Shown here: in pieces, positions 1 through 55,958 of the stretch | Layout of the letters: every line of letters begins with the position of its first letter | Numbering within the stretch: the stretch's first letter is position 1 | From: a virus | Direction: 5' to 3' (one strand) | Virus record (IMG/VR): IMGVR_UViG_3300014720_000044 | Coordinates: 1 to 55,958 of that record | DNA: 55,958 nucleotides | The notes under the pieces: generated by a model | The model's input: only the letters and a program-made list of their open reading frames with translations | What the model was told of the DNA's origin: nothing | Databases searched by the model: none | Made by a program: the position numbers and the translations under genes

Positions 1-2
1 CA

Positions 3-1097
3 TCAAATACTTACACAGATGGAAAAGTTGCAGACTTAGTAGATGCAGCACCAGATCTATTAAATACTCTTAATGAGTTGGCTGCAGCAATTGGCGACGA
101 TGCTAATTTTGCTACAACTCTTAGCACATCAGTAGGAACAAAGGTTTCAAAGGCTGGAGATACAATGACTGGACTTCTTGTCCTTTCAGCAGATCCAGCA
201 GCAGACCTTGGTGCAGCAACAAAGCAATATGTTGATGCAGCAGAAGCAGATGCAGTTTCAACTGCCTCAGCAGACGCTACTTCAAAGGCTAACGCAGCAC
301 AGTCAGCAGCAGTGGCAACCGCTTCAGCAGACGCTACTTCAAAGGCTAACGCTGCACAAGCAGCAGCCGAAGCAACCGCTTCAGCAGATGCAACTACAAA
401 GGCTAACGCTGCACAGTCAGCAGCAGTAGCAACCGCTTCAGCAGATGCAACTACAAAGGCTAACGCAGCACAGGCTGCAGCAATTGCACACGCAGATGCA
501 CTTACAACAGCAGATGTAGCAGAAAATACCAATCTTTACTTCACAGATAATCGTGCTAAAGATGCTGCTGGTTACATTCTTGAAAATGCAACTCAATCAA
601 ATGTTGTTATTTCTTATGATGAGATTACTCGTCAATTGACAGTAACAGCAGAAAATGGTGTTGCAGATTCTGATACAGATGATCTTACAGAAGGCACAAC
701 AAATCTATACTTCACAGATGCTCGTGCAGTTACCGCTCTTGAGGCAGTAACTCCAGACTTCCCTGCAGTAGAGATTAATTCAGTAGCAAAGCAAGTAGCA
801 GCAGAAGCATCTGTTCCTACTGCAAGCGAAAATACAGCAGTTTCATGGGCTAAGGCAAACTATCGTTCTGCCGAATTCCTTGTTAAGATTGCTAATGGAT
901 CACACACAGATATATCCAAGGTTATTTTGACACTTGACACTTCAGACAATGTCGCTATCACAGAATACGCAATGGTTGGAACAAATGGCAATCTTGGCAA
1001 TGTTTCAGCAGATGTTTCTGGTAACGATGTTCGTCTTCGTGTTACTACCCTTAACAATAACTCAACAGTTGCTGTTATTGGAACACTTTTGAAGTAA
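3..1097 (+). CDS. Tail fibre protein, 5' end missing
   Basis: The reading frame is open from the first bases of the window, so the gene starts outside it; an internal ATG at 78 is not a convincing start because in-frame protein continues upstream. The visible 364 residues contain a DLLNTLNELAAAIGDD segment that is also found near the heads of the two downstream fibres. Next come a GDTMTGLL motif common in phage fibres, four 19-residue Ala-rich repeats (probably a coiled-coil stalk), and two copies of a NLYFTD(N/A)RA motif. The C-terminal 100 residues look like a beta-rich knob. The likely role is a virion-surface fibre in host recognition. The missing N-terminus would normally hold the virion attachment domain; by analogy with its neighbours this may be Mtd_N-like. 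Confidence 0.8.
   Translation, partial: SNTYTDGKVADLVDAAPDLLNTLNELAAAIGDDANFATTLSTSVGTKVSKAGDTMTGLLVLSADPAADLGAATKQYVDAAEADAVSTASADATSKANAAQSAAVATASADATSKANAAQAAAEATASADATTKANAAQSAAVATASADATTKANAAQAAAIAHADALTTADVAENTNLYFTDNRAKDAAGYILENATQSNVVISYDEITRQLTVTAENGVADSDTDDLTEGTTNLYFTDARAVTALEAVTPDFPAVEINSVAKQVAAEASVPTASENTAVSWAKANYRSAEFLVKIANGSHTDISKVILTLDTSDNVAITEYAMVGTNGNLGNVSADVSGNDVRLRVTTLNNNSTVAVIGTLLK
255..482 (+). repeat. Four tandem 57-bp (19-residue) repeats in fibre stalk
   Basis: Four in-frame units of about 57 bp encode the pattern (V/E)ATASADAT(S/T)KANAAQ(S/A)AA. The units differ by a few synonymous or conservative changes. The heptad-like spacing of Ala suggests an alpha-helical trimeric stalk. 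Such repeats can change copy number by recombination and so alter fibre length. Confidence 0.85.
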
Positions 1098-1128
1098 TAA
1101 AATAAAATATAAAAAGGAGTGATAGATC

Positions 1129-1578
1129 TTGACAACCAATAATAAAGATTTCAAGGTTAAAAACGGTTTAGTCGTTACAGATGGCGGATCGTTTGGCGGT
1201 GCTGTTGTAGTTGGCAATCCAACACTTAGCACACATGCTGCAACCAAAGCCTATGTAGATTCTTTGGGTATGTCTGTCGGATCTATCGCTCCTTCTTCTC
1301 CAGACAATGGAGACCTATGGTTTGACACGGTAACTGAAAGAGTAAATGTATATTATTCTGGTACCTGGGCAACTATAGCAAGCATTGACGATACATTAAA
1401 TATTCCTGATCACATTCACGACACATCAATTGATGGAAATGGCCTAATTGTCACCACATTTGTTGATGCAGGTGCTTCTTATGATCCGCAAGGATCAGGA
1501 CAGGATGCTGGAGACCCAAATACATCATCATGGAATTTAATTTATGATGGTGGGGTTGCAACAGATAATTTTAATTAA
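1129..1578 (+). CDS. Small fibre-associated structural protein
   Basis: A 149-residue protein starting at TTG (1129), supported by AAGGAG at 1114-1119 nine bases upstream; no ATG fits the N-terminus better. It has a short N-terminal segment with HAATKAYVDSLG, a motif typical of phage fibre and collar proteins. This is followed by a PDNGDLWFDTVTERVNVYYSGTW-like segment (about residues 55-80), a small beta unit seen repeatedly in tail fibres. The C-terminus is rich in Gly, Asp and Ser. The neighbours on both sides are fibres, so a minor fibre or fibre-tip role is likely. I do not recognise a named family. Confidence 0.7.
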   Translation: MTTNNKDFKVKNGLVVTDGGSFGGAVVVGNPTLSTHAATKAYVDSLGMSVGSIAPSSPDNGDLWFDTVTERVNVYYSGTWATIASIDDTLNIPDHIHDTSIDGNGLIVTTFVDAGASYDPQGSGQDAGDPNTSSWNLIYDGGVATDNFN

Positions 1579-1580
1579 TG

Positions 1581-1589
1581 TGATATAAT
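1581..1589 (+). promoter_or_regulatory. Extended -10 promoter (TGATATAAT)
   Basis: A perfect TATAAT at 1584-1589 is preceded by TG with a one-base gap, giving an extended -10 element. No good -35 box is visible at 16-18 bases. It lies in the gap before the first Mtd_N fibre, about 40 bases from that gene's ATG. A 5-bp hairpin (ATGGG/CCCAT, 1600-1614) lies in the predicted leader, just before the GAGGAG ribosome site. Confidence 0.5.
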
Positions 1590-1629
1590 ATGAAAGAAAA
1601 TGGGCAAAACCCATGAGGAGAGATAAATA

Positions 1630-3660
1630 ATGGCAACAAGAATGCAACAGCGCAGAGGAACTGCAGCAACATGGACTGCTGCTGATCCAATACTTGCAGC
1701 AGGTGAAATCGGTTTTGAAACTGATACAAATAAATTTAAAATTGGCGATGGTAGTAATCGCTGGGTAACTCTTGCCTACTTCGTAGATGGCAACTCGATT
1801 ATCGATGGCGCCCCAGGTCTACTTAATACTCTTAACGAACTCGCTGCAGCCGTTAATGATGATCCTAACTTCTTTGCCACTGTTGCAACTAATTTATCAA
1901 ATCACGAAGCAGATACTACAAATGTACATGGTATTGCAGATACAGCCAATCTTGTTGTAACAAATACAAATCAAACATTAACCAATAAGACAATAAATTT
2001 ATCTAATAACTCTGTCAGTGGCACAGTTGCTCAATTTAATACTGCCCTTTCAGATGGCAATTTTGCTACCTTAGAAGGTACAGAAACATTAAGTAATAAA
2101 ACATTGAGCAGCCCAACAATTATTGTTGGCGCTACCACTGTTTCAGACACAGAAATTTCTTATCTTGATGGTGTAACATCATCGATACAGACTCAGTTAA
2201 ATGCAAAAGCAGGTCTAACTGGGGCTTCCTTTACTGGAACACTTACAAATACAGCGTCAATATCAACTACTGATACTACAGCGTCAACTTCTCCTACAAC
2301 AGGATCTATCGTTGCTGCTGGCGGTATTGGTGTAGGCGGAGACGCACACATAGATGGAGACGTAGTAATTGGCGGTAACTTTACTGTTAATGGTACAACA
2401 ACCACAGTAAGTACACAAGACTTAGTAATACAAGATCCTTTGATTTATGTTGGAGAAAGTAATCCTTCAAATATAGTTGATCTTGGTATTGTTGCTTCAT
2501 TCGATGATGGAACATATCAGCATACTGGTTTTGTTCGTGATTCATCTGCTGGAACATGGAAATTATTTAAGGGCGTAACTGATGAACCAACCTCAACAGT
2601 TAATTTTGCACAAGGCTCTTTAGATGATCTTGCTGTAGGAGGACTATCTGCTACTTCATTAACAGTAGGAGATGTTTCAAATACAGAAATAGGATATCTA
2701 AATGGAGTAACTTCTGCAATACAGACTCAGATCAATGGCAAGATTTCTGCTTCAAGTTCAGATACACTAACTAATAAAACAATAAACATGACAAATAATG
2801 GTTTGTCTGGAACTATAGAACAATTTAATGCAGCGCTATCTGATGAAGATTTTGCTACATTAAGTGGAACAGAAACTTTACAAAACAAAACAATATCTTA
2901 TGCAAATAATACTATAACTGTTCAGGTTACAAATGTTTCTGATCTAACTGCTAACGCATCAGAAATAAATGTATTAGATGGCATAACTGCTTCAACTGCA
3001 GAATTAAATATTTTAGATGGAGTTACTGCAAGTGCTTCAGAAATTAATGTATTAGATGGGGCAACGGTATCAGCAGCAGAACTAAATATTCTAGACGGTG
3101 CTACTGTATCAACTTCAGAAATAAATTATTTAGGTGGAGTCACTTCTTCTGTTCAAACTCAACTAGATTCTAAGTCACCGTCGGCAAGTCCAACATTTAC
3201 AGGAACTGTTGTTCTTCCATCCACAACATCAATCGGTGATGTTTCTTCAGATGAAATATCAGTTCTTAATGGGCTGACAGCATCAACAGCAGAACTAAAT
3301 ACCCTCGACGGATTGACAGCATCAACCGCAGAGTTAAATATTCTAGATGGATTGACAGCATCAACTGCTGATTTAAATATTCTTAATGGTGTAACTGCTT
3401 CTACTTCAGAAATTAATATTCTTGATGGGGTAACTGCATCAACAACAGAAATAAACTATGTTGTTGGAGTAACCTCTGCTATACAAACTCAAATGAATGC
3501 TAAGGCTCCGTTGGCAAGTCCGTCGCTAACTGGTACTCCAACCGCTCCAACTGCTTCACTTGGAACAAATACAACCCAAATTGCAACAACAGCATTTGTT
3601 GATGCTGCAATTGAGGCGCTGGCAAGTAGAAATCTAATACTTGACGGTGGCGGGGTATAA
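1630..3660 (+). CDS. Tail fibre with Mtd_N-like head and 13-residue repeats
   Basis: A 676-residue fibre. Residues 1-50 (MATRMQQRRGTA, AAGEIGFETDTNKFKIGDG) match the Mtd N-terminal fold used by many phages to fix receptor-binding proteins to the tail. A 60-residue segment shared with the next gene follows (LLNTLNELAAAVNDDPNFF, SNHEADTTNVHGIAD). In the middle lies a compact domain (GNFTVNGTTTTVSTQDLVIQ, then VDLGIVASFDDG and WKLFKGVTDEP), also shared with the next gene. It is followed by two blocks of five TASTAELNILDGV repeats, probably a triple-stranded beta stem. GAGGAG lies at 1615-1620. The likely role is a receptor-binding fibre; the receptor is unknown. Confidence 0.85.
   Translation: MATRMQQRRGTAATWTAADPILAAGEIGFETDTNKFKIGDGSNRWVTLAYFVDGNSIIDGAPGLLNTLNELAAAVNDDPNFFATVATNLSNHEADTTNVHGIADTANLVVTNTNQTLTNKTINLSNNSVSGTVAQFNTALSDGNFATLEGTETLSNKTLSSPTIIVGATTVSDTEISYLDGVTSSIQTQLNAKAGLTGASFTGTLTNTASISTTDTTASTSPTTGSIVAAGGIGVGGDAHIDGDVVIGGNFTVNGTTTTVSTQDLVIQDPLIYVGESNPSNIVDLGIVASFDDGTYQHTGFVRDSSAGTWKLFKGVTDEPTSTVNFAQGSLDDLAVGGLSATSLTVGDVSNTEIGYLNGVTSAIQTQINGKISASSSDTLTNKTINMTNNGLSGTIEQFNAALSDEDFATLSGTETLQNKTISYANNTITVQVTNVSDLTANASEINVLDGITASTAELNILDGVTASASEINVLDGATVSAAELNILDGATVSTSEINYLGGVTSSVQTQLDSKSPSASPTFTGTVVLPSTTSIGDVSSDEISVLNGLTASTAELNTLDGLTASTAELNILDGLTASTADLNILNGVTASTSEINILDGVTASTTEINYVVGVTSAIQTQMNAKAPLASPSLTGTPTAPTASLGTNTTQIATTAFVDAAIEALASRNLILDGGGV
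2947..3141 (+). repeat. Five 39-bp repeats, block 1 of fibre
   Basis: Five consecutive in-frame 39-bp units encode TA(S/N)(T/A)(S/A)E(L/I)N(I/V)LDG(V/I/A)-type 13-mers. The DNA has drifted at synonymous sites far more than the protein, so these are old, selected repeats and not a fresh expansion. Confidence 0.85.
3277..3471 (+). repeat. Five 39-bp repeats, block 2 of fibre
   Basis: A second run of five 13-residue units (TASTAELNTLDGL type) lies after a short spacer that contains an ATTAIQTQ-like cap. It ends with a VTSAIQTQ cap, as block 1 and the paralogous fibre do. Confidence 0.85.
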
Positions 3661-3668
3661 AAATAAGA

Positions 3669-3674
3669 TATAAT
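3669..3674 (+). promoter_or_regulatory. -10 box before second Mtd_N fibre
   Basis: TATAAT sits in the 43-bp gap between the two fibre genes, 29 bases before the ATG at 3704. It lacks the TG extension and has no clear -35. An AAGGAGAG ribosome site follows at about 3690. The similar layout before the first fibre makes a promoter plausible but weak. Confidence 0.35.
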
Positions 3675-3703
3675 GTACATAATAGTACTAAGGAGAGATA
3701 AAG

Positions 3704-5212
3704 ATGGCAATTAGAATGCAGCAAAGAAGAGGAACCGCAGCACAGTGGACCTCTGGAAATCCAACATTAGCAGCAGGCGAAATTGGATTTGAAACAGATA
3801 CAGGTAAGTTTAAGGTTGGAAACGGATCATCGACCTGGACTCAACTAAACTACTTCGTAGATGCAAACTCTATACTAGACGGAGCGCCAGGCGCCCTTGA
3901 CACACTTAACGAACTTGCTGCTGCACTTAATGACGATCCTACCTTCTTTACTACTGTTGCAACCAATCTCTCCAACCATGAAGCAGATACCTCAAACGTG
4001 CACGGTATTGCAGATACAACAGTTCTAGTAACACTAAGTGGAACTCAAACTCTAACAGGCAAGACAATTTCTGCAGTAGATAATACTGTAACAATTAATG
4101 CTGCCGATATTACTGATGTCACTGCTTCTGCAGCAGAATTAAACATTTTGGATGGTGTTACAGCCTCTACAGCAGAAATTAATCTTCTTGATGGTGTTAC
4201 AGCAACCACTGCTGAAATTAATACTTTGACAGGAATTACTGCAAGCGTATCAGAACTAAATGTTCTAGACGGAGTTACAGCGTCTACTGCTGAACTAAAT
4301 CTACTAGACGGCGTTACAGCATCCACTGCTGAATTAAATATTCTTGACGGTGTTACCGCAACTGCAGCAGAATTAAATATTCTTGCTGGAGCAACACTTT
4401 CTACTACTGAATTAAATTATGTAGATGGTGTAACCTCTGCAATTCAGACACAATTAAACACATTAGATACAGATAAGGCAGATCTTGCATCACCAACATT
4501 TACTGGTACAACAACAACAGATGATCTTGTTGTGGATGGAGACTTAACTGTAAATGGTACAAACTTTGTAGCAAGTGCAACATCTATCACAATTGAAGAC
4601 AATATTGTTCAATTGGCACATGAAAATGCTGCTAATACAGTAGACCTTGGTATTGTTGTTGGTTATAATGAATCAAGCACAGCAAAACACGCAGGTATTG
4701 TAAGAGATGTTTCTGCTAATAAATGGAAACTTTTTAAAGGTGTGACAACAGAACCTTCTACAACAGTAGATTTTACACAGGGATCTCTTGACGACCTTGA
4801 GTTAGCAAATCTTGCTGCAACAGAAGTTGCTGCTACAACTCTTAAGTATGGAGCAGGCGCACTAAGCGTTGAAACAGAAATTGACAAGAAGACTCCAGAA
4901 CTTTATACATTTACTACAGATGCAACTACAGCAAGAACACTTGCTTTAGGTGATAAGTTTGGATCTCTTAAGTTTACATCTGCAAGCGCAACAACTTTAA
5001 CAGTTCCAGCAAATGCTGATGTAGCATTCCCAACAGGCTCTTATGTTGAACTTTATCAGTTTGGCGCAGGACAGGTAACTGTATCTCCAGCATCTGGTGT
5101 AACAGTCAGATCTACTGACTCTCAGGTTAAACTAAGAACTCAGTACTCTTCAGCGGTTTTGATTAAGGTTGACACCAACGAATGGCTGTTGACTGGTGAC
5201 TTGACTGCTTAA
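3704..5212 (+). CDS. Second tail fibre with Mtd_N-like head
   Basis: A 502-residue paralog of the gene at 1630. It has the same Mtd_N-like head (MAIRMQQRRGTAAQW, GEIGFETDTGKFKVGNGSS), the same SNHEADTSNVHGIAD linker, and eight 13-residue repeats at 4121-4432. It then carries the shared DGDLTVNGTNF, VDLGIVVGYNES and WKLFKGVTTEP domain. The C-terminal about 110 residues (from TTLKYGAGALSVE) are unique and beta-rich, probably the receptor-facing tip. Domain order differs from the paralog: here the repeats precede the shared domain. This points to module shuffling between the two fibres. The start is set by AAGGAGAG about eight bases upstream. Confidence 0.85.
   Translation: MAIRMQQRRGTAAQWTSGNPTLAAGEIGFETDTGKFKVGNGSSTWTQLNYFVDANSILDGAPGALDTLNELAAALNDDPTFFTTVATNLSNHEADTSNVHGIADTTVLVTLSGTQTLTGKTISAVDNTVTINAADITDVTASAAELNILDGVTASTAEINLLDGVTATTAEINTLTGITASVSELNVLDGVTASTAELNLLDGVTASTAELNILDGVTATAAELNILAGATLSTTELNYVDGVTSAIQTQLNTLDTDKADLASPTFTGTTTTDDLVVDGDLTVNGTNFVASATSITIEDNIVQLAHENAANTVDLGIVVGYNESSTAKHAGIVRDVSANKWKLFKGVTTEPSTTVDFTQGSLDDLELANLAATEVAATTLKYGAGALSVETEIDKKTPELYTFTTDATTARTLALGDKFGSLKFTSASATTLTVPANADVAFPTGSYVELYQFGAGQVTVSPASGVTVRSTDSQVKLRTQYSSAVLIKVDTNEWLLTGDLTA
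4121..4432 (+). repeat. Eight 39-bp repeats in second fibre
   Basis: Eight consecutive 39-bp units each encode a 13-mer of the TASTAELNILDGV type. Codons differ widely between units while the Glu-(Leu/Ile)-Asn and Asp-Gly positions are nearly invariant. The run ends in TSAIQTQL, the same cap as in the neighbouring fibre. Confidence 0.88.
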
Positions 5213-5237
5213 AAAAATAAATAAATAAGGAGTAAGA

Positions 5238-7313
5238 ATGTCAAAGAAGATTGCGGGTAAGTCGTTTAAAGTAGTGTCACGCTTAAAGGCTTTGGTTAGT
5301 GTTATTGAAGGTTTTAACAGAGCAAATGCCGCCGACTCCGCAGTTGCTGGATCAGGATTAGGTAAAACTGATTCAGGTGCCACATGGAACGTATTTAGAG
5401 GATCCTGGGGTATTTCAAGCAATAAGGCTTCATCTTCTACATCGCATTCTTCATATCCATTAGCAACACTTAATTTTTCTAAGGAAGATGTAACTATAAC
5501 TGCAAAAGGCGTAGGTCCTGGCGTAGGAACTGCCTTCTGGGTAACAGATTCTGATAACTGGTGGGGAACATATGTAGACACTACAAATGTCTGCTCTGCT
5601 TATGGCACTCAGGCAAATACATACGGCGTTGTAGGTTCAACATGTAATGCATACGGAACTCAAGCAAATACTTACGGTGTTGTAGGATCAACTTGTAATG
5701 CATATGGAACTCAAGTAAATGCCTATGGCGTTGTAGGGTCAACTTGTAATACTTATGGAACAAAGGTTAATGCATATGGAACTGTCTGTAATGCTACTAG
5801 CACAAACTATGCAACTGCAATAGGTACATATGCAACTCAATGTAATGCAACATCAACAAATTATGCAACACAGGCTAATGCTTATGGAACTCAATGTAAC
5901 GCTTATACTTCAAATTACGGATGTGTAACTTACGCAACTCAGCAAGTAGGAAATACCTGTAACTCTTCTAGCCCAAACTATGGATGTAGTACATACGGAA
6001 CTCAGTTAGCAAATTATACCTGTAATGCTTTTAGTACTAACTATGGCACTAAAATAAATGCTTATGGAGCCACAGGAAGTACTTGTAATACATATTCATC
6101 TTCTTCTGGAGCAAACTATTCTTGTAAGACGTTTGCCACCAACTATTCCACATTTTGTGCTGCTTACGGCGGTTTGTCATATTCTTGTAACTCATATAAT
6201 TATACTTCAAGTGCAGGATCATCCTGTCAGGCTTTTTCATCTAGTTCTAATACAAACTATACATGTAACACATATGGAACTGGCTATACATGTAATTCTT
6301 ATAACAGTTTTTATTATAACTGTATAGCATATTCTAAGAACACAAACTGTAACGCTTATGGAAGTAGCAAGAGCACTAACTATAGTTGCAATGCGTATAC
6401 AGCGTTTACAACATATAGCCTAGGAAACTGTAAATCTTTCAGTTCATCTCCTATATGTCAAGCCTATGGAAATAGTGCAAGCACAAATTGTAATGCATAT
6501 TCTTCAAGCGCATTCACTACTTATACTTGTAACGCATATACGACAAACTTTGGTGCTACTGCATGGGGAACTCAAGCAACAGGAAGCACATGTAATTCTT
6601 CTAGTGCAAATTATGGACAGGTCTGTAATGCTTATGCTGTATCTGGTTATACCTGTAACGCTTCAAGTGCCAATTACGGAACTAATTGTAGCGCCAATGG
6701 TGTAGTAGGAAGTACATGTAACGCTTATGGAACAAAGGTTAATGCTTATGGAACTATAATTGCTGGATATACATGCAATACATTTGGAACTGTGGTTGCT
6801 AATTATGTAACAAATGTTGCTGGATATACATGTAACACATATGGCACACAGGCTAATGCTTATGGAACTCAATGTAACGCTTATACTTCAAATTACGGAG
6901 CAACTACATATGGAAATGTATGCAATACTTATACATCAAACTATGGACCTACTGCATATGGATATGTCTGCAATACTTATACATCAAACTATGGACCTAC
7001 TGCATACGGATATGTATGTAACACATATGCCAATAGCGACAGCGTTAAGGTTATAAAGAGTATTGCAGGAACAGTAAATACTGTTGCAAACTTCTCCTTT
7101 AATGCAGCGGTTCAGGCAGTAAAAACAATACTATCAGGAAATACAATCACTGTTCGTGGATATTCTAATGCAAATGCAACCACTCAAATTGGGTCAGATC
7201 AGTCTACCTCGTCTACTGGAGCCACAAAGGCCAAGAGTCATGGTATACTTAAAGGAGCAGTAACTTATAGCCCTGCTGCTACCAACGTAATTGACCAGTT
7301 TGAGGTGGAATAG
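5238..7313 (+). CDS. Tail jelly-roll protein with large cysteine-rich insert
   Basis: A 691-residue protein built as a sandwich. Residues 1-118 (GFNRANAADS, LGKTDSGATWNVFRGSW, AFWVTDSDNWWGTYV) look like the first half of a concanavalin or LamG-like jelly-roll known from phage tail proteins. Residues 119-594 are a low-complexity insert with 36 Cys, nearly all followed by Asn, in motifs such as TCNAYGT and YTSNYG. Residues 595-691 (ITVRGYSN, IGSDQS, AKSHGILKG, IDQFEVE) look like the second half of the jelly-roll. The flanking halves contain no Cys. The insert leaves the fold right after the NWWGTYV strand, as if placed in a surface loop. The likely role is a virion-surface adhesin or fibre tip. 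The start has AAGGAG at about 5228. Confidence 0.75.
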   Translation: MSKKIAGKSFKVVSRLKALVSVIEGFNRANAADSAVAGSGLGKTDSGATWNVFRGSWGISSNKASSSTSHSSYPLATLNFSKEDVTITAKGVGPGVGTAFWVTDSDNWWGTYVDTTNVCSAYGTQANTYGVVGSTCNAYGTQANTYGVVGSTCNAYGTQVNAYGVVGSTCNTYGTKVNAYGTVCNATSTNYATAIGTYATQCNATSTNYATQANAYGTQCNAYTSNYGCVTYATQQVGNTCNSSSPNYGCSTYGTQLANYTCNAFSTNYGTKINAYGATGSTCNTYSSSSGANYSCKTFATNYSTFCAAYGGLSYSCNSYNYTSSAGSSCQAFSSSSNTNYTCNTYGTGYTCNSYNSFYYNCIAYSKNTNCNAYGSSKSTNYSCNAYTAFTTYSLGNCKSFSSSPICQAYGNSASTNCNAYSSSAFTTYTCNAYTTNFGATAWGTQATGSTCNSSSANYGQVCNAYAVSGYTCNASSANYGTNCSANGVVGSTCNAYGTKVNAYGTIIAGYTCNTFGTVVANYVTNVAGYTCNTYGTQANAYGTQCNAYTSNYGATTYGNVCNTYTSNYGPTAYGYVCNTYTSNYGPTAYGYVCNTYANSDSVKVIKSIAGTVNTVANFSFNAAVQAVKTILSGNTITVRGYSNANATTQIGSDQSTSSTGATKAKSHGILKGAVTYSPAATNVIDQFEVE
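5592..7019 (+). repeat. Cys-Asn-rich degenerate repeats
   Basis: About 476 codons hold 36 Cys at irregular spacings of roughly 7-21 residues. Recurring blocks include STCNAYGTQ(A/V)N(T/A)YGVVG near the start and NTYTSNYGPTAYGYVC, which occurs twice almost identically near the end. The amino-acid palette is nearly confined to Cys, Asn, Thr, Ser, Tyr, Gly, Ala and Val, with very few charged residues. This looks like a disulphide-laddered or beta-solenoid surface structure. Confidence 0.8.
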
Positions 7314-7768
7314 TGAGTGATTATAAAGATAAAAGTCTCAAAGATTTTGAGAAAGAGTTTAAATCAGAAAAGCGTTATCGCTATTTATCAAAAATAAAAA
7401 ATGCAATAAATATTTTCCCACCATCTGTACCAAAAAATAATAAAGTAATGGATGGCCCAGATATCTCTAGTATTACTGAGCATATTGCATTTGTAATAGA
7501 TGATGAGATTGTTGAAATTATGCATTGCCAGCCAAAGTTGGCAGCAATTCTTTTGAGCAGTCCAACTATTGTAAAAATAGAAGATGGCAAATTTGCTAAA
7601 CCAGGATGGCAATATAAAGATGGAAAAATAATAAACCCTGCTGGCCAAGAGTCTGAAAATGTGCAACAACAAGAAAGAGATTATTTGCCAACATTTAAAG
7701 AATATTTATTAAATCAAGGAAGTCCAAAACTTTTAACATTTAAAGAATATATAGAAAGTATGAAATAA
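7313..7768 (+). CDS. Hypothetical fibre-module protein
   Basis: A 151-residue protein starting at GTG (7313), which overlaps the previous stop by one base (TAGTG), a sign of coupled translation. Residues 1-40 are highly charged. The centre (HIAFVIDDEIVEIMHCQPKLAAILLSSP) followed by GWQYKDGKIINP resembles small phage proteins that sit beside tail fibres and end in a 'GW.Y.DG' unit. The tail (FKEYLLNQG, FKEYIESMK) repeats an FKEY motif. No enzyme signature is seen. A fibre-assembly or chaperone role is only suggested by location. Confidence 0.6.
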   Translation: MSDYKDKSLKDFEKEFKSEKRYRYLSKIKNAINIFPPSVPKNNKVMDGPDISSITEHIAFVIDDEIVEIMHCQPKLAAILLSSPTIVKIEDGKFAKPGWQYKDGKIINPAGQESENVQQQERDYLPTFKEYLLNQGSPKLLTFKEYIESMK

Positions 7769-7769
7769 C

Positions 7770-8531
7770 ATGAAAAGAATATCATTTAATTTACGTCCTG
7801 AAGACAGTATTCTAGATATCCTGCCACCTGAGCCAGGAACTCAGTTTATTCCACAATGGTACAGAGATGGTGAAAAGTATATAGATAGAGAAACTGGTTT
7901 AAAAAATCCCAAAGATCCCTCAAAAAGAGCAGGGGGTATGAAGTCCTGCGTTCCATTTCTCGATGCTATGATTTCTGGATATATACAACAACTATCTGTT
8001 GCTATTAGAATAACCAAGAATAACGGAACAGATCCTGTTGAATGGGAATATGTAGAAAAAGACAAAGACGGAAATTATAATAATCTTAATATAGAGTTTG
8101 GCATTATTAATGAAAGAGATGGAGATTTAGGAGAAACAATTCCTAGACCTTTTGGATATTCTCATAATCATTTGGCATTTACTGGTAAGTGGGGATGGCA
8201 AGTTCCTAAAGGATGGAGCGTTTTGGTTACTCACCCATTAAACAGATTTGATTTACCCTTTACAACAATGAGCGGAATAATGGAAAGTGACAAGTTTATG
8301 TCTGCTGGTAATGTACCATTTTTCATTCAAAAAGATTTTACTGGTGTAATAGAAAAGGGCACTCCTTTATTTCAGATAATTCCAATAAAAAGGGCAAAAT
8401 GGCTTGGATATGTAAAAAGAAAAATAGTTGATGAAAAGGGCTTATTCTTTTCTAATAATGCAAGAGCAGTTCCTTATGGATTTTATAGAGACAAGATGTG
8501 GGAGAAAAAAGTATATGATATGGAAAAATAA
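7770..8531 (+). CDS. Unknown protein, paralog A of tandem pair
   Basis: A 253-residue protein of a family I cannot name. Features shared with the next gene are an early 'PQWYRDG/PEWYRKL' segment, a 'CVPFLDAMISGY' motif near residue 70, and a C-terminal half with a 'P.G(W/Y)S....PLN.F..PF.T..G' motif. This is followed by 'PFFIQKDFTGVIEKGTPLFQIIPIKR.W'. The conserved 'G(V/L)I..GTP..QIIP.KR' block suggests a compact beta fold. No signal peptide or membrane segment is seen. The Shine-Dalgarno site is weak (AGAAAG), so translation may depend on the gene two bases upstream. It lies between fibre genes and the ribonucleotide reductase. Confidence 0.6.
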   Translation: MKRISFNLRPEDSILDILPPEPGTQFIPQWYRDGEKYIDRETGLKNPKDPSKRAGGMKSCVPFLDAMISGYIQQLSVAIRITKNNGTDPVEWEYVEKDKDGNYNNLNIEFGIINERDGDLGETIPRPFGYSHNHLAFTGKWGWQVPKGWSVLVTHPLNRFDLPFTTMSGIMESDKFMSAGNVPFFIQKDFTGVIEKGTPLFQIIPIKRAKWLGYVKRKIVDEKGLFFSNNARAVPYGFYRDKMWEKKVYDMEK

Positions 8532-9321
8532 GATACAAAAAAGAGCAAATACTAGAACTGCTTCTTCAGAAGGAGTAATAGAATTTATAAATTTAGATAG
8601 GGTTGTAGAAGGTGAAATGTCTGGCAAACCAGACTATATTACACCAGCAAAGATAACTTTGCCAGAGTGGTATAGAAAACTTCCTATTACAGATAAATTA
8701 TTTGAAAAAGATAAGATTGAAGATCTTACTGCAAAAAGATGTATACCTATATTAGATGCCATGACTACTGGCTATCATATGGTAACTACTTCAGATTATT
8801 ATTTTAATTATGATAAAGAAAAAGAAGAGGGTAGTTTTTCTGGCAGGGAAGATATAATTTCTCAAAAGCCAATAAGTATGCATCCTCTATCTCAATTATC
8901 TACTGCAAAACTATCTCCAGAGTTTATTGAATATGCTTATAAATGGGGAAACACATGGACAATAAAGACTCCTCCAGGATATAGTTGCATTTTTACAAAT
9001 CCTCTTAATGGATTTGAAAGTCCATTTTATACTCTCGATGGCGTAGTCGATACTGATACTTATTTTCAGCCAATCTTATTCCCGTTTTTAATGAAGAAGG
9101 GATTTGAAGGACTTATTCCAGCAGGAACTCCAATAGTCCAGATAATACCTTTTAAGAGAGATGACTGGACTATGAAAATTAATAATAATTTTTCTCAAGA
9201 TTTATTTGATACATACTCTTCAGAAAAGAATTTATACGAAAGTCAAAGATACGATAAAGAAAAGAAACCACTTGGCGGTATGTATAAAAGAGATTATCGT
9301 GTCAAAAAGAAGTATATTTAA
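8515..9321 (+). CDS. Unknown protein, paralog B of tandem pair
   Basis: A 268-residue paralog of the upstream gene. I place the start at the ATG at 8515 because GGGAG at 8500-8504 lies ten bases upstream and similarity to the paralog begins soon after; an in-frame ATG at 8428 would overlap the upstream gene by 104 bases. The shared blocks are CIPILDAMTTGY, GYSCIFTNPLNGFESPFYTLDGVVDTD and PFLMKKGFEGLIPAGTPIVQIIPFKRDDW. The C-terminus is basic (YKRDYRVKKKYI). The stretches between conserved blocks have diverged strongly, so the duplication is old. Function is unknown. Confidence 0.6.
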   Translation: MIWKNKIQKRANTRTASSEGVIEFINLDRVVEGEMSGKPDYITPAKITLPEWYRKLPITDKLFEKDKIEDLTAKRCIPILDAMTTGYHMVTTSDYYFNYDKEKEEGSFSGREDIISQKPISMHPLSQLSTAKLSPEFIEYAYKWGNTWTIKTPPGYSCIFTNPLNGFESPFYTLDGVVDTDTYFQPILFPFLMKKGFEGLIPAGTPIVQIIPFKRDDWTMKINNNFSQDLFDTYSSEKNLYESQRYDKEKKPLGGMYKRDYRVKKKYI

Positions 9322-9346
9322 ATAACTATAAACTTATACTTTAGAT

Positions 9347-9371
9347 AGAGTTTTGCTTTTTTGAAAACTCT
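9347..9371 (+). terminator. Hairpin between fibre module and nrdJ
   Basis: AGAGTTTT (9347-9354) and AAAACTCT (9364-9371) form an 8-bp stem around a T-rich loop. There is no T-tract after the stem, so it may be a weak terminator in the + sense or a regulatory hairpin. Its right arm touches the extended -10 element that follows. Confidence 0.35.
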
Positions 9372-9379
9372 GCTATACT
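9371..9379 (+). promoter_or_regulatory. Extended -10 promoter of nrdJ (TGCTATACT)
   Basis: TATACT at 9374-9379 carries the TGn extension. A TTGCTT at 9353-9358 could be a -35 with a short 15-base spacer. The predicted leader is about 25 bases and contains AAGGAG just before the ATG at 9413. Confidence 0.5.
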
Positions 9380-9412
9380 TAGTCAATCGTCGTTTTTAAA
9401 AAGGAGAAACAC

Positions 9413-11443
9413 ATGTCAGATTTTTTTAGTTTTCGTTTGCCACAAGAGTTTGTAAATGATTATAAATCAAAGCCATCACCATTTGGTTTTGCAGACGCTG
9501 GTGGAAATTCATTAGGAGAGATTACGTTTATCCGTACCTACTCTCGTATTAAAGAGGATGGGACTAAAGAAAGATGGTATGAGGTATGTCGTAGAGTAAT
9601 CGAAGGCATGTATTCAGTGCAAAAGAATCATGCTAAAGAAAATAGACTACCTTGGAACGACTACAAAGCGCAGAAGTCAGCACAAGAAGCCTTTGATCGT
9701 ATGTTTAATTTGAAATGGACTCCTCCAGGCCGTGGAATGTGGGCTTTTGGCACTCCCTTAACTATGGAGAAAAGAAATTCTGCAGCATTACAAAATTGCG
9801 CCATGGTCTCTACAAAAGATATAGATCGTAATGATCCAGGTGCACTATTTGCATGGGTTATGGATGCTTTGATGATGGGTGTTGGAGTAGGCTTTGACAC
9901 GGTAGGGGCAGAAAAGAAAATGTCAATTTATAGTCCTACAGAACCAACAGTAACATATGAAATACCAGATACCCGTGAGGGTTGGGTAGAATCTATAAGA
10001 TTACTTTTAAATTCATTTTTAAGACCAAATCAGAACATTCAGGAGTTTAACTACGACCTTATTCGCCCCCTAGGAGCGCCTATAAAGGGCTTTGGAGGCA
10101 CAGCAAGCGGTCCTGCACCACTTATACAGTTGCATAAACAGATAAGGTCTGTAATCGGCGGTAGGGCTGGAGAGACTCTAGACTCTAGAGCCATAGTTGA
10201 TATTGTTAATCTAATTGGTACCTGCGTAGTAGCAGGAAATGTTAGAAGGTCTGCTACCTTGGCTTTGGGTGCAGCAGAAGATCAAGATTTTATGAATTTA
10301 AAAAATTCTGAGATATTTCCAGACCGCAACTCCTTTGATCCAGAAAATCCAGGGTGGGCATGGATGTCTAACAACTCCATTTCTGCGACGGTAGGTACAA
10401 GATACGAAGACTATACAGATCTAATCATTAATAACGGAGAGCCTGGTTTTATATGGCTTGATGTTGCAAGAAATTACGGGCGCTTAAAAGATCCCGCTGA
10501 TGGAAAAGATTACAGAGTCATGGGCTTTAATCCTTGTGCAGAACAACATCTTGAATCATATGAATTATGTACATTAGTTGAAGTTCATTTAAATCGTCAT
10601 GAGTCAAAAGAAGATTTCTTGCGAACATTGAAGTTTGCATATCTATATGGCAAGACCGTTACACTTGTTCCTACTCATTGGCAACAGACAAATGGCATTA
10701 TGCAACGTAACCGCCGTATTGGAACATCTCTAACGGGTATTGCTTCATTCTCAGACACACACGGCTTGCCTGTTGTGCGTCAATGGATGGACGAAGGATA
10801 TGAGACTATTCGTAAATATGATCATGCATATTCAGAATGGTTATGCGTTCGTGATTCCATTAGAGTCACAACTATTAAGCCGTCAGGGTCTGTATCAATT
10901 CTTTCAGGCGCAACTCCAGGAGTTCACTGGGCACCAGGAGGAGATTACTTCTTGAGAGCAATTAGGTTTGGAAATACTGACCCAATGTTGCATTTATTCA
11001 AGGCTGCTGGATATAAGATTGAGGCTGACCTTGTTTCTGCAAATACTAGCGTCGTATATTTCCCAGTTCATTCTGGACATCCACGCTCTGAAAAAGATGT
11101 TACATTGTTTGAGAAGATTGCGCTTGCTGCTACTGCTCAGAAATATTGGTCTGATAATGGCGTGTCTGTAACGCTTTCATTTGACAAAGAAACTGAGGCA
11201 AATCATATTGCGCCTGCGCTTCACATGTATGAGGGACAACTAAAGGCTGTTTCATTTTTGCCGATGGGAAATACAGTTTACCCACAGCAGCCATATACCC
11301 AAATTACAAAAGATGAATACGAGTCATATATTGGCAAGATCAAAAAGATCGATTGGTCTGCTATTTACGACGGTGTAGAAAATCTTGAGGCTCAGGGAGA
11401 GGCTTATTGCACTACAGATTCATGCGAAATAAAAATCTCGTAG
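9413..11443 (+). CDS. nrdJ: Adenosylcobalamin-dependent (class II) ribonucleoside reductase
   Basis: A 676-residue monomeric class II enzyme that reduces ribonucleotides to deoxyribonucleotides using coenzyme B12. The NPCAE motif (N373, C375, E377) matches the radical-site Asn-Cys-Glu triad. C386, eleven residues on, and C129 (in NCAMVS) match the redox-active pair. The C-terminal C666-x4-C671 matches the swinging-arm thiols of the Lactobacillus-type enzyme. MGVGVGFDTVG and KPSGSVSILSGATPGVHW are family blocks. Length is slightly below the usual 720-740 residues. It needs no partner subunit, so one gene gives the phage its own dNTP supply, provided the host makes or imports cobalamin. It has AAGGAG at the start and its own promoter. 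Confidence 0.95.
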   Translation: MSDFFSFRLPQEFVNDYKSKPSPFGFADAGGNSLGEITFIRTYSRIKEDGTKERWYEVCRRVIEGMYSVQKNHAKENRLPWNDYKAQKSAQEAFDRMFNLKWTPPGRGMWAFGTPLTMEKRNSAALQNCAMVSTKDIDRNDPGALFAWVMDALMMGVGVGFDTVGAEKKMSIYSPTEPTVTYEIPDTREGWVESIRLLLNSFLRPNQNIQEFNYDLIRPLGAPIKGFGGTASGPAPLIQLHKQIRSVIGGRAGETLDSRAIVDIVNLIGTCVVAGNVRRSATLALGAAEDQDFMNLKNSEIFPDRNSFDPENPGWAWMSNNSISATVGTRYEDYTDLIINNGEPGFIWLDVARNYGRLKDPADGKDYRVMGFNPCAEQHLESYELCTLVEVHLNRHESKEDFLRTLKFAYLYGKTVTLVPTHWQQTNGIMQRNRRIGTSLTGIASFSDTHGLPVVRQWMDEGYETIRKYDHAYSEWLCVRDSIRVTTIKPSGSVSILSGATPGVHWAPGGDYFLRAIRFGNTDPMLHLFKAAGYKIEADLVSANTSVVYFPVHSGHPRSEKDVTLFEKIALAATAQKYWSDNGVSVTLSFDKETEANHIAPALHMYEGQLKAVSFLPMGNTVYPQQPYTQITKDEYESYIGKIKKIDWSAIYDGVENLEAQGEAYCTTDSCEIKIS

Positions 11444-11445
11444 TA

Positions 11446-11454
11446 TGATAAAAT
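11446..11454 (+). promoter_or_regulatory. Extended -10 box (TGATAAAAT), near-leaderless
   Basis: TAAAAT at 11449-11454 with a TGn extension ends nine bases before the ATG at 11464. There is no Shine-Dalgarno sequence in the 20-base gap. The predicted transcript would begin a few bases from the start codon. Confidence 0.4.
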
Positions 11455-11463
11455 AGACTCATA

Positions 11464-14400
11464 ATGTCTAGTCCATCAAATCTATACGCCGAAAACATAT
11501 TCGCAGAGCATCCTCAAATATTGTGGGCACTCGATGATAAAGCAGACTATGTTTCTTTAATTCCTGATGCAAACAGAGATACTCTTACTTGGACAATAGA
11601 TGGTGGCACCTCTCAATTAACCGAAGATTTTGTTGATGCGCCATTTCCAGATAGTGTTATTAACAAGATTACAGTTTCATCTGTTACATCAGAATTTTTT
11701 TCGGTAAGCCTAATAAGCCCAACAATAGTAAATCTTAATCAGTTAAACGAAACACTGAAGACATTTTCTATTGGTTCTTATTTTTATACAACAAGTCCAT
11801 ACGCATTGAGCGTTGAGATTGGCTATAGGTATTATGATTCAGCATTAGAAGAATATGTAGATGTATTAAAATCTTATGAAGCATCCATAAAAGATAAATG
11901 GTTCTTTATATCAGAAACATTCAGCCCAGAAGAAGAAAACTCTACCATACAATTACTGATAAAATTTAATTTCTTGGGTCAGTCTTCAACATTATCAGAT
12001 TATGATTTTTATATTAATGGAATAAGTATTGGACAATGGGCGGAAGAGTTTCAGTCAACATCATTAGGAGTTGATACTATTGACTTGCCTTCAAGTGTAG
12101 ATTTATCAATTAACCTTACAGACGATAAAGTAATTGAAGCAGATGCATACGGATTATCAGTTAGCCCTGGATATTATTTTGTTAATAAAAACTCTCTTGT
12201 TGCTAAAAATTTTGGAGTTTCTTTAGTTTTTGGATCTCAGAACGTTACAAAGATTTATAATAATCAGGGCAAGCCATCCATCATAGTTCCATCATTAGGT
12301 ATGATGTCTGAAAGCGGAAGATATAAAGAGTTTACTTTAGAGTTTTGGATTAGAGCAAATAATTCCTCATCCGAACCTAAAAGAATTATTGGGCCAATAG
12401 GGTCTTCTGACGGTATATATTTTGATGGCCCATTTTTAATATTAAAGATAGATAATAATTATGGATCTTATTACATAGGACAATGGGAAAGACCAATGCT
12501 TATAGATTGGCGATATGCCAACAACATGTCTTCGGTTTTAATTAATGGAGAAGAAGTAATATCTATTAATTTTAATAGCGAACTATTGTCATTACAAAGC
12601 GATAAATCTGCTACTCTAAAAGATAAAAACTGGATAGGGTTTTATGCATATCAGAATATAGAGCCTATAGAAATAGATTGTGTTGCTATATATCCATACA
12701 TGGTTCCATCTTTAGTAGCAAAAAGAAGGTTTGTATTTGGTCAAGGAGTTCAATTCCCAGAAAACTTAAATGCATCATATGGTGGAAGTTCTGTTGTTTT
12801 TGACTACCCTTTTGCAGACTATACAAAAAATTATTCATATCCCAATCTAGGTTCATGGACTCAAGCATCTCTAGATAATGTGATAGAAGAAAACGGATAT
12901 TTAACAATTCCGAATGTTCAATCTCCTGCAATAGTTACTAATAGTTTAACTAAAAAACAATCAGAAATGCTTGAAGATTGTAATGCTATAAACAATCCAG
13001 TTCTTGATCCAGACCTATTTTTAAGATTAAAGCCAAACTCTACTTGGAATAGCACTGACTCTTACTTATACTTTGACACCTTTTCTTTGATTAATCAAGG
13101 AACATCTGCGTTCTATGGCTTGTTTAAAAAAGACGCTGGCTTTTCTGGAACTCAAGTTTTAATGAGACTTGAAGATCAAAATTCTAATTATTTTTCTATA
13201 GAATGTGTCAATAATGATGTTAATTATATTTTAAAGTATGGAGAAAATGCTCCAGAAATTATATATCAATCAGTCGGAGTTCCAAATGAAAAAACATTCC
13301 CAGTTGGAATTATTACAAATACTTTTAAGAATTATTATGGAGAGAATGTTGCTCAATTTTTTGCTAATGAATCTTTGCTTAAGATGTATGTAGGTGGAAC
13401 GAAAGATTTTGAAAAAACATTTACTGGTAAAATTTATAAAGTTGCTTTATGCTCAGAAAAAAATATGTATGAAATACAGTCAGTATTCAATGTACTTGGA
13501 GTCCCAAAAGATTATGAAAACATATTTAATCTATACGGTCCAGGAATAGACTACGACGGCGGGGAGTATGATAGAGAGTTCTGGGATTATTATATTGGAC
13601 AGACACAGTCTAATGAAGATGAACTAGATTTAATTTCTCCTACTTTAGAAAACTTTTCGTTCTGTCCTTCATGCTTTATAGAAATAAAGTTAAAAGACCA
13701 CGATCCTAGTTTAGGTATAACCCCTAAAAAATATTTTGATAGTTTTTATATAGATGCTTCTGTTCGTGGGTCATGGAAAGACTATATTCCGCTTTCTTAT
13801 TTTGGACAATATGTATCTGATGAATACGACAATAAAGTGTTTGATCTTGATTTTATTCAGTTTAACATTAACTATCCAGCACCAACTAAATTTAAAGAAA
13901 CAGAAACAATAGATGCAGATGGATGGACATATGAAGAATTAAGTGCCAGTTATTCTTATCCAGAACAGAGAACCTATGAATCTTTAGATAATTATTTATT
14001 TACTGGTTATATCAATTATGAAGATCTGGCAGAAAAATCTGTAAAGACATATTCGTATGATACTTCAGATGCCATTGTTAAAACATATATTACTTTTGAG
14101 TATTTAGAGCAGGGGGCCAATGCGGTAGACTCATACTTTGTTAATACTGAAAGTGTTCCTAAAAATGGAGTTGTTGAGCCAGGATCAAATTGGATAAACA
14201 CTAAATATGAGGTTGTAGATAATGTTATTATTTATCCACCTAACGGCATAGATTTTAACGATCTTGCTATTAGAATTCACATTGAGTTTAATGTTGACGG
14301 AATAAATTATCATCCTATTCAAATTAAAAATTTAGAGTTAGCGTCTCAAGCATTCAATTACGTTGGAACAAATAGCATAGGCACAAGGTTTGGTACAAAT

Positions 14401-15234
14401 GTTTATCCTTATTCAACAAACGGATATTATTTTAATTATAAATCCAAGAATCCGTTTTTGATCTATAAAGGATCTTCGCCTTATTTATATTTAACTAGAC
14501 ATTCTGGAATTGAGATAAGAGGAGACTATGATCCTATTATAAATAGAGGAATAGCAGTTCCAGTTAATTTGAATCAATCAGAAGATTATGAAGTAATGGC
14601 TATGCAAAGTTTAATTAGGTTTAATGGAGACTTTTTCCCTTATGCTCCAACTAAACTAATGCAAATAAATTCAAAAAATAAAGTGATAAAACTTTACATG
14701 GTTCCAAACCACCCTACTGGAAAAAGAGCAAAAATTTATGCTATAGATGGAAACAGCGGAGAACTGTATGACGGAATATCTTTTTATATCAATGGAAAAA
14801 TTGTAAAAGATCCAGTAATTAATATTAATGAATGGGCAATGCTTGGAATGGGCTTCGGCACAATTCTAGACTTCAAATCATACTCTGGATCAATTATGAT
14901 AAATGGCCCTATCATTTTTAATAGCCTTTCTTTCTACCAAACAACCAACCTTAAAGAAATCCAAAAGGTAGAGAATAGACCCTGGGCACGTGTCAAGTTC
15001 TCGGCTGAGGGTACATTTGAATGGGATTATTGGAGCAACTTCTTCTTGTGGCAGGGCATGCTAATACAGTCTTCTTCAAGTTACTATGGAGTAAATCCAG
15101 AAAATGTATACAAAGCCTATACTGGTACAAATAAGATTATAGTTGGTGACGATGCTACTTTTAGTATTCAAGAGTATGAATATTCTATATTTAAGGATGT
15201 TAAATGGCAGTCCACAATCTCAGATGCCGTATAG
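11464..15234 (+). CDS. Large tail protein with LamG-like domain
   Basis: A 1256-residue beta-rich protein with no enzyme motif visible. Residues about 270-420 (YKEFTLEFWIRANNSSSEPKRIIG, SVLINGEEVISINF, NWIGFYAYQNIEPIEIDCVAIYP) have the rhythm of a LamG or concanavalin-like domain. A second similar unit lies near residues 520-690 (SAFYGLFKKDAG, FFANESLLKMYVGGT). A third is likely at the C-terminus (GKRAKIYAIDG, YDGISFYINGKIV). Such multi-jelly-roll proteins are usual in tail tips and baseplates. The nearby gene at 33635 shares the style. There is no Shine-Dalgarno sequence; a -10-like box lies directly upstream, so the message may be leaderless. It sits between nrdJ and the portal, away from the other tail-tip genes. 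Confidence 0.7.
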   Translation: MSSPSNLYAENIFAEHPQILWALDDKADYVSLIPDANRDTLTWTIDGGTSQLTEDFVDAPFPDSVINKITVSSVTSEFFSVSLISPTIVNLNQLNETLKTFSIGSYFYTTSPYALSVEIGYRYYDSALEEYVDVLKSYEASIKDKWFFISETFSPEEENSTIQLLIKFNFLGQSSTLSDYDFYINGISIGQWAEEFQSTSLGVDTIDLPSSVDLSINLTDDKVIEADAYGLSVSPGYYFVNKNSLVAKNFGVSLVFGSQNVTKIYNNQGKPSIIVPSLGMMSESGRYKEFTLEFWIRANNSSSEPKRIIGPIGSSDGIYFDGPFLILKIDNNYGSYYIGQWERPMLIDWRYANNMSSVLINGEEVISINFNSELLSLQSDKSATLKDKNWIGFYAYQNIEPIEIDCVAIYPYMVPSLVAKRRFVFGQGVQFPENLNASYGGSSVVFDYPFADYTKNYSYPNLGSWTQASLDNVIEENGYLTIPNVQSPAIVTNSLTKKQSEMLEDCNAINNPVLDPDLFLRLKPNSTWNSTDSYLYFDTFSLINQGTSAFYGLFKKDAGFSGTQVLMRLEDQNSNYFSIECVNNDVNYILKYGENAPEIIYQSVGVPNEKTFPVGIITNTFKNYYGENVAQFFANESLLKMYVGGTKDFEKTFTGKIYKVALCSEKNMYEIQSVFNVLGVPKDYENIFNLYGPGIDYDGGEYDREFWDYYIGQTQSNEDELDLISPTLENFSFCPSCFIEIKLKDHDPSLGITPKKYFDSFYIDASVRGSWKDYIPLSYFGQYVSDEYDNKVFDLDFIQFNINYPAPTKFKETETIDADGWTYEELSASYSYPEQRTYESLDNYLFTGYINYEDLAEKSVKTYSYDTSDAIVKTYITFEYLEQGANAVDSYFVNTESVPKNGVVEPGSNWINTKYEVVDNVIIYPPNGIDFNDLAIRIHIEFNVDGINYHPIQIKNLELASQAFNYVGTNSIGTRFGTNVYPYSTNGYYFNYKSKNPFLIYKGSSPYLYLTRHSGIEIRGDYDPIINRGIAVPVNLNQSEDYEVMAMQSLIRFNGDFFPYAPTKLMQINSKNKVIKLYMVPNHPTGKRAKIYAIDGNSGELYDGISFYINGKIVKDPVININEWAMLGMGFGTILDFKSYSGSIMINGPIIFNSLSFYQTTNLKEIQKVENRPWARVKFSAEGTFEWDYWSNFFLWQGMLIQSSSSYYGVNPENVYKAYTGTNKIIVGDDATFSIQEYEYSIFKDVKWQSTISDAV

Positions 15235-15236
15235 TA

Positions 15237-15245
15237 TGGTATACT
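15237..15245 (+). promoter_or_regulatory. Extended -10 promoter, leaderless (TGGTATACT)
   Basis: TATACT at 15240-15245 with TGG directly upstream starts seven bases after the previous stop codon begins and ends seven bases before the ATG at 15253. That is the expected distance for transcription to begin at the A of the start codon. No -35 is visible and no Shine-Dalgarno sequence is present. Confidence 0.6.
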
Positions 15246-15252
15246 TGTGGTT

Positions 15253-15621
15253 ATGAAACATCAAAATCCAAACAAACTCGGTAAGTCTAAGTTAAAAGTA
15301 ATAGATAAAAACTATGACTGGGGTATCTATGTTTGGAAAAAGGCTAATGGAAAATGGTTTACAGATGGCCAGGGAAATGTTTTAAATATACCTTCCATGA
15401 AGGGTGATATTTCCAAAATAGCAGAATTAAAGAAAGCAGCAGCATATTATGGACAGCCAGAGGGAGAGGCCGTATTTTTCCCAGGTCTAAGCAGAATCTC
15501 TGACGAAGAATACGCAGAGCAAAAGCAAAGAATGGCAGAAGGCTTAATCCCAAATCTTAATGACCTTGGCGCAGTACATGCTGCACAGCAAACTATTAAG
15601 CGATATGGAGCAGACGACTAA
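15253..15621 (+). CDS. Conserved protein upstream of portal
   Basis: A 122-residue hypothetical protein. The start is put at the ATG at 15253; a GTG at 15247 is also in frame but lies only two bases from the -10 box and so could not be in the transcript. The sequence (KLKVIDKNYDWGIYVWKKANGKWF, LNIPSMKGDI, AYYGQPEGEAVFFPGLSRISDEEY, GLIPNLNDLGAV) is of a kind often found just before portal genes in actinobacterial phages. Its stop overlaps the portal start by one base (TAATG), so the two are probably translationally coupled. Its role is unknown, perhaps in head morphogenesis. Confidence 0.7.
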   Translation: MKHQNPNKLGKSKLKVIDKNYDWGIYVWKKANGKWFTDGQGNVLNIPSMKGDISKIAELKKAAAYYGQPEGEAVFFPGLSRISDEEYAEQKQRMAEGLIPNLNDLGAVHAAQQTIKRYGADD

Positions 15622-17213
15622 TGTCAGAAGATTTTGAATATATAATCGGAGCAAGAATCGATGAGCCATCGCAGCAGATAGATGACTTTAAATCATTAGA
15701 TCCATTTAATAAAACATGGGAAGATTTAAAAAATTTATCTGGCTTAGATAATAATTTTAAACGTCGTGCTGCAAGAATGTCTAAGGCTAACGATTCAACG
15801 CAACAATATCTAGATAGTGCACTTACTGATAGTATGGGTATAAGTGGATCTAAGTCAAAGGCTATCAATCCTGGCACAGTATTTAGAAATGGATACGGAC
15901 TCTTTGATGTTATTACTCCACCATGGAATCTATACCAACTTGCCAATTACTATGATACATCATTTGCTAACCATGCTGCTATTGACGCAAAGGTTCAAAA
16001 TATAGTTGGATTGGGTTATGATTTTGAGGTTTCTCCAAAGACTATGCTTCGTCTTGAGTCAACAATGGAAGATGATCAATTGTCAAGAGCAAGAAATAGA
16101 ATTGAACGAGCCAAGATAGAACTTCATGAGTGGCTTGAATCTTTAAACAATGACGATTCATTTACTACTACTATGATGAAGGTTTATACAGATGTTCAAG
16201 CAACAGGAAATGCATATCTAGAAGTAGGCAGAACTATTCGTGGAGAGATTGGATATATTGGACATATTCCATCTACGACTATGCGTGTTCGTCGTTTACG
16301 AGATGGCTTTGTTCAAATAATTGGACATAAGGTAGTATACTTCAGAAATTTTGGAGCAAAAAATCCTAATCCAGTTACAGCAGATGCAAGACCAAATGAA
16401 ATTATACACTTTAAAGAGTACTCACCGTTAAATACTTTTTATGGTGTTCCAGATATAATGTCGGCTATAAACTCGCTCCATGGAGACCAGTTGGCGTCGC
16501 AATATAACATTGACTACTTTAGTAATAAAGCAGTTCCTCGTTATGTTGTGACGCTAAAGGGTGCTAAGTTGTCGGCTGATGCTGAAGACAAGATGTTTAG
16601 ATTTTTGCAAACGGGACTTAAAGGACAATCGCATAGAACACTTTATATTCCTCTACCAGGAGACAATGATAACAATAAGGTAGAGTTTAAGATGGAGCCC
16701 ATTGAGAATGGCGTTCAAGAGGGATCATTTGAAAAATATCGTAAACAAAATAGAGACGATATTTTAATTGCTCACCAGGTTCCATTATCTAAGTTAGGTG
16801 GAGGAGATTCTGCTGCTATTGCTTCTGCTATAGCGCAAGATCGTACATTTAAAGAACAGGTATCTCGTCCAGCACAAAAAGAATTAGAAAAAATTGTTAA
16901 TAAGATTGTTGGAGAAAAGACTGATATTTTAGTCTTAAAATTTAAAGAGTTGACGTTAACAGATGAAATTGCTCAATCTCAAATACTTGAAAGATATGTA
17001 AAAACTCAGGTAATGATGCCAAATGAGGCAAGACAGGCATTGGGTTTGCCACAAAGAGAGGGGGGGGACGAGCCTTTCCAACTTAAGCCACAGGATGCTG
17101 CTAATGAAACAGCAAATAGGCAGCGGGACTCAGAACGAGCCAACAATCAGTCTGATGGACCAGCAACCATTACTGGTAGAAATCCACAGGGCGAAGGTAG
17201 AAGGACCACATAG
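15621..17213 (+). CDS. Portal protein
   Basis: A 530-residue portal, the dodecameric ring at the head vertex through which DNA is packaged and to which the connector binds. Typical blocks are 'PPWNLYQLANYYDTSFANHAAIDAKVQNIVGLGYDF' (split over residues 95-135), the 'IIHFKEYSPLNTFYGVPDIMSAINS' region near residue 255, and 'LGGGDSAAIASAIAQDRTFKEQVSRP' near 395. This is the PBSX/HK97-type portal layout. The last 60 residues are polar and Gln/Asn/Asp-rich, as in many portals. An eight-base G run (17060-17067) lies in the C-terminal coding region, which is unusual in this AT-rich sequence. Translation is coupled to the upstream gene. Confidence 0.9.
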   Translation: MSEDFEYIIGARIDEPSQQIDDFKSLDPFNKTWEDLKNLSGLDNNFKRRAARMSKANDSTQQYLDSALTDSMGISGSKSKAINPGTVFRNGYGLFDVITPPWNLYQLANYYDTSFANHAAIDAKVQNIVGLGYDFEVSPKTMLRLESTMEDDQLSRARNRIERAKIELHEWLESLNNDDSFTTTMMKVYTDVQATGNAYLEVGRTIRGEIGYIGHIPSTTMRVRRLRDGFVQIIGHKVVYFRNFGAKNPNPVTADARPNEIIHFKEYSPLNTFYGVPDIMSAINSLHGDQLASQYNIDYFSNKAVPRYVVTLKGAKLSADAEDKMFRFLQTGLKGQSHRTLYIPLPGDNDNNKVEFKMEPIENGVQEGSFEKYRKQNRDDILIAHQVPLSKLGGGDSAAIASAIAQDRTFKEQVSRPAQKELEKIVNKIVGEKTDILVLKFKELTLTDEIAQSQILERYVKTQVMMPNEARQALGLPQREGGDEPFQLKPQDAANETANRQRDSERANNQSDGPATITGRNPQGEGRRTT

Positions 17214-17234
17214 TTTTCCACAAGTTTATCCACA
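17214..17234 (+). promoter_or_regulatory. Pair of DnaA-box-like sites
   Basis: TTTTCCACA (17214-17222) and TTATCCACA (17226-17234) lie on the same strand, 12 bases apart start to start, in the 65-bp gap before the protease gene. The second is a perfect match to the consensus TTATNCACA. They lie 30-50 bases upstream of a -10 box, so they could mark a DnaA-responsive promoter or part of an origin. Two sites alone are too few to call an origin. Confidence 0.35.
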
Positions 17235-17262
17235 AAATATTAATACTTGTGTAAAAAGGCTC

Positions 17263-17275
17263 TATAATATATACT
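17263..17275 (+). promoter_or_regulatory. Double -10 boxes before protease gene, near-leaderless
   Basis: TATAAT (17263-17268) and TATACT (17270-17275) lie just before the ATG at 17279. TTGTGT at 17247-17252 stands 17 bases before the second box, but that pair would start transcription past the ATG; the first box would start it about four bases before. There is no Shine-Dalgarno sequence. Confidence 0.4.
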
Positions 17276-17278
17276 AGT

Positions 17279-18625
17279 ATGACTATATCTAAGGCTCAAT
17301 GGAATTCAGAGGGCGACAGCGTTCGCCTTTCCCTTCCTTTTGCGAAGGTTGATAAAGAAAGACGTACAGTCTCAGGTTTTGCATCCCTTGATAATATTGA
17401 TAAACAAGGCGATATCGTAACAGCAGAAGCGTCAATGAAAGCATTTTCAAGTTTCCGTGGAAATATCCGTGAGATGCATCAGCCATCTGCAGTTGGTAAG
17501 ATGGTTTCATTTAAGCAAGACCGCTACTTTGATCCAGAAACAAAAAAGTTTTATAATGGGGTATTTGTATCTGCATATGTTTCAAAAGGTGCACAAGATG
17601 CCTGGGAAAAAGTTTTAGACGGTACATATACAGGATTTTCGATTGGTGGCAAGATGAATAAGTGGGATGACGGTTATGATGAAAAGTCAGATACAACAAT
17701 TAGAATTATTAAAGACTATGATCTTGTAGAGTTGTCATTGGTTGACTCTCCAGCAAATCAATTTGCAAATATTATGCAGGTTGAAAAGGTGGATGGAGTT
17801 TCTGTAATTAAGGGTCAAGATGTAGTCTTAGAAAATGTTTTTTATGATGAAGAGTCTGGATTAGTAATGGTTTCAGATGAAGAATCAGTGATGAGTCCAA
17901 CAACTGGAAATCCAATGAAGAATATAGGTTTCGTTGAAAAAGAAGACAACGAAAAAGTAAATATGGTTAAATTCTTAGTTGATAGTGCTAAAGGCATTAA
18001 TACTTCTAAGATAACGAAGGAGGAAGATCCTATGTCAAGAAAAATAAAATCAGCAGAAGTTGAAAAAACAAATGCTGTAGTTGAAGATATGATCGCTCCA
18101 GAGGCAGATGCCGTAGTTGAGGCTCCTGCTGTCGAAGAAGTTGTTGAGGCTCTAGTAGAGACTCCAGCAACAGAAGAAGTTGCTGCAAAGTCTGAAGAAC
18201 TGCCAGCAACCGAAGAAGTTGTTGAAAAGTCTGAAGAGACAGAGGCAACAGAGGCAGTGGTTGAAGAAATTGCAGAAGTATCTAAATCAGATGAGGTTAT
18301 TGTTGAATCGGTTAGCGCTGTTTCAGAATCAGTAACTGAAATCAAGAATACACTTACATCAGCCTTTAGCGATCTCGTAGCAACAGTTAAATCCTTGCAG
18401 GATGAAGTTGCTTCGCTAACAAAATCCCTAGATGCAGTTAGATCAGAAGTATCTAACACACAGGGTTCAGTAAATGAGTTTGGTAAGCGAGTTGACGCAG
18501 TAGAAGCAGATACCGCTTTCCGAAAGTCTGGCGATCTCGGTGAGGTCGTACAGTACGAACCGCAAATGGTTCAAAAATCCCTATGGGGCGGACGTTTCCT
18601 CAAAACAGCCGACTTATTTAATTAA
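17279..18625 (+). CDS. Prohead protease (XkdF-like) fused to scaffold domain
   Basis: A 448-residue protein in two parts. Residues 15-175 are a phage serine protease of the XkdF/S78 type: VSGFASLDNIDKQGDIV, a likely catalytic His67 in REMHQPS, Ser121 in TGFSIGG, and an acidic partner near E151 or D156 in VELSLVDSPAN. Residues 252-448 are a Glu/Val/Ala-rich low-complexity stretch followed by a coiled coil (SESVTEIKNTL, VKSLQDEVASLTKSLDAV). The C-terminus binds or models the shell, as expected of a scaffold. The protease matures the prohead by cutting scaffold and itself. There is no ribosome site at 17279, but a strong one lies inside the gene, before codon 252 (see nested scaffold). Confidence 0.85.
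   Translation: MTISKAQWNSEGDSVRLSLPFAKVDKERRTVSGFASLDNIDKQGDIVTAEASMKAFSSFRGNIREMHQPSAVGKMVSFKQDRYFDPETKKFYNGVFVSAYVSKGAQDAWEKVLDGTYTGFSIGGKMNKWDDGYDEKSDTTIRIIKDYDLVELSLVDSPANQFANIMQVEKVDGVSVIKGQDVVLENVFYDEESGLVMVSDEESVMSPTTGNPMKNIGFVEKEDNEKVNMVKFLVDSAKGINTSKITKEEDPMSRKIKSAEVEKTNAVVEDMIAPEADAVVEAPAVEEVVEALVETPATEEVAAKSEELPATEEVVEKSEETEATEAVVEEIAEVSKSDEVIVESVSAVSESVTEIKNTLTSAFSDLVATVKSLQDEVASLTKSLDAVRSEVSNTQGSVNEFGKRVDAVEADTAFRKSGDLGEVVQYEPQMVQKSLWGGRFLKTADLFN
18032..18625 (+). CDS. Nested in-frame capsid scaffold protein
   Basis: An internal ATG at 18032, in the protease frame, has AAGGAGGA at 18017-18024, eight bases upstream, the strongest ribosome site within the gene. Initiation there yields 197 residues beginning MSRKIKSAEVEK, that is, the scaffold part without the protease. 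This copies the logic of lambda C/Nu3, where protease-scaffold fusion and free scaffold come from one frame. The low-charge break just before M252 (GINTSKITKEEDP) fits a domain boundary. I infer that the free form is made in excess over the fusion because the full-length start lacks a ribosome site. Confidence 0.7.
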   Translation: MSRKIKSAEVEKTNAVVEDMIAPEADAVVEAPAVEEVVEALVETPATEEVAAKSEELPATEEVVEKSEETEATEAVVEEIAEVSKSDEVIVESVSAVSESVTEIKNTLTSAFSDLVATVKSLQDEVASLTKSLDAVRSEVSNTQGSVNEFGKRVDAVEADTAFRKSGDLGEVVQYEPQMVQKSLWGGRFLKTADLFN

Positions 18626-18636
18626 GTAAATCACTT

Positions 18637-18645
18637 AGGAGGTGA
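18637..18645 (+). promoter_or_regulatory. Strong ribosome binding site of capsid gene
   Basis: AGGAGGTGA is a nine-base match to the 16S rRNA 3' end, four bases before the ATG at 18650. With the preceding TCACTT it can also form a short six-pair hairpin with a three-base loop, which could tune access; this may be chance. Confidence 0.6.
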
Positions 18646-18649
18646 CAAT

Positions 18650-19765
18650 ATGTCGGAAGAGATTAAGAAAAATCAACCAGGTGCAGGTGGCGTTCCAGGA
18701 AATTTTAATGGAGAAGGTGCCTTTGCCTCTGGAGGTATTGGTGGTGTAACAAATCCAGGTGCAGATACACTTGGCAACATCCCAACCGCAAACCTTGGTG
18801 TTACAACTGGTCCTAATGCCGTAAATCCTTCGGGTGATGCTGCAAGCGGAATTCTGCGTCCTGAACAGGCACAGCGTTTTATTGACTATGTCTGGGATGC
18901 AACTGTTCTCGCTCAAGATGGTCGTCGTGTGACGATGAGAGCGAACACTATGGAATTGGAAAAGATTAACGTAGGTGAGCGTGTTATCCGTGCTGCTGCT
19001 CAAGCAAGCGGTGCATACACAAACACTGGCGCTACTTTTTCTAAGGTAGAACTAACAACTAAGAAACTTCGCCTTGATTGGGAAGTTTCTGCTGAAGCAC
19101 TAGAAGACAATGTCGAGGGGGCTGCGTTAGAAGATCATCTTGTAAGATTGATGACTAATGCGTTCGGTAATGACATTGAAGATCTTGCTATCAATGGCGA
19201 CGAAGCAACTGCTCCGTTCCTTTCAATCATGAAGGGATTTATCAAGCGTCACAAGGATAATGGCGACTCACACGAGTCTGTCGTTACCGTTGCTGACAAC
19301 GCTTGGACACCAGAAGTAATGCAAAATGTTATTCTAGCAATGCCACGTAAGTACCGTGCACTTAAGAACAATCTTAAGTTCTACGCAGGTACAGATGCCT
19401 TTGCTGGTATCGTAAAGCACAACGGAACACTCGCTGATGCAGTAGCAGAAGCGTTTGCTGGTCGTGTTGCTGGTACATCCGCAAACCGTCAAGCATATCT
19501 TGATGGTGGCGCACAGACATTCGGTGGAGCACGTACAACACGTGTCCTCGGAATCGATGTACAAGAAGTTCCTTACTACCCTGCAGGATATGTCGATTTG
19601 ACATTCCCACAGAACCGTGTTTGGGGCTTCCAGCGTGATATCGTCGTCAACCGTGAATATGTAGCGAAGAAGGACACAATTGAATACACAGTATTCGTCC
19701 GCTTCGGTATTCAATGGGAAGAAGAAGACGCAATCGCCTGGGCAGACGCTGCTGCAGATGCATAA
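18650..19765 (+). CDS. Major capsid protein
   Basis: A 371-residue HK97-fold capsid protein. A flexible Gly/Asn-rich N-terminus (residues 1-65) is followed by 'SGILRPEQAQRFIDYVWDATVLAQDGRRVTM' split over residues 66-98, 'KLRLDWEVSAEALEDN', and 'LAINGDEAT' then 'LKNNLKFYAGTDAFA' (spine and A-domain). The C-terminus is acidic (EEEDAIAWADAAADA). It follows the protease-scaffold gene and has the best ribosome site in the window. Codons are unlike the flanking tail genes: Arg is mostly CGT or CGC and many codons end in C, the pattern of a highly expressed gene. A hairpin terminator follows. Confidence 0.93.
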   Translation: MSEEIKKNQPGAGGVPGNFNGEGAFASGGIGGVTNPGADTLGNIPTANLGVTTGPNAVNPSGDAASGILRPEQAQRFIDYVWDATVLAQDGRRVTMRANTMELEKINVGERVIRAAAQASGAYTNTGATFSKVELTTKKLRLDWEVSAEALEDNVEGAALEDHLVRLMTNAFGNDIEDLAINGDEATAPFLSIMKGFIKRHKDNGDSHESVVTVADNAWTPEVMQNVILAMPRKYRALKNNLKFYAGTDAFAGIVKHNGTLADAVAEAFAGRVAGTSANRQAYLDGGAQTFGGARTTRVLGIDVQEVPYYPAGYVDLTFPQNRVWGFQRDIVVNREYVAKKDTIEYTVFVRFGIQWEEEDAIAWADAAADA

Positions 19766-19785
19766 TCTGTAATCAGTATCTTTTG

Positions 19786-19817
19786 AGAGGGGCAGGGGTT
19801 AGAACTCCTCCCCCTCT
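19786..19817 (+). terminator. Rho-independent terminator after capsid gene
   Basis: A GC-rich stem of about 13 pairs with two mismatches (19786-19798 with 19805-19817) encloses a six-base loop and is followed by TATCTTTA. It would stop most transcripts after the capsid gene. Confidence 0.7.
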
Positions 19818-19831
19818 TATCTTTAGTATTC

Positions 19832-19840
19832 TGTTATAAT
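19832..19840 (+). promoter_or_regulatory. Extended -10 promoter (TGTTATAAT)
   Basis: A perfect TATAAT at 19835-19840 with a TGn extension lies 15 bases after the terminator and 21 bases before the next ATG, which has AGGAGG upstream. It restarts transcription for the connector genes. Confidence 0.6.
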
Positions 19841-19861
19841 AGACACACAGGAGGTATATAA

Positions 19862-20311
19862 ATGTCAGAAGAAAATAATGAACAAATAATTGAAACTCCA
19901 ATTATTGAAGAAGCATCAGTTATTGAACCAGCACCAATTATCGAAGAGGCTCCAGTTTTTGAACCAGCCCCACATATTGTTGTTGAGGCACCACAGCCAC
20001 AACCAGAAGAAAATGTTATCACTGCACCATCTTTCCCAGTATCGGAAGTTCCAGCAATTGGAATTGTAGAGCATGGGGTTATTGGATCAACTGTTGCACC
20101 AGTCGCATCAGTAGTGCCAAAGCCTGAAAAACAAAAGGTAAAAGAGGAAACAGTGGCATTGTTCTCTACCAAGAATGTATCATGGTCAGAGGCTGGTAAG
20201 GTATATCGTGGATATAACTTTGTTTCAAAATCAGAAGCAGACAAATGGCTAACTCGTGATCATATTCGCTTGGCTACGCCAGAAGAAGTTGCAAAGGAAT
20301 TTGGTAAGTAA
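19862..20311 (+). CDS. Head-connector region protein with Pro/Glu-rich N-terminus
   Basis: A 149-residue protein. Residues 1-95 are a low-complexity stretch of Glu, Pro, Ile, Val and Ala with repeated (P/A)IIEEA and EPAP units, probably disordered. Residues 96-149 form a conserved module (VALFSTKNVSWSEAGKVYRGYNFVSK, DKWLTRDHIRLATPEEVAKEF). I have seen this type of module at the end of several unrelated phage proteins near head genes. The role is unknown; head decoration or neck contact are possibilities. AGGAGG lies seven bases before the start. Confidence 0.65.
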   Translation: MSEENNEQIIETPIIEEASVIEPAPIIEEAPVFEPAPHIVVEAPQPQPEENVITAPSFPVSEVPAIGIVEHGVIGSTVAPVASVVPKPEKQKVKEETVALFSTKNVSWSEAGKVYRGYNFVSKSEADKWLTRDHIRLATPEEVAKEFGK

Positions 20312-20313
20312 TA

Positions 20314-21195
20314 ATGGAGATATTGAGAGTTCCGCCATATCCTGTATCAGTTGAGATAGAAATGCCAAGCGCATCAACATCTTATAACTATACAGTTACT
20401 GATTTGGCGGACTCCTCAACAGTAACAGGATCTGTAACTTCCAATGCCAATGAAATTGTTACAATAAATTTGCCATCAGGATATGATGATGACTATGAAG
20501 TAAAAGTAGGAAGCGTTACGGAATATTATTCTTTGAGACGCCCATATGTAAACCCGAACACAAAAGGTCAAACTGCGTCTGAAATTGCTGAGTACGCAAA
20601 AAATGAAGAACTAGCAAGAGCAATAGTTGACTCTGTCTTAGCAGATCAAGAATTTTATTTTAAAAAGACAGTATTTGAGACAACTGGTTTGGGCGCTGAC
20701 TATTTACCAATCTGGGATAAAGCAACAAAAATTTTAAAGGTTTATGAAAATAATGTATTAGTTTGGGATGCAGAAAATCCAGAAGACTATGAGTATGAAT
20801 ATGGTTTAACTGATGACGGAACTGCGGTAACTATAGTCTATCCAGATGCGATAAATAAAGATGAATCTGCTCCAATTATGTTGCCATCAAGCAATACCGA
20901 CTTGACAGAGTTTCAATTAAGTTACAGAGGATTTCCTAAAACATTTGATTATAAGGTAGTTATGGAAATTGGATATAAGGTCGTTCCTTCTGATATTGCT
21001 CGTGCAACAGAATTATTGATAGAAGATATTTCTTGTGGAAAACTTGATTATTATAAGAGATATATTAATCAATATAATACCGATCAATTTAGAATTCAAT
21101 TCGATAAGGCTGTTTTTGAGGGGACAGGAAATCTAATAGTAGATAAGATACTATCCAAGTACTCTAAGTCTATTAACTTTATTGGGGTGCTGTAA
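20314..21195 (+). CDS. Probable head-to-tail adaptor
   Basis: A 293-residue protein in the first connector position after the capsid. The N-terminal 90 residues are beta-rich (SYNYTVTDLADSSTVTGSV). The centre and C-terminus are mixed alpha/beta with 'VMEIGYKVVPSDIARATELLIEDISCGKLDYYKRYI', a helical segment resembling gp6/gp15-type adaptors that bind under the portal. The extra N-terminal domain makes it longer than simple adaptors. The assignment rests mainly on gene order and this helical signature. Its stop overlaps the next start by one base. Confidence 0.6.
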   Translation: MEILRVPPYPVSVEIEMPSASTSYNYTVTDLADSSTVTGSVTSNANEIVTINLPSGYDDDYEVKVGSVTEYYSLRRPYVNPNTKGQTASEIAEYAKNEELARAIVDSVLADQEFYFKKTVFETTGLGADYLPIWDKATKILKVYENNVLVWDAENPEDYEYEYGLTDDGTAVTIVYPDAINKDESAPIMLPSSNTDLTEFQLSYRGFPKTFDYKVVMEIGYKVVPSDIARATELLIEDISCGKLDYYKRYINQYNTDQFRIQFDKAVFEGTGNLIVDKILSKYSKSINFIGVL

Positions 21196-21644
21196 TGGTA
21201 GTATGCGAAACAACAGACTTCGCCTTCCCCATGCTTGCAGATGTTTATCATCCAATTGTAGAGCAGGGAGTTTATGGAGAAGTTAAAAAGACTTGGATCT
21301 TAGATAGAACTATAGCCTGCTCTTTTAATGCAGCAGGAACAGCATTTAAAGAAGAAGTTCAGCCAAATATAAATATTACACAAGATAAAATTTTGTTAGG
21401 TCGTGTTAAAACAGATATACGTATGTCAAGCCTAGAAGCAAGAAATTCTATAACAAATGTAATAGTAACAAATATTCGTGATAAAAATGGAAATCATATT
21501 CACATGGAAACTTCTGGCCCAAGAGCAGGCAAGTCAACTATATTTGAAATAGCAACACAAGATCCTTTTTCTGGTCCATTTGGTAATGTAGAATATTATA
21601 AATTAGTTATTCGTAGATCTGAAAATCAGGCGGTAGACGTATGA
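21195..21644 (+). CDS. Probable head-tail stopper
   Basis: A 149-residue beta-rich protein. It follows the adaptor and precedes a gp10-like protein, the usual slot for the stopper that closes the connector after packaging. Motifs such as 'DKILLGRVKTDIRMSS' and 'NVEYYKLVIRRSENQAV' are consistent with a small barrel. No catalytic signature. It overlaps its neighbours by one and four bases, so the connector genes are translated as a chain. Confidence 0.55.
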   Translation: MVVCETTDFAFPMLADVYHPIVEQGVYGEVKKTWILDRTIACSFNAAGTAFKEEVQPNINITQDKILLGRVKTDIRMSSLEARNSITNVIVTNIRDKNGNHIHMETSGPRAGKSTIFEIATQDPFSGPFGNVEYYKLVIRRSENQAVDV

Positions 21645-22315
21645 TAATTAAATTTAATAATGCTGCTTTCAAAAAAGATATGAAGAATATCATAGACTAC
21701 TCTGTTGGATTTTTGGATGGAGTTCAGGGTGGCAAAAAGGCATTTTTAAAAATGCTTGGTTTAGAGACAGTAGAATTAATGAAAGAGTATATTGATTCTA
21801 GTGCAAGAGTTAATCCTCAAATATTGCATCATGTTTATGAATGGGAGAGAACAGGTAGTCCAGATGCAAGACTATATGATATTCAATATACCGTAAGCAA
21901 TCTTGGACTTTCCTTTAATTCTACTTTTAAGCAATCAACATCTATTAAAAATGGATCCCGTGTACCATTTTATGATAAAGCAAGAATTATGGAAAATGGA
22001 ATTCCAGTAACTATTAGACCAACCAGAGCGCAAGTTTTGGCTTTTGATATAAATGGAGAAGAGATTTTTACAAAACAACCAGTAGAAGTTTTAAATCCTG
22101 GAGGGGCAGAGGTGGAAGGTGGTTTTGAAAGAACATTCAATTCTTTCTTTAATAAATTTTTTACGCAAGCATTTTTAAGAGTAAGTGGTGTTGCACAATA
22201 TTTAGAAAATCCTATAGTATATAAAAAGAATTTACGTGCTGGTAAAAAGGGCGGTAAGGCAAAAGGATATCAAACAGGATATCGATGGATTGCAAGCGCA
22301 GGAGTTGGAAGATGA
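21641..22315 (+). CDS. Probable tail completion (neck) protein
   Basis: A 224-residue protein that starts four bases before the previous stop (ATGA type). The N-terminal helical part (FKKDMKNIIDYSVGFLDGVQGGKKAFLKML) resembles gp10/HK97-type neck proteins. The C-terminus is very basic (LRAGKKGGKAKGYQTGYRW). The position between stopper and tail terminator supports a neck role. Similarity to named families is weak. Confidence 0.5.
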   Translation: MIIKFNNAAFKKDMKNIIDYSVGFLDGVQGGKKAFLKMLGLETVELMKEYIDSSARVNPQILHHVYEWERTGSPDARLYDIQYTVSNLGLSFNSTFKQSTSIKNGSRVPFYDKARIMENGIPVTIRPTRAQVLAFDINGEEIFTKQPVEVLNPGGAEVEGGFERTFNSFFNKFFTQAFLRVSGVAQYLENPIVYKKNLRAGKKGGKAKGYQTGYRWIASAGVGR

Positions 22316-22833
22316 CAGAATCAACATCAGTATTAAATACACCAGTTTTATGGATTAATCAATATCTTAAGGAAAAGATTACTTTGCTTACTGATTTAGA
22401 AGATGTTCCATTTTTCCCAACAGGTCCATCAACTTTAGAAACATTACAGAAGCAATTCCCAGAAGGTGGGACTATGGCTGTATGGGATAGAATGAAGAAG
22501 ATGCGCCGTGGCCCATTTCCACATATTAAATGTGAGCAGGTTTTATATTATTTCTATGCTACAGGAGAAAGTCCAAGCCTAAAAATGATACAAATTCAAG
22601 AGGCAGTTTTAAGGCTTTTAGACCGTGGAGATGAAAGTGCGAAAGATGTAAATGAATGGTCTAAAGGTAAAACTTTTGACGGAATGGGATGTAAGTTTTA
22701 CTTTCATGACTTTAAGATATATCAGTTAGAAGAGGCACGAGATATAGTTGACTTTGGAACAGCCCGAACATATGCGGGAAATAAGATAATTATCGACTAT
22801 GACTACCATCAAATGCAAGATATTATAGGGTAA
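22312..22833 (+). CDS. Probable tail terminator
   Basis: A 173-residue protein. I choose the ATG at 22312 because it overlaps the upstream stop (ATGA) as in the other connector genes; an in-frame ATG at 22285 would add nine residues inside the upstream gene. Blocks such as 'LWINQYLKEKI', 'KCEQVLYYFYATGES' and 'IQIQEAVLRLLDRGDESAKDVNEW' fit the alpha/beta fold of tail terminators, which cap the tail tube and join it to the head. The gene is the last before the tail tube protein. Confidence 0.55.
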   Translation: MTESTSVLNTPVLWINQYLKEKITLLTDLEDVPFFPTGPSTLETLQKQFPEGGTMAVWDRMKKMRRGPFPHIKCEQVLYYFYATGESPSLKMIQIQEAVLRLLDRGDESAKDVNEWSKGKTFDGMGCKFYFHDFKIYQLEEARDIVDFGTARTYAGNKIIIDYDYHQMQDIIG

Positions 22834-22841
22834 ATAATTTC

Positions 22842-22885
22842 ATAAAAGGCTTGTATACTTAGAACTGAGGAAACACGCCTTTTAT
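22842..22885 (+). promoter_or_regulatory. Inverted repeat enclosing a -10 box
   Basis: ATAAAAGGC (22842-22850) and GCCTTTTAT (22877-22885) are perfect 9-bp arms. A TATACT at 22854-22859 lies in the loop. A transcript arriving from upstream could fold into a terminator-like hairpin with a TTTTATTTCT run, while one starting in the loop would lack the left arm. Confidence 0.45.
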
Positions 22886-22914
22886 TTCTATAGAAAAAAA
22901 GAGGTGAAATATAA

Positions 22915-23541
22915 ATGGCTCTAGGTAATAGTAATAACATTATCGTAGGTGCAGCCCAACTATGGGTGCACGAGGCAGGTCCGTTAGCGGTTGGTGGTAA
23001 TCCAGCATTCGTTTCGGGCACAAAATACGCTACAACCATGGACGGAGATTCAGATTTCCGTAGCATTGGTTATACAATGAATGGTTTGGAAATTTCTTTC
23101 CAGCCAGATTTCGGTGAAGTTGCTGTTGATCAGGTTCTTGACGTTGCTAAGTTGTTCAAGCAAGGCATGCAGGTTAACCTAAATACAGCATTCGCAGAAG
23201 CAACATTGGAAAATCTTCTAATCGCCGTCGCAGGTGGTTCAGCAGATTTGACAGGTGACAAGGCAACATCAAATGGCCAGATCTTCAACATGAAGGCTGG
23301 TACACTCGGTGAGTGTCCTGTTGAGCGTGGTCTCGTTGCAGTAGGCCCAGGAACTGGTGATTGCGATGAAGGTTCAAATAAGGAAAGAGTTTATGTTGCA
23401 TATCGTGCACTCTCAATTGAGAATGTTACAGTATCTGCAAAGCGTGACGAAGCCACAATGTTTGAAGTTTCATTCCGTCTTCTTCCAGAAGACAGCACAG
23501 GTTCTTATGGTAAGATCATTGATCGTACTGTAACACCATAA
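22915..23541 (+). CDS. Major tail tube protein
   Basis: A 208-residue protein in the tail tube slot, directly before the chaperones and tape measure. The sequence is beta-rich with a Gly-rich early segment (MALGNSNNIIVGAAQLWVHEAG) and blocks such as 'MNGLEISFQPDFGEVAVDQVLDVAKLF' and 'NVTVSAKRDEATMFEVSFRLLPEDS', typical of tube subunits. GAGGTGA (22901-22907) is a strong ribosome site. Codon choice is close to that of the capsid gene (CGT for Arg, many C-ending codons), as expected for an abundant virion protein. A strong terminator follows. Confidence 0.8.
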   Translation: MALGNSNNIIVGAAQLWVHEAGPLAVGGNPAFVSGTKYATTMDGDSDFRSIGYTMNGLEISFQPDFGEVAVDQVLDVAKLFKQGMQVNLNTAFAEATLENLLIAVAGGSADLTGDKATSNGQIFNMKAGTLGECPVERGLVAVGPGTGDCDEGSNKERVYVAYRALSIENVTVSAKRDEATMFEVSFRLLPEDSTGSYGKIIDRTVTP

Positions 23542-23560
23542 TACAATTTAATAGCAGATT

Positions 23561-23584
23561 GCCCAGTCGAAAGGCTGGGCTTTT
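23561..23584 (+). terminator. GAAA-tetraloop terminator after tail tube gene
   Basis: GCCCAGTC and GGCTGGGC (23561-23580) pair over eight bases around a GAAA tetraloop, followed by TTTT. This is the cleanest intrinsic terminator in the window. Confidence 0.88.
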
Positions 23585-23589
23585 CTGTT

Positions 23590-23598
23590 TGGTATAAT
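23590..23598 (+). promoter_or_regulatory. Extended -10 promoter, leaderless (TGGTATAAT)
   Basis: A perfect extended -10 begins inside the T-rich tail of the preceding terminator and ends six bases before the ATG at 23605. No Shine-Dalgarno sequence fits in the gap. The transcript is predicted to start at or beside the start codon. Confidence 0.65.
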
Positions 23599-23604
23599 GA
23601 ATAT

Positions 23605-24288
23605 ATGGCTACAACAATTTATGATAGTGCTTATATTAATTTAATAGATGGTACTAATATTTATATAACACCTTTAAAAATAAAATACCTACGTGAATTT
23701 TTAGTAGTTTTTGAAGATGTTAAAGAAACAAGGGGTGATGAGCAGGCAATCGCTGCACTTGCTAAATGTGCTTTAGTTGCTATGAAACAATATTATCCTG
23801 AAATAAAAACAATAGAGCAATTAGAAGATAGCGTAGATCTTCCAACTATTTATAAAATATTGGATATCGCAGCGGGTATAAAAATAGATAATAATTCTCA
23901 GGAAGAAGTAAAGACTCAGGCTACTGAAAGCGGATCCACTTGGGATACATTAGATTTAGTTAAACTAGAATCAGAAGTATTTCTATTGGGAATATGGAAA
24001 GATTATGAAGAACTTGAAACCTCGATGTCAATGCCAGAATTAACAGCAACCTTAAATATTAAAAGAGAATTAGATTATGCGGATAAAAAGTTTTATGCAG
24101 CAATACAGGGTGTTGACCTAGACAAGAATACTAAAAAGACTAATGCCTGGGAAGACATGAAGGCCAGGGTATTTAGTAAAGGTAAGGCTACAGACTCAAA
24201 TGACATCATGGCACTACAAGGAATTAATGCACAGCAGGCAGGGTTTGGAATTGGCATGGGCCTAGATTATGAGGAAATAAAAGACTAA
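23605..24288 (+). CDS. Long tail assembly chaperone (GT-like)
   Basis: A 227-residue protein just before the short chaperone and tape measure. Residues 1-97 are clearly paralogous to the whole of the next protein ('LIDGT.I...PLKI..LR.F', 'A..QY.PE', 'DLPT.YKI'). Residues 98-227 form an added domain (TWDTLDLVKLESEVFLLGIWKDYEELE, then MPELTATLNIKRELDYADKKFYAAIQG), the position taken by the T part of gpG-T in other siphoviruses. The chaperone would keep the tape measure soluble and recruit tube protein. There is no ribosome site; the gene looks leaderless. No slippery sequence is needed, because the long form is its own gene. Confidence 0.7.
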   Translation: MATTIYDSAYINLIDGTNIYITPLKIKYLREFLVVFEDVKETRGDEQAIAALAKCALVAMKQYYPEIKTIEQLEDSVDLPTIYKILDIAAGIKIDNNSQEEVKTQATESGSTWDTLDLVKLESEVFLLGIWKDYEELETSMSMPELTATLNIKRELDYADKKFYAAIQGVDLDKNTKKTNAWEDMKARVFSKGKATDSNDIMALQGINAQQAGFGIGMGLDYEEIKD

Positions 24289-24297
24289 AAATAAAGG

Positions 24298-24333
24298 CTC
24301 CTTATGGTATAATTGACTTAACCTTATAAGGAG
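24298..24333 (+). promoter_or_regulatory. Inverted repeat covering the short chaperone's ribosome site
   Basis: CTCCTTAT (24298-24305) and ATAAGGAG (24326-24333) are perfect 8-bp arms. The right arm is the Shine-Dalgarno of the next gene (AAGGAGG, 24328-24334). The left arm lies upstream of the -10 box, so it is present only in read-through RNA. RNA begun at the internal promoter would leave the ribosome site free. Confidence 0.5.
24305..24313 (+). promoter_or_regulatory. Extended -10 promoter of short chaperone (TGGTATAAT)
   Basis: Identical in sequence to the box at 23590 but 25 bases before its ATG, with AAGGAGG in the leader. No -35 is visible. Confidence 0.6.
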
Positions 24334-24338
24334 GAACA

Positions 24339-24665
24339 ATGGCTACAAATGTGCAAGAAGAAAAGACAATCGTACTGATTGACGGCACAAAAATTAAAGT
24401 AAGACCACTTAAGATATCACTACTTCGTCCATTTATGAAGAAGTTTGAAGGTATCGCAGCAGTGGCTGAAGATAATGAAAAATCAATGAACCTTCTCATG
24501 GAATGTGTTGCAATTGCTATGCAGCAATACAAGCCAGAGTTGGCGGAAGATTCTGCTGCTCTTGAAGAGAATCTAGATCTTCCAACAGTTTATAAGATCG
24601 TTGAAGAGGCTTCTGGTATCAAACTAACCGATGCTTCTTTAATCAGTAATCTTGTAAATGCATAA
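24339..24665 (+). CDS. Short tail assembly chaperone (G-like)
   Basis: A 108-residue protein matching the N-terminal half of the upstream chaperone (LIDGTKIKVRPLKISLLRPFMKKFEG, AMQQYKPELAED, DLPTVYKIVEEASGIKL). It lacks the T-like extension, and neither shifted frame beyond its stop stays open for more than a few codons, so no frameshift product is possible here. It would be the abundant partner, in line with its strong ribosome site and more C- and CTT/CGT-type codons than the upstream copy. The tape measure begins 28 bases after its stop. Confidence 0.75.
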   Translation: MATNVQEEKTIVLIDGTKIKVRPLKISLLRPFMKKFEGIAAVAEDNEKSMNLLMECVAIAMQQYKPELAEDSAALEENLDLPTVYKIVEEASGIKLTDASLISNLVNA

Positions 24666-24693
24666 AAAATAAAATCTAAAGAGGTGCAATGGA

Positions 24694-27600
24694 ATGGCTG
24701 ATGTTCAATCGAATATTCATGTAAATATCGATACGTCTGAAGCGTTAGCCAGTATCAAACTTCTACAAAAGCAGATATCAGCATTCCATGCATCTATGGC
24801 GAAAAGTGGCGCTGCAGCAGCAGCCGTCTCCGCCAATATGCAGCAAAACCTAATAAACTCTCTTAATGCTACAGGCAAATGGTCTGCTTCTATGCGGACA
24901 GTTAAGACTACAACAGAATCATTTACAAATGCCCTAGAAAAAAATAAACTTTCAATGCGAGAATACTTTAGGTATTCTGCTGGAGCAACAAGAACATTTG
25001 GAAGATTTTTTAAATCAGAATTTGATACTATCAATAAGGTAGCAAGAGAACGAGTAAAAGATTTACAGACACAATATATAAAGATGGGTCGTGATGCAAA
25101 CGGTGCAATGAAGGCTATTGCCGTTAGACCACTAGCCCTAGACATGAAGAATCTTGGTACTCAAACTGCAATAGCAGCACAGAGACAGGCTATGCTTAAT
25201 CAATTGTTGAAGCAAGGCTCAACAAATATGCTTAATTTTGGTAAGAATACTCAGTGGGCTGGACGTCAGTTAATGGTTGGTTTTACAGTTCCTTTGGCTT
25301 ACCTTGGAACTGCAGCAGCAAAAACATTCATGAAGTTAGAAGAACAAGCAATTAGATTTAAGCGTGTTTACGGAGAGTTGTTTACAACTGGTCAAGAAAC
25401 TGATAAGATGCTTGCAGAGATACAGTTACTTGCAAAAGAATTTACTAAGTACGGCGTTGCTGTTGAAAAGACTATGGAGATGGCTGCAACAGCAGCAGCA
25501 AGCGGTAAGATGGGGGCAGAACTTCTTGCACAGGTTAATGAGGGAACAAGACTTGCAGTCCTTGGTGGAGTTGAACAAGAGCAAGCATTAGAAACAACTA
25601 TATCTTTAACTAATGCATTTGGTTTAGCAGCAGAAGAGTTAGCGGGTAAGATTAACTTTCTTAACGCAGTTGAAAACCAGACCGTCGTATCTATTGAAGA
25701 TTTAACAATTGCAATTCCAAAAGCGGGTCCAGTTGTAAAACAATTAGGTAGAGATGTAGAAGATCTAGCATTCTTCTTAACTGCAATGAAAGAAGGCGGT
25801 ATCAATGCATCGGAAGGCGCTAACGCACTTAAGTCTGGTTTAGCATCTTTGATTAACCCAACAGACAAAGCAAGCAAGATGCTTGCTGGCATGGGTGTAA
25901 ATATAAATGGAATTGTTGAAGCAAACAAGGGAAATGTTAAAGGCATCGTAATTGATTTTGCTAATGCTTTAAATACCTTAGACCCACTAAATCGTGCTCG
26001 TGCAATTGAACAATTATTTGGAAAATTTCAGTTCTCACGTTTGTCAACATTATTCCAAAATGTTATTCAACAAGGAAATCAGGCAAGTCGTGTTTTAACT
26101 TTAACACAAGCAACCACAGAAGAACTTGCTATATTGGCAGAACGAGAACTAGGAAGAGTAGAAGAATCTACTACTTATAAATTTAAGAAGGCCATAGAAG
26201 ATCTAAAAGTAACTCTTGCTCCAGTTGGAGAAGAATTCCTTAAGGCAATCACTCCAGTAGCAGAATTTGTTGGAAAGATGCTAGAAAAGTTTAATAATCT
26301 TGGCGACGGGACAAAGAAATTTGTTGTTATATTAACAACTCTGTTAGGTGGAATAGGTCCTATATTCCTAATGTCCTTTGGTCTTTTGGCTAACGGTTTG
26401 GCTAATATTATTAAACTATTTGTAAGCATGAAATCTGTTTTCAATCGTACTGGTCAATCTTCAACCATTTTAGGAAATCAAACTCAATTTTTAACAGTAG
26501 AGCAGGCTCAGGCAGCAGCAGTAGCATCATCACTTGATCAAGTGCATGTAAAACTACAACAAACATTTACTTCTGAAGCAGCAGCCCTAAATGCATTAAC
26601 TCAGGCGTATCAAAGAGCAATAACTGCACAAAGAGGTTTTGGTGGAGGAATAATTGGAAAGGGTCGTAAAGGATTTGCTTCAGGAACTAAAAAGGTAAAA
26701 CCATTTTATTTTTCAAGAGGAACAGACACAGTTCCTGCAATGCTTACGCCTGGAGAAGCAGTAATACCAGCAGGTCCAGCACAAGATCCTGCAAACAAAC
26801 CAGCAATTTCTCATATGATTGCAGGCGGAACTATGAAGCAATTTGCTGTTGGAAATATTAATGTTGGTGGAACTAATTATCCAGTACAGGCTAGAAATAG
26901 ATCAAGCGTTACAGCAATACAGTCTATTGTTGATCAAAGTTTAGGAACTGTTGATGATGCAATTAAGATTTCTCTTAGAGAATTAGTAAACGAAACTAGA
27001 GTAACGGTTGCTAAATTTAAAGAACAAATGAGACTTACTCTTGCTTCACAAGGCAAAGTCGCAGGACCACTTTTTGCTAAGTCTGATTGGGAGACTAGGT
27101 CAAGATCATATAATGCAAGCGGTGCAGGAGAAAGAAGAACAATTCAAGATCAATTAAGATCAGATCCATCTAAAGGTGGAAGAGGAATTGTAGCAGGACA
27201 AGCAGAATTAGATCAGGCAAATGCAGCAGCAAAAGCAATTAAAGCAAAAATGACAGAACTAGGAGCAACACAAAAACAAATTAATGCTGCTGTTCAATTA
27301 GATAGAGCACATGTTATAGAAATGTCAAATTCTAAGAAAAAATTATTGGCTGCATGGCATTCAGATGTATGGGTTGCTCAAACGGGCGCAGAGAATAATT
27401 TATCAAACTCATTAAAAAATTCAGAAAAAAATAGAAGAATTTATTTAGATGTATTAAAAAAGTCTGGAGCAACTCAGGCAGAAATTACTGCCATAACTGA
27501 TAAAGTTACAAAAGGTATTGCTTTAACAGGAAAAGAGTTGGAGATTCAGGGCAAGGTTCTTGCCAAAATAAATGCTGATATCGCATCTGGTCAAATCAAA

Positions 27601-30600
27601 GCAACATCAGTATCTAAAAACTTTAGACTTTATTCTGCAGCAGTTGCAGAAGCAGCAACAGCAAGAACTGCAGTTACAAAATCTCAAGGTCCTAAAATTG
27701 TAGCAGCAACAAAAAGAACAGAGGCCGAACTAAGAAGAGGAATTGAGAGAATTGCTCTTGCTATGCCAAAGGCTGCTGAAGAAGTTTTGCAGGTTGCGTC
27801 TCCGTCAAAAAGAATGCAAAAAGTTGGTCAAGAATCTGGTCGTGGTTTAGTTCTTGGAGCAAAAGAGTTTGTAGATGATGCAAGATTGGCTGGTACACAA
27901 TTAGGAACTGCAATTGCACAAGGAGCAATGTCTCAGTCTCAAATGGCAGCAGCATCAAGAGCAGCATTATATGGTACAGGTCCAATAGATCCAGCACAAA
28001 AGTCATTAAGAAGACAATTACAAAAACAAGCAAGATTAGATCGGATTGCACAAAAGAGACTATTCACTCAATCTAGTATTACTGGAATGGTCGCTGGTGG
28101 TGCAGCAGGCGGAGCAGCAGGTGGTGGAGGAAATAAAGGACGAGGTGGATTCTTTGGAAGATTCAGAAGACCAACTCCACAGGATCCAGATGGCGACGGT
28201 ATACCAAATCAAAGAGGCATTGGTATGGGTGGAGTCGGAATGGGTCTATCTATGGCAGCAATGGCTGGCTCTATGGCCCCTGGCAAGGTAGGAGAGATAT
28301 CTCAAAAATTAATGATGCCATTGATGATGTTGACAATGATAGGGCCTATGCTTAAGAGTCCAATTGGTGTAGCCGTTGTAGCAATAGGAGCCATGGCTGC
28401 TGCAATAATTAAATTAAGAATGGATTTTGATAAGGCTCAAGACTCTGCAATAAAATTAAGAGAGTCTATGATTGCAAGTAGAGACTCTATGCGTAACCTT
28501 GCCAAATTCTCTGGCAAAGTTACTGCTGGAGAAATTATGCAAAGAAGAAGTCAGGAAAGATTTGGATTAGTTGGCGCACAATCAGGAAAAACAACATTTG
28601 GAGAGTCTTACGTTCAAAGCAAAGAAGGCAAGGCAGTTATGGATGCCACAGTTGAATCATTAAAGACTCGTGGCGTCAAGTCTACAGGAGAAGATTTAAG
28701 CAATCAATTAATGAGCAGTGTCTTGGCGGGAGCGATAACTGCAGATCAGGCAAAATCAATAGCATTGAATATTGGACAAAAGACTGGGAATTATGGTTTA
28801 GGATTTTCAGTTACTGCTCAAATAAATGAATTAATTGGTCCTAATGGAGAAAATTTAGAAAAAGAACCCCTTGACATAAGAATGAAATTAATAGAGCAGA
28901 CAGAAAAACAAAATAAGCAATTATTTAATCAATTAGGAGATAGAGGCGTTGGCAGAGGCGGATTTATGAATCTTGGCGCAGTTAATCCAAAAGTTGCTTT
29001 AGGAGGAACAACCGCATTGGGTGCTGGTATAGGCGCTGCAATTGGAACAGCAATACTTCCAGGAGTAGGAACTGTTATAGGAACTGGATTAGGTGCTATT
29101 GCAGGTGCTACTACTGGATATTTTGCAACCAGAAATGAAAATAAAAAAGCAGGTCAAATGTCTGGCGCTGTTGTTGCATCTCAAAAAGGTGCGATGGAAC
29201 AACAACAGGAAATGCTTGACTCCTTAGATATTTATTATGAAAAGAAGATAAAAGAACTTGAAGTAGAAGGAAAGATTGCGGAAGCAAAAGCCCTTCAGAT
29301 AAAATATGATCAAGATAGAAATACTCTAGTTGACAAAGGTGCACAACTTAGTAAGGACATAATGACAAGTTATGGCTCTACAAGGGGTAATGTTAGAAGT
29401 GCTATGGATACTGGAATAAATAAACTTCTAACTCAAAGATTTAAGGGTACTGATGAGATTCAATATTTAGATGCTGCTAAGACATTATTAGCAGGCTCTG
29501 GCCTAACTGCAGAACAGCAATATTTAATTAAAGTAAAAATGTCTACTGGAGAATTAACTCCAAGCCAGCAAGTATTTTTATTCAGTAACTTTGGAGATGA
29601 TAAAGAAACAATTCAAAGATATATGGACATCGTGACTAACTTTAGTGCAAGAACTGGAGAAAATGCTACACGTGTCATGAATATGTTTACTAATCCAGAT
29701 GGAACTCCTAATACAAAAATGCAAGCAGAGTTTATAACTAAAGTTTCTGATCAAACCGATGATGCAGCGGCATCTAAATATGTAAACTTCTTTGCTGAAG
29801 TAGCAAACACAAATGGCGTTTTTGATATGACAGCAGTTCTTAATTATTATCTCCAAAATCCAGAGGTAGCATCTAGTGTTCAAGATATAATTGATAATAT
29901 TGATAAGAATAAAGGAAAATTAACATTAGATGTAATGACAAACTTCCTTCCAGAAAATGTAATGGGAGCAATTGACAAGACTTACTTTGACAAATTATCT
30001 CAAGATGAAAGAATGACATACCTTAAAGAAATTGCAACAATAGTAAATATTCCAGATCCAGTAATTCAGGCAGACCCTGAGTTTTTAAAGTGGCAAAAAG
30101 AGGGTGCGAACTATAACGGAGTTTCTTATTCAGGTAAAAGTATTGGCGAGCAGGTTGCTGCATATAGACAATTTCAGCCTTGGAAGGTAACTCAAGAATC
30201 AATTCAGCAAGCAGCAACACTTGATCCAGGTAACAATAAAGGTCCTAGTAAAGGGCCAAACGCTTCACCATTAGATGATTTGGTTAAGAAACTAAGAGAT
30301 GTTCGCAAGAATCAAATAAAGGTAACAGAGGGTTGGGCTGCTTCCCGTAAAGTTTTAGATTCACTATTCGGTGGCAAAAAGACCATTGATATATTTGGCG
30401 GTATAGAACAAGACCTCAATCGTCTAGGAGCCAAGGGTAACTTCATTGAATTAATAGTTGGCATGGATCCAAAAGAGTATGAAAATCGCAAGAGATCATT
30501 ATTTAGGTTTGATAATAAAGATAATATTATTGGATTAAAACGTGATGCTAAAACAATTCAAGAAGCATTAAACTCAATAGTGCTTGGAGATTTTGTTTCT

Positions 30601-32964
30601 GGAATGAAACAACAAAATACCCAACTAAAGGATCAGAAGAAAGCATTTAATACGTTAGTCAGTTCTGGAGTTAGTGTTAAGAACGCATACGACATGATAT
30701 CTGACGCAACTCTGGCTGCAGCAATTGCCTCTGAAAAAAATAGTAAGTCTGTTGCAAAATTAATTAAATATTATAAAGACCTTCAAAAAGCAAAAGACCT
30801 TGCAGCAGCAAAAGAAAATGTAAAAACAGATATAGAGGCAGAAGAGGCTCGTCAAAAGTTTTTGAAAGAATTCGATACTAGATTAAGTTCTGGAGAATTT
30901 GATAAATTTGGAAAAAGAACCTTTATTGAAGCAGCAGTACTTTTTGATGAAAATCTACAAAAGTTAGCAGAGTCAGGTGGATGGGGCACAAACTTTCAGA
31001 AGAGATTACAGCAAATATTAGACTCTATAGAATTTAAAGAGTCAATGTTTGAAAAAGGCTTCGGTAAAGCCATGGAAAGATTTAGTGTTTTAGAAGAAGC
31101 AATTGAACTTAAGTTTAAGTTCGATTCTGAAGACATAACAAATGCAATTCAGGAGGCTGAAGATAAGATTGCTTCAATCCAATATCAGATTGATGATTGG
31201 GAAGCAGGCTTAACATTAATTCAAGAGCAGGAAGATAAGATTAATGAAAAGTATGATGAAAGAGAGAAGGCTTTAGACTCACTTAAAAACCTCAATAGTG
31301 AAATAAGTAGACAGCAACAAGGTCAATTAACTCTTGCTGGTGCTCTTACACAAGGTGATATTGCTGCTGCTGCTCGTGCTGCTCAAGAGATGCGAGCACA
31401 ACAAGCAGAGAATGCTTTAAACAATCAGGGCAAGACTTTAGAAATTGCAAGAGAAAATGAATTAAAATCAATTACAACTGAGATTAATGGTCTTAAATAT
31501 ACTAGAACAGAAATCGAAGAAATAATCAAGAAGTTACAAAAAGACATATTTAATATTGAAGAAGAAACTTTAGAGCCACAAAGAGAATCTCTAAGACTTC
31601 TTGAAATTAAAAAGAGAGAGCAGATAAAGGGTCTTGTCGTTGCAGGATTAACTAAAGATGAATGGTTAGCAGTAAAGAATAATATTGATCAGGTTAAAAC
31701 ATCTAGTACTGATTATGATAAGGCAATTCAAGCAGCCCTTGATACAGTACAAAGTATTGTAGATTATTGGAAACAATTAGATGGTACATTTACTACTGAA
31801 CATATCATTAAAACAATTTATACATCAGAAGGAGGTTCGCAGGGTGGAAATGGTAACGGTAGTGATGATGTAGTCGTAGATAATGACACAAAAAGTTATA
31901 CCAACGATGATGACAACACAGAATCAGGAACAAAAGAATTCTTTGGCTCAAAGGATGACTCTCCTAGCAGTAACTCTACTAGCAGTAACTCTAATGGCAG
32001 TGGCTCTACTGGAGATGGCCCTAATACTGTAGCAACTGGAAATACCCCTGTAACATCAGCAGCATTAGTAACATTAACAAATTCTGGTATTTTAAATACA
32101 GATTTAATAAATGCTGCAACTCAGGCTCAAAATGAATATAACAAAGCAGTAGCAATATCTTTAAAGCCTGGAACATCTCCAAGTGATTTTGGTGCACAAT
32201 TAGCAGCAGCAGATAAAAAACTAGTTAATATATCAACATTAGCCGAAGAAAAAGATAAATATAATCAAATGGCAAAATCCACTCAAGGATCTACACCAAG
32301 TGACTTTGCTGCAGGTCTGGCAGCACAAGACGCTAAGGTTATAACTGCAATGAATCAAGTTGCAAGCACTCTTGTTGTACCAAAAATTGCAAAGTCTGCA
32401 GATGAAGCAAAAGCAGATGCAGAAAAAGCAGAAAGAGCAAGAGTCGATGCAGCAAAAGCAGCAGCAACAGCAGCAGCAATAAAGGTTGCCACCAGTACTC
32501 CAGCATCAGACAAAGCAAAAGCACAGGCCGATAAAGATGCCAAAGCAGCGGCAAATGCAAAAATTGGAGGCACTCAAAGCGGTGTAGTAGCAAACTTCTT
32601 AAACGAGCGGAAACCACCAACAAAGAAAGCAAGTGGTGGATTAATAAGACCATTATATAGACCGATGGGTGGATTAATACCATATATGAATGATGGAGGA
32701 TATACAAAATTTGTTCCTCTCGGATCTGATACTGTCCCAGCAATGTTGACCCCTGGAGAATTTGTTATGAGTCGATATGCTGTGCAAAACTACGGAGTAG
32801 ATAGAATGAAGGCAATTAATAATGGAGAAATGCCAGATGCTTCAGTGTATAATTATAGTATTGCTGTAAATGTAAGGTCTGATGCAAACCCTGACGAAAT
32901 AGCACGTGCTGTTATGTCTCAGATAAGACAGGTAGACTCTACAAGAATTAGGGGGATTAGATAA
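24694..32964 (+). CDS. Tail tape measure protein
   Basis: A 2756-residue protein, the largest in the window. At the usual rule of about 0.15 nm per residue, it predicts a tail near 400 nm, at the long end for siphoviruses. Long helical and coiled-coil stretches (for example near residues 30-120 and 2100-2300) alternate with hydrophobic segments near residues 545-585, 1190-1245 and 1430-1475. The motif GTDTVPAMLTPGE occurs twice: near residue 675, and near 2680 as GSDTVPAMLTPGEFVM, its normal place by the C-terminus. A DPDGDGIPN motif (near residue 1167) looks like a calcium-binding loop. The start at 24694 has a GAGGTG site; its stop overlaps the next gene by one base. Confidence 0.93.
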   Translation: MADVQSNIHVNIDTSEALASIKLLQKQISAFHASMAKSGAAAAAVSANMQQNLINSLNATGKWSASMRTVKTTTESFTNALEKNKLSMREYFRYSAGATRTFGRFFKSEFDTINKVARERVKDLQTQYIKMGRDANGAMKAIAVRPLALDMKNLGTQTAIAAQRQAMLNQLLKQGSTNMLNFGKNTQWAGRQLMVGFTVPLAYLGTAAAKTFMKLEEQAIRFKRVYGELFTTGQETDKMLAEIQLLAKEFTKYGVAVEKTMEMAATAAASGKMGAELLAQVNEGTRLAVLGGVEQEQALETTISLTNAFGLAAEELAGKINFLNAVENQTVVSIEDLTIAIPKAGPVVKQLGRDVEDLAFFLTAMKEGGINASEGANALKSGLASLINPTDKASKMLAGMGVNINGIVEANKGNVKGIVIDFANALNTLDPLNRARAIEQLFGKFQFSRLSTLFQNVIQQGNQASRVLTLTQATTEELAILAERELGRVEESTTYKFKKAIEDLKVTLAPVGEEFLKAITPVAEFVGKMLEKFNNLGDGTKKFVVILTTLLGGIGPIFLMSFGLLANGLANIIKLFVSMKSVFNRTGQSSTILGNQTQFLTVEQAQAAAVASSLDQVHVKLQQTFTSEAAALNALTQAYQRAITAQRGFGGGIIGKGRKGFASGTKKVKPFYFSRGTDTVPAMLTPGEAVIPAGPAQDPANKPAISHMIAGGTMKQFAVGNINVGGTNYPVQARNRSSVTAIQSIVDQSLGTVDDAIKISLRELVNETRVTVAKFKEQMRLTLASQGKVAGPLFAKSDWETRSRSYNASGAGERRTIQDQLRSDPSKGGRGIVAGQAELDQANAAAKAIKAKMTELGATQKQINAAVQLDRAHVIEMSNSKKKLLAAWHSDVWVAQTGAENNLSNSLKNSEKNRRIYLDVLKKSGATQAEITAITDKVTKGIALTGKELEIQGKVLAKINADIASGQIKATSVSKNFRLYSAAVAEAATARTAVTKSQGPKIVAATKRTEAELRRGIERIALAMPKAAEEVLQVASPSKRMQKVGQESGRGLVLGAKEFVDDARLAGTQLGTAIAQGAMSQSQMAAASRAALYGTGPIDPAQKSLRRQLQKQARLDRIAQKRLFTQSSITGMVAGGAAGGAAGGGGNKGRGGFFGRFRRPTPQDPDGDGIPNQRGIGMGGVGMGLSMAAMAGSMAPGKVGEISQKLMMPLMMLTMIGPMLKSPIGVAVVAIGAMAAAIIKLRMDFDKAQDSAIKLRESMIASRDSMRNLAKFSGKVTAGEIMQRRSQERFGLVGAQSGKTTFGESYVQSKEGKAVMDATVESLKTRGVKSTGEDLSNQLMSSVLAGAITADQAKSIALNIGQKTGNYGLGFSVTAQINELIGPNGENLEKEPLDIRMKLIEQTEKQNKQLFNQLGDRGVGRGGFMNLGAVNPKVALGGTTALGAGIGAAIGTAILPGVGTVIGTGLGAIAGATTGYFATRNENKKAGQMSGAVVASQKGAMEQQQEMLDSLDIYYEKKIKELEVEGKIAEAKALQIKYDQDRNTLVDKGAQLSKDIMTSYGSTRGNVRSAMDTGINKLLTQRFKGTDEIQYLDAAKTLLAGSGLTAEQQYLIKVKMSTGELTPSQQVFLFSNFGDDKETIQRYMDIVTNFSARTGENATRVMNMFTNPDGTPNTKMQAEFITKVSDQTDDAAASKYVNFFAEVANTNGVFDMTAVLNYYLQNPEVASSVQDIIDNIDKNKGKLTLDVMTNFLPENVMGAIDKTYFDKLSQDERMTYLKEIATIVNIPDPVIQADPEFLKWQKEGANYNGVSYSGKSIGEQVAAYRQFQPWKVTQESIQQAATLDPGNNKGPSKGPNASPLDDLVKKLRDVRKNQIKVTEGWAASRKVLDSLFGGKKTIDIFGGIEQDLNRLGAKGNFIELIVGMDPKEYENRKRSLFRFDNKDNIIGLKRDAKTIQEALNSIVLGDFVSGMKQQNTQLKDQKKAFNTLVSSGVSVKNAYDMISDATLAAAIASEKNSKSVAKLIKYYKDLQKAKDLAAAKENVKTDIEAEEARQKFLKEFDTRLSSGEFDKFGKRTFIEAAVLFDENLQKLAESGGWGTNFQKRLQQILDSIEFKESMFEKGFGKAMERFSVLEEAIELKFKFDSEDITNAIQEAEDKIASIQYQIDDWEAGLTLIQEQEDKINEKYDEREKALDSLKNLNSEISRQQQGQLTLAGALTQGDIAAAARAAQEMRAQQAENALNNQGKTLEIARENELKSITTEINGLKYTRTEIEEIIKKLQKDIFNIEEETLEPQRESLRLLEIKKREQIKGLVVAGLTKDEWLAVKNNIDQVKTSSTDYDKAIQAALDTVQSIVDYWKQLDGTFTTEHIIKTIYTSEGGSQGGNGNGSDDVVVDNDTKSYTNDDDNTESGTKEFFGSKDDSPSSNSTSSNSNGSGSTGDGPNTVATGNTPVTSAALVTLTNSGILNTDLINAATQAQNEYNKAVAISLKPGTSPSDFGAQLAAADKKLVNISTLAEEKDKYNQMAKSTQGSTPSDFAAGLAAQDAKVITAMNQVASTLVVPKIAKSADEAKADAEKAERARVDAAKAAATAAAIKVATSTPASDKAKAQADKDAKAAANAKIGGTQSGVVANFLNERKPPTKKASGGLIRPLYRPMGGLIPYMNDGGYTKFVPLGSDTVPAMLTPGEFVMSRYAVQNYGVDRMKAINNGEMPDASVYNYSIAVNVRSDANPDEIARAVMSQIRQVDSTRIRGIR

Positions 32965-33635
32965 TGGCAATAGGTAGTTATATTGCGGGTAGAAAGAAGT
33001 ACTCACGTCCACAGGCTATGCTATGGGCTAACGATCCTGGAACATTAGTAGAGGTAGGAAATCCTCCAAAGAAAATATACGTCCCTGCAGGATTTGAAAT
33101 AGGACAAGATCCTGGGTCAGAAACAGATAAATCTGTCTATGATCAATTCTTGATTTTGTCAGATGATAATAGACAAGAGATAGATTTTAGACCTACAAGA
33201 ATTGAAAGACGTGAGCGTATGATTAATGGAAGAATGAGGTCATACCACATAGCAGATAAACTAACTTTAAGTACTTCTTGGCAAATGCTTGCTTCTAGAT
33301 CTTATGGTTTGTTCCCAGAGTTTAATCCAACAACTGGAAAATCTCCTCACACTCAAAATAACAGTATTGAGTTTACAACCGACGGTGGTGCTGGAGGAGT
33401 AGAAATGCTAAGATGGTATGAAACTCATCAAGGTCCTTTCTGGGTTTACTTGGCATATGACAAATATACAAACTTTAAAAATCTTGACGGGGAGATAGAC
33501 AATGACTCTTATGCACATCTACCGCAATACAACCAATTGATACAAATGTACTTTGCTGACTTTAACTATACAGTTGTTAAAAGAGGCGGAAGTCATGATT
33601 TCTGGAATATTAATATAACGCTGGAAGAGGTATAA
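32964..33635 (+). CDS. Distal tail / minor tail protein
   Basis: A 223-residue protein translated from a TAATG overlap with the tape measure gene. It is beta-rich, with 'IYVPAGFEIGQDPGSETDKSVYDQF', 'IERRERMINGRMRSYHIADKLTLSTSW' and a C-terminal 'GGSHDFWNINITLEEV'. The position right after the tape measure is that of the distal tail (Dit-like) protein, which forms the hub joining tube and tip. No family is certain. Confidence 0.65.
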   Translation: MAIGSYIAGRKKYSRPQAMLWANDPGTLVEVGNPPKKIYVPAGFEIGQDPGSETDKSVYDQFLILSDDNRQEIDFRPTRIERRERMINGRMRSYHIADKLTLSTSWQMLASRSYGLFPEFNPTTGKSPHTQNNSIEFTTDGGAGGVEMLRWYETHQGPFWVYLAYDKYTNFKNLDGEIDNDSYAHLPQYNQLIQMYFADFNYTVVKRGGSHDFWNINITLEEV

Positions 33636-36600
33636 TGTTTCAGAACGAAGATCTAAAAAAGTATCTTGAAGAATCTGCTACAGTAAAAACACAAACTGCT
33701 GTAATAGCAGAATGGAATATGAATATTGCTAATAATATTTATAAGATAGGTAATTATAGATATCGTCCAACTGCTGAGGCAGGAACCAAGTATAAGATTA
33801 TTCCAAATACCTTCGACATCAACGATGCTGGTTATTTTTATACCAATGCAACAGATGCCGATATTAAGATAGATGGTGGAATAGATCCAGAAGATAATGA
33901 ACAGCCTTGGTTTTTATTAGAGCAAAATAAAAAAAATTCAATGCTATATTCATTAGAAGATTTTTTTAAAAAGTTTAGACCAAGATCTGGAATTAATAAA
34001 GCAGCATATTTTGAAAATAAAAAAATACATTTTTCTAATAAGAATATGTCTAATAGGCCTAGATATTATATGCCAGATAAGAATGATAATTTTAAATACT
34101 GGACATCATTTAGAACAGAAGACGGAATTGTTCGTGGTCAGGCAAATAAAACAATTAACGGTCAATATTTTATAGATGATGCATGTCCTTTTGTTGTTTA
34201 TGAAAATGAAGTTCCAGCAAACCGCATAGTTTTAAAAATGCAAACTAATGTTGGAGACGTAGATCTTGGTCCATTCTCAAACGGAGCAATATCTACTTCA
34301 GATCAATTTTATGGAGATAGCAATCGTACTACTCCAGTTAAATGGAAGGTTCAATATCTTAAAGATAATAGTTGGATAGATATAGTTTCTTTTGATAATA
34401 GTTCTACAAGAAGCGATGGTACTCCTATTATTAAAAGTGATGGATATGTAGAACTAGCCTATGGATTAAAAATTCCAGACAAATATAAAGAAATTTTTAT
34501 AAAAGCAGAAGAATTATTGAGCGAATCATTATTGCCAAAAGAAGCGATACATGGATATGCATATCTTGTTAAAAATAACAACACTGACCTTGGAAAATAT
34601 CATATATGGGTTCAGCCAAATATGTCTGAAGATGGCGAGTGGGAAATCTTTGATCCAGAATACGGATGGTATTTAGAAGAAGCGACCATTACAAGACTAA
34701 CTAATTTTGTAACAGATTTAACAAGCCCACCAGCATATATCTCTGAATCAGACGGTAAAGAATTATATAGAGAGTTTGCAAACATAAAAGGTATTAGGCT
34801 TGTTGTTGATACAATGAATGTTCGTGATTCTGTTTTAGACTTGATTGAGATATCTCCAAGGCTAGTAGCGGATCTTTCTGATAAAGTTACTCTTATTAAT
34901 ATAAAGAAAACTGCTTCGGATTTAGGAACGAGTGGTTTGCCAGTAGGTCAGTTGCTTGCTTCTGTGGGTAGTCTATCGCTGTTTGATTATGATGATGCAT
35001 TTAATGAAAATAATACAGGCAGTATTATTAATAAATATCTTGCTAACAATATTAAAATAAATGTATACGATATTATTATTGATATTAAGTTGAGTGATAA
35101 TAAAAGATACGACTATCTTGTTCCCATTAAAACTTTATACTCTGAAGGATTCCCTAGATATAATCCAACTGATAGAAAGGTTAATTTAGAACTTAGAGAT
35201 TTTTATTTTTATCTAGAGTCAATAAAGGCTCCCGAACTTTTACTTACAAATACATCTTTAAGTTATGCAGTTTCGTTACTGCTTGATTCTATAGGATTTT
35301 CAAACTATACCTTTAAAAGATTAGATTTAGAAAATGAACTTATCATTCCATTTTTCTTTGTTGCTCCAGATAAATCTGTAGCAGAAGTTTTAAATGATTT
35401 GGCAGTATCAAGTCAAACAGCAATGTTCTTTGACGAATATAATAATTTTGTAATGATGAGCAAAAATTATATTTTACCATCTAACAATGAAAGACCAATC
35501 GATGTGACCTTATATGGAACAGATGATTTCATTGAAGATGGCGCTATAGAAAACAAAAATAAAAATCCTAAACTAACTAATATAATTGACATCACTTCTA
35601 GTGACCAAAACGTTTTTAATGATGGTGTAATTTCTTATACATCTAGATATATCCAAAGATCATATGGCACCATAAAGCAGGCAAGCATGATTGATAATTC
35701 TGTGTCTGCGAAAAACTGGATATACAAACCAGTTCTTTTGTGGGAGGTAACTGGAGATCAAAATCTTAGGTCTATAAATGATGACGCTGCAAGTCAGTCT
35801 TCATATAACCTCTCAGCAATACCACTAAACTCAGATTTATCTGCAGATGTTCCAAAAGTTGTTTTTAATACTTTAATAAACAATGTAATCGATTTAGGAG
35901 AAGCAGTATATTGGCTAGGAAGACATGCTGGATATTTTTATGCTAATGGAGAAATAATAAGGTTTGATGCGGTTCAATACAACATTCCTGGCGCTGAAAA
36001 AATAGTTGTAAGCGAAGACAATAATGGAAGGCCATCATATAATACCGAAACTATAGGCTCAATAGGAAATGTTTGGATTAGCAGTAATCAAGAGTATCAA
36101 GAGTATATGTCTAAACTTCCATTTAATGGAAAAATATATCCAACTGGATTAATACGAATATACGCAGAGCCAAAATATGAAGAAAAAGATGGCATAACCA
36201 TTTTAAAAAATGGAGATGTTGCAAGGCATGGAAGAGGACAATTTGGTACCAATATTGTTTCACACTCTGCTGGACTTGACTCTTATTGGTCTAATAATTC
36301 TTATGTCCGTGGATTTGATATGAACTCACAACATCTTTTTGGATTAGTAGAAGGAGATATTTTAACAAACTCTAGCATATCTCTCTTAGGTCTAACTACA
36401 AACTCTGCTGGATCTAATAATGCAAGAGCAACACAAAATGTAAGAACTGGAGTTATTAAAAACTTTTTATCTTCTTCTTATACAAAAGAAGCACAAAACA
36501 ATACAATAAGGCCAACACAGGCTGGCTCTGTTCAGTCTTCAGCACTTGTAATGAATGGACCATCTTTTAGCACAACCGAAAAGTCTATTGATTTTGTTTC

Positions 36601-38062
36601 TTATCAATATAAAAAACTATCCACAAAGTTTAAGCATTTTGGAACCAGGGTAAGAATAATTGGTCGTGTTGAGTCTAGCGAAACAAGAGGTCAGACTCCA
36701 GTCAATGCTACCCCGTATTATGTGCTGTCTGGATCACAACCAAACCAAAACTTAAATATTTCTGGAGGATCTGGGGGACTTGCAGTAATGCTTAATCCAG
36801 ATACTAATGTAGGATATTATTTTGAAATAATAGCATTAACAGAAAAGAATATAAGTGAATATTCCTCCGAATCGGATAATTTACATAATATTATTTTTTA
36901 TAAGATCATGGCAGATTCTACTGGAAAAGCAGTTCCTATAAAATTGTGGGGCGGATTTGGAAATGTTATAGTTGATGATGGAAACTTTACTGGACAATAC
37001 AGAATGACAGGAGAAGAGAATCCAACAGTTTACGATCTTGCGGTAGAATATCAAGATATTGGTTCTATCAGAAGATTCTTTTTATACATAAATAATAAGA
37101 TTGTAAAGATAGTAGATGATTCTAGCCCACTTCCTATATATAATAATATGGCTTTGTTTGTTCGTGCTGGATCTAAGTGTATGTTTGAAAACATATATGC
37201 ATTAGCAAACAACTACAGTCAGAATACATCCTTTGACTTGGGAACACCAGTATCTGCTGCATTTGAAGACGAAGAAATAAATGCCAACGAATCATTTAGA
37301 AAATATGCAATGTCTGGACTGATTCAGTCTACATATCTTTCAGGTATAGACGCCAATCAGCCACCTAGTTTTAATATTTATTTTGATGAATTTGGAACTA
37401 TTATGCGAGAGGCTTCTTACTTTAAGATTAGATATGATAAAGCATATCCAGCACTATACTCTCAACTATCTCCAACATTTAACAGAATAAAAGGATATTC
37501 TGTTGCTGGGTTTAGGCCAGGAGCCTACGGTGCAGAATTTTTAATTTTTAATTCTACAGATACTTCGCTAAACTTAGATGAAACAAGTGGAAATTATTTA
37601 AGAATTCAGGGTGTCGCATTTACTCAACAATCTCAGAATGAATTAACTGTAAATGATTATTTTGCAAAGAATAGTAATTTATCAGATCCTCAAATAGGAA
37701 AAGATGGATTGCTTATATCTCCAAATAGATCTCAACAAGATTATGACAAAATTAAAACAAGCAGATTAACTTATGGCAAAAAAGAATTTTCAATACAGCC
37801 AGCATATATTCAAAAAGAAGATGATGCGAGAGAGTTAATGTCTTGGATGATACAAAAAATAATGAAGCCAAGAAAAAGCGTGGGGGTAAGAGTTTTTAAT
37901 ATGCCTATTATTCAATTGGGAGATATAGTTAATATTAACTATAAGAATGAAGAGGATAGGGATGTGCTCACTTCCTCTGATAAAAGATTTGTAGTGTATA
38001 ATATAGAATATCAAAAGGATGGTAGTGGGCCTAATATGACCCTCTATCTAAGTGAGGTATAA
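33635..38062 (+). CDS. Large tail-tip / tail-associated protein
   Basis: A 1475-residue protein beginning in a TAATG overlap. Early residues contain beta-rich blocks. The centre (about residues 440-620: YDIIIDIKLSDNKRYDYLVPIKTLYSEGFPRYNPTDRKVNLELRDF split by family blocks) resembles the hub region of baseplate and tail-tip proteins. Residues about 1000-1190 are a jelly-roll (KFKHFGTRVRIIGRVES, GYYFEIIALTEKNIS, FFLYINNKIVKIVDDS). The last 100 residues (DARELMSWMIQKIMKP, IQLGDIVNINYKNEEDRDV, RFVVYNIEYQKDG) are typical of the end of tail-tip hub proteins. The likely role is a central tip protein that contacts the host; no lytic domain is recognised. Confidence 0.75.
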   Translation: MFQNEDLKKYLEESATVKTQTAVIAEWNMNIANNIYKIGNYRYRPTAEAGTKYKIIPNTFDINDAGYFYTNATDADIKIDGGIDPEDNEQPWFLLEQNKKNSMLYSLEDFFKKFRPRSGINKAAYFENKKIHFSNKNMSNRPRYYMPDKNDNFKYWTSFRTEDGIVRGQANKTINGQYFIDDACPFVVYENEVPANRIVLKMQTNVGDVDLGPFSNGAISTSDQFYGDSNRTTPVKWKVQYLKDNSWIDIVSFDNSSTRSDGTPIIKSDGYVELAYGLKIPDKYKEIFIKAEELLSESLLPKEAIHGYAYLVKNNNTDLGKYHIWVQPNMSEDGEWEIFDPEYGWYLEEATITRLTNFVTDLTSPPAYISESDGKELYREFANIKGIRLVVDTMNVRDSVLDLIEISPRLVADLSDKVTLINIKKTASDLGTSGLPVGQLLASVGSLSLFDYDDAFNENNTGSIINKYLANNIKINVYDIIIDIKLSDNKRYDYLVPIKTLYSEGFPRYNPTDRKVNLELRDFYFYLESIKAPELLLTNTSLSYAVSLLLDSIGFSNYTFKRLDLENELIIPFFFVAPDKSVAEVLNDLAVSSQTAMFFDEYNNFVMMSKNYILPSNNERPIDVTLYGTDDFIEDGAIENKNKNPKLTNIIDITSSDQNVFNDGVISYTSRYIQRSYGTIKQASMIDNSVSAKNWIYKPVLLWEVTGDQNLRSINDDAASQSSYNLSAIPLNSDLSADVPKVVFNTLINNVIDLGEAVYWLGRHAGYFYANGEIIRFDAVQYNIPGAEKIVVSEDNNGRPSYNTETIGSIGNVWISSNQEYQEYMSKLPFNGKIYPTGLIRIYAEPKYEEKDGITILKNGDVARHGRGQFGTNIVSHSAGLDSYWSNNSYVRGFDMNSQHLFGLVEGDILTNSSISLLGLTTNSAGSNNARATQNVRTGVIKNFLSSSYTKEAQNNTIRPTQAGSVQSSALVMNGPSFSTTEKSIDFVSYQYKKLSTKFKHFGTRVRIIGRVESSETRGQTPVNATPYYVLSGSQPNQNLNISGGSGGLAVMLNPDTNVGYYFEIIALTEKNISEYSSESDNLHNIIFYKIMADSTGKAVPIKLWGGFGNVIVDDGNFTGQYRMTGEENPTVYDLAVEYQDIGSIRRFFLYINNKIVKIVDDSSPLPIYNNMALFVRAGSKCMFENIYALANNYSQNTSFDLGTPVSAAFEDEEINANESFRKYAMSGLIQSTYLSGIDANQPPSFNIYFDEFGTIMREASYFKIRYDKAYPALYSQLSPTFNRIKGYSVAGFRPGAYGAEFLIFNSTDTSLNLDETSGNYLRIQGVAFTQQSQNELTVNDYFAKNSNLSDPQIGKDGLLISPNRSQQDYDKIKTSRLTYGKKEFSIQPAYIQKEDDARELMSWMIQKIMKPRKSVGVRVFNMPIIQLGDIVNINYKNEEDRDVLTSSDKRFVVYNIEYQKDGSGPNMTLYLSEV

Positions 38063-38063
38063 A

Positions 38064-38723
38064 ATGGCAATCCCAAAAATAATAACTGATGGATCATATT
38101 CTGATTACCCTATAGCCTCTATTAATACTACAAGTATCAAATGGACAAAAGAAAAAGAAGACGAATATAGAAAAAATTTTGATAATAAATTAGCCGAATA
38201 TATGAAAGCAATAGAGGCGCTTTCCGCAATCCCTGATACTCCAGAAGGAAAAGATAAACTTCTTAGCAAGGCAGGAGTTGATAATAACGGAGTTAAGGTT
38301 GCTACTCCAGATTTAGTATTGTTTAATGAGGATGGCGTCTCTATAGAGTTAATGACTGACCTCATATTTGAAAATATAGGTGGCCAAGAGTTAATAAACA
38401 TAGTTAGATCAGATTTAGTCAATGGACAAAATGTTATCTACCAACCAATTAAAAATCTTAGCAGCGTATATTTTCAGTATAATCCACAAAATATTTTAGG
38501 ATTACAGGATATTGATTCTAATTATTTTAAACAATTTCCAATTAACTTTAATAACAAGGTCCCAGAATGTTGGACAGGCCCAAATTGCGCTAAAGTGTAT
38601 ATAGATTCAAATGGAGATTTAGTTATTAATGTTATAAATCTTGCAAAAGATGAACAGGTAGAGATATCTATCGTGGCAGATGGCAAGGTACTAGATGGTA
38701 CAATATATGAGGTGAATCCATGA
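38064..38723 (+). CDS. Minor tail protein
   Basis: A 219-residue protein. The ATG at 38064 is chosen because GAGG at 38054-38057 lies six bases upstream; the in-frame GTG at 38052 has no ribosome site. It has an N-terminal 'TDGSYSDYPIASINTTSIKWTKEKEDEYRKNF' segment with a helical part to about residue 60. A beta-rich C-terminus has 'CWTGPNCAKVYIDSNGDLVINVINLAKDEQVEISIVADG', split by a turn. Unknown family; the tail-tip role is by position. Confidence 0.6.
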   Translation: MAIPKIITDGSYSDYPIASINTTSIKWTKEKEDEYRKNFDNKLAEYMKAIEALSAIPDTPEGKDKLLSKAGVDNNGVKVATPDLVLFNEDGVSIELMTDLIFENIGGQELINIVRSDLVNGQNVIYQPIKNLSSVYFQYNPQNILGLQDIDSNYFKQFPINFNNKVPECWTGPNCAKVYIDSNGDLVINVINLAKDEQVEISIVADGKVLDGTIYEVNP

Positions 38724-39868
38724 TTACTGAAGAAGGAAAAAGAATATTAGCCAAGTACCTTATTGGTCAGGCTCCAGCATATGCATCATATATTGCCGTA
38801 GGCTGTGGGGCAAAGCCATTAGGAACAAATCAGTCTTTCGACTTAAATTCATATAGACAGAAAACAGCCTTAGACTTTGAAATGTTTAGAGTGCCTATTG
38901 TTTCAAGAGGATACGTAAATGAAAATAATGTTGAAAAAATAGTATTAACAGCAGAACTTCCAACAGATGAAAGATATGAAATATCTGAAGTAGGAGTATA
39001 TTCAGCAGGCGCCAACCCATCTGCTGGAGCATATGATAGTAGATCTTTGTTTGCTTTTACTGTTAATGAAAACTGGGAGTATCATGATCAGACTTCCGCC
39101 ACAGCATTGCCTGTAGTATATGAGCCATTAGATGGATCGGCAAATGATAATTCTATCAATCAAACATATTCTGCATTTCAAACCAACTCAGATAATACTG
39201 CTCTTGCCGATGAAAATAGAGTTGCTAGATATGAAAGAGCAAGATTTTTTAATAATATTGTAATGCTAAAGGGAGACTTTTCAGATTTAACTGTAAATGT
39301 AGCAGATGGAAAAGAATATTTAACTCCATCTTTAACATCAAGTCACCTTCATTTATTAGGAACATCTTTAGATTTTAATAAAAATGCTCCTACTGATCAA
39401 ATAAAACTTGCGTTTAGTGTAATAAATAAAAATCCTTCTTCATTAATAGTTCCAGATGCAGTTAGAATTTTAGTAGAATTTTCAGAAACTGATGTAAGTG
39501 GAACTGGCCAATCTGCTACATTTAATGTAATTATGAATAATGGAACTAGCACAGGAGAATATGATTTTTCAACTAATAGATATTATGTTATAACAAAAGA
39601 ATTGCAAGAACTTAAGAAAACAACAGGCTTTACTTGGAACAATGTTAGCATTATTAAAATTTATGCATCAGTATTGGATGGAACTTCTCCCTCTTCAGAT
39701 TTTTATGTTGGGCTAGATGCTATTAGATTTGAAAATGTATCAACAACAAATCCAGTATATGGCTTAACTGGTTATACTGTTTTAAAAAATACGAACGCAG
39801 AAACAGTTGTAAAAGAAGCAAACACTACAAACTATATAGAGTTTAGATTTGCTATGGATGTTCAATAA
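38720..39868 (+). CDS. Tail-tip / baseplate-like protein
   Basis: A 382-residue protein in an ATGA overlap with the upstream gene. The N-terminus (ITEEGKRILAKYLIGQAPAYASYIAVGCG) and following 'AELPTDERYEISEVGVYSAG' are of a type seen in phage tail-tip and fibre-base proteins, where 'E(I/V)SE(V/I)G(V/L)Y' is a recurring motif. The second half (from about residue 170) is beta-rich and could be a carbohydrate-binding-type sandwich (SSHLHLLGTSLDFNK, DQIKLAFSVINKNP). It is followed by a one-base overlap. Confidence 0.65.
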   Translation: MITEEGKRILAKYLIGQAPAYASYIAVGCGAKPLGTNQSFDLNSYRQKTALDFEMFRVPIVSRGYVNENNVEKIVLTAELPTDERYEISEVGVYSAGANPSAGAYDSRSLFAFTVNENWEYHDQTSATALPVVYEPLDGSANDNSINQTYSAFQTNSDNTALADENRVARYERARFFNNIVMLKGDFSDLTVNVADGKEYLTPSLTSSHLHLLGTSLDFNKNAPTDQIKLAFSVINKNPSSLIVPDAVRILVEFSETDVSGTGQSATFNVIMNNGTSTGEYDFSTNRYYVITKELQELKKTTGFTWNNVSIIKIYASVLDGTSPSSDFYVGLDAIRFENVSTTNPVYGLTGYTVLKNTNAETVVKEANTTNYIEFRFAMDVQ

Positions 39869-40362
39869 TGACAACGCCAGATCAGGGAATAAAGAAAGTA
39901 ATTATTCCAAAATCAGAATTGCCAGGATTTTTAGCCAAGAAGTACGAAGACGAGAATGGTAATCTTGTAGAGATAACTCAATATATATTAAGATATAGAT
40001 TCATATCAGAAGATAAAAATAGAACCTCTCATTGGTCTCCTTCGTATAGAATTAGTTCTGAGGATACGCCTCAAGAAATTTTAAATAGTATGGTTATAGA
40101 TACAAGCAATAGGGTAGTAAGTTTAACATGGCAGCCACAACCCAGCGTTTCTGGCTATTATATTTATGTTTGCTGGAATAATAATTTAAATGGGAACGGA
40201 GATCCAGATTGGCAATATTATGCTACAACTACTTCTCCAAGTTATTCTATAGTATACCCAATTGACAAAATACATATAAAGGTTGCAGTACAAGTAAGTA
40301 CCATACCTTTAGAAAGATTCAGTTCTGCCACCTTGTTTGAAAACCAGGGCAGTCTGGTATAA
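39868..40362 (+). CDS. Tail protein with fibronectin-III-like fold
   Basis: A 164-residue protein starting in a TAATG overlap. Residues about 35-150 (YILRYRFISEDKNRTSHWSPSYRI, VVSLTWQPQPSVSGYYIYVCW, IKVAVQVSTIPLERF) have the Trp and Tyr pattern of a fibronectin type III domain. Such domains are common on phage tails and may help weak binding to cell surfaces. The gene ends inside the -10 box of the next promoter. Confidence 0.6.
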   Translation: MTTPDQGIKKVIIPKSELPGFLAKKYEDENGNLVEITQYILRYRFISEDKNRTSHWSPSYRISSEDTPQEILNSMVIDTSNRVVSLTWQPQPSVSGYYIYVCWNNNLNGNGDPDWQYYATTTSPSYSIVYPIDKIHIKVAVQVSTIPLERFSSATLFENQGSLV

Positions 40363-40363
40363 T
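40355..40363 (+). promoter_or_regulatory. Extended -10 promoter (TGGTATAAT)
   Basis: The box overlaps the stop codon of the upstream gene and lies 15 bases before the next ATG, with AGGAGG between. TTGTTT at 40333 is a poor -35 with a 19-base spacer. Confidence 0.5.
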
Positions 40364-40378
40364 GGTATAGGAGGAAAT

Positions 40379-40825
40379 ATGTCAAAAATACCACCACCAC
40401 AATTAGGCCAACCATTAGATGTTAAGTATATTAATGAGATAGTCAAAGTATTAAATGATCTATCAATACAAATATCTCCATCTATAAATAAATATGTTAC
40501 CGTAGATGTACCGAAAGACGGAACCACCCAAAGTGCGAGGGCTTCAGAAACCAGAATTATAGGTGGTTATGTAGATGTAGTAAAAAGTTCAAACCAGAGC
40601 ATTGGAAGCCAGCAATCATTTACCTATGCATTTCCAGCAGAATTTAAGTTTGCTCCAATAGTTACTGCTAGTCCAGTTAACGTAGGTGGAACAGAGGCTG
40701 GAGGAAATGTTTCTGTTGTTTTAAAAAAAGTAACAACATCCAAGGTAGACGGTGTTGTAAACTTTAATGCCCCTGGTCAAGTGTCTATTGGGGTTAACCT
40801 CTTGATAGTTGGTATTCCTAATTAA
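40379..40825 (+). CDS. Small tail-region structural protein
   Basis: A 148-residue protein. The start at 40379 is fixed by AGGAGG at 40369-40374; an upstream in-frame ATG at 40337 lies before the predicted promoter. It has an N-terminal Pro-rich segment (MSKIPPPQLGQPLD), a short helix, and a beta-rich second half (SFTYAFPAEFKFAPIVTASPVNVGG, GQVSIGVNLLIVGIPN) resembling the receptor-binding end units of small fibres. It is the last structural-looking gene before the replication module and has its own promoter. Confidence 0.6.
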   Translation: MSKIPPPQLGQPLDVKYINEIVKVLNDLSIQISPSINKYVTVDVPKDGTTQSARASETRIIGGYVDVVKSSNQSIGSQQSFTYAFPAEFKFAPIVTASPVNVGGTEAGGNVSVVLKKVTTSKVDGVVNFNAPGQVSIGVNLLIVGIPN

Positions 40826-41016
40826 TGATAAAATGTAAAAAATGTTTCAAAAAAATGATGGTTGATAGAGTTTATAACTCTATATCTCATTTAGAAATTT
40901 TTTGTTTATTGTGTGGCTCTAGAAGATTTTTTCATCCACCATCAGATTCTAAGGAAGGCAAATGGCTGTTAGAAAAGGAAATCGAACGAGCGAAGAATAC
41001 AATCTCGCCCCTGTAA
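40825..41016 (+). CDS. Small zinc-ribbon protein
   Basis: A 63-residue protein with two CxxC knuckles (CKKC near residue 4 and CLLC near residue 27), which could bind one zinc ion. The C-terminus is a charged helix (EGKWLLEKEIERAK). It begins in a TAATG overlap and itself overlaps the next gene by 55 bases. A nucleic-acid-binding or regulatory role is likely but not shown. Confidence 0.6.
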   Translation: MIKCKKCFKKMMVDRVYNSISHLEIFCLLCGSRRFFHPPSDSKEGKWLLEKEIERAKNTISPL

Positions 41017-41504
41017 TTCCAGGTAATAAAAAGGTTTGGTTTTTAAATGGTGATTTAGTTCGTATTCATCATTCTAATAGATCTAATGGAATAATGTCTT
41101 TATATAATATAACAAAAGATAGATTAGAAAGTTGTCTTTCAAATGATTTTAAAAAAAATAGAGAGAGGGCTTACACTGTTGGAGAAACTGCAGATCTTGT
41201 AAATAGGCATAAAAAATATTTACCAAGATTAATGAAACGTGGTGTGATTCCATTTCCTACAGGATCACAAAAGGGTGGGGCTAGAGGTTGGCAGGTAAGG
41301 TCTTATTATTCTGAGTCGCAAATAAAAGAGATTCGTGATATACTAGCATCTTATCATATCGGCAGACCAAGAAAAGATAAATTAATAACAAATGATATTA
41401 CGCCCAGCAAGGCTGAGTTGACACGAAGAATGGGCGATGGTATACTTACATATACGAGAACTGAAGACGGTAGATTTATACCAATTTGGTCAGAATCAAT
41501 ATAA
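40962..41504 (+). CDS. Putative MerR/excisionase-like HTH protein
   Basis: A 180-residue protein. Residues about 65-125 (YTVGETADLVNRHKKYLPRLMKRGVIP, then GWQVRSYYSESQIKEIRDIL) read as a winged helix-turn-helix of the MerR/excisionase type: recognition helix, a wing with GARGWQVR, then a 'YSESQIKEIRD' helix. The N-terminal and C-terminal parts are basic and unassigned. It opens the replication module and may regulate it. It overlaps the zinc-ribbon gene by 55 bases. AAGGAAGG precedes the start. Confidence 0.6.
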   Translation: MAVRKGNRTSEEYNLAPVIPGNKKVWFLNGDLVRIHHSNRSNGIMSLYNITKDRLESCLSNDFKKNRERAYTVGETADLVNRHKKYLPRLMKRGVIPFPTGSQKGGARGWQVRSYYSESQIKEIRDILASYHIGRPRKDKLITNDITPSKAELTRRMGDGILTYTRTEDGRFIPIWSESI

Positions 41505-41518
41505 CAGAAGGGTATGAA

Positions 41519-41725
41519 ATGGAAGAAACAAAGGTATCAGTAACACTTGGGTACACACTCAACCTTGGAAATTTTCAATCACTAAGAATTGATCTTGGAG
41601 TTGTAGACTCAAGACGTGATAGCGAAAATACAGATCAAGCATTTGAGCGTGTATATAAGTTTGTCGAGGATAAACTTGCAGCAAAAGTCGCAGAAGCAAA
41701 GGTTGAACTAGAAGAAAGAAGTTAG
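41519..41725 (+). CDS. Hypothetical 68-residue protein
   Basis: The ATG at 41519 is preferred, as upstream in-frame codons overlap the previous gene and lack a ribosome site. The sequence has a beta segment (VSVTLGYTLNLGNFQSLRIDLGVVDSRR) and a C-terminal charged helix (FVEDKLAAKVAEAKVELEER). Small proteins of this look occur beside replication genes in actinophages. No function can be assigned. Confidence 0.55.
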   Translation: MEETKVSVTLGYTLNLGNFQSLRIDLGVVDSRRDSENTDQAFERVYKFVEDKLAAKVAEAKVELEERS

Positions 41726-41726
41726 T

Positions 41727-42035
41727 GTGACAGACAAACAGAAGCGATTGGCTCTGTTAAGTCGGTTTGACAAACACTATAAGTTTAAACTAGGACAGAC
41801 GCCACAATATAATAAGTGGATAGAGCAGTGGTCTGCTGATGCACTCATTGAATCTTATGGCATGGATTTATGCTATGAGTTATTAGAGTATTATTTTGAG
41901 GTAACTGAAAATCCCACATGGAATCATTTTGCATATATTGCACATGATATACTGAAAGCAAAAGATCAATATAAAAGAGATTTACAAGAACGAGAAGAGC
42001 GTAGAGAAAAGGCTAAGGAGTGGTTAAGTGAATAG
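41727..42035 (+). CDS. Hypothetical protein before helicase
   Basis: A 102-residue, helical, highly charged protein starting at GTG (41727), one base after the previous stop. Blocks are 'LGQTPQYNKWIEQWSADALIESYG' and a long C-terminal charged helix (KDQYKRDLQEREERREKAKEWL). It overlaps the helicase gene by eight bases, so co-translation is likely. A helicase-loading partner is possible from this position, but no loader signature is visible. Confidence 0.55.
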   Translation: MTDKQKRLALLSRFDKHYKFKLGQTPQYNKWIEQWSADALIESYGMDLCYELLEYYFEVTENPTWNHFAYIAHDILKAKDQYKRDLQEREERREKAKEWLSE

Positions 42036-43254
42036 TACAGAATCTAGATTAATCTCCGCAGTCTTACAAGATAAACAAGCACATGTATTGTTACAGGCTA
42101 ATGTAGAAAATATCTTAGCAACACATGGCGATATTTGGCAATTCATTAGAAAGTATTTTGAGCAAAACGGAACGGTTCCGCCAGAGTCTTTAGTCGTAGA
42201 CAAATTTAGAGATTTTGAGTTAGTTAAAGATATCGGAACAACCAAACATCATCTAGAAGAATTACAGGCTGAATACCTTACAAATAGCCTTAAAGATATT
42301 ATTAGGTCTGCTGCCACAGATGTTCAGGGTGGCTTAGGAGTAGAGGCTTTAGAATCATTAATATCTAAAACATCAGAACTTAGAAAAAATACAGCAGCAA
42401 TCCGTGACATTGATGTTACAGATATTGATTCTGCAATTGCATATTTTGAAAATCTTAAGAAACAACAAGAGTCTGGCGCATTAGGAATTAAGACAGGTCT
42501 TCCAGGATTTGATAACTACCTACCTTCTGGAATCATGCCAGGGCAGTTAGGAGTGTTTCTTGCATATCCAGGCATAGGAAAGTCATGGTTGTCTCTTTAT
42601 TTCGCTGTGCAGGCTTGGAAACAGGGTCGTAGCCCAATGATTATAAGTCTTGAAATGTCTGAGGTAGAGGTTCGCAACCGTGTATTTGCAATTATGGGTG
42701 AGGGTGTTTGGTCACACAGAAAGTTAAGCGCTGGTCAAGTTGAGATAGATATGCTAAAGTCATGGCATACAAAAAATGTTAAGGGTAGACCAGAGTTCCA
42801 TATTATTTCTAATGATACAGGTGGAGAAATTACTCCTTCTGTTTTGCGGGGTAAGATAGATCAATATAAACCAGACTTTGTTATTGTAGACTATCTACAA
42901 CTTATGTCTCCTAATAGTAAATCAGATAATGAAACTATTCGTATGAAAAATCTTTCTCGTGAATTAAAGTTAATGGCTATTGCAGAAGAGGTTCCTATTA
43001 TTGCGATTTCGTCTGCTACCCCTGATGATGTCACTAAACTTGAAACTGTTCCAACACTTGGCCAAACCGCATGGTCTCGCCAGATCGCTTATGATGCTGA
43101 CTGGGTATTGGCTTTAGGGCGAGGTACTAATAGTGATATTATTGAATGCGTATTTCGTAAGAATCGTAACGGTTTTATGGGAGAATTCTTGGTTCAGGCT
43201 GATTTTGATAAGGGATATTACAGGTATAAAGATTATGAAGATAAGACAGTATAA
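42028..43254 (+). CDS. dnaB: DnaB-like replicative helicase
   Basis: A 408-residue hexameric-type helicase that would unwind DNA ahead of the phage polymerase. It starts at GTG (42028) with AAGGAG eight bases upstream. A short N-terminal helical domain (residues 1-125) is followed by the RecA-like core: Walker A YPGIGKS (residues 180-186), SLEMSEVEVRNR, and Walker B VIVDYLQLM (D288). The C-terminus has the DADWVLALGRG sensor strand and FRKNRNGFMGEF. The protein is a little shorter than bacterial DnaB. Next to it are primase, probable SSB and polymerase. Confidence 0.92.
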   Translation: MNSTESRLISAVLQDKQAHVLLQANVENILATHGDIWQFIRKYFEQNGTVPPESLVVDKFRDFELVKDIGTTKHHLEELQAEYLTNSLKDIIRSAATDVQGGLGVEALESLISKTSELRKNTAAIRDIDVTDIDSAIAYFENLKKQQESGALGIKTGLPGFDNYLPSGIMPGQLGVFLAYPGIGKSWLSLYFAVQAWKQGRSPMIISLEMSEVEVRNRVFAIMGEGVWSHRKLSAGQVEIDMLKSWHTKNVKGRPEFHIISNDTGGEITPSVLRGKIDQYKPDFVIVDYLQLMSPNSKSDNETIRMKNLSRELKLMAIAEEVPIIAISSATPDDVTKLETVPTLGQTAWSRQIAYDADWVLALGRGTNSDIIECVFRKNRNGFMGEFLVQADFDKGYYRYKDYEDKTV

Positions 43255-43255
43255 T
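43250..43255 (+). promoter_or_regulatory. -10 box, leaderless start
   Basis: TATAAT spans the end of the helicase gene and ends seven bases before the ATG at 43263. There is no Shine-Dalgarno sequence, no TG extension and no clear -35. Confidence 0.45.
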
Positions 43256-43262
43256 ATGATAC

Positions 43263-43589
43263 ATGGCAACCTATCATCACAAGCCTATAAAGAAATTCGG
43301 ACTGGACGGTATCATTCATGACGACTCTTCTCTTGCTAGGCTTAAGGGAGAATATATCAGGCTTATCGTATCTGAGATGCGATTATCTGGTTATGTACCA
43401 AGGTTTGACATTGAGCCAGACTTTACAATAGAATATGATCATAATAAAAATTATTTTAACTTTGAATTAACAGTTTACGGAGTATATACAGGGAGAAAAC
43501 AAAGCGAATGGATACTAGGAATAGACGGACACAAACCAATACTTATACAAGAGAGCAAGTCAAAAGAGTACTCGCAGGAGCAGGTATAA
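43263..43589 (+). CDS. Hypothetical protein between helicase and primase
   Basis: A 108-residue protein with no recognised family. It is mixed alpha/beta, with 'SSLARLKGEYIRLIVSEMRLSGYVPRFDIEPDFTIEYDHNKNYFNFELTVYGVY' (split over residues 22-76) suggesting one helix followed by antiparallel strands. It has no ribosome site and is probably leaderless. Its 3' end overlaps the primase gene by 82 bases in another frame, an unusually long overlap for this genome. Confidence 0.6.
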   Translation: MATYHHKPIKKFGLDGIIHDDSSLARLKGEYIRLIVSEMRLSGYVPRFDIEPDFTIEYDHNKNYFNFELTVYGVYTGRKQSEWILGIDGHKPILIQESKSKEYSQEQV

Positions 43590-44452
43590 CTGTAGAGTCT
43601 GAGGTAGACTCTGACTATATTATTTTTTGTCCATTTCACGCTAATCATAGAACCCCTGCTGGAGAAGTTCATAAAGATGGAGGAACATTCTTTTGTTTTT
43701 CTTGTCACAAGGTTGCAGACTTAATAGAATTAGTTATGCATATGTCTGGAAGAAGTTATTTTGAATCTGTTAGATTTATTAAAAGCAAAGAGCAAGAGTC
43801 TGATATAACTTTAGAAATTGATAAACAACTTTATAAGAGGCCAGACTACGTTCCTTATGATGAGGTAATAATAAAAAGATTAAACACACAAGCCTTGGAT
43901 GCTCCAAGAGCAGTTAGATATTTTGAAGGCAGATCTATTAATGAATCTTCAATGCGTAAATTTTATTTAGGCTATTCGGAAAAACAAGATATGGTCACTG
44001 TTCCTGTACATAGTCCAGATGCAATTTGTGTAGGATTTGTTGCTAGATCTATAGAGGGCAAAGACTTTAAGAATACTCCAGGTTTACCAAAATCTAAAAT
44101 ATTATTCAACTTGCATAGAGTAAAGACTTCTGATAGAGTATATGTAGTTGAATCATCATTTGATGCTATAAGACTAGATCAAGTAGGATTGCCTGCGGTA
44201 GCGACATTAGGTGCTAATGTTTCCAACACACAGGTAGAACTGTTGCAAAAGTACTTCAATGATATTGTTGTTATTGCGGATAATGATGCAGCAGGAGGAA
44301 ATATGAAAGACAAAATAGTTGAAAAGTTAGGATCAAGTATTTCTATAATTCAACTAGAAAAGCAGTATAAAGATATAGGCGATATGAGGGATGAAGATAT
44401 AAAGAATCTCGATTATCAATTTGACAAAGCAATACAATCTATGCTAAACTAG
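43508..44452 (+). CDS. dnaG: DnaG-type primase
   Basis: A 314-residue primase that would make RNA primers for the phage fork. A CHC2-type zinc finger (C41, H44, C63, C66) is followed by a linker and the Toprim domain: E215 in VYVVESSFDA, then D258 and D260 in IADNDAAGG. The C-terminal helicase-binding domain of bacterial DnaG is absent, as in many phage primases. The start at 43508 has GGAG about 15 bases upstream. It lies 82 bases inside the previous gene, but the zinc finger leaves little room for a later start. Confidence 0.88.
   Translation: MDTRNRRTQTNTYTREQVKRVLAGAGITVESEVDSDYIIFCPFHANHRTPAGEVHKDGGTFFCFSCHKVADLIELVMHMSGRSYFESVRFIKSKEQESDITLEIDKQLYKRPDYVPYDEVIIKRLNTQALDAPRAVRYFEGRSINESSMRKFYLGYSEKQDMVTVPVHSPDAICVGFVARSIEGKDFKNTPGLPKSKILFNLHRVKTSDRVYVVESSFDAIRLDQVGLPAVATLGANVSNTQVELLQKYFNDIVVIADNDAAGGNMKDKIVEKLGSSISIIQLEKQYKDIGDMRDEDIKNLDYQFDKAIQSMLN
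44421..44450 (+). promoter_or_regulatory. Promoter with -35 and extended -10
   Basis: TTGACA at 44421-44426, an 18-base spacer and TGCTAAACT at 44442-44450 form the only promoter in the window with a consensus -35. It lies in the end of the primase gene, 23 bases before the SSB ATG at 44474, which has AAGGAG. Confidence 0.6.
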
Positions 44453-44473
44453 AAGAGAACAAAGGAGAAAAAC

Positions 44474-45136
44474 ATGAGCGTAATCAAGGGACTAAAAAAT
44501 ATCAATGCCCTGCTCGATAAGAAAACAGATGAAGGCGCATCAAAGGTTCGTTGGCTAAAGTTGGCTGATGGACAAGCAGTAAAAATCAGATTCATTGAAG
44601 AGTTGGATGAAGACTCTGCACACTATGATGCAAAGCGTGGTCTTGCACTGGTTGTTAAAGAACACACAAATCCAAAAGACTATAAGCGTAAGGCTGTAGA
44701 CACATTAGACACCGAAGGCCGTGACTGGGCTGAAGAGATGTACCGCAAGGATCCAAAGGGTAATAGTGGATGGCGTGGTCGTCTTCGTTTTTATTGCAAC
44801 GTACTTGTAGACGATGGCATTGAAGATAAGCCTTATGTTGCTATTTGGTCTATGGGCGTAAGTAAGCAGTCTGCATTTAATACAATTCGTGAGTATGCAC
44901 TTGAAACAGGTAGCATCTCAAATATTACATGGAAGTTAAAGCGTAATGGTCAGGGAACTGAAACATCTTACACTTTGATTCCTTCCGCTCCAGATAAGGA
45001 GCCATTTAAGTGGGAAGGCATTGAGCCATATCCATTGGAGAGAGCACTTCGTCGTGTTCCATACGCAGAGCAAGAGGCATTCTATCTTGGCTTTGACACT
45101 CCTTCATCTACAGCAGCGACAAACATCGACTGGTAG
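44474..45136 (+). CDS. Probable single-stranded DNA-binding protein
   Basis: A 220-residue protein between primase and polymerase. A helical N-terminus is followed by a beta-rich core (WLKLADGQAVKIRFIEEL, RLRFYCNVLVDDG, KPYVAIWSMGVSKQSAFNTIREYALETGSI) that resembles gp32-like and similar phage OB-fold binders. The tail 'AATNIDW' ends in an aromatic residue, though it is less acidic than a normal SSB tip. Higher CGT and C-ending codon use and a strong promoter fit an abundant protein. The identification rests on context and fold guess, not on a clear motif. Confidence 0.55.
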   Translation: MSVIKGLKNINALLDKKTDEGASKVRWLKLADGQAVKIRFIEELDEDSAHYDAKRGLALVVKEHTNPKDYKRKAVDTLDTEGRDWAEEMYRKDPKGNSGWRGRLRFYCNVLVDDGIEDKPYVAIWSMGVSKQSAFNTIREYALETGSISNITWKLKRNGQGTETSYTLIPSAPDKEPFKWEGIEPYPLERALRRVPYAEQEAFYLGFDTPSSTAATNIDW

Positions 45137-45139
45137 TAG

Positions 45140-48100
45140 ATGAATTACGTACCACTACATTTACATACTCACTTTTCACTATTCGATGGTATTGGGTTGC
45201 CAACAGAATATGTAGATCGTGCTCAAAAATTGGGTATGCCTGCAATTGCGATTACAGACCATGGCTCCCTTTCTGGCCACAGAGAAATGTATCGTGCTGC
45301 TAAAGCAAGTGGTATCAAGCCTATTCTTGGCATAGAAGGGTATATGTGTGAGGATCGATTTGATCAAAGAGACAAAGAAGATCGTACCACACCACTAGAT
45401 ATGGTTTATAATCATATTATCCTTCTAGCCAAGAACAAGGTAGGATTAGAAAATTTAAATAAGTTAAATGAAATTGCTTGGACAGAAGGATATTACAAGA
45501 AGCCACGAATTGATTTTGAAGTACTTTCTAAATATAAAGAAGGCATCATTGTTTCTTCGGCATGTCCTAGTGGCATTATCGCTAAGTCAATCGAACTTGG
45601 CGAACTTGCTATGGCAAAAAAATATATTAAGTGGTTTAAAGAAGAGTTCGGAGACGACTACTATCTTGAGGTAATGCCACACAATAATGAATTAATTAAT
45701 CAAACAATTTTGGAATTAGCAGACGAATTTAAGGTAAAGCCAATTGTTACACCAGACTGTCACCATGTCGATTCATCACAAAAAGAAATTCAAGAATTAA
45801 AACTCATTCTTAATACATATTCTAATAAGATTCAGAAAGATGCTACATACGAAAAGTCTAAAAAGCAAGGGGACTTAATGAAGCGCCTTGATTATCTCTA
45901 TGGCGCAGACAGACAGATGTCATTTAATAAATTTGACATTCACTTATTATCATATGAAGAAATTCAGGCTGCTATGGAAAAGCAAGCAATCTTTAGAACA
46001 GATATTTATGAAAATACTGTAGATCTTGCCAGCAAAGTAGAAGACTATGATATTAAAGATGGCCTTAATCTGCTTCCAGTTCAATATAAAAATCCAGATA
46101 AAGAACTAAAAGATCTTGCAGTTGCTGGACTCAAAGCAAAAGGGTTAGATAAAAACAAAGAATATATATCAAGATTAGAAGAAGAATTAAAAGTTATTCA
46201 AGATAAAAACTTTGGCCCCTACTTTCTTGTTGTGCAGAGTATGATTTCATGGGCAAAGAAAGAAGGCATCATGGTTGGTCCAGGTCGTGGATCTTCTGCA
46301 GGATCCCTTCTTTGCTACGCTCTTGGCATTACAGATATTGATCCTATTCAACATGGACTACTATTTTTCCGATTTATTAATCCTGAGCGTAATGACTTTC
46401 CAGATATTGATACAGATATTCAAGATTCTCGTCGTGACGAAGTTAAGGATTATCTTGTTAGACAATACAAGCATGTTGCTTCTATTGCCACGTTTTTAGA
46501 ATTTAAAGATAAAGGTGTAGTACGAGATGTTTCTCGTGCATTAAATATTCCATTGGCAGATGTAAATAAAGTTTTAAAGTTAGTGGATACTTGGGATGAG
46601 TATTGCTCTTCAAAAACTACTGCATGGTTTAGAGAGAAATATCCAGAGGTAGAACAATATGGCGAACAACTTCGTGGTCGTATTAGAGGTACTGGCATAC
46701 ATGCTGCTGGTGTTGTCACTAGTAAAAATCCTATTTTTAGGTACGCACCATTGGAGACACGTTCTTCTCCTGGTAGCGATGAGCGTATTCCTGTTGTGGC
46801 AGTCGATATGGAAGAGGCTGAGAAGATTGGTCTTATCAAAATCGACGCCCTTGGTCTTAAAACATTAAGCGTTATCAATGATACGATTAATATTATTAAA
46901 GAGCGAGAAGGCACAGAAATAAAATTACTTGAAATTGATATGTCTGATTCAAAGGTTTATCAGATGCTTTCTGAGGGGTACACCAAGGGTATTTTCCAAT
47001 GTGAAGCAACTCCATATACCAACCTATTGATTAAGATGGGGGTAAAAAGCCTATCACAACTCGCTGCCTCAAATGCTCTTGTCCGTCCAGGTGCTATGAA
47101 TACCATAGGAAAAGATTATATTGAAAGAAAGCACGGTAGGCAGGCAGTAAATTACCTACATCAGACTATGAAACCTTTCACAGAAGAAACATATGGGTGT
47201 ATCCTATACCAGGAACAGGTTATGCAGGCTTGCGTCGAACTTGGCGGTATGACAATGGCAGAGGCAGACAAGGTCCGAAAAATTATTGGTAAGAAAAAGG
47301 ATGCAAAAGAGTTTAATGAGTTCCAGGAAAAATTCGTTAGTGGTGCGTCTAGGTTTGTTAGCCCTAACACCGCTCGTGATCTTTGGCATGATTTTGAAGC
47401 GCATGCTGGGTATTCGTTCAACAAGTCGCATGCCGTTGCTTACAGTACTCTCTCGTATTGGACGGCGTGGCTCAAATACTACTATCCACTAGAATTTATG
47501 TATTCACTTCTCAAAAACGAGAAGGACAAAGATGCAAGAACGGAGTATCTAATTGAAGCGAAAAGAATGGGCATTTCAATTAAGTTGCCTCATATTAATG
47601 ATTCGGATAAAGATTTTAAAATTGAGGGTAAGGGGATTAGGTTTGGACTCTCCGCTATTAAGTATATTTCTGATACTATTGCTGATCGTTACATTGCTGC
47701 TAGACCGTTTACTTCTTTCAAGCAATTAGAAGAGTTTACTTTTACAAAAGGAAATGGTGTTAATAGTCGTGCACTACAAGCATTAAGAATTGTAGGTGCT
47801 GCTACATTCCCAGATAATCCTAGAAACGATAATGAAATTAGGGATAATCTTTATGAGTACCTTGGACTTCCTGAGTTTACACAAACAGTACCATCTCATT
47901 TCCATGCTTTTATAAATCCAGTAGAAGATTTTGAAGAAAAGGGATCTTTTATTCTTATGGGAATGGTTAAAGGAATTAAAAGAGGTAAAGGTTGGTCTCG
48001 TGTAGAAATTTTAGATAAGACTGGAAGTATTGGAGTTTTTGATGAAGAGCAAACAATCATTGAGGCTGGAAGAAGTTACTTAGCCCTATGTACAGATAAT

Positions 48101-48415
48101 CGAATTGTTAGTGCTGTTCCTGTAGATGAACTAAAGAACTCAAATTCTGCACTCATTAAATTCTTAAATTATAAAATGCTTCCGTATAAAGACGATGAAT
48201 TGTTTGTGGTATCATTTAAGCCTAGGATAACTAAAGCAGGTAAAAAAATGGCATCTCTTACTCTTGCAGATACCTCTAGAGAGTTACATTCTGTTACCGT
48301 TTTCCCAACGGCATTTGCAAAAGCATATATGAAAATTGAAGAAGGTAGTGCCTATAAATTTGAGTTTGGTAAGACCAAAGATGGAACTGTTATATTGGAG
48401 GATATAAATGTTTGA
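45140..48415 (+). CDS. dnaE: DNA polymerase III alpha subunit (DnaE type)
   Basis: A 1091-residue C-family replicative polymerase. It has an N-terminal PHP domain (LHLHTHFSLFDG, AITDHGSLSG, VTPDCHHVDSS). The catalytic palm has D424 and D426 in FPDIDTDIQD and the third acid D569 in IKIDALGLKTL. The fingers and HhH region include YEEQVM-like 'LYQEQVMQACVELGG'. A C-terminal OB fold (SFILMGMVKGIKRGKGWSRVEILDKTG) follows. The length is slightly shorter than bacterial DnaE (about 1160). There is no ribosome site beyond the SSB stop, four bases upstream, so it is likely coupled. A phage with its own DnaE is less common than one with PolA or PolB. Confidence 0.95.
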   Translation: MNYVPLHLHTHFSLFDGIGLPTEYVDRAQKLGMPAIAITDHGSLSGHREMYRAAKASGIKPILGIEGYMCEDRFDQRDKEDRTTPLDMVYNHIILLAKNKVGLENLNKLNEIAWTEGYYKKPRIDFEVLSKYKEGIIVSSACPSGIIAKSIELGELAMAKKYIKWFKEEFGDDYYLEVMPHNNELINQTILELADEFKVKPIVTPDCHHVDSSQKEIQELKLILNTYSNKIQKDATYEKSKKQGDLMKRLDYLYGADRQMSFNKFDIHLLSYEEIQAAMEKQAIFRTDIYENTVDLASKVEDYDIKDGLNLLPVQYKNPDKELKDLAVAGLKAKGLDKNKEYISRLEEELKVIQDKNFGPYFLVVQSMISWAKKEGIMVGPGRGSSAGSLLCYALGITDIDPIQHGLLFFRFINPERNDFPDIDTDIQDSRRDEVKDYLVRQYKHVASIATFLEFKDKGVVRDVSRALNIPLADVNKVLKLVDTWDEYCSSKTTAWFREKYPEVEQYGEQLRGRIRGTGIHAAGVVTSKNPIFRYAPLETRSSPGSDERIPVVAVDMEEAEKIGLIKIDALGLKTLSVINDTINIIKEREGTEIKLLEIDMSDSKVYQMLSEGYTKGIFQCEATPYTNLLIKMGVKSLSQLAASNALVRPGAMNTIGKDYIERKHGRQAVNYLHQTMKPFTEETYGCILYQEQVMQACVELGGMTMAEADKVRKIIGKKKDAKEFNEFQEKFVSGASRFVSPNTARDLWHDFEAHAGYSFNKSHAVAYSTLSYWTAWLKYYYPLEFMYSLLKNEKDKDARTEYLIEAKRMGISIKLPHINDSDKDFKIEGKGIRFGLSAIKYISDTIADRYIAARPFTSFKQLEEFTFTKGNGVNSRALQALRIVGAATFPDNPRNDNEIRDNLYEYLGLPEFTQTVPSHFHAFINPVEDFEEKGSFILMGMVKGIKRGKGWSRVEILDKTGSIGVFDEEQTIIEAGRSYLALCTDNRIVSAVPVDELKNSNSALIKFLNYKMLPYKDDELFVVSFKPRITKAGKKMASLTLADTSRELHSVTVFPTAFAKAYMKIEEGSAYKFEFGKTKDGTVILEDINV

Positions 48416-48725
48416 TGAGTTAGCAGAAAAAGTTCATAAGAATGCAGTTGATAAAGGTTTTTGGGATAGGCCAGCAGACCCTATCTTTATAGCAAAGCAA
48501 ATGATGATGATTGTTTCTGAGGTATCAGAAGCCATGGAGGCTGTTCGTAAAGAGATGGACCCAGATCAGATATCAGACGAATTTGCTGACATTATCATTC
48601 GTACTCTAGATCTTTATGCTGGTATTGCAGAGGCGGGATATGTAAAGAAGTCTCTTGATTATGCTATTAAAGAAAAGATGGAACGCAACACACATAGACC
48701 AAAGAAGCATGGGGTAAGATTCTAA
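48408..48725 (+). CDS. mazG: MazG-like nucleotide pyrophosphohydrolase
   Basis: A 105-residue single-domain member of the all-alpha NTP pyrophosphohydrolases. The metal-binding pattern E38-x2-E41 and E58-x2-D61 (SEVSEAMEA, DEFADI) is intact. It would hydrolyse (d)NTPs or (p)ppGpp-like nucleotides and so tune host nucleotide pools. It overlaps the polymerase gene by eight bases, has GGAGG before its start, and its stop overlaps recA by one base. Confidence 0.85.
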   Translation: MFDELAEKVHKNAVDKGFWDRPADPIFIAKQMMMIVSEVSEAMEAVRKEMDPDQISDEFADIIIRTLDLYAGIAEAGYVKKSLDYAIKEKMERNTHRPKKHGVRF

Positions 48726-49738
48726 TGACAGTAACAATAGAGGATGTATTGGCACAACTCAATCCTAAATTAAGGAAAAACATTTTAGTTGGAGACGAGG
48801 TACCAAAAACAGAATATGCCGCTACTCCAAGTTATGGTTTAAACCGTGCCCTTAATGGTGGCCTTCCATATGGTAGACAGGTTCTTATTTGGGGAAGCAA
48901 GTCTAGTGCTAAGTCTTCTCTTTGTTTACAGACTATCGCTTTGGCACAGGCAGAGGGCAAGATCTGTGCTTGGATCGATGCAGAAATGTCATATGATAAA
49001 GATTGGGCAGAAAAATTAGGAGTAGATGTTTCTAAATTAATTGTTTCTCAGGCAAGAACTATTAATGAGATGGTTGATGTTGGAGTAAACTTAATAGAGG
49101 CTGGCGTAGATATTATTGTGGTAGACTCTATTACTTCATTGCTACCAGCAATTTATTTTGAGAAAGACTCTACAGAACTTAAACAATTAGAAAATACTAA
49201 ACAGATAGGTGCAGAGTCTCGTGACTTTAGTAATGCTTGGAAGATGCTCAATTATGCTAATAACAAAGTAAAGCCAACATTGCTTATTCTAATATCTCAA
49301 TCACGAAACAATATTAATGCAATGTATACAAGCCAACAGCCAACAGGCGGTCAGGCTACAAAGTTTTATTCATCTACAGTTGTTAAGTTGTTTTCTTCTG
49401 AATCAGAAAACCAAGCATTGAAAGGAAAAATATATGTTGGTGACAAGGCTATTGAAGAGAAGGTTGGCAGAAAGATTAGATGGGAACTCCAGTTTTCTAA
49501 AACCAGTCCTGCTTTTCAGTCTGGTGAATATGATTTCTATTTTAGAGGCGACAACTTGGGCATTGATGGGATCGCTGATCTTGTTGACACTGCTGAGTTA
49601 GTAGGGATAGTAGAGCGTACTGGTGCATGGTATCTATTGCCAGATGGCTCTAAAGTTCAAGGTAGAGATGGATTTGTTTCACGAGTAAGAGAGGATCTTG
49701 ATCTACAAGAAATGATTAAGGCTAAGATAAGTGGGTAA
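48725..49738 (+). CDS. recA: RecA-like recombinase
   Basis: A 337-residue RecA/UvsX-class ATPase for strand exchange and repair of phage DNA. The core is recognisable: 'TPSYGLNRALNGGLPYGRQVLIWG', Walker A 57-GSKSSAKSS-65, 'CAWIDAEMSYDKDWAEKLGVD', and Walker B 'DIIVVDSITSLLP'. 'LLILISQSRNN' and a C-terminal 'IDGIADLVDTAELVGIVERTGAWY' follow; the last is typical of RecA. The P-loop has Ala62 where the family has Gly (GxxxxGK). It starts in a TAATG overlap with mazG. Confidence 0.9.
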   Translation: MTVTIEDVLAQLNPKLRKNILVGDEVPKTEYAATPSYGLNRALNGGLPYGRQVLIWGSKSSAKSSLCLQTIALAQAEGKICAWIDAEMSYDKDWAEKLGVDVSKLIVSQARTINEMVDVGVNLIEAGVDIIVVDSITSLLPAIYFEKDSTELKQLENTKQIGAESRDFSNAWKMLNYANNKVKPTLLILISQSRNNINAMYTSQQPTGGQATKFYSSTVVKLFSSESENQALKGKIYVGDKAIEEKVGRKIRWELQFSKTSPAFQSGEYDFYFRGDNLGIDGIADLVDTAELVGIVERTGAWYLLPDGSKVQGRDGFVSRVREDLDLQEMIKAKISG

Positions 49739-49907
49739 GTATACTATTTACGAAGGAAAGTTTCCTTGTAAAAACTGCAAAGAAGAAGTAAAAACTATAA
49801 GAGTATACGCAAGCACTGGGATGGCTTCATGGATGTGCTCTCAAAAACATTTATCAGAAGTAGAACTATTTAAGGTTGGATATAAGAAAAAGAAAATACA
49901 TGAGTGA
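49731..49907 (+). CDS. Small zinc-ribbon protein
   Basis: A 58-residue protein from a GTG at 49731, overlapping the end of recA by eight bases. It begins MGKYTIYEGKFPCKNCKEEV and carries CxxC at residues 13-16 plus a single Cys near residue 37 in WMCSQKHL, where a later His may complete the zinc site. It is followed by a basic C-terminus (GYKKKKIHE). Proteins of this pattern, 'FPCK.CKEEV ... TWMCS.KHLS', are common beside recombination genes in actinophages. Function unknown. Its stop overlaps the next gene by eight bases. Confidence 0.7.
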   Translation: MGKYTIYEGKFPCKNCKEEVKTIRVYASTGMASWMCSQKHLSEVELFKVGYKKKKIHE

Positions 49908-50190
49908 GAGATCTGAAAGTAAAAGAATAGGAGCAAAGCAGCATAAGAATTCTGGTAGAAATACTAAGAAGGGCGACGCTACTTGGGAAAACTTTACAGT
50001 GGACTTTAAGGAGAACTCAAAATCTTTTACACTAAATCATGAAGTATGGGCAAAGGCAGTTACCGATGCTATCAGGAACGGCAACGATCCAGCGATAGTT
50101 GTGGTGTTGGGCGAGGGTAACAAGAAGGTCAGACTTGCTATAATAGAGTTAGAACTACTAGAACAGATGGTGAAAAATGGAACAGAATAA
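49900..50190 (+). CDS. Putative Hjc-like PD-(D/E)xK nuclease
   Basis: A 96-residue protein; the ATG at 49900 overlaps the previous stop and is preferred over an upstream in-frame ATG at 49876. The pattern E6, then SGR..KKGD26, then VD35FK37 with a following 'SFTLNHEVWAKAVTDAI' and 'DPAIVVVLGE' fits the compact PD-(D/E)xK fold of archaeal-type Holliday junction resolvases and small phage endonucleases. It lies among RecA, Cas4-like and RuvC-like genes, which supports a recombination or junction role. No experiment-level evidence; the fold match is by eye. Confidence 0.5.
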   Translation: MSERSESKRIGAKQHKNSGRNTKKGDATWENFTVDFKENSKSFTLNHEVWAKAVTDAIRNGNDPAIVVVLGEGNKKVRLAIIELELLEQMVKNGTE

Positions 50191-50482
50191 AACAACACTT
50201 GAATTAGTTAATGGGCTATCTGAAATTGCTGACTATATGCAGGATGAAGAATTGACTTCAGCCCTGACATTTATCGCTAAGTTAATATTAAAACCAGATA
50301 TCCCTATGAATGTGGCTGCTATGGAAATAGTAAGACTACAGGCAATAGCAGCAAAAATGTCATTCCGTGCTACCTGGATGGCTAATGTTGATAAGTCAGA
50401 CAGAGGCAAGAAGAATATATACTATACTGCAGCCGAATCAATAAACAGTTTGGTCTCTGCATTAAAGTACATCATTCGTTGA
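50177..50482 (+). CDS. Hypothetical helical protein
   Basis: A 101-residue, mostly helical protein (LELVNGLSEIADYMQDEELTSALTFIAKLIL, MEIVRLQAIAAKMSFRATWM, AAESINSLVSALKYIIR) overlapping the upstream nuclease gene by 14 bases. It has a short basic loop (KSDRGKKNIYY). The sequence type is common just before Cas4-like nucleases in actinobacterial phages. Function unknown. Confidence 0.6.
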   Translation: MEQNKTTLELVNGLSEIADYMQDEELTSALTFIAKLILKPDIPMNVAAMEIVRLQAIAAKMSFRATWMANVDKSDRGKKNIYYTAAESINSLVSALKYIIR

Positions 50483-50484
50483 TC

Positions 50485-50493
50485 TGGTATAAT
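50485..50493 (+). promoter_or_regulatory. Extended -10 promoter (TGGTATAAT)
   Basis: A perfect extended -10 in the 28-base gap before the Cas4-like gene, 17 bases before its ATG, with AAGGA between. No -35 visible. Confidence 0.55.
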
Positions 50494-50510
50494 TATATAA
50501 AAGGAATGAT

Positions 50511-51371
50511 ATGGCAAAAAATTTACTAAAGCAAGTTATGGTACAAAGTACCGAAAAGAAAAAAGCAAATTCTGGAGAAGACACAAGTTTTGTAGATGGT
50601 TTGGCAGATGCAATTAATGCTGGGTATCTTGCAAAAATAAAACCAAAATTTACTAAGAAGTCAAACTTTTCTGCTTCAGCACTAACATATGGGGCTGGAG
50701 AATGTCCACGATATTGGTATCTGGCCTTTGACGGTGCAGTTCATTACGATAATGCCGATGCTTATGGTGTGGCAAATAGAACTCAAGGAAGTCTAGGGCA
50801 TGGAAGAATTCAGGATGCCATAGAAGCATCTGGACTTCTTGCACAAGATATGGAGTTTGATAAACTTCAACGAAAATATAATAAACAAACTCATCCAGCA
50901 ATGGAGTTTAGAGTCAAGGTTGATGATCCACCATTTGATGGTTATGGAGACGTCATGCTTGACTATAAGGGTGAAAGGCTAGTTGGAGAAATTAAAACTA
51001 TGCCAAATGAGGGATTCGAATATAAAAAAGCAAGTCGAAAACCAAAGATGGCACATCTTATGCAGTTGTTGATGTATATGAAGGTATGGAAGATTGGTAA
51101 GGGAGTTCTAATTTATGAAAATAAAAATAATCATGAGTTGCTTACTTTACCAGTAGTAGTAAACAATCATTACCGTCGGTGGGTAGACCAGGCATTTGAT
51201 TGGATGAAAACAGTATACAAGTCTTGGCAAAATAGGGAGTTACCGCAAAAGCCCTATCGATCTAATTCTAAGATTTGTAAAGTCTGTCCAATTCAAAAAG
51301 CATGTGCAGAAGCAGAGACAGGGGTAATTAAACTTAAACCTCTGGAGTTGCTAGAAGATGAAGCATTGTAG
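50511..51371 (+). CDS. Cas4/RecB-like PD-(D/E)xK exonuclease
   Basis: A 286-residue nuclease. The catalytic core is D147 (GYGDVMLDYKG), E160-I-K162 (VGEIKT) and Q185 (MQLLMYM). An Fe-S cluster is predicted from C65 (GECPRYW) with C256, C259 and C265 (KICKVCPIQKAC), the layout of Cas4 and AddB-type nucleases. No CRISPR genes are near. In phages such proteins process DNA ends for recombination or replication. It begins a promoter-led group running to the terminase genes. Confidence 0.85.
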   Translation: MAKNLLKQVMVQSTEKKKANSGEDTSFVDGLADAINAGYLAKIKPKFTKKSNFSASALTYGAGECPRYWYLAFDGAVHYDNADAYGVANRTQGSLGHGRIQDAIEASGLLAQDMEFDKLQRKYNKQTHPAMEFRVKVDDPPFDGYGDVMLDYKGERLVGEIKTMPNEGFEYKKASRKPKMAHLMQLLMYMKVWKIGKGVLIYENKNNHELLTLPVVVNNHYRRWVDQAFDWMKTVYKSWQNRELPQKPYRSNSKICKVCPIQKACAEAETGVIKLKPLELLEDEAL

Positions 51372-51633
51372 TTGGTGCGATAATACTTTTAAATCAGATA
51401 TTTCATATCAGATATATTGTTCAAGTGAATGTCGTGAGGCAGCCACTAAAGAAAAAATATCAGAAAGATATATAGTATCAAGAAGGCAAAAGCGCAAGGG
51501 CAAAAACAGACGCTGTAAAATGTGTCAGGCAAAGTTGTCTATCTATAACGATGAAACACTTTGTAATAACTGTAATATTAATCCATCAGATGTTCAAAAA
51601 GCACTGAAAGAAATTAAAGGAAACTTAAAATGA
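51358..51633 (+). CDS. Zinc-finger protein
   Basis: A 91-residue basic protein with two zinc-knuckle clusters: CSWC near residue 4 with CSSEC near 21, and CKMC near 53 with CNNC near 69. The central part is Lys/Arg-rich (SRRQKRKGKNRR). It looks like a nucleic-acid-binding protein, perhaps an HNH-like or recombination partner without the catalytic His visible. It overlaps the Cas4-like gene by 14 bases and the RuvC-like gene by 4. Confidence 0.65.
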   Translation: MKHCSWCDNTFKSDISYQIYCSSECREAATKEKISERYIVSRRQKRKGKNRRCKMCQAKLSIYNDETLCNNCNINPSDVQKALKEIKGNLK

Positions 51634-52199
51634 GTAGGCCAGAAAGAATATGTGCTATTGATGCAAGTACAAATAGTCTTGCCTATGCAACATTTCATGG
51701 AAAACACCTAAAAGAGTGGGGAAAGGTTAATTTTGAGGGAAAAGATATTTATGAAAAGGTTGTTGATGCTGGAAGAAAGTCTAAGGGCCTATTTGATCAT
51801 GTAATAAATGTAGATGCAATTATAATTGAGCATACTGTATTTATGAACAGCCCTAAAACTGCTGCAGACTTAGCCCTAGTTCAAGGTGCTTTGTTGGGTG
51901 CTGCTGGTCAATCTGGTATTCGTATTATTGGCAAGGTATCTACAATAACATGGCAAAACTATCTAGGGAATAAAAGACTTACAAAAGAAGAACAGATAAA
52001 GATTAGATCTTCAAATCCTGGCAAGTCAGACTCCTGGTATAAATCATACGAAAGAGATTTCAGGAAACAAAGAACTATTAAGTTATTAGATGTTATTTAT
52101 GATAAAAAAATAACAGATTATGATGTAGCAGACGCATGTGGAATAGGTCATTGGGCTATTAATAATTGGTCTAAGGCAATCGGGTTTGACAAGGAGTAG
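51630..52199 (+). CDS. RuvC-like Holliday junction resolvase
   Basis: A 189-residue RNase H-fold resolvase. The acidic tetrad is visible: D11 in ICAIDAST, E67 in AIIIEHTVF, and D165 with D168 in TDYDVADACGI. The middle helices (TAADLALVQGALLGAAGQSGI) and 'ITWQNYLG' match phage RuvC-type proteins, including a lengthened insert near residues 115-145. It would cut branched DNA before packaging. Its start is an ATGA overlap with the zinc-finger gene. Confidence 0.85.
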   Translation: MSRPERICAIDASTNSLAYATFHGKHLKEWGKVNFEGKDIYEKVVDAGRKSKGLFDHVINVDAIIIEHTVFMNSPKTAADLALVQGALLGAAGQSGIRIIGKVSTITWQNYLGNKRLTKEEQIKIRSSNPGKSDSWYKSYERDFRKQRTIKLLDVIYDKKITDYDVADACGIGHWAINNWSKAIGFDKE

Positions 52200-52201
52200 G
52201 C

Positions 52202-52357
52202 ATGGCTGGTAAACTATATACAAGTGAGGCTTGGCTTCGTAAAAGATTTGTTATGGACAAAAAGTCTCCTCAAGAAATAGCAAAGGAGTGCGGAACTAGT
52301 GTTGAAACTATTTATGTATACCTTGCTAAATTTGGATTAAGGAAATCAAAGCGATGA
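52202..52357 (+). CDS. Small HTH protein
   Basis: A 51-residue protein starting two bases after the RuvC-like gene, with AAGGAG at 52191-52196. A compact helix-turn-helix is seen in 'KKSPQEIAKECGTSVETIYVYLAKFGLR', with the final basic tail RKSKR. It could be a DNA-binding regulator or a resolvase-type HTH fragment. Its stop overlaps the next start (ATGA at 52354). Confidence 0.7.
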   Translation: MAGKLYTSEAWLRKRFVMDKKSPQEIAKECGTSVETIYVYLAKFGLRKSKR

Positions 52358-52689
52358 CAAAAGAACCAGTTTTTCCAGACTCAAAAGAATTTAATTGTCA
52401 AGAGTTATATCTTTTAACAGTAGGAACAGAAGCAGGTAGAGAAATTTGGGATACCTGTCATGAGATTGCACATATGCTAATTAAAAAGAATATTGCATAC
52501 GGAAACTCAGCCCTAGATCCTGTTCGTATATTTTCAAAGGCGGGACCAAGAGAGCAACTCCATGTCCGAATTGATGATAAATTAAATAGACTTATGAAGG
52601 GTACAGATTACCCAGGAGACAATGACATAGACGATTTGATAGGCTATTTAGTTCTTCTAAAGATTGCTAAGGAGAGACATGTCAACTGA
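52354..52689 (+). CDS. DUF1599 / nucleotide-modification-associated protein
   Basis: A 111-residue protein with the pattern of DUF1599 (Nmad1): 'AHMLIKKNIAYGNSALDPVRIFSK', 'LHVRIDDKLNRLMKGTDYPGDNDIDDLIGYLVLL'. The conserved RiDDKLnRl and DD-DLiGYl blocks are intact. The family is often encoded near DNA-modification and nucleotide genes in phages, but its reaction is not settled. It overlaps the small terminase gene by 11 bases. Confidence 0.75.
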   Translation: MTKEPVFPDSKEFNCQELYLLTVGTEAGREIWDTCHEIAHMLIKKNIAYGNSALDPVRIFSKAGPREQLHVRIDDKLNRLMKGTDYPGDNDIDDLIGYLVLLKIAKERHVN

Positions 52690-53215
52690 AGAAGATTTAG
52701 TCAAACATTTAGATCAAGTAAATAAAGTTGTTGAAGAGTATCTCAAAGGTAATGATGCAACTGTAATTTCTAAAGAGTTAGCCATTCCAAGAACTCGTGT
52801 AGTCCAATTAATAAATGAGTGGAAAGTTATGGCATCTGCTAATGATGCAATTCGTGCTCGTGCTAAAGAAGCATTAGCGTCAGCCGATGCACATTATAAT
52901 AAATTAATATCTAGATCTTATGAAGTTATTGATGAAGCAAGTTTAACTAATAATCTTGGTGCAAAAACTCAAGCAATTAAACTGGTGATGGATATTGAAT
53001 CAAGAAGAATCGATATGCTTCAAAAGGCAGGCTTGTTAGAGAATAAAGAACTTGCAGAGGAAATGGTAGAAATTGAAAAACGGCAAGAGGTTCTTGTTGA
53101 AATTTTAAAAGATATAGCGTCCGAATATCCACAAATACGTGATGAGATTATGCGTAGGCTGTCAAGCATTGCAAAACAAAATGAGACGGTGACTATCGTT
53201 CATGAAGTTCAATGA
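52679..53215 (+). CDS. terS: Terminase small subunit
   Basis: A 178-residue protein immediately before the large subunit. The ATG at 52679 is chosen because GGAG lies four to seven bases upstream and the extra in-frame codons to 52664 are within the previous gene. Residues about 25-55 hold a helix-turn-helix (GNDATVISKELAIPRTRVVQLINEW). The rest is helical (TKAQAIKLVMDIESRRIDMLQKAGLL-type, then a Glu-rich coiled coil), typical of oligomeric DNA-recognition subunits. It recognises phage DNA and passes it to the motor. Confidence 0.78.
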   Translation: MSTEEDLVKHLDQVNKVVEEYLKGNDATVISKELAIPRTRVVQLINEWKVMASANDAIRARAKEALASADAHYNKLISRSYEVIDEASLTNNLGAKTQAIKLVMDIESRRIDMLQKAGLLENKELAEEMVEIEKRQEVLVEILKDIASEYPQIRDEIMRRLSSIAKQNETVTIVHEVQ

Positions 53216-54977
53216 TTTTTTAGAGGCTTTACAGGATAATCATTTTGAAGAAATTCCTGTAGATGTTAAAACATTTGTTGAGTCGCCAGAATATTTAGGA
53301 CAACCACCTTTATCTACAATTCAATACGATATTGTAGAAGCCATGAGTCAGATGTTATATAAAGAAGACCTACAGAGAATTATGGGCGAAGAAGATGGTG
53401 TTAGACATTATGAAAAATATACTAAGAATGAAATTATTTTACAATTAGGAAAGGGTAGCGGTAAAGACCATACTTCTACTGTAGCATGCGCTTATGTTGT
53501 TTATAAACTTCTGTGCCTTAAAGATCCAGCACGGTACTTTGGTAAACCACCTGGAGATGCTATAGATATTATCAACGTTGCGATTAACGCACAACAGGCT
53601 AAAAATGTTTTCTTTAAAGGTTTTAAAACTAAGATTGAGAAGTCTCCATGGTTTGCTGGAAAATATAATCCAAAGGCTGACTCTGTAGAGTTTAATAAAT
53701 CCATTACTGTTTATTCTGGTCATTCTGAGCGTGAGTCGCACGAAGGTCTTAATCTTATTATGGCAGTTCTTGATGAGATCTCTGGTTTTGCTACTGAAGT
53801 AGGAACTGGTAATGAACAAGGAAAAACTGCAGACAATATATATAAAGCGTTTCGTGCATCTGTAGATTCTCGTTTTCCAGATCTTGGTAAAGTGGTTCTT
53901 CTTTCATTCCCTCGTTTTCAAGGTGACTTTATTTCTCAAAGATATGATGAGGTTGTTGTTGATAAAGAGGTATTAGAAAAGTCACACACATTTATTATTA
54001 ATCCATTAATGCCAGAAACAGATCCAGATAATAGACTTGAGATTAAGTGGGAAGAAGATCACATCAAGGCTTATAAATATCCTGGAGTTTTTGCTCTCAA
54101 AAGACCAACATGGGATGTTAATCCAACAAGAAAGATAGATGATTTTAAGATTGCTTTTATCACAGACCTTGGAGATGCTATGCAAAGATTTGCTTGTATT
54201 CCAACATACTCTTCAGATGCATTTTTTAAACAGGTAGATAAAGTTCGTAATTGCATGACATTAAGAAATCCACTTGATCAATTTAGAAGATTTGAAGATA
54301 ATTTCAAACCAGATCCAGATAAAATATATTATGTACATGCTGACCTTGCACAAAAACATGATAAGTGTGCTGTAGCAATTGCACATGTTGATAAATGGGT
54401 AAACGTACAAGTTATCAAAGACTATCAGCAGATATCTCCAGTAGTTGTAGTTGACGCTGTAGCGTGGTGGGAACCTAAAATAGAGGGTCCAGTAAACTTA
54501 TCTGAAGTTAAGCAATGGATTCAGAATTTACGTAGATTAGGTTTCAATATAGGTATGGTTTCTTTCGATAGGTGGCAATCATTTGATATACAAAATGAAT
54601 TGCAGGCGGTAGGAATGAAAACCCAGACAGTATCGGTATCTAAAAAGCATTATGAAGACATGGCAATGTTAGTATATGAAGAAAGGCTTGCTATGCCATC
54701 TGTAGAAATTTTGTTCGAAGAATTGACAGAACTTAAAATTATGAGAAATGACAGAGTAGATCACCCAAGAAAAAAGTCCAAAGACTTGGCTGATGCTGTG
54801 TGCGGTGCTATTTTTGGTGCTATTTCTCATACTCCAAGGGATCAAAACCTTGAAGTTGAGATTCACACTTTCAAGGATAGGCCTAAGCAAGTTGACAGAC
54901 TTCCTGAGAACGTGATACAATATAAACCAATGCCAAAGGACGTCGAAGACTATCTTGGTAGGTTTAACTTACTATAA
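53202..54977 (+). CDS. terL: Terminase large subunit
   Basis: A 591-residue packaging motor. The ATPase has a P-loop QLGKGSGKD (residues 81-89) and Walker B IMAVLDEIS (D191, E192). The nuclease has D381 (HADLAQKHD), D456 (VSFDRWQS) and D528/D531 (KDLADAV). After the P-loop Lys the usual Ser/Thr is Asp89, an uncommon variant. Upstream is a Q-rich adenine-binding segment (LSTIQYDIVEAMSQ). It overlaps the small subunit by 14 bases. The fibre and portal genes lie elsewhere on the genome, unlike the usual terL-portal order. Confidence 0.92.
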   Translation: MKFNDFLEALQDNHFEEIPVDVKTFVESPEYLGQPPLSTIQYDIVEAMSQMLYKEDLQRIMGEEDGVRHYEKYTKNEIILQLGKGSGKDHTSTVACAYVVYKLLCLKDPARYFGKPPGDAIDIINVAINAQQAKNVFFKGFKTKIEKSPWFAGKYNPKADSVEFNKSITVYSGHSERESHEGLNLIMAVLDEISGFATEVGTGNEQGKTADNIYKAFRASVDSRFPDLGKVVLLSFPRFQGDFISQRYDEVVVDKEVLEKSHTFIINPLMPETDPDNRLEIKWEEDHIKAYKYPGVFALKRPTWDVNPTRKIDDFKIAFITDLGDAMQRFACIPTYSSDAFFKQVDKVRNCMTLRNPLDQFRRFEDNFKPDPDKIYYVHADLAQKHDKCAVAIAHVDKWVNVQVIKDYQQISPVVVVDAVAWWEPKIEGPVNLSEVKQWIQNLRRLGFNIGMVSFDRWQSFDIQNELQAVGMKTQTVSVSKKHYEDMAMLVYEERLAMPSVEILFEELTELKIMRNDRVDHPRKKSKDLADAVCGAIFGAISHTPRDQNLEVEIHTFKDRPKQVDRLPENVIQYKPMPKDVEDYLGRFNLL

Positions 54978-55002
54978 ACAAACAATAAGGAGAATAAATT
55001 AA

Positions 55003-55958
55003 ATGAAGTCATTTAAGAAAATCGCTCTAGCAATGGTTGCAGCCATGGCTATGGGCACATTAGTGTCAACACCTGCAAGTGCTAACACATTATCAGTAGT
55101 AGCAACTACATGGAATGCTGCTAAGGTTGGTGGCGCTGGGTACGACACACCTACAACAACTGGAACAACTACGGCGACTGCAATTGCTCGTCCAGCACCA
55201 GAAGACAACAAGATTGATAACGTAGATGTTATTCGTTTTGTTGCAACAGTTAACGCTGGAACTTCTGTTAGTGCAAGTGCAACAAATGCTACAATCGTTT
55301 CAGCACTACACTCAGACGCTTCTCCAGTATCTGCATTGTCAGGATCTTCATCTTTGACAGTTGCTACTGGAACAGGAACAGAGGCTGTATTTTTTGTATA
55401 CACAAAGACTACTGCAGTTGGAACAATTGTTTTGACAAATGGACCAACAACTCTTACATATTATATACAAGGTACTGTTGGTAAGATTAATAATCTTGCA
55501 GTTTCTGCTCCAGCATCTGCTTCTGCAGGAACTAAAGCAGATATTGTTGTAACCGCAACAGACGTATTCGGAAATAAGGTTTCTGGTAAGTCTATTACTG
55601 GTGCAGTATTCGCTGGACTTGGAACACTTGATTCCACAACAGCAACAACTGGAACAACACTGTCAGATTTTGGAACAGCAACCTTTAAGGTTACTTTGCC
55701 AACAACTGGCACACGTTCGCTGATTACATTTGCACCAACAACATCAACAGATGCAACATCTGCAGATGTAACTGGTCTACCTGCTCGTGTTCTTGCACCA
55801 TTTGCAGAAATTGCAGTTCGTGATCTTGTTTCAGAACTTGCTGCTGAGAAGGCTGCTCGTGCTGCTGATAAGGTAACTGCAGACGCTGCACTTGCTGCTG
55901 AGAAGGCTGCTCGTGCTGCTGATAAGGTAACTGCAGACGCTGCACTTGCTGCTGAGAA
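55003..55958 (+). CDS. Secreted S-layer-like surface protein, 3' end missing
   Basis: An open frame of 318 codons running off the window, with AAGGAG at 54987-54992. It begins MKSFKKIALAMVAAMAMG and has a basic, hydrophobic, then Ala-x-Ala (PASA) signal peptide cut near residue 27. A Thr/Ala/Gly/Val-rich region follows. Around residues 165-190 a bacterial Ig-like (Big/invasin) block (DIVVTATDVFGNKVSGKSITG) is visible. The C-terminus passes into 18-residue Ala/Glu/Lys repeats. This is the make-up of bacterial envelope or S-layer proteins rather than virion proteins. It may be a captured host gene acting on the infected cell's surface, or a fibre that travels by Sec; the latter is less likely. 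Confidence 0.75.
   Translation, partial: MKSFKKIALAMVAAMAMGTLVSTPASANTLSVVATTWNAAKVGGAGYDTPTTTGTTTATAIARPAPEDNKIDNVDVIRFVATVNAGTSVSASATNATIVSALHSDASPVSALSGSSSLTVATGTGTEAVFFVYTKTTAVGTIVLTNGPTTLTYYIQGTVGKINNLAVSAPASASAGTKADIVVTATDVFGNKVSGKSITGAVFAGLGTLDSTTATTGTTLSDFGTATFKVTLPTTGTRSLITFAPTTSTDATSADVTGLPARVLAPFAEIAVRDLVSELAAEKAARAADKVTADAALAAEKAARAADKVTADAALAAE
55837..55958 (+). repeat. Perfect 54-bp tandem repeats, cut by window end
   Basis: Two identical 54-bp units (55837-55890, 55891-55944) and the start of a third. Each encodes 18 residues, LAAEKAARAADKVTADAA, a probable alpha-helical stalk. Exact nucleotide identity shows recent expansion or ongoing homogenisation, unlike the drifted fibre repeats. 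Confidence 0.9.

Follow-up and report, generated by a model that had tools for sequence, protein, structure and literature searches.

A candidate giant hairpin with mirror-symmetric cysteines in a tail protein of an uncultured phage

The tail protein gene at positions 5238 to 7313 (+ strand) of the stretch of viral DNA analysed here, a 55,958-base virus record with a GC content of 0.37 (the window), raises the question of what is built from several hundred cysteine-rich residues set into a domain that is itself free of cysteine. The 691-aa product, assigned from its ORF, composition and predicted fold as a jelly-roll carrying a proposed hairpin insert, consists of an N-terminal half (aa 1-118; 5238 to 5591, +), the insert (aa 119-594; 5592 to 7019, +) and a C-terminal half (aa 595-691; 7020 to 7310, +). 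A sequence-only reading had described a 476-residue insert with 36 Cys at 5592-7019 between flanks lacking Cys, and these values proved exact, as both flanks contain 0 Cys. The 36 Cys make up 7.6% of the insert; the remainder is dominated by T (78), Y (64), N (64), S (59), A (56) and G (50), and seven K are the only charged residues, D, E, R and H being absent, in line with the earlier description of a hardly charged segment rich in Tyr, Ser, Thr and Gly. Asn directly follows 26 of the 36 Cys (72%), so that the reading of Asn after nearly all Cys holds for most of them only. Comparison of close relatives yielded dN values well below dS within the insert. In addition, of seven clusters of relatives that could be used, five showed invariant Cys columns and the remaining two reached 82% and 80% (the L103 group was left out), while the non-Cys columns of the insert were more variable than the flanks. 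Together, this indicates that the insert is real coding sequence.

The window encodes a portal, a prohead protease, a capsid protein with 43% identity to the capsid protein of Streptomyces phages, and a 2756-aa tape measure, and it also codes for a class II ribonucleotide reductase, DNA polymerase III alpha, a DnaB helicase, a primase and RecA. No Cys occurs in the portal, the protease, the major capsid protein or the tape measure, and the virion proteins are otherwise nearly Cys-free; the Cys content of the insert therefore does not reflect the composition of the genome in general. The surroundings of the tail protein gene were found to be syntenic across 72 family loci, some of which stop short of the respective gene positions: relatives of the upstream tail-fibre gene with an Mtd_N domain (3704 to 5212, +) were present in 57 of the 72, of the small gene directly downstream (7313 to 7768, +) in 53, and of the subsequent phrog_7084 gene (7770 to 8531, +) and DUF6065-like gene (8428 to 9321, +; match below the Pfam cut-off) in 62 each. 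In the two upstream Mtd_N tail-fibre genes, a 39-bp unit (about ASTAELNILDGVT) forms arrays at 2945-3473 and 4127-4417, which differ in copy number. A perfect 54-bp tandem repeat is located at 55836-55958, within an open ORF at the contig's right end, where the assembly may have ended. No reverse transcriptase as in a diversity-generating retroelement was identified among the subset of window ORFs scanned on this possibly incomplete contig.

AlphaFold2 was run on the window protein together with 11 relatives, and on the relative L139, a short family member with 18 Cys. In the window protein the flanks were resolved only in part, with strands at residues 107-120 and 596-609 bracketing the insert, so that the last strand of the N-terminal half runs into the insert and the first strand of the C-terminal half leaves it. 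The L139 flanks were modelled with confidence (blocks up to pLDDT 93). Structural comparison by VIA-align superposed residues 51-691 of the window model on a single jelly-roll domain, with the receptor-binding domain of TM4 gp23 at Z 11.1 and Douge gp20 at Z 10.9. The L139 model matched residues 683-878 of Douge gp20 with Z 18.0 (rmsd 3.0, 174 residues aligned), followed by a CBM66 (Z 16.8) and TM4 gp23 (Z 16.3). The best matches among viral models were uncharacterised and unannotated proteins of uncultured phages, followed by minor tail and tail-fibre proteins of actinobacteriophages. In the models, both flanks together thus form one ConA/CBM-type jelly-roll, nearest to the C-terminal domain of the Douge central fibre. 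This is what had been proposed earlier; the existence of a family relative without any insert (L007) agrees with it, and the prediction did not yield two independent domains. The insert itself had a pLDDT of about 30 in both models, in which only its entering and leaving strands were predicted, and this counts against the ribbon proposed below.

Relatives were sought in IMG/VR by flank patterns, without selection on Cys number, which returned 134 loci with one alignment (80 kept) and 118 with another. Among these were 73 distinct complete insert-bearing proteins, all with the insert in the same loop, which were grouped into 34 insert clusters at 15% shared 4-mers; the clusters share ancestry and a base motif and are hence not fully independent. 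Insert sequence differed freely from cluster to cluster, with lengths from about 70 to 476 aa, bearing out the idea of an expandable insert, and with 6 to 46 Cys. The number of Cys was even in all 73 distinct members and all 34 clusters. One contig (UViG_3300046787_000129) carries two hairpin-insert genes, L081 and L127, about 5.5 kb apart, each with 16 Cys in the same spacing pattern. Two further loci, L089 and L094, with the gene near position 5001, have an early stop inside the insert after 10 Cys and few residues past the last of them; they represent either a broken gene or an assembly collapse at repeats and were excluded from the family statistics. Beyond IMG/VR, tblastn with the whole protein, each flank and four relatives gave no match in 50,697 GenBank phages, a search in which BLAST masks low-complexity sequence, and two scans of 84,980 bacterial and archaeal genomes (one per species) revealed no relative. 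No Pfam or PHROGs family scored above cut-off for the tail protein, and a DUF3659 match (E 0.014) was discounted as it falls within repeats. The PDB sequence search gave no convincing relative, and no phage protein with a disulphide ladder was found in the open-access literature.

The sequence-only reading had missed the mirror-image arrangement of the Cys around a central tip. Read from the N end, the Cys spacings of the window insert are 17,17,17,14,18,18,9,12,9,12,21,13,11,10,13,13,9; read from the C end, they are 16,16,16,14,19,19,10,11,10,11,21,13,11,9,14,13,9, with a central spacing of 10. Shuffling these spacings 5000 times never gave an order as symmetric (permutation p 0.0002). The two arms stay in register with an offset of 0-3 over 233 residues (p 0.0002), the mean drift being 0.53 compared to 6.6 in shuffles. 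The arrangement would divide the insert into an ascending arm with Cys 1-18 (5592 to 6293, +), a descending arm with Cys 19-36 (6321 to 7019, +) and a proposed hairpin tip, C352-NSYNSFYYN-C362 (6291 to 6323, +), directly after which Lys-bearing segments occur (CIAYSKNTNCNAYGSSKSTNYSC). The proposed nested pairs are, from the base, C119-C594, C136-C578, C153-C562, C170-C546, C184-C532, C202-C513, C220-C494, C229-C484 and C241-C473, followed by the inner pairs C250-C463, C262-C452, C283-C431, C296-C418, C307-C407, C317-C398, C330-C384, C343-C371 and C352-C362.

Mirror symmetry was not restricted to the window. Over the 34 clusters, which are related by descent, the mirror statistic reached a combined Fisher value of 2e-31, while the same test in unmirrored order gave 0.024, and 23 of the 34 clusters were individually below p 0.05. 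As the statistic based on spacing differences failed for L093 despite its regular register, a second statistic based on the register was added. Where Cys occur as closely spaced doublets, CxC was found opposite CxxC across the arms 38 times (expected 8.3; maximum of 17 in 2000 shuffles), whereas like opposite like occurred five times (expected 6.9). The symmetry was weak in clusters L091, L050, L104 and L168, and the inner parts of L015 and L017 were asymmetric and knot-like, suggesting that some members may consist of a stalk and a knob. The L062/L103 group has short inserts with 8 Cys and two CPSGGxLSGxxC motifs, which possibly pair locally, unlike the long ladders.

Facing segments also varied together. 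The likeness of rungs within one arm predicted the likeness of the facing segments only in mirrored register, both in the window (r 0.68, p 0.0005) and in the family (Fisher 1e-17 over 29 clusters), and also against the stricter control of shifted and reversed registers, which keeps local similarity (4e-5). In L055, SPSYP segments of the ascending arm lie opposite GGYYYA-type segments, and in L057 rungs 6 and 7 (SPSYP/GGYYYA) are exchanged between the arms relative to L055 with the facing relation kept. Within the window, three 17-residue repeats are opposite three 16-residue repeats, two 18s opposite two 19s, and a doubled 9+12 opposite a doubled 10+11. At the DNA level, a 51-bp tandem array encodes ascending-arm rungs 1-3 (5597 to 5761, +), and its mirror partner, a 48-bp array, descending-arm rungs 1-3 (6880 to 7018, +); a 57-bp array (6713 to 6868, +) encodes the 19-residue segments of descending-arm rungs 5-6 opposite the two 18-residue ascending segments. 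The 18-residue string TQANAYGTQCNAYTSNYG is present in both arms of the window insert, which suggests an exchange of modules between them. Inverted DNA repeats were considered as the origin of the symmetry and rejected by reasoning, as the reverse complement turns the Cys codons TGT and TGC into Thr and Ala codons. A mirror repeat of DNA is, to our knowledge, no known duplication product. With neither route available, the symmetry is most simply explained by selection for a paired structure.

The position of the tip was followed through proteins of differing Cys number. Three unrelated tip motifs were traced in this way, and each was positioned at the Cys midpoint. CGLxxAQA divides the Cys 12|12 in L013 and 23|23 in L014, the 22 extra Cys of L014 being split 11 + 11 around the tip common to both. 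PP(F/Y)GF occurs at 8|8, 11|11 and 12|12, with L024 (13|11) as the sole exception. NK(T/S) occurs at 7|7, 8|8, 11|11, 12|12 and 13|13 and is the weakest series, as the pattern is short and is found off-centre in some proteins as NGS. Across the family, 5.5% of the residues in the sixth tenth of the insert are Lys or Arg, compared to 0.1-0.5% near the base, and 49 of the 92 K/R are located in the central fifth.

An antiparallel two-stranded ribbon with cross-strand Cys pairs calls for nested arms that covary and are equally long, for an even Cys count and for a tip at the centre, as observed here. We therefore consider it likely that the insert is a giant antiparallel hairpin with nested cross-strand Cys pairs, forming a stalk that carries a basic tip toward the host. 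A single long hairpin would emerge from one loop of the tail jelly-roll, which is of the carbohydrate-binding type. With the jelly-roll as their base, the two arms would lie alongside each other as far as a tip exactly halfway along the insert. Every ascending-arm Cys would have one partner opposite it on the descending arm, which makes 18 nested pairs (3 to 23 in relatives), and these, most simply as disulphide rungs, would staple a presumably beta-like ribbon whose residues are polar and mostly without charge. Such a stalk would keep the tip, family-wide the only K/R-rich part, off the virion to contact the host surface, and its reach would be set by gain or loss of rungs, one Cys per arm; fully extended, the 233 residues of each arm would span no more than about 75 nm. 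A stalk that contacts a receptor, which the tip itself may bind, is suggested by the carrier fold, the basic tip, the tail locus and the divergence of the inserts.

Disulphides do not readily form in the cytoplasm, which counts against such rungs; from the Cys pattern we nonetheless infer that disulphides link the facing Cys, and that oxidation probably takes place in oxic water once the cell has lysed. The sequence-only reading had allowed for either oxidation after lysis or binding of metal or ligand. A hairpin in which the facing Cys instead bind Zn or Fe-S, with CxC/CxxC making an intrachain site of four Cys and single rungs pairing with those of neighbouring chains of a trimer or dimer, would be easier to form in a reducing cytoplasm, would account for the 38 cases of CxC opposite CxxC and would have a parallel in the iron along the down-and-back needle of T4 gp37. 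The number of Cys is, however, 4k+2 in 17 of the 34 clusters, so that the unit is a pair and not the quartet of a Cys4 zinc or iron-sulphur site, and the window insert has single rungs only, with no CxC/CxxC rung and no His, Asp or Glu. This favours disulphides, and metal binding appears unlikely to us.

Two further explanations dispense with the hairpin. The insert could be a folded knob, or several small disulphide knots in a row, with Cys that pair locally and a symmetry arising from repeats only, as might be read from the inner regions of L017 and L015 and from the CPSGGxLSGxxC motifs of the L062/L103 group, which could each close locally. Yet shuffling the same spacings does not give the symmetry and the direct order does not fit, the tips stay central as the Cys number changes, and facing rungs covary, which leaves this explanation about as unlikely. 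An adhesive surface as proposed by the sequence-only reading, taken as a low-complexity coat in which Cys, Tyr and Asn mediate unspecific sticking with no defined pairing, fits the composition of the insert and the wide length differences among relatives; a disordered coat would have no reason to keep the Cys number even in 73 of 73 members or to maintain a mirror register, and we regard it as highly improbable. A mirror ladder with a central tip rather indicates a stalk-like hairpin, with disulphides favoured over metal sites.

In theta-defensins and beta-hairpin antimicrobial peptides, a two-stranded ribbon is crossed by one disulphide after another. Here, too, the Cys positions in the sequence are those of nested pairs across two antiparallel strands; those peptides have about 18 residues and 2-3 rungs and are secreted, whereas here up to 23 Cys pairs would occur in a virion protein. 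The T4 gp37 needle is a six-stranded trimer with HxH iron sites, a motif that the His-free window insert lacks. In this elongated, antiparallel receptor-binding needle (PMC7291167), the chain runs out to the tip and back, as in the proposed hairpin. Bovine ultralong CDR H3 loops form a Cys-bearing, length-variable two-stranded ribbon from one loop of a beta-sandwich that presents a knob (PMC5994613). They would work like the proposed hairpin without being homologous, but reach up to about 70 residues, with disulphides in the knob and somatic diversity, compared to inherited diversity and 36 Cys that would line a stalk in mirrored order here; nor is the carrier an immunoglobulin V domain, as it resembles ConA/CBM jelly-rolls and sits in a phage tail locus. 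With respect to the carrier, the C-terminal domain of Douge gp20 (8zdp) and the receptor-binding domain of TM4 gp23 (9n6a) have the same jelly-roll fold as the window and L139 flanks, and both belong to siphovirus tail-tip proteins, as proposed here. In Douge, this domain is part of the trimeric central fibre, and a CFP-tip-CTD construct binds surface glycans of the mycobacterial host (PMC13033339). The Douge domain comprises about 190 residues at the end of an 878-residue fibre protein and has no hundred-residue Cys insert (identity 8-17%), whereas here jelly-roll and insert make up nearly the whole protein. The jelly-roll carrier is of a known kind, and the novelty would lie in the architecture of the insert as read from sequence.

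That dozens of otherwise dissimilar loops follow a common mirror rule points to an undescribed way to build a host-binding fibre. Whether this amounts to a new kind of fibre, in which one polypeptide forms a two-stranded disulphide-runged ribbon that is zipped after virion release, bears a basic receptor-binding tip and evolves to greater length through matched rung modules that are inserted, swapped or flipped on the two arms alike, we consider evenly balanced. If true, the sequence alone would encode a double-stranded protein ladder whose strands are obliged to stay matched, and a Cys segment gained on one arm would be answered on the other, an unusual intramolecular coevolution that can be read by eye. 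Two testable questions would follow, namely by what route the matched arms grow in step and how a virion built in a reducing cytoplasm acquires tens of disulphides, and a length-tunable stapled ribbon would be of interest as a scaffold. For the viruses themselves, it would represent a new attachment architecture, found in uncultured phages.

Follow-up and report, generated by a model that had tools for sequence, protein, structure and literature searches.

The window, by which we mean the whole stretch of DNA analyzed (55,958 nt), is IMG/VR record IMGVR_UViG_3300014720_000044 from positions 1 to 55,958, from an uncultured freshwater phage with a GC content of 36%. The genes and signals discussed below are collected in Table 1. 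The virion genes follow an order common to this phage and the Stanwilliamsviridae and their proteins are homologous, which makes it a relative of that family. It is a freshwater siphophage of actinobacteria: the closest cultured phages infect Streptomyces and Rhodococcus, WhiB was found in 9 of 16 relatives, and a near MCP sits on a contig of an Actinomycetota MAG. Most of the small proteins had no assigned function in a Pfam search.

Table 1. Promoter boxes, terminators and chaperone genes in the window (SD, Shine-Dalgarno)
Position	Strand	Feature	Gene and context
1581..1589	+	extended -10 TGATATAAT	tail-fibre gene 1630; leadered, SD GAGGAGAG; only 4 orthologs
9371..9379	+	extended -10 TGCTATACT	ribonucleotide reductase gene 9413; leadered; box at 12-60 nt with SD in 14/14 orthologs
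11446..11454	+	extended -10 TGATAAAAT	9 nt before ATG 11464; no SD; predicted leader 0-3 nt
15237..15245	+	extended -10 TGGTATACT	7 nt before ATG 15253; no SD
17263..17268	+	-10 TATAAT	10 nt before ATG 17279 (capsid protease); no SD
19785..19818	+	terminator-like hairpin	after major capsid gene; from sequence; recurs in relatives
19832..19840	+	extended -10 TGTTATAAT	gene 19862; leadered, SD AGGAGG; 20/20 orthologs
22854..22859	+	-10 TATACT	55 nt to start of major tail protein 22915
23561..23580	+	intrinsic terminator	stem GCCCAG/CTGGGC, then TTTTCTGTTT
23590..23598	+	extended -10 TGGTATAAT	exactly 6 nt before ATG 23605; no SD
23605..24288	+	tail assembly chaperone, long form	227 aa; G-T fusion in one frame; phrog_10504 + phrog_10474
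24305..24313	+	extended -10 TGGTATAAT	before 24339; leadered, SD AAGGAGG
24339..24665	+	tail assembly chaperone, short form (G)	108 aa; phrog_10504 only
40355..40363	+	extended -10 TGGTATAAT	gene 40379; leadered, SD AGGAGG
41418..41446	+	intragenic promoter TTGACA-N17-TGGTATACT	inside 40962, towards replication genes
43250..43255	+	-10 TATAAT	7 nt before ATG 43263; no SD; includes stop codon of helicase gene
44421..44450	+	TTGACA-N18-TGCTAAACT (-10 box from 44442)	ssDNA-binding protein 44474; leadered, SD
50136..50144	+	extended -10 TGCTATAAT	before 50177; box in 24/32 orthologs, both modes
50485..50493	+	extended -10 TGGTATAAT	gene 50511; leadered, weak SD AAGGA; poorly conserved in relatives

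For comparison we used 160 related IMG/VR loci, with 34 gene families in the spacing histogram, and six cultured Streptomyces phages of the Stanwilliamsviridae (Beuffert, Kenrey, Faust, TunaTartare, Coruscant and Daubenski). Ortholog counts given below overstate the number of evolutionary events because related loci are not independent, and the start codons of orthologs were chosen by rule, so that some are wrong.

A preliminary description of this DNA had placed boxes of the TGnTATAAT type at twelve sites, and all twelve were present. The same sequence, TGGTATAAT, forms the boxes at 23590, 24305, 40355 and 50485, while those at 17263 and 43250 are plain TATAAT hexamers related to the extended -10. 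Further boxes had been overlooked before 3704 (AGATATAAT), 22915 (TTGTATACT) and 50177 (TGCTATAAT), as had the conserved intragenic TTGACA-N17-TGGTATACT with its 3' end at 41446.

One possibility is that such boxes are chance matches in AT-rich DNA. Exact TGnTATAAT is indeed no commoner in the whole window than in shuffles (7 seen, 5.2 expected). However, all 7 sites fall within the zone 4-60 nt ahead of a start, 4.4% of the window, and so do 11 of the 20 plus-strand sites of the relaxed motif TGnTA[A/T]A[A/C]T (binomial P ~1e-10), compared to 6 of 158 sites for 78 permuted hexamers; the minus strand holds 4 relaxed sites. The TG of the extended -10 was kept in 48/48, 47/47, 51/51, 25/25 and 16/16 sequences at five sites, and is lacking at 43263. 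Position, strand, spacing and conservation are all far from chance, and the comparative data already refute this explanation, which we consider virtually impossible.

The boxes have the form of extended -10 sigma-70/SigA promoters, in which a -35 is dispensable. A -35 had been described as usually missing, and this holds at most boxes, where its score is at chance level, but not at 44474, with its perfect TTGACA and spacer of 18, nor at the internal 41418-41446 site. At 44474 the -35 scored 6/6 in 67 of 68 relatives. At the internal site, the wobble bases in both hexamers hardly vary over 48 distinct sequences, unlike the adjoining wobble bases. A division into early and late classes by -35 was rejected: there is no clean class, because only these two sites have a -35 and the other replication-block boxes have none.

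Box-to-start spacing was bimodal among the 160 related loci. Over the 34 gene families, boxes 4-11 nt before a start were SD-minus in 194 cases and SD-plus in 6, compared to 61 and 181, respectively, for boxes at 12-60 nt. In an annotation-light scan of 2 Mb that counted ATGs opening a frame of 60+ codons, the distance from TATAMT to ATG peaked at 6 nt (83 cases); at that distance, permuted hexamers gave a mean of 5.9 (maximum 29) and the minus strand 1.

The window contains both architectures. The five genes proposed earlier as leaderless candidates all have the close box and no SD, while the seven others have a box 15-50 nt from the start and an SD, weak at 50511. At 23605 (6 nt), 15253 and 43263 (7 nt each) the -10 ends within 5-8 nt of the start, as in leaderless genes, and the spacing is kept in relatives. 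We class 11464 (9 nt) and 17279 (10 or 6 nt) as near-leaderless; spacings of 9-10 nt, found at 11464 and in one clade at 17279, would fit a leader of 3-4 nt better than none. An upstream SD was found in 0/48 (23605), 0/73 (43263), 0/27 (15253) and 4/39 (17279) orthologs.

Most genes keep their mode. The box lies at 4-10 nt in 48/48 orthologs of 23605 and 73/77 of 43263, with no SD in either; orthologs are leadered in 47/48 cases at 24339 (46 with an SD), in 51/51 at 22915 and 77/77 at 44474 (all with an SD), in 20/20 at 19862 and in 14/14 at 9413. The architecture of 15253 is constant in 27 of 35 orthologs, and in several of the remaining 8 a downstream codon was visibly mis-picked as the start. 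Relatives of 17279 form two clades, TATAAT+10+ATG and TATAAT+6+GTG. At 11464 the leaderless type occurs in 17 of 24 orthologs, and in 5 the only box is farther off, 4 of these having an SD. The 40379 box lies at 4-10 nt in 54 of 60 orthologs (one also with an SD), so that the window belongs to a leadered minority, and the mode has flipped at least ~3-4 times among relatives. The three leaderless-type head genes with the best support also keep a close box in most of the six Streptomyces phages: TAnnnT precedes the ATG of the 11464 ortholog by 6-9 nt in 5/6, that of 15253 by 6-7 nt in 6/6 and that of 17279 by 6 nt in 6/6.

The best explanation, to which we assign a probability of about 0.87, is that these are extended -10 promoters, likely read by the host primary sigma factor and leaderless or leadered according to the gene, with no switch during infection. 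The boxes would open most transcription units of the phage. Five or six units lack an SD and have a -10 whose end lies 5-10 nt upstream of the start codon; their RNA should therefore begin no more than ~3 nt from the start codon and would be translated as a leaderless mRNA. The remaining units would have an RNA leader of roughly 10-50 nt carrying the SD. The mode would be a property of the individual gene, in most cases inherited across long distances, with occasional swaps, and its choice would belong to the ordinary expression grammar of the host clade. We infer both the transcription starts and leaderless translation from sequence.

Both modes occur next to each other among the tail genes. 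The conserved leader of 22915 has a 5'-proximal GAGGAAAC and the SD GAGGTGA; a leaderless mini-ORF within it was rejected as its ATG is not conserved. Downstream, the stem at 23561..23580 forms 98.4% of its pairs in 18 relatives, with 13 double changes, and none of 500 shuffles scored as high. The leaderless-type gene that follows, 23605, is homologous to Coruscant G and T, and the leadered 24339 encodes a product 43% identical to its N-terminal part. These are one fused long and one short copy, a split tail chaperone, and they are separate genes in 45/45 loci. In contrast, both forms come from one frameshifted gene in the cultured relatives. Lambda G and GT, made by programmed frameshift (PMC5009743), are the same two products, encoded likewise between tail tube and tape measure, with T downstream of G in another frame. 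Here the frameshift is unneeded: 23605 carries T in frame with G, and no T frame follows 24339. In Rhodococcus phage Weasels2, the genes that separate tail tube and tape measure showed no G or T domains recognisable by eye. T4-like phages, according to Vladimirov 2022 as cited in PMC10885494, also have one short and one fused gene and no frameshift; they are a different phage class, and in the present phage the two copies differ in start mode and each have a separate promoter.

We suggest that the two start types may help to set the GT:G ratio. GT would depend on the terminator plus leaderless promoter, and the second promoter with its strong SD would add extra G. That transcription and initiation mode set the stoichiometry in place of the relatives' frameshift is a tentative proposal, to which we would give slightly less than even odds. 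A T4 gene e-like arrangement, in which read-through RNA hides the 24339 SD in a CTCCTTAT/ATAAGGAG hairpin, was rejected because the upstream arm is not conserved.

Which sigma factor reads the boxes? That a single box class feeds two modes through one sigma had been proposed earlier; the single extended -10 class and its two architectures are borne out by the comparative evidence, and host SigA is our likely candidate for the reader. No sigma-70 region-4 match exceeded the family cut-off in any of 16 phage records, several of them fragments, which points to SigA. It could be speculated that a phage-encoded sigma, perhaps of an unrecognised kind, or an activator is responsible, as most boxes have a -35 score at chance level, and T4 middle promoters too are extended -10 promoters without a -35. 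This is improbable, given the missing region-4 matches in these partly fragmentary records, the lack of any shared element in place of the -35, and the same kind of leaderless spacing in the Actinomycetota MAG, which is assigned to the host phylum. Of 152 candidate starts there, 15 have TAnnnT 6 nt upstream, against a background of ~2, and only 15 have an SD. TATAATN6ATG showed no signal in the MAG (0 and 1, against 0 and 1 in the control) because the MAG box is TAnnnT, on which the looser test worked.

The purpose of the two modes is a separate question. The preliminary description had suggested that they let the phage change which mRNAs are used during infection, and we found no support for this. 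In such a scheme the phage would alter ribosomes or initiation factors to favour leaderless mRNAs at one stage, and it would account for two sharply distinct architectures; both E. coli and streptomycetes are reported to have ribosomes specialised for leaderless mRNA, as cited in PMC4681348. However, both modes occur in both modules with the same box: 23605 adjoins 24339 in the virion block and 43263 adjoins 44474 in the replication block. The mode of 40379 flips repeatedly, no family match for a ribosome-modifying enzyme was found among the proteins scanned (part of the set), and leaderless starts are ordinary among Actinobacteria (PMC3160421). We regard a temporal switch as very unlikely.

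By product, the SD class includes capsid, tail tube, ssDNA-binding protein and chaperone G, and the leaderless class protease, chaperone GT and small head and replication proteins.

Two other proposals are both compatible with gene-by-gene promoters of the extended -10 type. SD leaders may serve many-copy products and leaderless starts low-copy or catalytic ones, a possibility we rate at about one in three. The product split is consistent in the window, and the mode is fixed for GT in 48/48 and G in 47/48 relatives, although the genes are few and protein/mRNA ratios in mycobacteria show no systematic difference by leader status (PMC7148126). In the same work the predicted transcript production of leaderless constructs was lower. 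Alternatively, and with similarly limited confidence, a leaderless start may let a promoter fit into or just behind the preceding stop codon. The gaps ahead of 43263, 15253 and 11464, 8-20 nt long, agree with this, as does the upstream stop codon inside the TATAAT before 43263. On the other hand, 23605 is leaderless despite a 63-nt gap with a terminator, and packing does not account for the absence of any mode swap between GT and G.

More than 20% of actinobacterial genes are leaderless, with TAnnnT ~12 bp upstream (Zheng et al. 2011, PMC3160421). As in those genes, TATAAT or TAnnnT here ends ~6 nt before the start, no SD is present, and orthologs sometimes change mode; here, however, they are virion and replication genes of a phage family, with a near-consensus TGnTATAAT at 36% GC. 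Leaderless phage mRNAs are known for lambda cI and E. coli prophage regulators (PMC4681348) and predicted for Adephagia gene 90 (PMC11373665). These too are phage genes transcribed from the start codon, as we predict here, but they are single regulatory or toxin-antitoxin genes, whereas the present case comprises five or six structural and replication units with evidence from conservation. In the open-access literature on actinophage leaderless genes and split chaperones, we found only Adephagia gene 90 and the T4-like case. From reductase to tape measure, genes come in the same order in the Stanwilliamsviridae, which also share leaderless-type boxes at the 11464, 15253 and 17279 orthologs in most of the six phages, and leadered boxes at most 19862, tail tube and chaperone orthologs. 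Compared to them, the present phage is from freshwater, has 36% GC and an MCP ~43% identical, and has its chaperone split in two genes.

Together, the comparisons provide strong evidence that essential virion genes across a large phage family are expressed from what appear to be leaderless mRNAs. Actinophage start-codon annotation should therefore not rely on the SD. As culturable Streptomyces phages have the same architecture at these genes, the claim is testable now. The split chaperone gives a natural case where something else has taken over from frameshifting in controlling the ratio.

The window is a single IMG/VR contig of 55,958 bp with 36% GC, and all of its genes lie on the + strand. 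As relatives reach 123 kb, it is probably a fragment. Its closest cultured phages are Stanwilliamsviridae that infect Streptomyces; gene order is shared with them, and identity is 43% for the major capsid protein (MCP) and 50-56% for the protease. Rhodococcus phages are more distant cultured relatives. A near relative of the MCP sits on one contig of an Actinomycetota MAG; this MAG may come from an organism other than the host, and binning can assign phage contigs to the wrong MAG. WhiB is encoded in 9 of 16 relatives. From these three lines we infer that the host is an actinobacterium; its habitat is probably freshwater. Two adjacent, related-looking proteins, the first belonging to phrog_7084, lie at 7770-9321 between the tail fibres and the reductase, and an unlisted 51-aa ORF with a Shine-Dalgarno occupies 52202-52357 in the gap ahead of 52354; its product looks like a helix-turn-helix protein.

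Annotated genes of the window; elsewhere in the text, genes are named by their start positions
Feature	Start	Strand	Basis
Tail fibre	1630	+	PHROG match
Tail fibre	3704	+	PHROG match
Ribonucleotide reductase	9413	+	PHROG match
Portal	15621	+	PHROG match
Capsid protease	17279	+	PHROG match
Major capsid protein	18650	+	PHROG match
Tail tube	22915	+	PHROG match
Chaperone pair	23605 and 24339	+	Position, size, annotated relatives
Tape measure	24694	+	Position, size, annotated relatives
Helicase	42028	+	PHROG match
Primase	43508	+	PHROG match
ssDNA-binding protein	44474	+	PHROG match
DNA polymerase	45140	+	PHROG match
Terminase	53202	+	PHROG match

The preliminary description proposed that an extended -10 box, TGnTATAAT or a close variant, recurs ahead of genes. 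Location, not raw count, bears this out. The exact box occurs 7 times in the whole window against 5.2 expected, a count that alone is not revealing, but all seven sites fall 4-60 nt ahead of a gene start, a zone that makes up 4.4% of the sequence. On the + strand, 11 of 20 relaxed sites (TGnTA[A/T]A[A/C]T) also lie in this zone (P ~1e-10), compared with 6 of 158 when the hexamer was replaced by 78 permuted versions in an unchanged context; the minus strand of the window has 4 relaxed sites. Equal motif density in coding DNA was checked, and the result does not refute the motif. The original observation was right, and better founded than its author could know.

To compare spacing we used 160 loci from two IMG/VR scans, with starts mapped by tblastn, start codons assigned by rule and upstream regions read; the loci are akin to each other, and counts are not independent events. 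Taken over 34 gene families, box-to-start distances were bimodal. Boxes at 4-11 nt lacked a Shine-Dalgarno in 194 cases and had one in 6, whereas at 12-60 nt 181 had one and 61 did not (histogram sums). An annotation-free scan for TATAMT followed by an ATG opening at least 60 codons peaked at 6 nt, with 83 distinct cases; permuted hexamers averaged 5.9, and the minus strand gave 1.

Start mode was mostly fixed when orthologs were compared gene by gene. The box lies 4-10 nt before the start in 48/48 orthologs of 23605 and 73/77 of 43263, and 15253 is of the leaderless type in 27/35, several of the remainder being visibly mis-picked start codons. Orthologs of 17279 form two clades, with TATAAT 10 nt before ATG or 6 nt before GTG, and at 11464 the box is close in 17 relatives and only farther off in 5. 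Leadered starts with a Shine-Dalgarno were found for 22915 (51/51), 44474 (77/77), 19862 (20/20) and 9413 (14/14); 24339 has a leader in 47/48, and in 46 of these 47 a Shine-Dalgarno as well.

The tail-tube leader (22854-22914) also carries, in addition to its real Shine-Dalgarno GAGGTGA, a 5'-proximal GAGGAAAC element kept in 38/38 distinct relatives and present as GAGGAAG in Streptomyces phages. STAB-SD is a ribosome-binding mRNA stabiliser, and by analogy this element is possibly another. At 9340-9379, an inverted repeat, AGAGTTTT...AAAACTCT, adjoins the -10 of the reductase promoter and is kept in 14 relatives; it is a candidate operator or hairpin.

The same spacing recurs in six cultured Streptomyces phages, whose upstream regions were judged by eye. 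TAnnnT stands 6-7 nt before ATG at the 15253 and 17279 orthologs in 6/6 phages, and at 6-9 nt at the 11464 ortholog in 5/6, in each case without a Shine-Dalgarno; the exception, TunaTartare at 11464, has a different annotated start. Leaders of the portal and major capsid orthologs are Shine-Dalgarno-like, and most orthologs of 19862 and the tail tube have a box plus Shine-Dalgarno. This recurrence at the same genes is strong sequence evidence that near-start boxes serve leaderless starts in phages of very different hosts.

A timed change between the two modes during infection, also suggested in the preliminary description, is unsupported: both modes occur in both modules, the box is common to both, and the mode of 40379 changes. 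This gene is leadered in the window, with the box at leaderless distance in 54/60 relatives; its tree requires about seven mode changes, and well-supported branches force at least 3-4 of these. Such differences among 40379 and 11464 orthologs resemble the substitution of start type between orthologs known in Actinobacteria (PMC3160421).

Most boxes have the TG extension and -35 scores at chance level; the preliminary description had described a -35 as usually missing. That claim fails at 44474, which has TTGACA with a spacer of 18 in 67/68 relatives. A perfect TTGACA-N17-TGGTATACT promoter also lies inside gene 40962 (41418-41446, +), directed toward the replication genes; its wobble bases are almost frozen while adjacent ones vary, indicating synonymous constraint. 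The enclosing gene (40962-41504) encodes a 180-aa phrog_9440 protein, among the family's most conserved (median identity 83%), with no Pfam match; by eye it looks like a small DNA-binding protein.

No sigma-70 region-4 match above the family cut-off was found in 16 phage records. The MAG with the near-relative MCP follows the same start pattern as the phages: TAnnnT ends 6 nt before 15/152 candidate starts (background ~2), and a Shine-Dalgarno precedes only 15/152. More than 20% of genes are leaderless in Actinobacteria (PMC3160421), and ~14% in mycobacteria (PMC7148126). Together these data point to host SigA as the reader of the promoters; the mechanism is ordinary for actinobacteria.

The two modes meet in the tail assembly chaperones. 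24339 has a G domain only (phrog_10504), and 23605 joins G to a T domain (phrog_10474) in a single frame; their G parts are 43% identical. Streptomyces relatives have one G gene with T behind it in another frame (the frameshift is annotated in Kenrey and TunaTartare), whereas two genes, of ~226 and ~107 aa, occur in all 45 freshwater loci that span the interval completely; in one of these the long form is truncated. The two types fall into one clade each (support 97/85 and 98/94), which argues that the pair arose by a single old duplication. The split itself is not new: T4-like phages likewise have short and fused chaperone genes, according to work cited in PMC10885494.

The long form (GT, 23605) is preceded by a covarying intrinsic terminator and then a leaderless promoter, and the short form (G, 24339) is served by a promoter of its own and a strong Shine-Dalgarno. 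As no terminator was seen in the stretch between the two genes, transcripts from the GT promoter should include G too, while the second promoter would add G only. The outcome would be an excess of G over GT, resembling lambda with its 30:1 ratio (PMC5009743). The order of these elements and the start types are seen in the sequences; that the arrangement controls the ratio is our hypothesis. Of all the findings, the split chaperone and its opposite start modes most deserve to be followed.

Follow-up and report, generated by a model that had tools for sequence, protein, structure and literature searches.

Separate genes for the short and long tail assembly chaperones may take the place of programmed frameshifting in a freshwater siphovirus lineage

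We analysed a 55,958-nucleotide stretch of DNA from a freshwater phage (hereafter the window; one virus record of IMG/VR) and observed that its short and long tail assembly chaperones are encoded by two separate genes. It is very likely that these genes encode the two forms of the tail chaperone, G and GT, that they came from a duplication after which GT became hard-fused, and that control of their ratio has moved from slippage to gene expression. With moderate confidence only, we extend this reading to the whole lineage of freshwater siphoviruses to which the phage belongs. In this lineage, duplication would have replaced recoding, and the ratio would now be governed by promoter and initiation strength, with a weak leaderless gene for GT and a strong leadered gene for G.

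In most long-tailed phages, ribosome slippage on one gene yields both a short and a long chaperone. This G/GT frameshift is a textbook example of conserved programmed recoding, and the ratio of the two products is regarded as essential to the assembly of tails. In systems of the type of Xu, Hendrix and Duda (2004), a slippery heptamer is reportedly combined with an overlapping -1 frame T ORF, and GT is said to reach a few percent of G. For phage lambda, a passage in PMC5009743 describes low-level -1 slippage that yields a G:GT molar ratio of 30:1, with G binding the tape measure protein and T binding the major tail protein.

In the window, the long gene (23605–24288, 227 aa; TAC-NC, equivalent to gpGT) precedes the short gene (24339–24665, 108 aa; TAC-N, equivalent to gpG). 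These genes, their neighbours and their start signals are all on the plus strand. In the long gene, an N (G) domain (residues 1–97, 23605–23895) is fused in frame to a C (T) domain (from about residue 112, 23938–24285), the counterpart of the ORF that the frameshifting relatives have in the -1 frame. Residues 1–98 of the long protein aligned pairwise with residues 1–100 of the short protein at 43% identity and 65% positives (E=3e-24). Among the PHROG profiles, phrog_10504 matched residues 1–100 of the long protein and also the short protein, and phrog_10474, the family of the C part, matched residues 130–214 of the long one; neither family has a functional name in PHROGs. Pfam gave no significant family, and the PDB sequence profiles no significant match, for either protein. 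Upstream of the pair lies the major tail protein gene (22915–23541; phrog_2175 family, homologues in the same position being annotated as major tail protein), and downstream lies the tape measure protein gene (24694–32964, 2756 aa; PHROG tape measure families, best 8e-96). This position, the homology to annotated chaperones and the N-domain common to the short and long forms assign both proteins to the tail assembly chaperone family.

A slippery heptamer with an overlapping -1 frame T ORF, as expected of a frameshift pair, was absent from the window and from the two-gene relatives described below. Both shifted frames downstream of the short-gene stop close within a few codons, leaving no open T frame, and the tape measure ORF begins 29 nt past this stop, so that a T extension could not fit behind the short gene. 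What we found instead, a short gene together with an in-frame fused long gene, agrees with the T4-like type as defined in PMC10885494. The first-pass annotation of this DNA had proposed two separate paralogs, the long before the short, with residues 1–97 of the former matching the latter and no open shifted frame after the short gene; the analysis bears out each of these points.

The AlphaFold models of the two proteins had a mean pLDDT of 76–77, a few rows (from L427 and L472) having been left out whole in the prediction. The N-domains of both models have a common beta hairpin (9–12, 18–21) and the same order of helices; the lack of a common fold had been named beforehand as the outcome that would count against a paralogous pair, and the predicted folds agree. 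For the short model, the top PDB match in Foldseek was 2OB9, the HK97 chaperone gp13, although this match, which falls in the expected family, was weak by itself (E=0.37, probability 0.69, TM 0.46). A VIA search gave Z scores of 4.1–4.2, tied with unrelated chains. In the viral structure library, A0A6J5QVP5, named as a tail assembly chaperone, matched with E=3.8e-6, and several of the named matches were tail assembly chaperones. Foldseek gave no meaningful PDB match for the long model and did not rank a chaperone first.

A survey of relatives for fused or slippery versions, as the first-pass annotation had advised, was performed on 483 fetched records, almost all of them IMG/VR contigs, which were sorted into classes by HMMs for the N and the C part. 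We observed 368 loci of a two-gene class (an in-frame N–C fusion with another N gene behind it) and 103 of a frameshift class (an N gene with C behind it in the -1 frame); these loci are not independent genomes, because several scans fetched the same contigs, and the unique ones number 201 and 85, respectively. In nine further records the fused gene lay near the contig end with no space for a second gene, and three were contig-end fragments. Apart from such contig-end artefacts, there were no intermediates between the two classes among the 483 loci. One candidate intermediate, L042 (N-C-N), was rejected, its frame being broken inside the N-domain at the contig end. The gene order is conserved: where the flanking sequence was long enough, 348 of 348 two-gene loci had a major tail protein homologue upstream, and in 350 of 350 a homologue of the tape measure protein lay downstream. 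A search of bacterial genomes gave a single match, a frameshift-type locus with CCCAAAC (L484:3974-4614). The contig that carries it, 110 kb long and assigned to the MAG of an uncultured cyanobacterium, is probably viral.

Each of the two genes has its own start signals. An intrinsic terminator (23561–23580), formed by GCCCAGTC-GAAA-GGCTGGGC and followed by TTTTCTG, lies between the major tail protein transcript and the chaperone genes (RNA fold z=-4.45). Next to it is a putative promoter, P1 (23590–23598), with the extended -10 element TGGTATAAT 6 nt before the ATG of the long gene, which has no Shine-Dalgarno sequence. With a -10 element so close to its start, the long gene is classed as a predicted leaderless gene. 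A second putative promoter, P2 (24305–24313), carries the same element, TGGTATAAT (hexamer TATAAT), 25 nt before the ATG of the short gene, with the Shine-Dalgarno sequence AAGGAGG (24328–24334) in between. Scans of the window alone for promoters and motif consensus performed no better than shuffles, and we therefore take these signals as real on the strength of their conservation in about 150 unique relatives.

Among the unique upstream sequences of the long gene, 146 of 150 have an extended -10 element at 5–9 nt before the start, 148 of 150 lack a Shine-Dalgarno sequence, and 68 of 72 place the -10 element in the same position as the window. The hexamers of this element vary (TATACT in 54, TATAAT in 45, TAAAAT in 25 and TAGAAT in 15; n=150). 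Upstream of the short gene, TATAAT occurs in 162 of 166 unique relatives, mostly 24–27 nt before the ATG, and a Shine-Dalgarno sequence in 165 of 166. A terminator-like hairpin 5' of the pair is present in 153 of 173 unique relatives, in the form of 77 different stems, whereas only one of 169 has a terminator between the long and short genes. The claim that the pair differs in start type, leaderless for the long gene and Shine-Dalgarno for the short, each with its own promoter, thus holds across the relatives at the level of sequence signals.

It is likely that these elements act together as follows. By analogy with lambda, the short protein would serve as G and coat the tape measure protein, and the long one would serve as GT, whose T domain would recruit the major tail protein. 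The terminator would keep transcription of the major tail protein gene from running into the pair. P1, the weaker promoter as judged from its -10 hexamer only, would give a leaderless GT message, and P2, with its consensus hexamer, would give a leadered G message with a strong Shine-Dalgarno sequence. Since no terminator separates the genes, G would be read from both P1 and P2 and GT from P1 only, and G is predicted to be in excess. We infer, as the best reading of these signals, that the strengths of promoter and initiation set the G:GT ratio.

The absence of a terminator between the genes also means that one P1 transcript could carry both of them, and leaderless and leadered starts are generally known to differ in efficiency. 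The ratio might then be mainly translational, with the putative P2 unused. We consider this unlikely, because the short-gene -10 element surpasses all others in conservation and stands at leader distance from the start, as it does in the frameshifting relatives.

Next, we consider the origin of the pair. In a tree of the C-domain, the two-gene class forms one side of a single branch (one change; SH-aLRT 70, moderate) amid a spread of frameshift lineages, and in a tree of the N-domain the long N-domains form one group (SH-aLRT 98) and the short ones another (91); these domain trees are built on few columns, with many of their forks unresolved. A tree of the major tail protein comes close to the same result, with two changes. 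That the long and short N-domains each form one group fits one old duplication, retained since then without gene conversion, and the two-gene class fits a single derived group descended from it. From its nesting among frameshift lineages, we infer that the change ran from frameshifting to two genes. In the ancestor, G and GT would have come from one gene through a -1 slippery site (CCCAAAC/T), and this gene would have been duplicated once. The upstream copy would have lost its stop and slip site to become a permanent in-frame GT fusion, and the downstream copy would have lost T and remained as G beside the tape measure gene. In this way, control of the ratio would have shifted from slippage to gene expression. 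The frameshift class has a leadered layout with a Shine-Dalgarno sequence before its single G gene; hence, the short gene has apparently kept the layout of the ancestor, and it is the long gene that has changed.

Both genes are under purifying selection, with median dN/dS values of 0.10 (long) and 0.06 (short), and the long N-domain diverges faster, its mean pairwise identity being 0.55 as compared with 0.71 for the short one. This faster divergence and the separate grouping of the N-domains would also be expected if the paralogues had split in function, the long one specialising as an initiator and the short one acting as a coat, so that the exact ratio would matter little and need no fine control. 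However, the layout of start signals is nearly invariant across the whole group, which argues that the amounts do matter and makes this split improbable. Control of the ratio through gene expression remains the reading that we prefer.

The junctions of the two classes differ sharply. An exact in-frame X XXY YYZ heptamer is present in 84 of the 85 unique frameshift junctions (CCCAAAC in 64, CCCAAAT in 17, GGGAAAC in two and CCCAAAA in one). The CCCAAA motif, in contrast, survives in only one of 198 unique junctions of the two-gene long genes. Other X XXY YYZ heptamers, mostly poly-T or poly-A runs, with T TTT TTA/G prevailing, do occur in the junction stretch of 71 of these 198, and would be compatible with a hidden frameshift, located either within the long gene or where the short one ends, that still tunes the ratio of the two chaperones. 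This is very unlikely, as no single heptamer is common to most loci, the open stretch past the short-gene stop has a median length of four codons in the shifted frames of the two-gene relatives, and the long gene makes GT without any shift. That the pair is an artefact of assembly or annotation, or a duplicate in decay, as the broken frame of L042 at its contig end might suggest, has practically no probability left, since the survey refutes it with the same arrangement in about 200 unique loci and purifying selection on both genes.

The short and long chaperones of lambda (gpG/gpGT) and HK97 (gp13/gp14) share an N-domain and, like the pair in the window, have their genes flanked by those for the major tail protein and the tape measure protein. 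However, lambda produces GT by slippage, whereas in the window GT is encoded in frame in a gene of its own. The closest named relatives are Stanwilliamsviridae phages of Streptomyces (Patelgo, MulchMansion and BillNye), to which the long protein is about 36–40% identical over most of its length, and which have the same gene order. In the three that we read, a single G gene is followed directly by the T domain in the -1 frame, with CCCAAAT in two of them. The third, MulchMansion (L162:3288-3345), likewise encodes T in the -1 frame, yet lacks a standard heptamer, CCCGGAA standing where CCCAAAT is expected. In tblastn, the long protein matched Streptomyces phages with genes annotated as tail assembly chaperone at E values down to about 1e-30. 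Up to E=1, this search gave only Streptomyces, Rhodococcus and one Caudoviricetes record, and no T4-like phage, although a distant common descent with the T4-like chaperone genes may exist.

Separate chaperone genes have been described in other phages. According to PMC10885494, which cites Vladimirov, Gautam and Davidson (2022, Virology 566:9), some T4-like phages dispense with frameshifting and, as in the window, encode the short form and the fused long form in separate genes. In some subclusters of Microbacterium cluster EA, two chaperone ORFs are reportedly expressed separately without evident frameshift; the passage concerned (PMC7302621) speaks of just two ORFs and does not describe a duplicated G domain or an in-frame fused GT gene. 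T4-like phages are contractile-tailed myoviruses, whereas in the window lineage the two genes lie side by side in a tail operon of siphovirus type, with frameshifting sister clades and a leaderless/leadered promoter pair. A literature search for duplication replacing programmed frameshifting gave nothing relevant, and in the mostly open-access literature that we searched there was no report of the arrangement in this lineage or with such a promoter pair. The novelty implied by the first-pass annotation, which did not mention the T4-like phages, therefore has to be narrowed. The arrangement itself is not categorically new, a precedent being reported in another tail type, while the siphovirus lineage, its frameshifting sister clades and its promoter pair are new as far as we have searched.

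A large clade without slippage beside sister clades with it makes it testable, within the same tail operon, whether slippage itself or only the ratio matters. If our reading is true, this is a natural experiment in which slippage is only one way of setting the ratio, and a case where leaderless versus leadered initiation may set stoichiometry. For annotators, it implies that a frameshift join should not be forced at two-gene loci.

We also noted several minor features of the window. The exact pattern TGNTATA(A/C)T at 5–9 nt 5' of an ATG occurs at only two of 1362 plus-strand ATGs, one being that of the long gene. The other is at 15253 (ORF 15253–15621), with TGGTATACT 7 nt before it, just upstream of the portal gene, and suggests that leaderless starts are used elsewhere in the phage. 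A gene for a 1256-aa protein (11464–15234) lacks a Shine-Dalgarno sequence and has a possible extended -10 element (TGATAAAAT) 9 nt upstream of the ATG. The perfect palindrome CCTTATAAGG (24322–24331) overlaps the Shine-Dalgarno sequence of the short gene and is kept in many two-gene relatives; it may be a hairpin or an operator. At this position the frameshift relatives have ATCC...AGGAGGAT. Sequestration of the same Shine-Dalgarno sequence by CTCCTT upstream of P2 on read-through transcripts was considered and rejected, as the fold z in the window was only -1.25 and the pairing was not conserved in relatives. The tape measure protein is very long, which implies a long tail. Two adjacent genes at 1630–5212, whose N-termini match the Pfam domain Mtd_N (major tropism determinant N-terminal domain), probably encode tail fibres.
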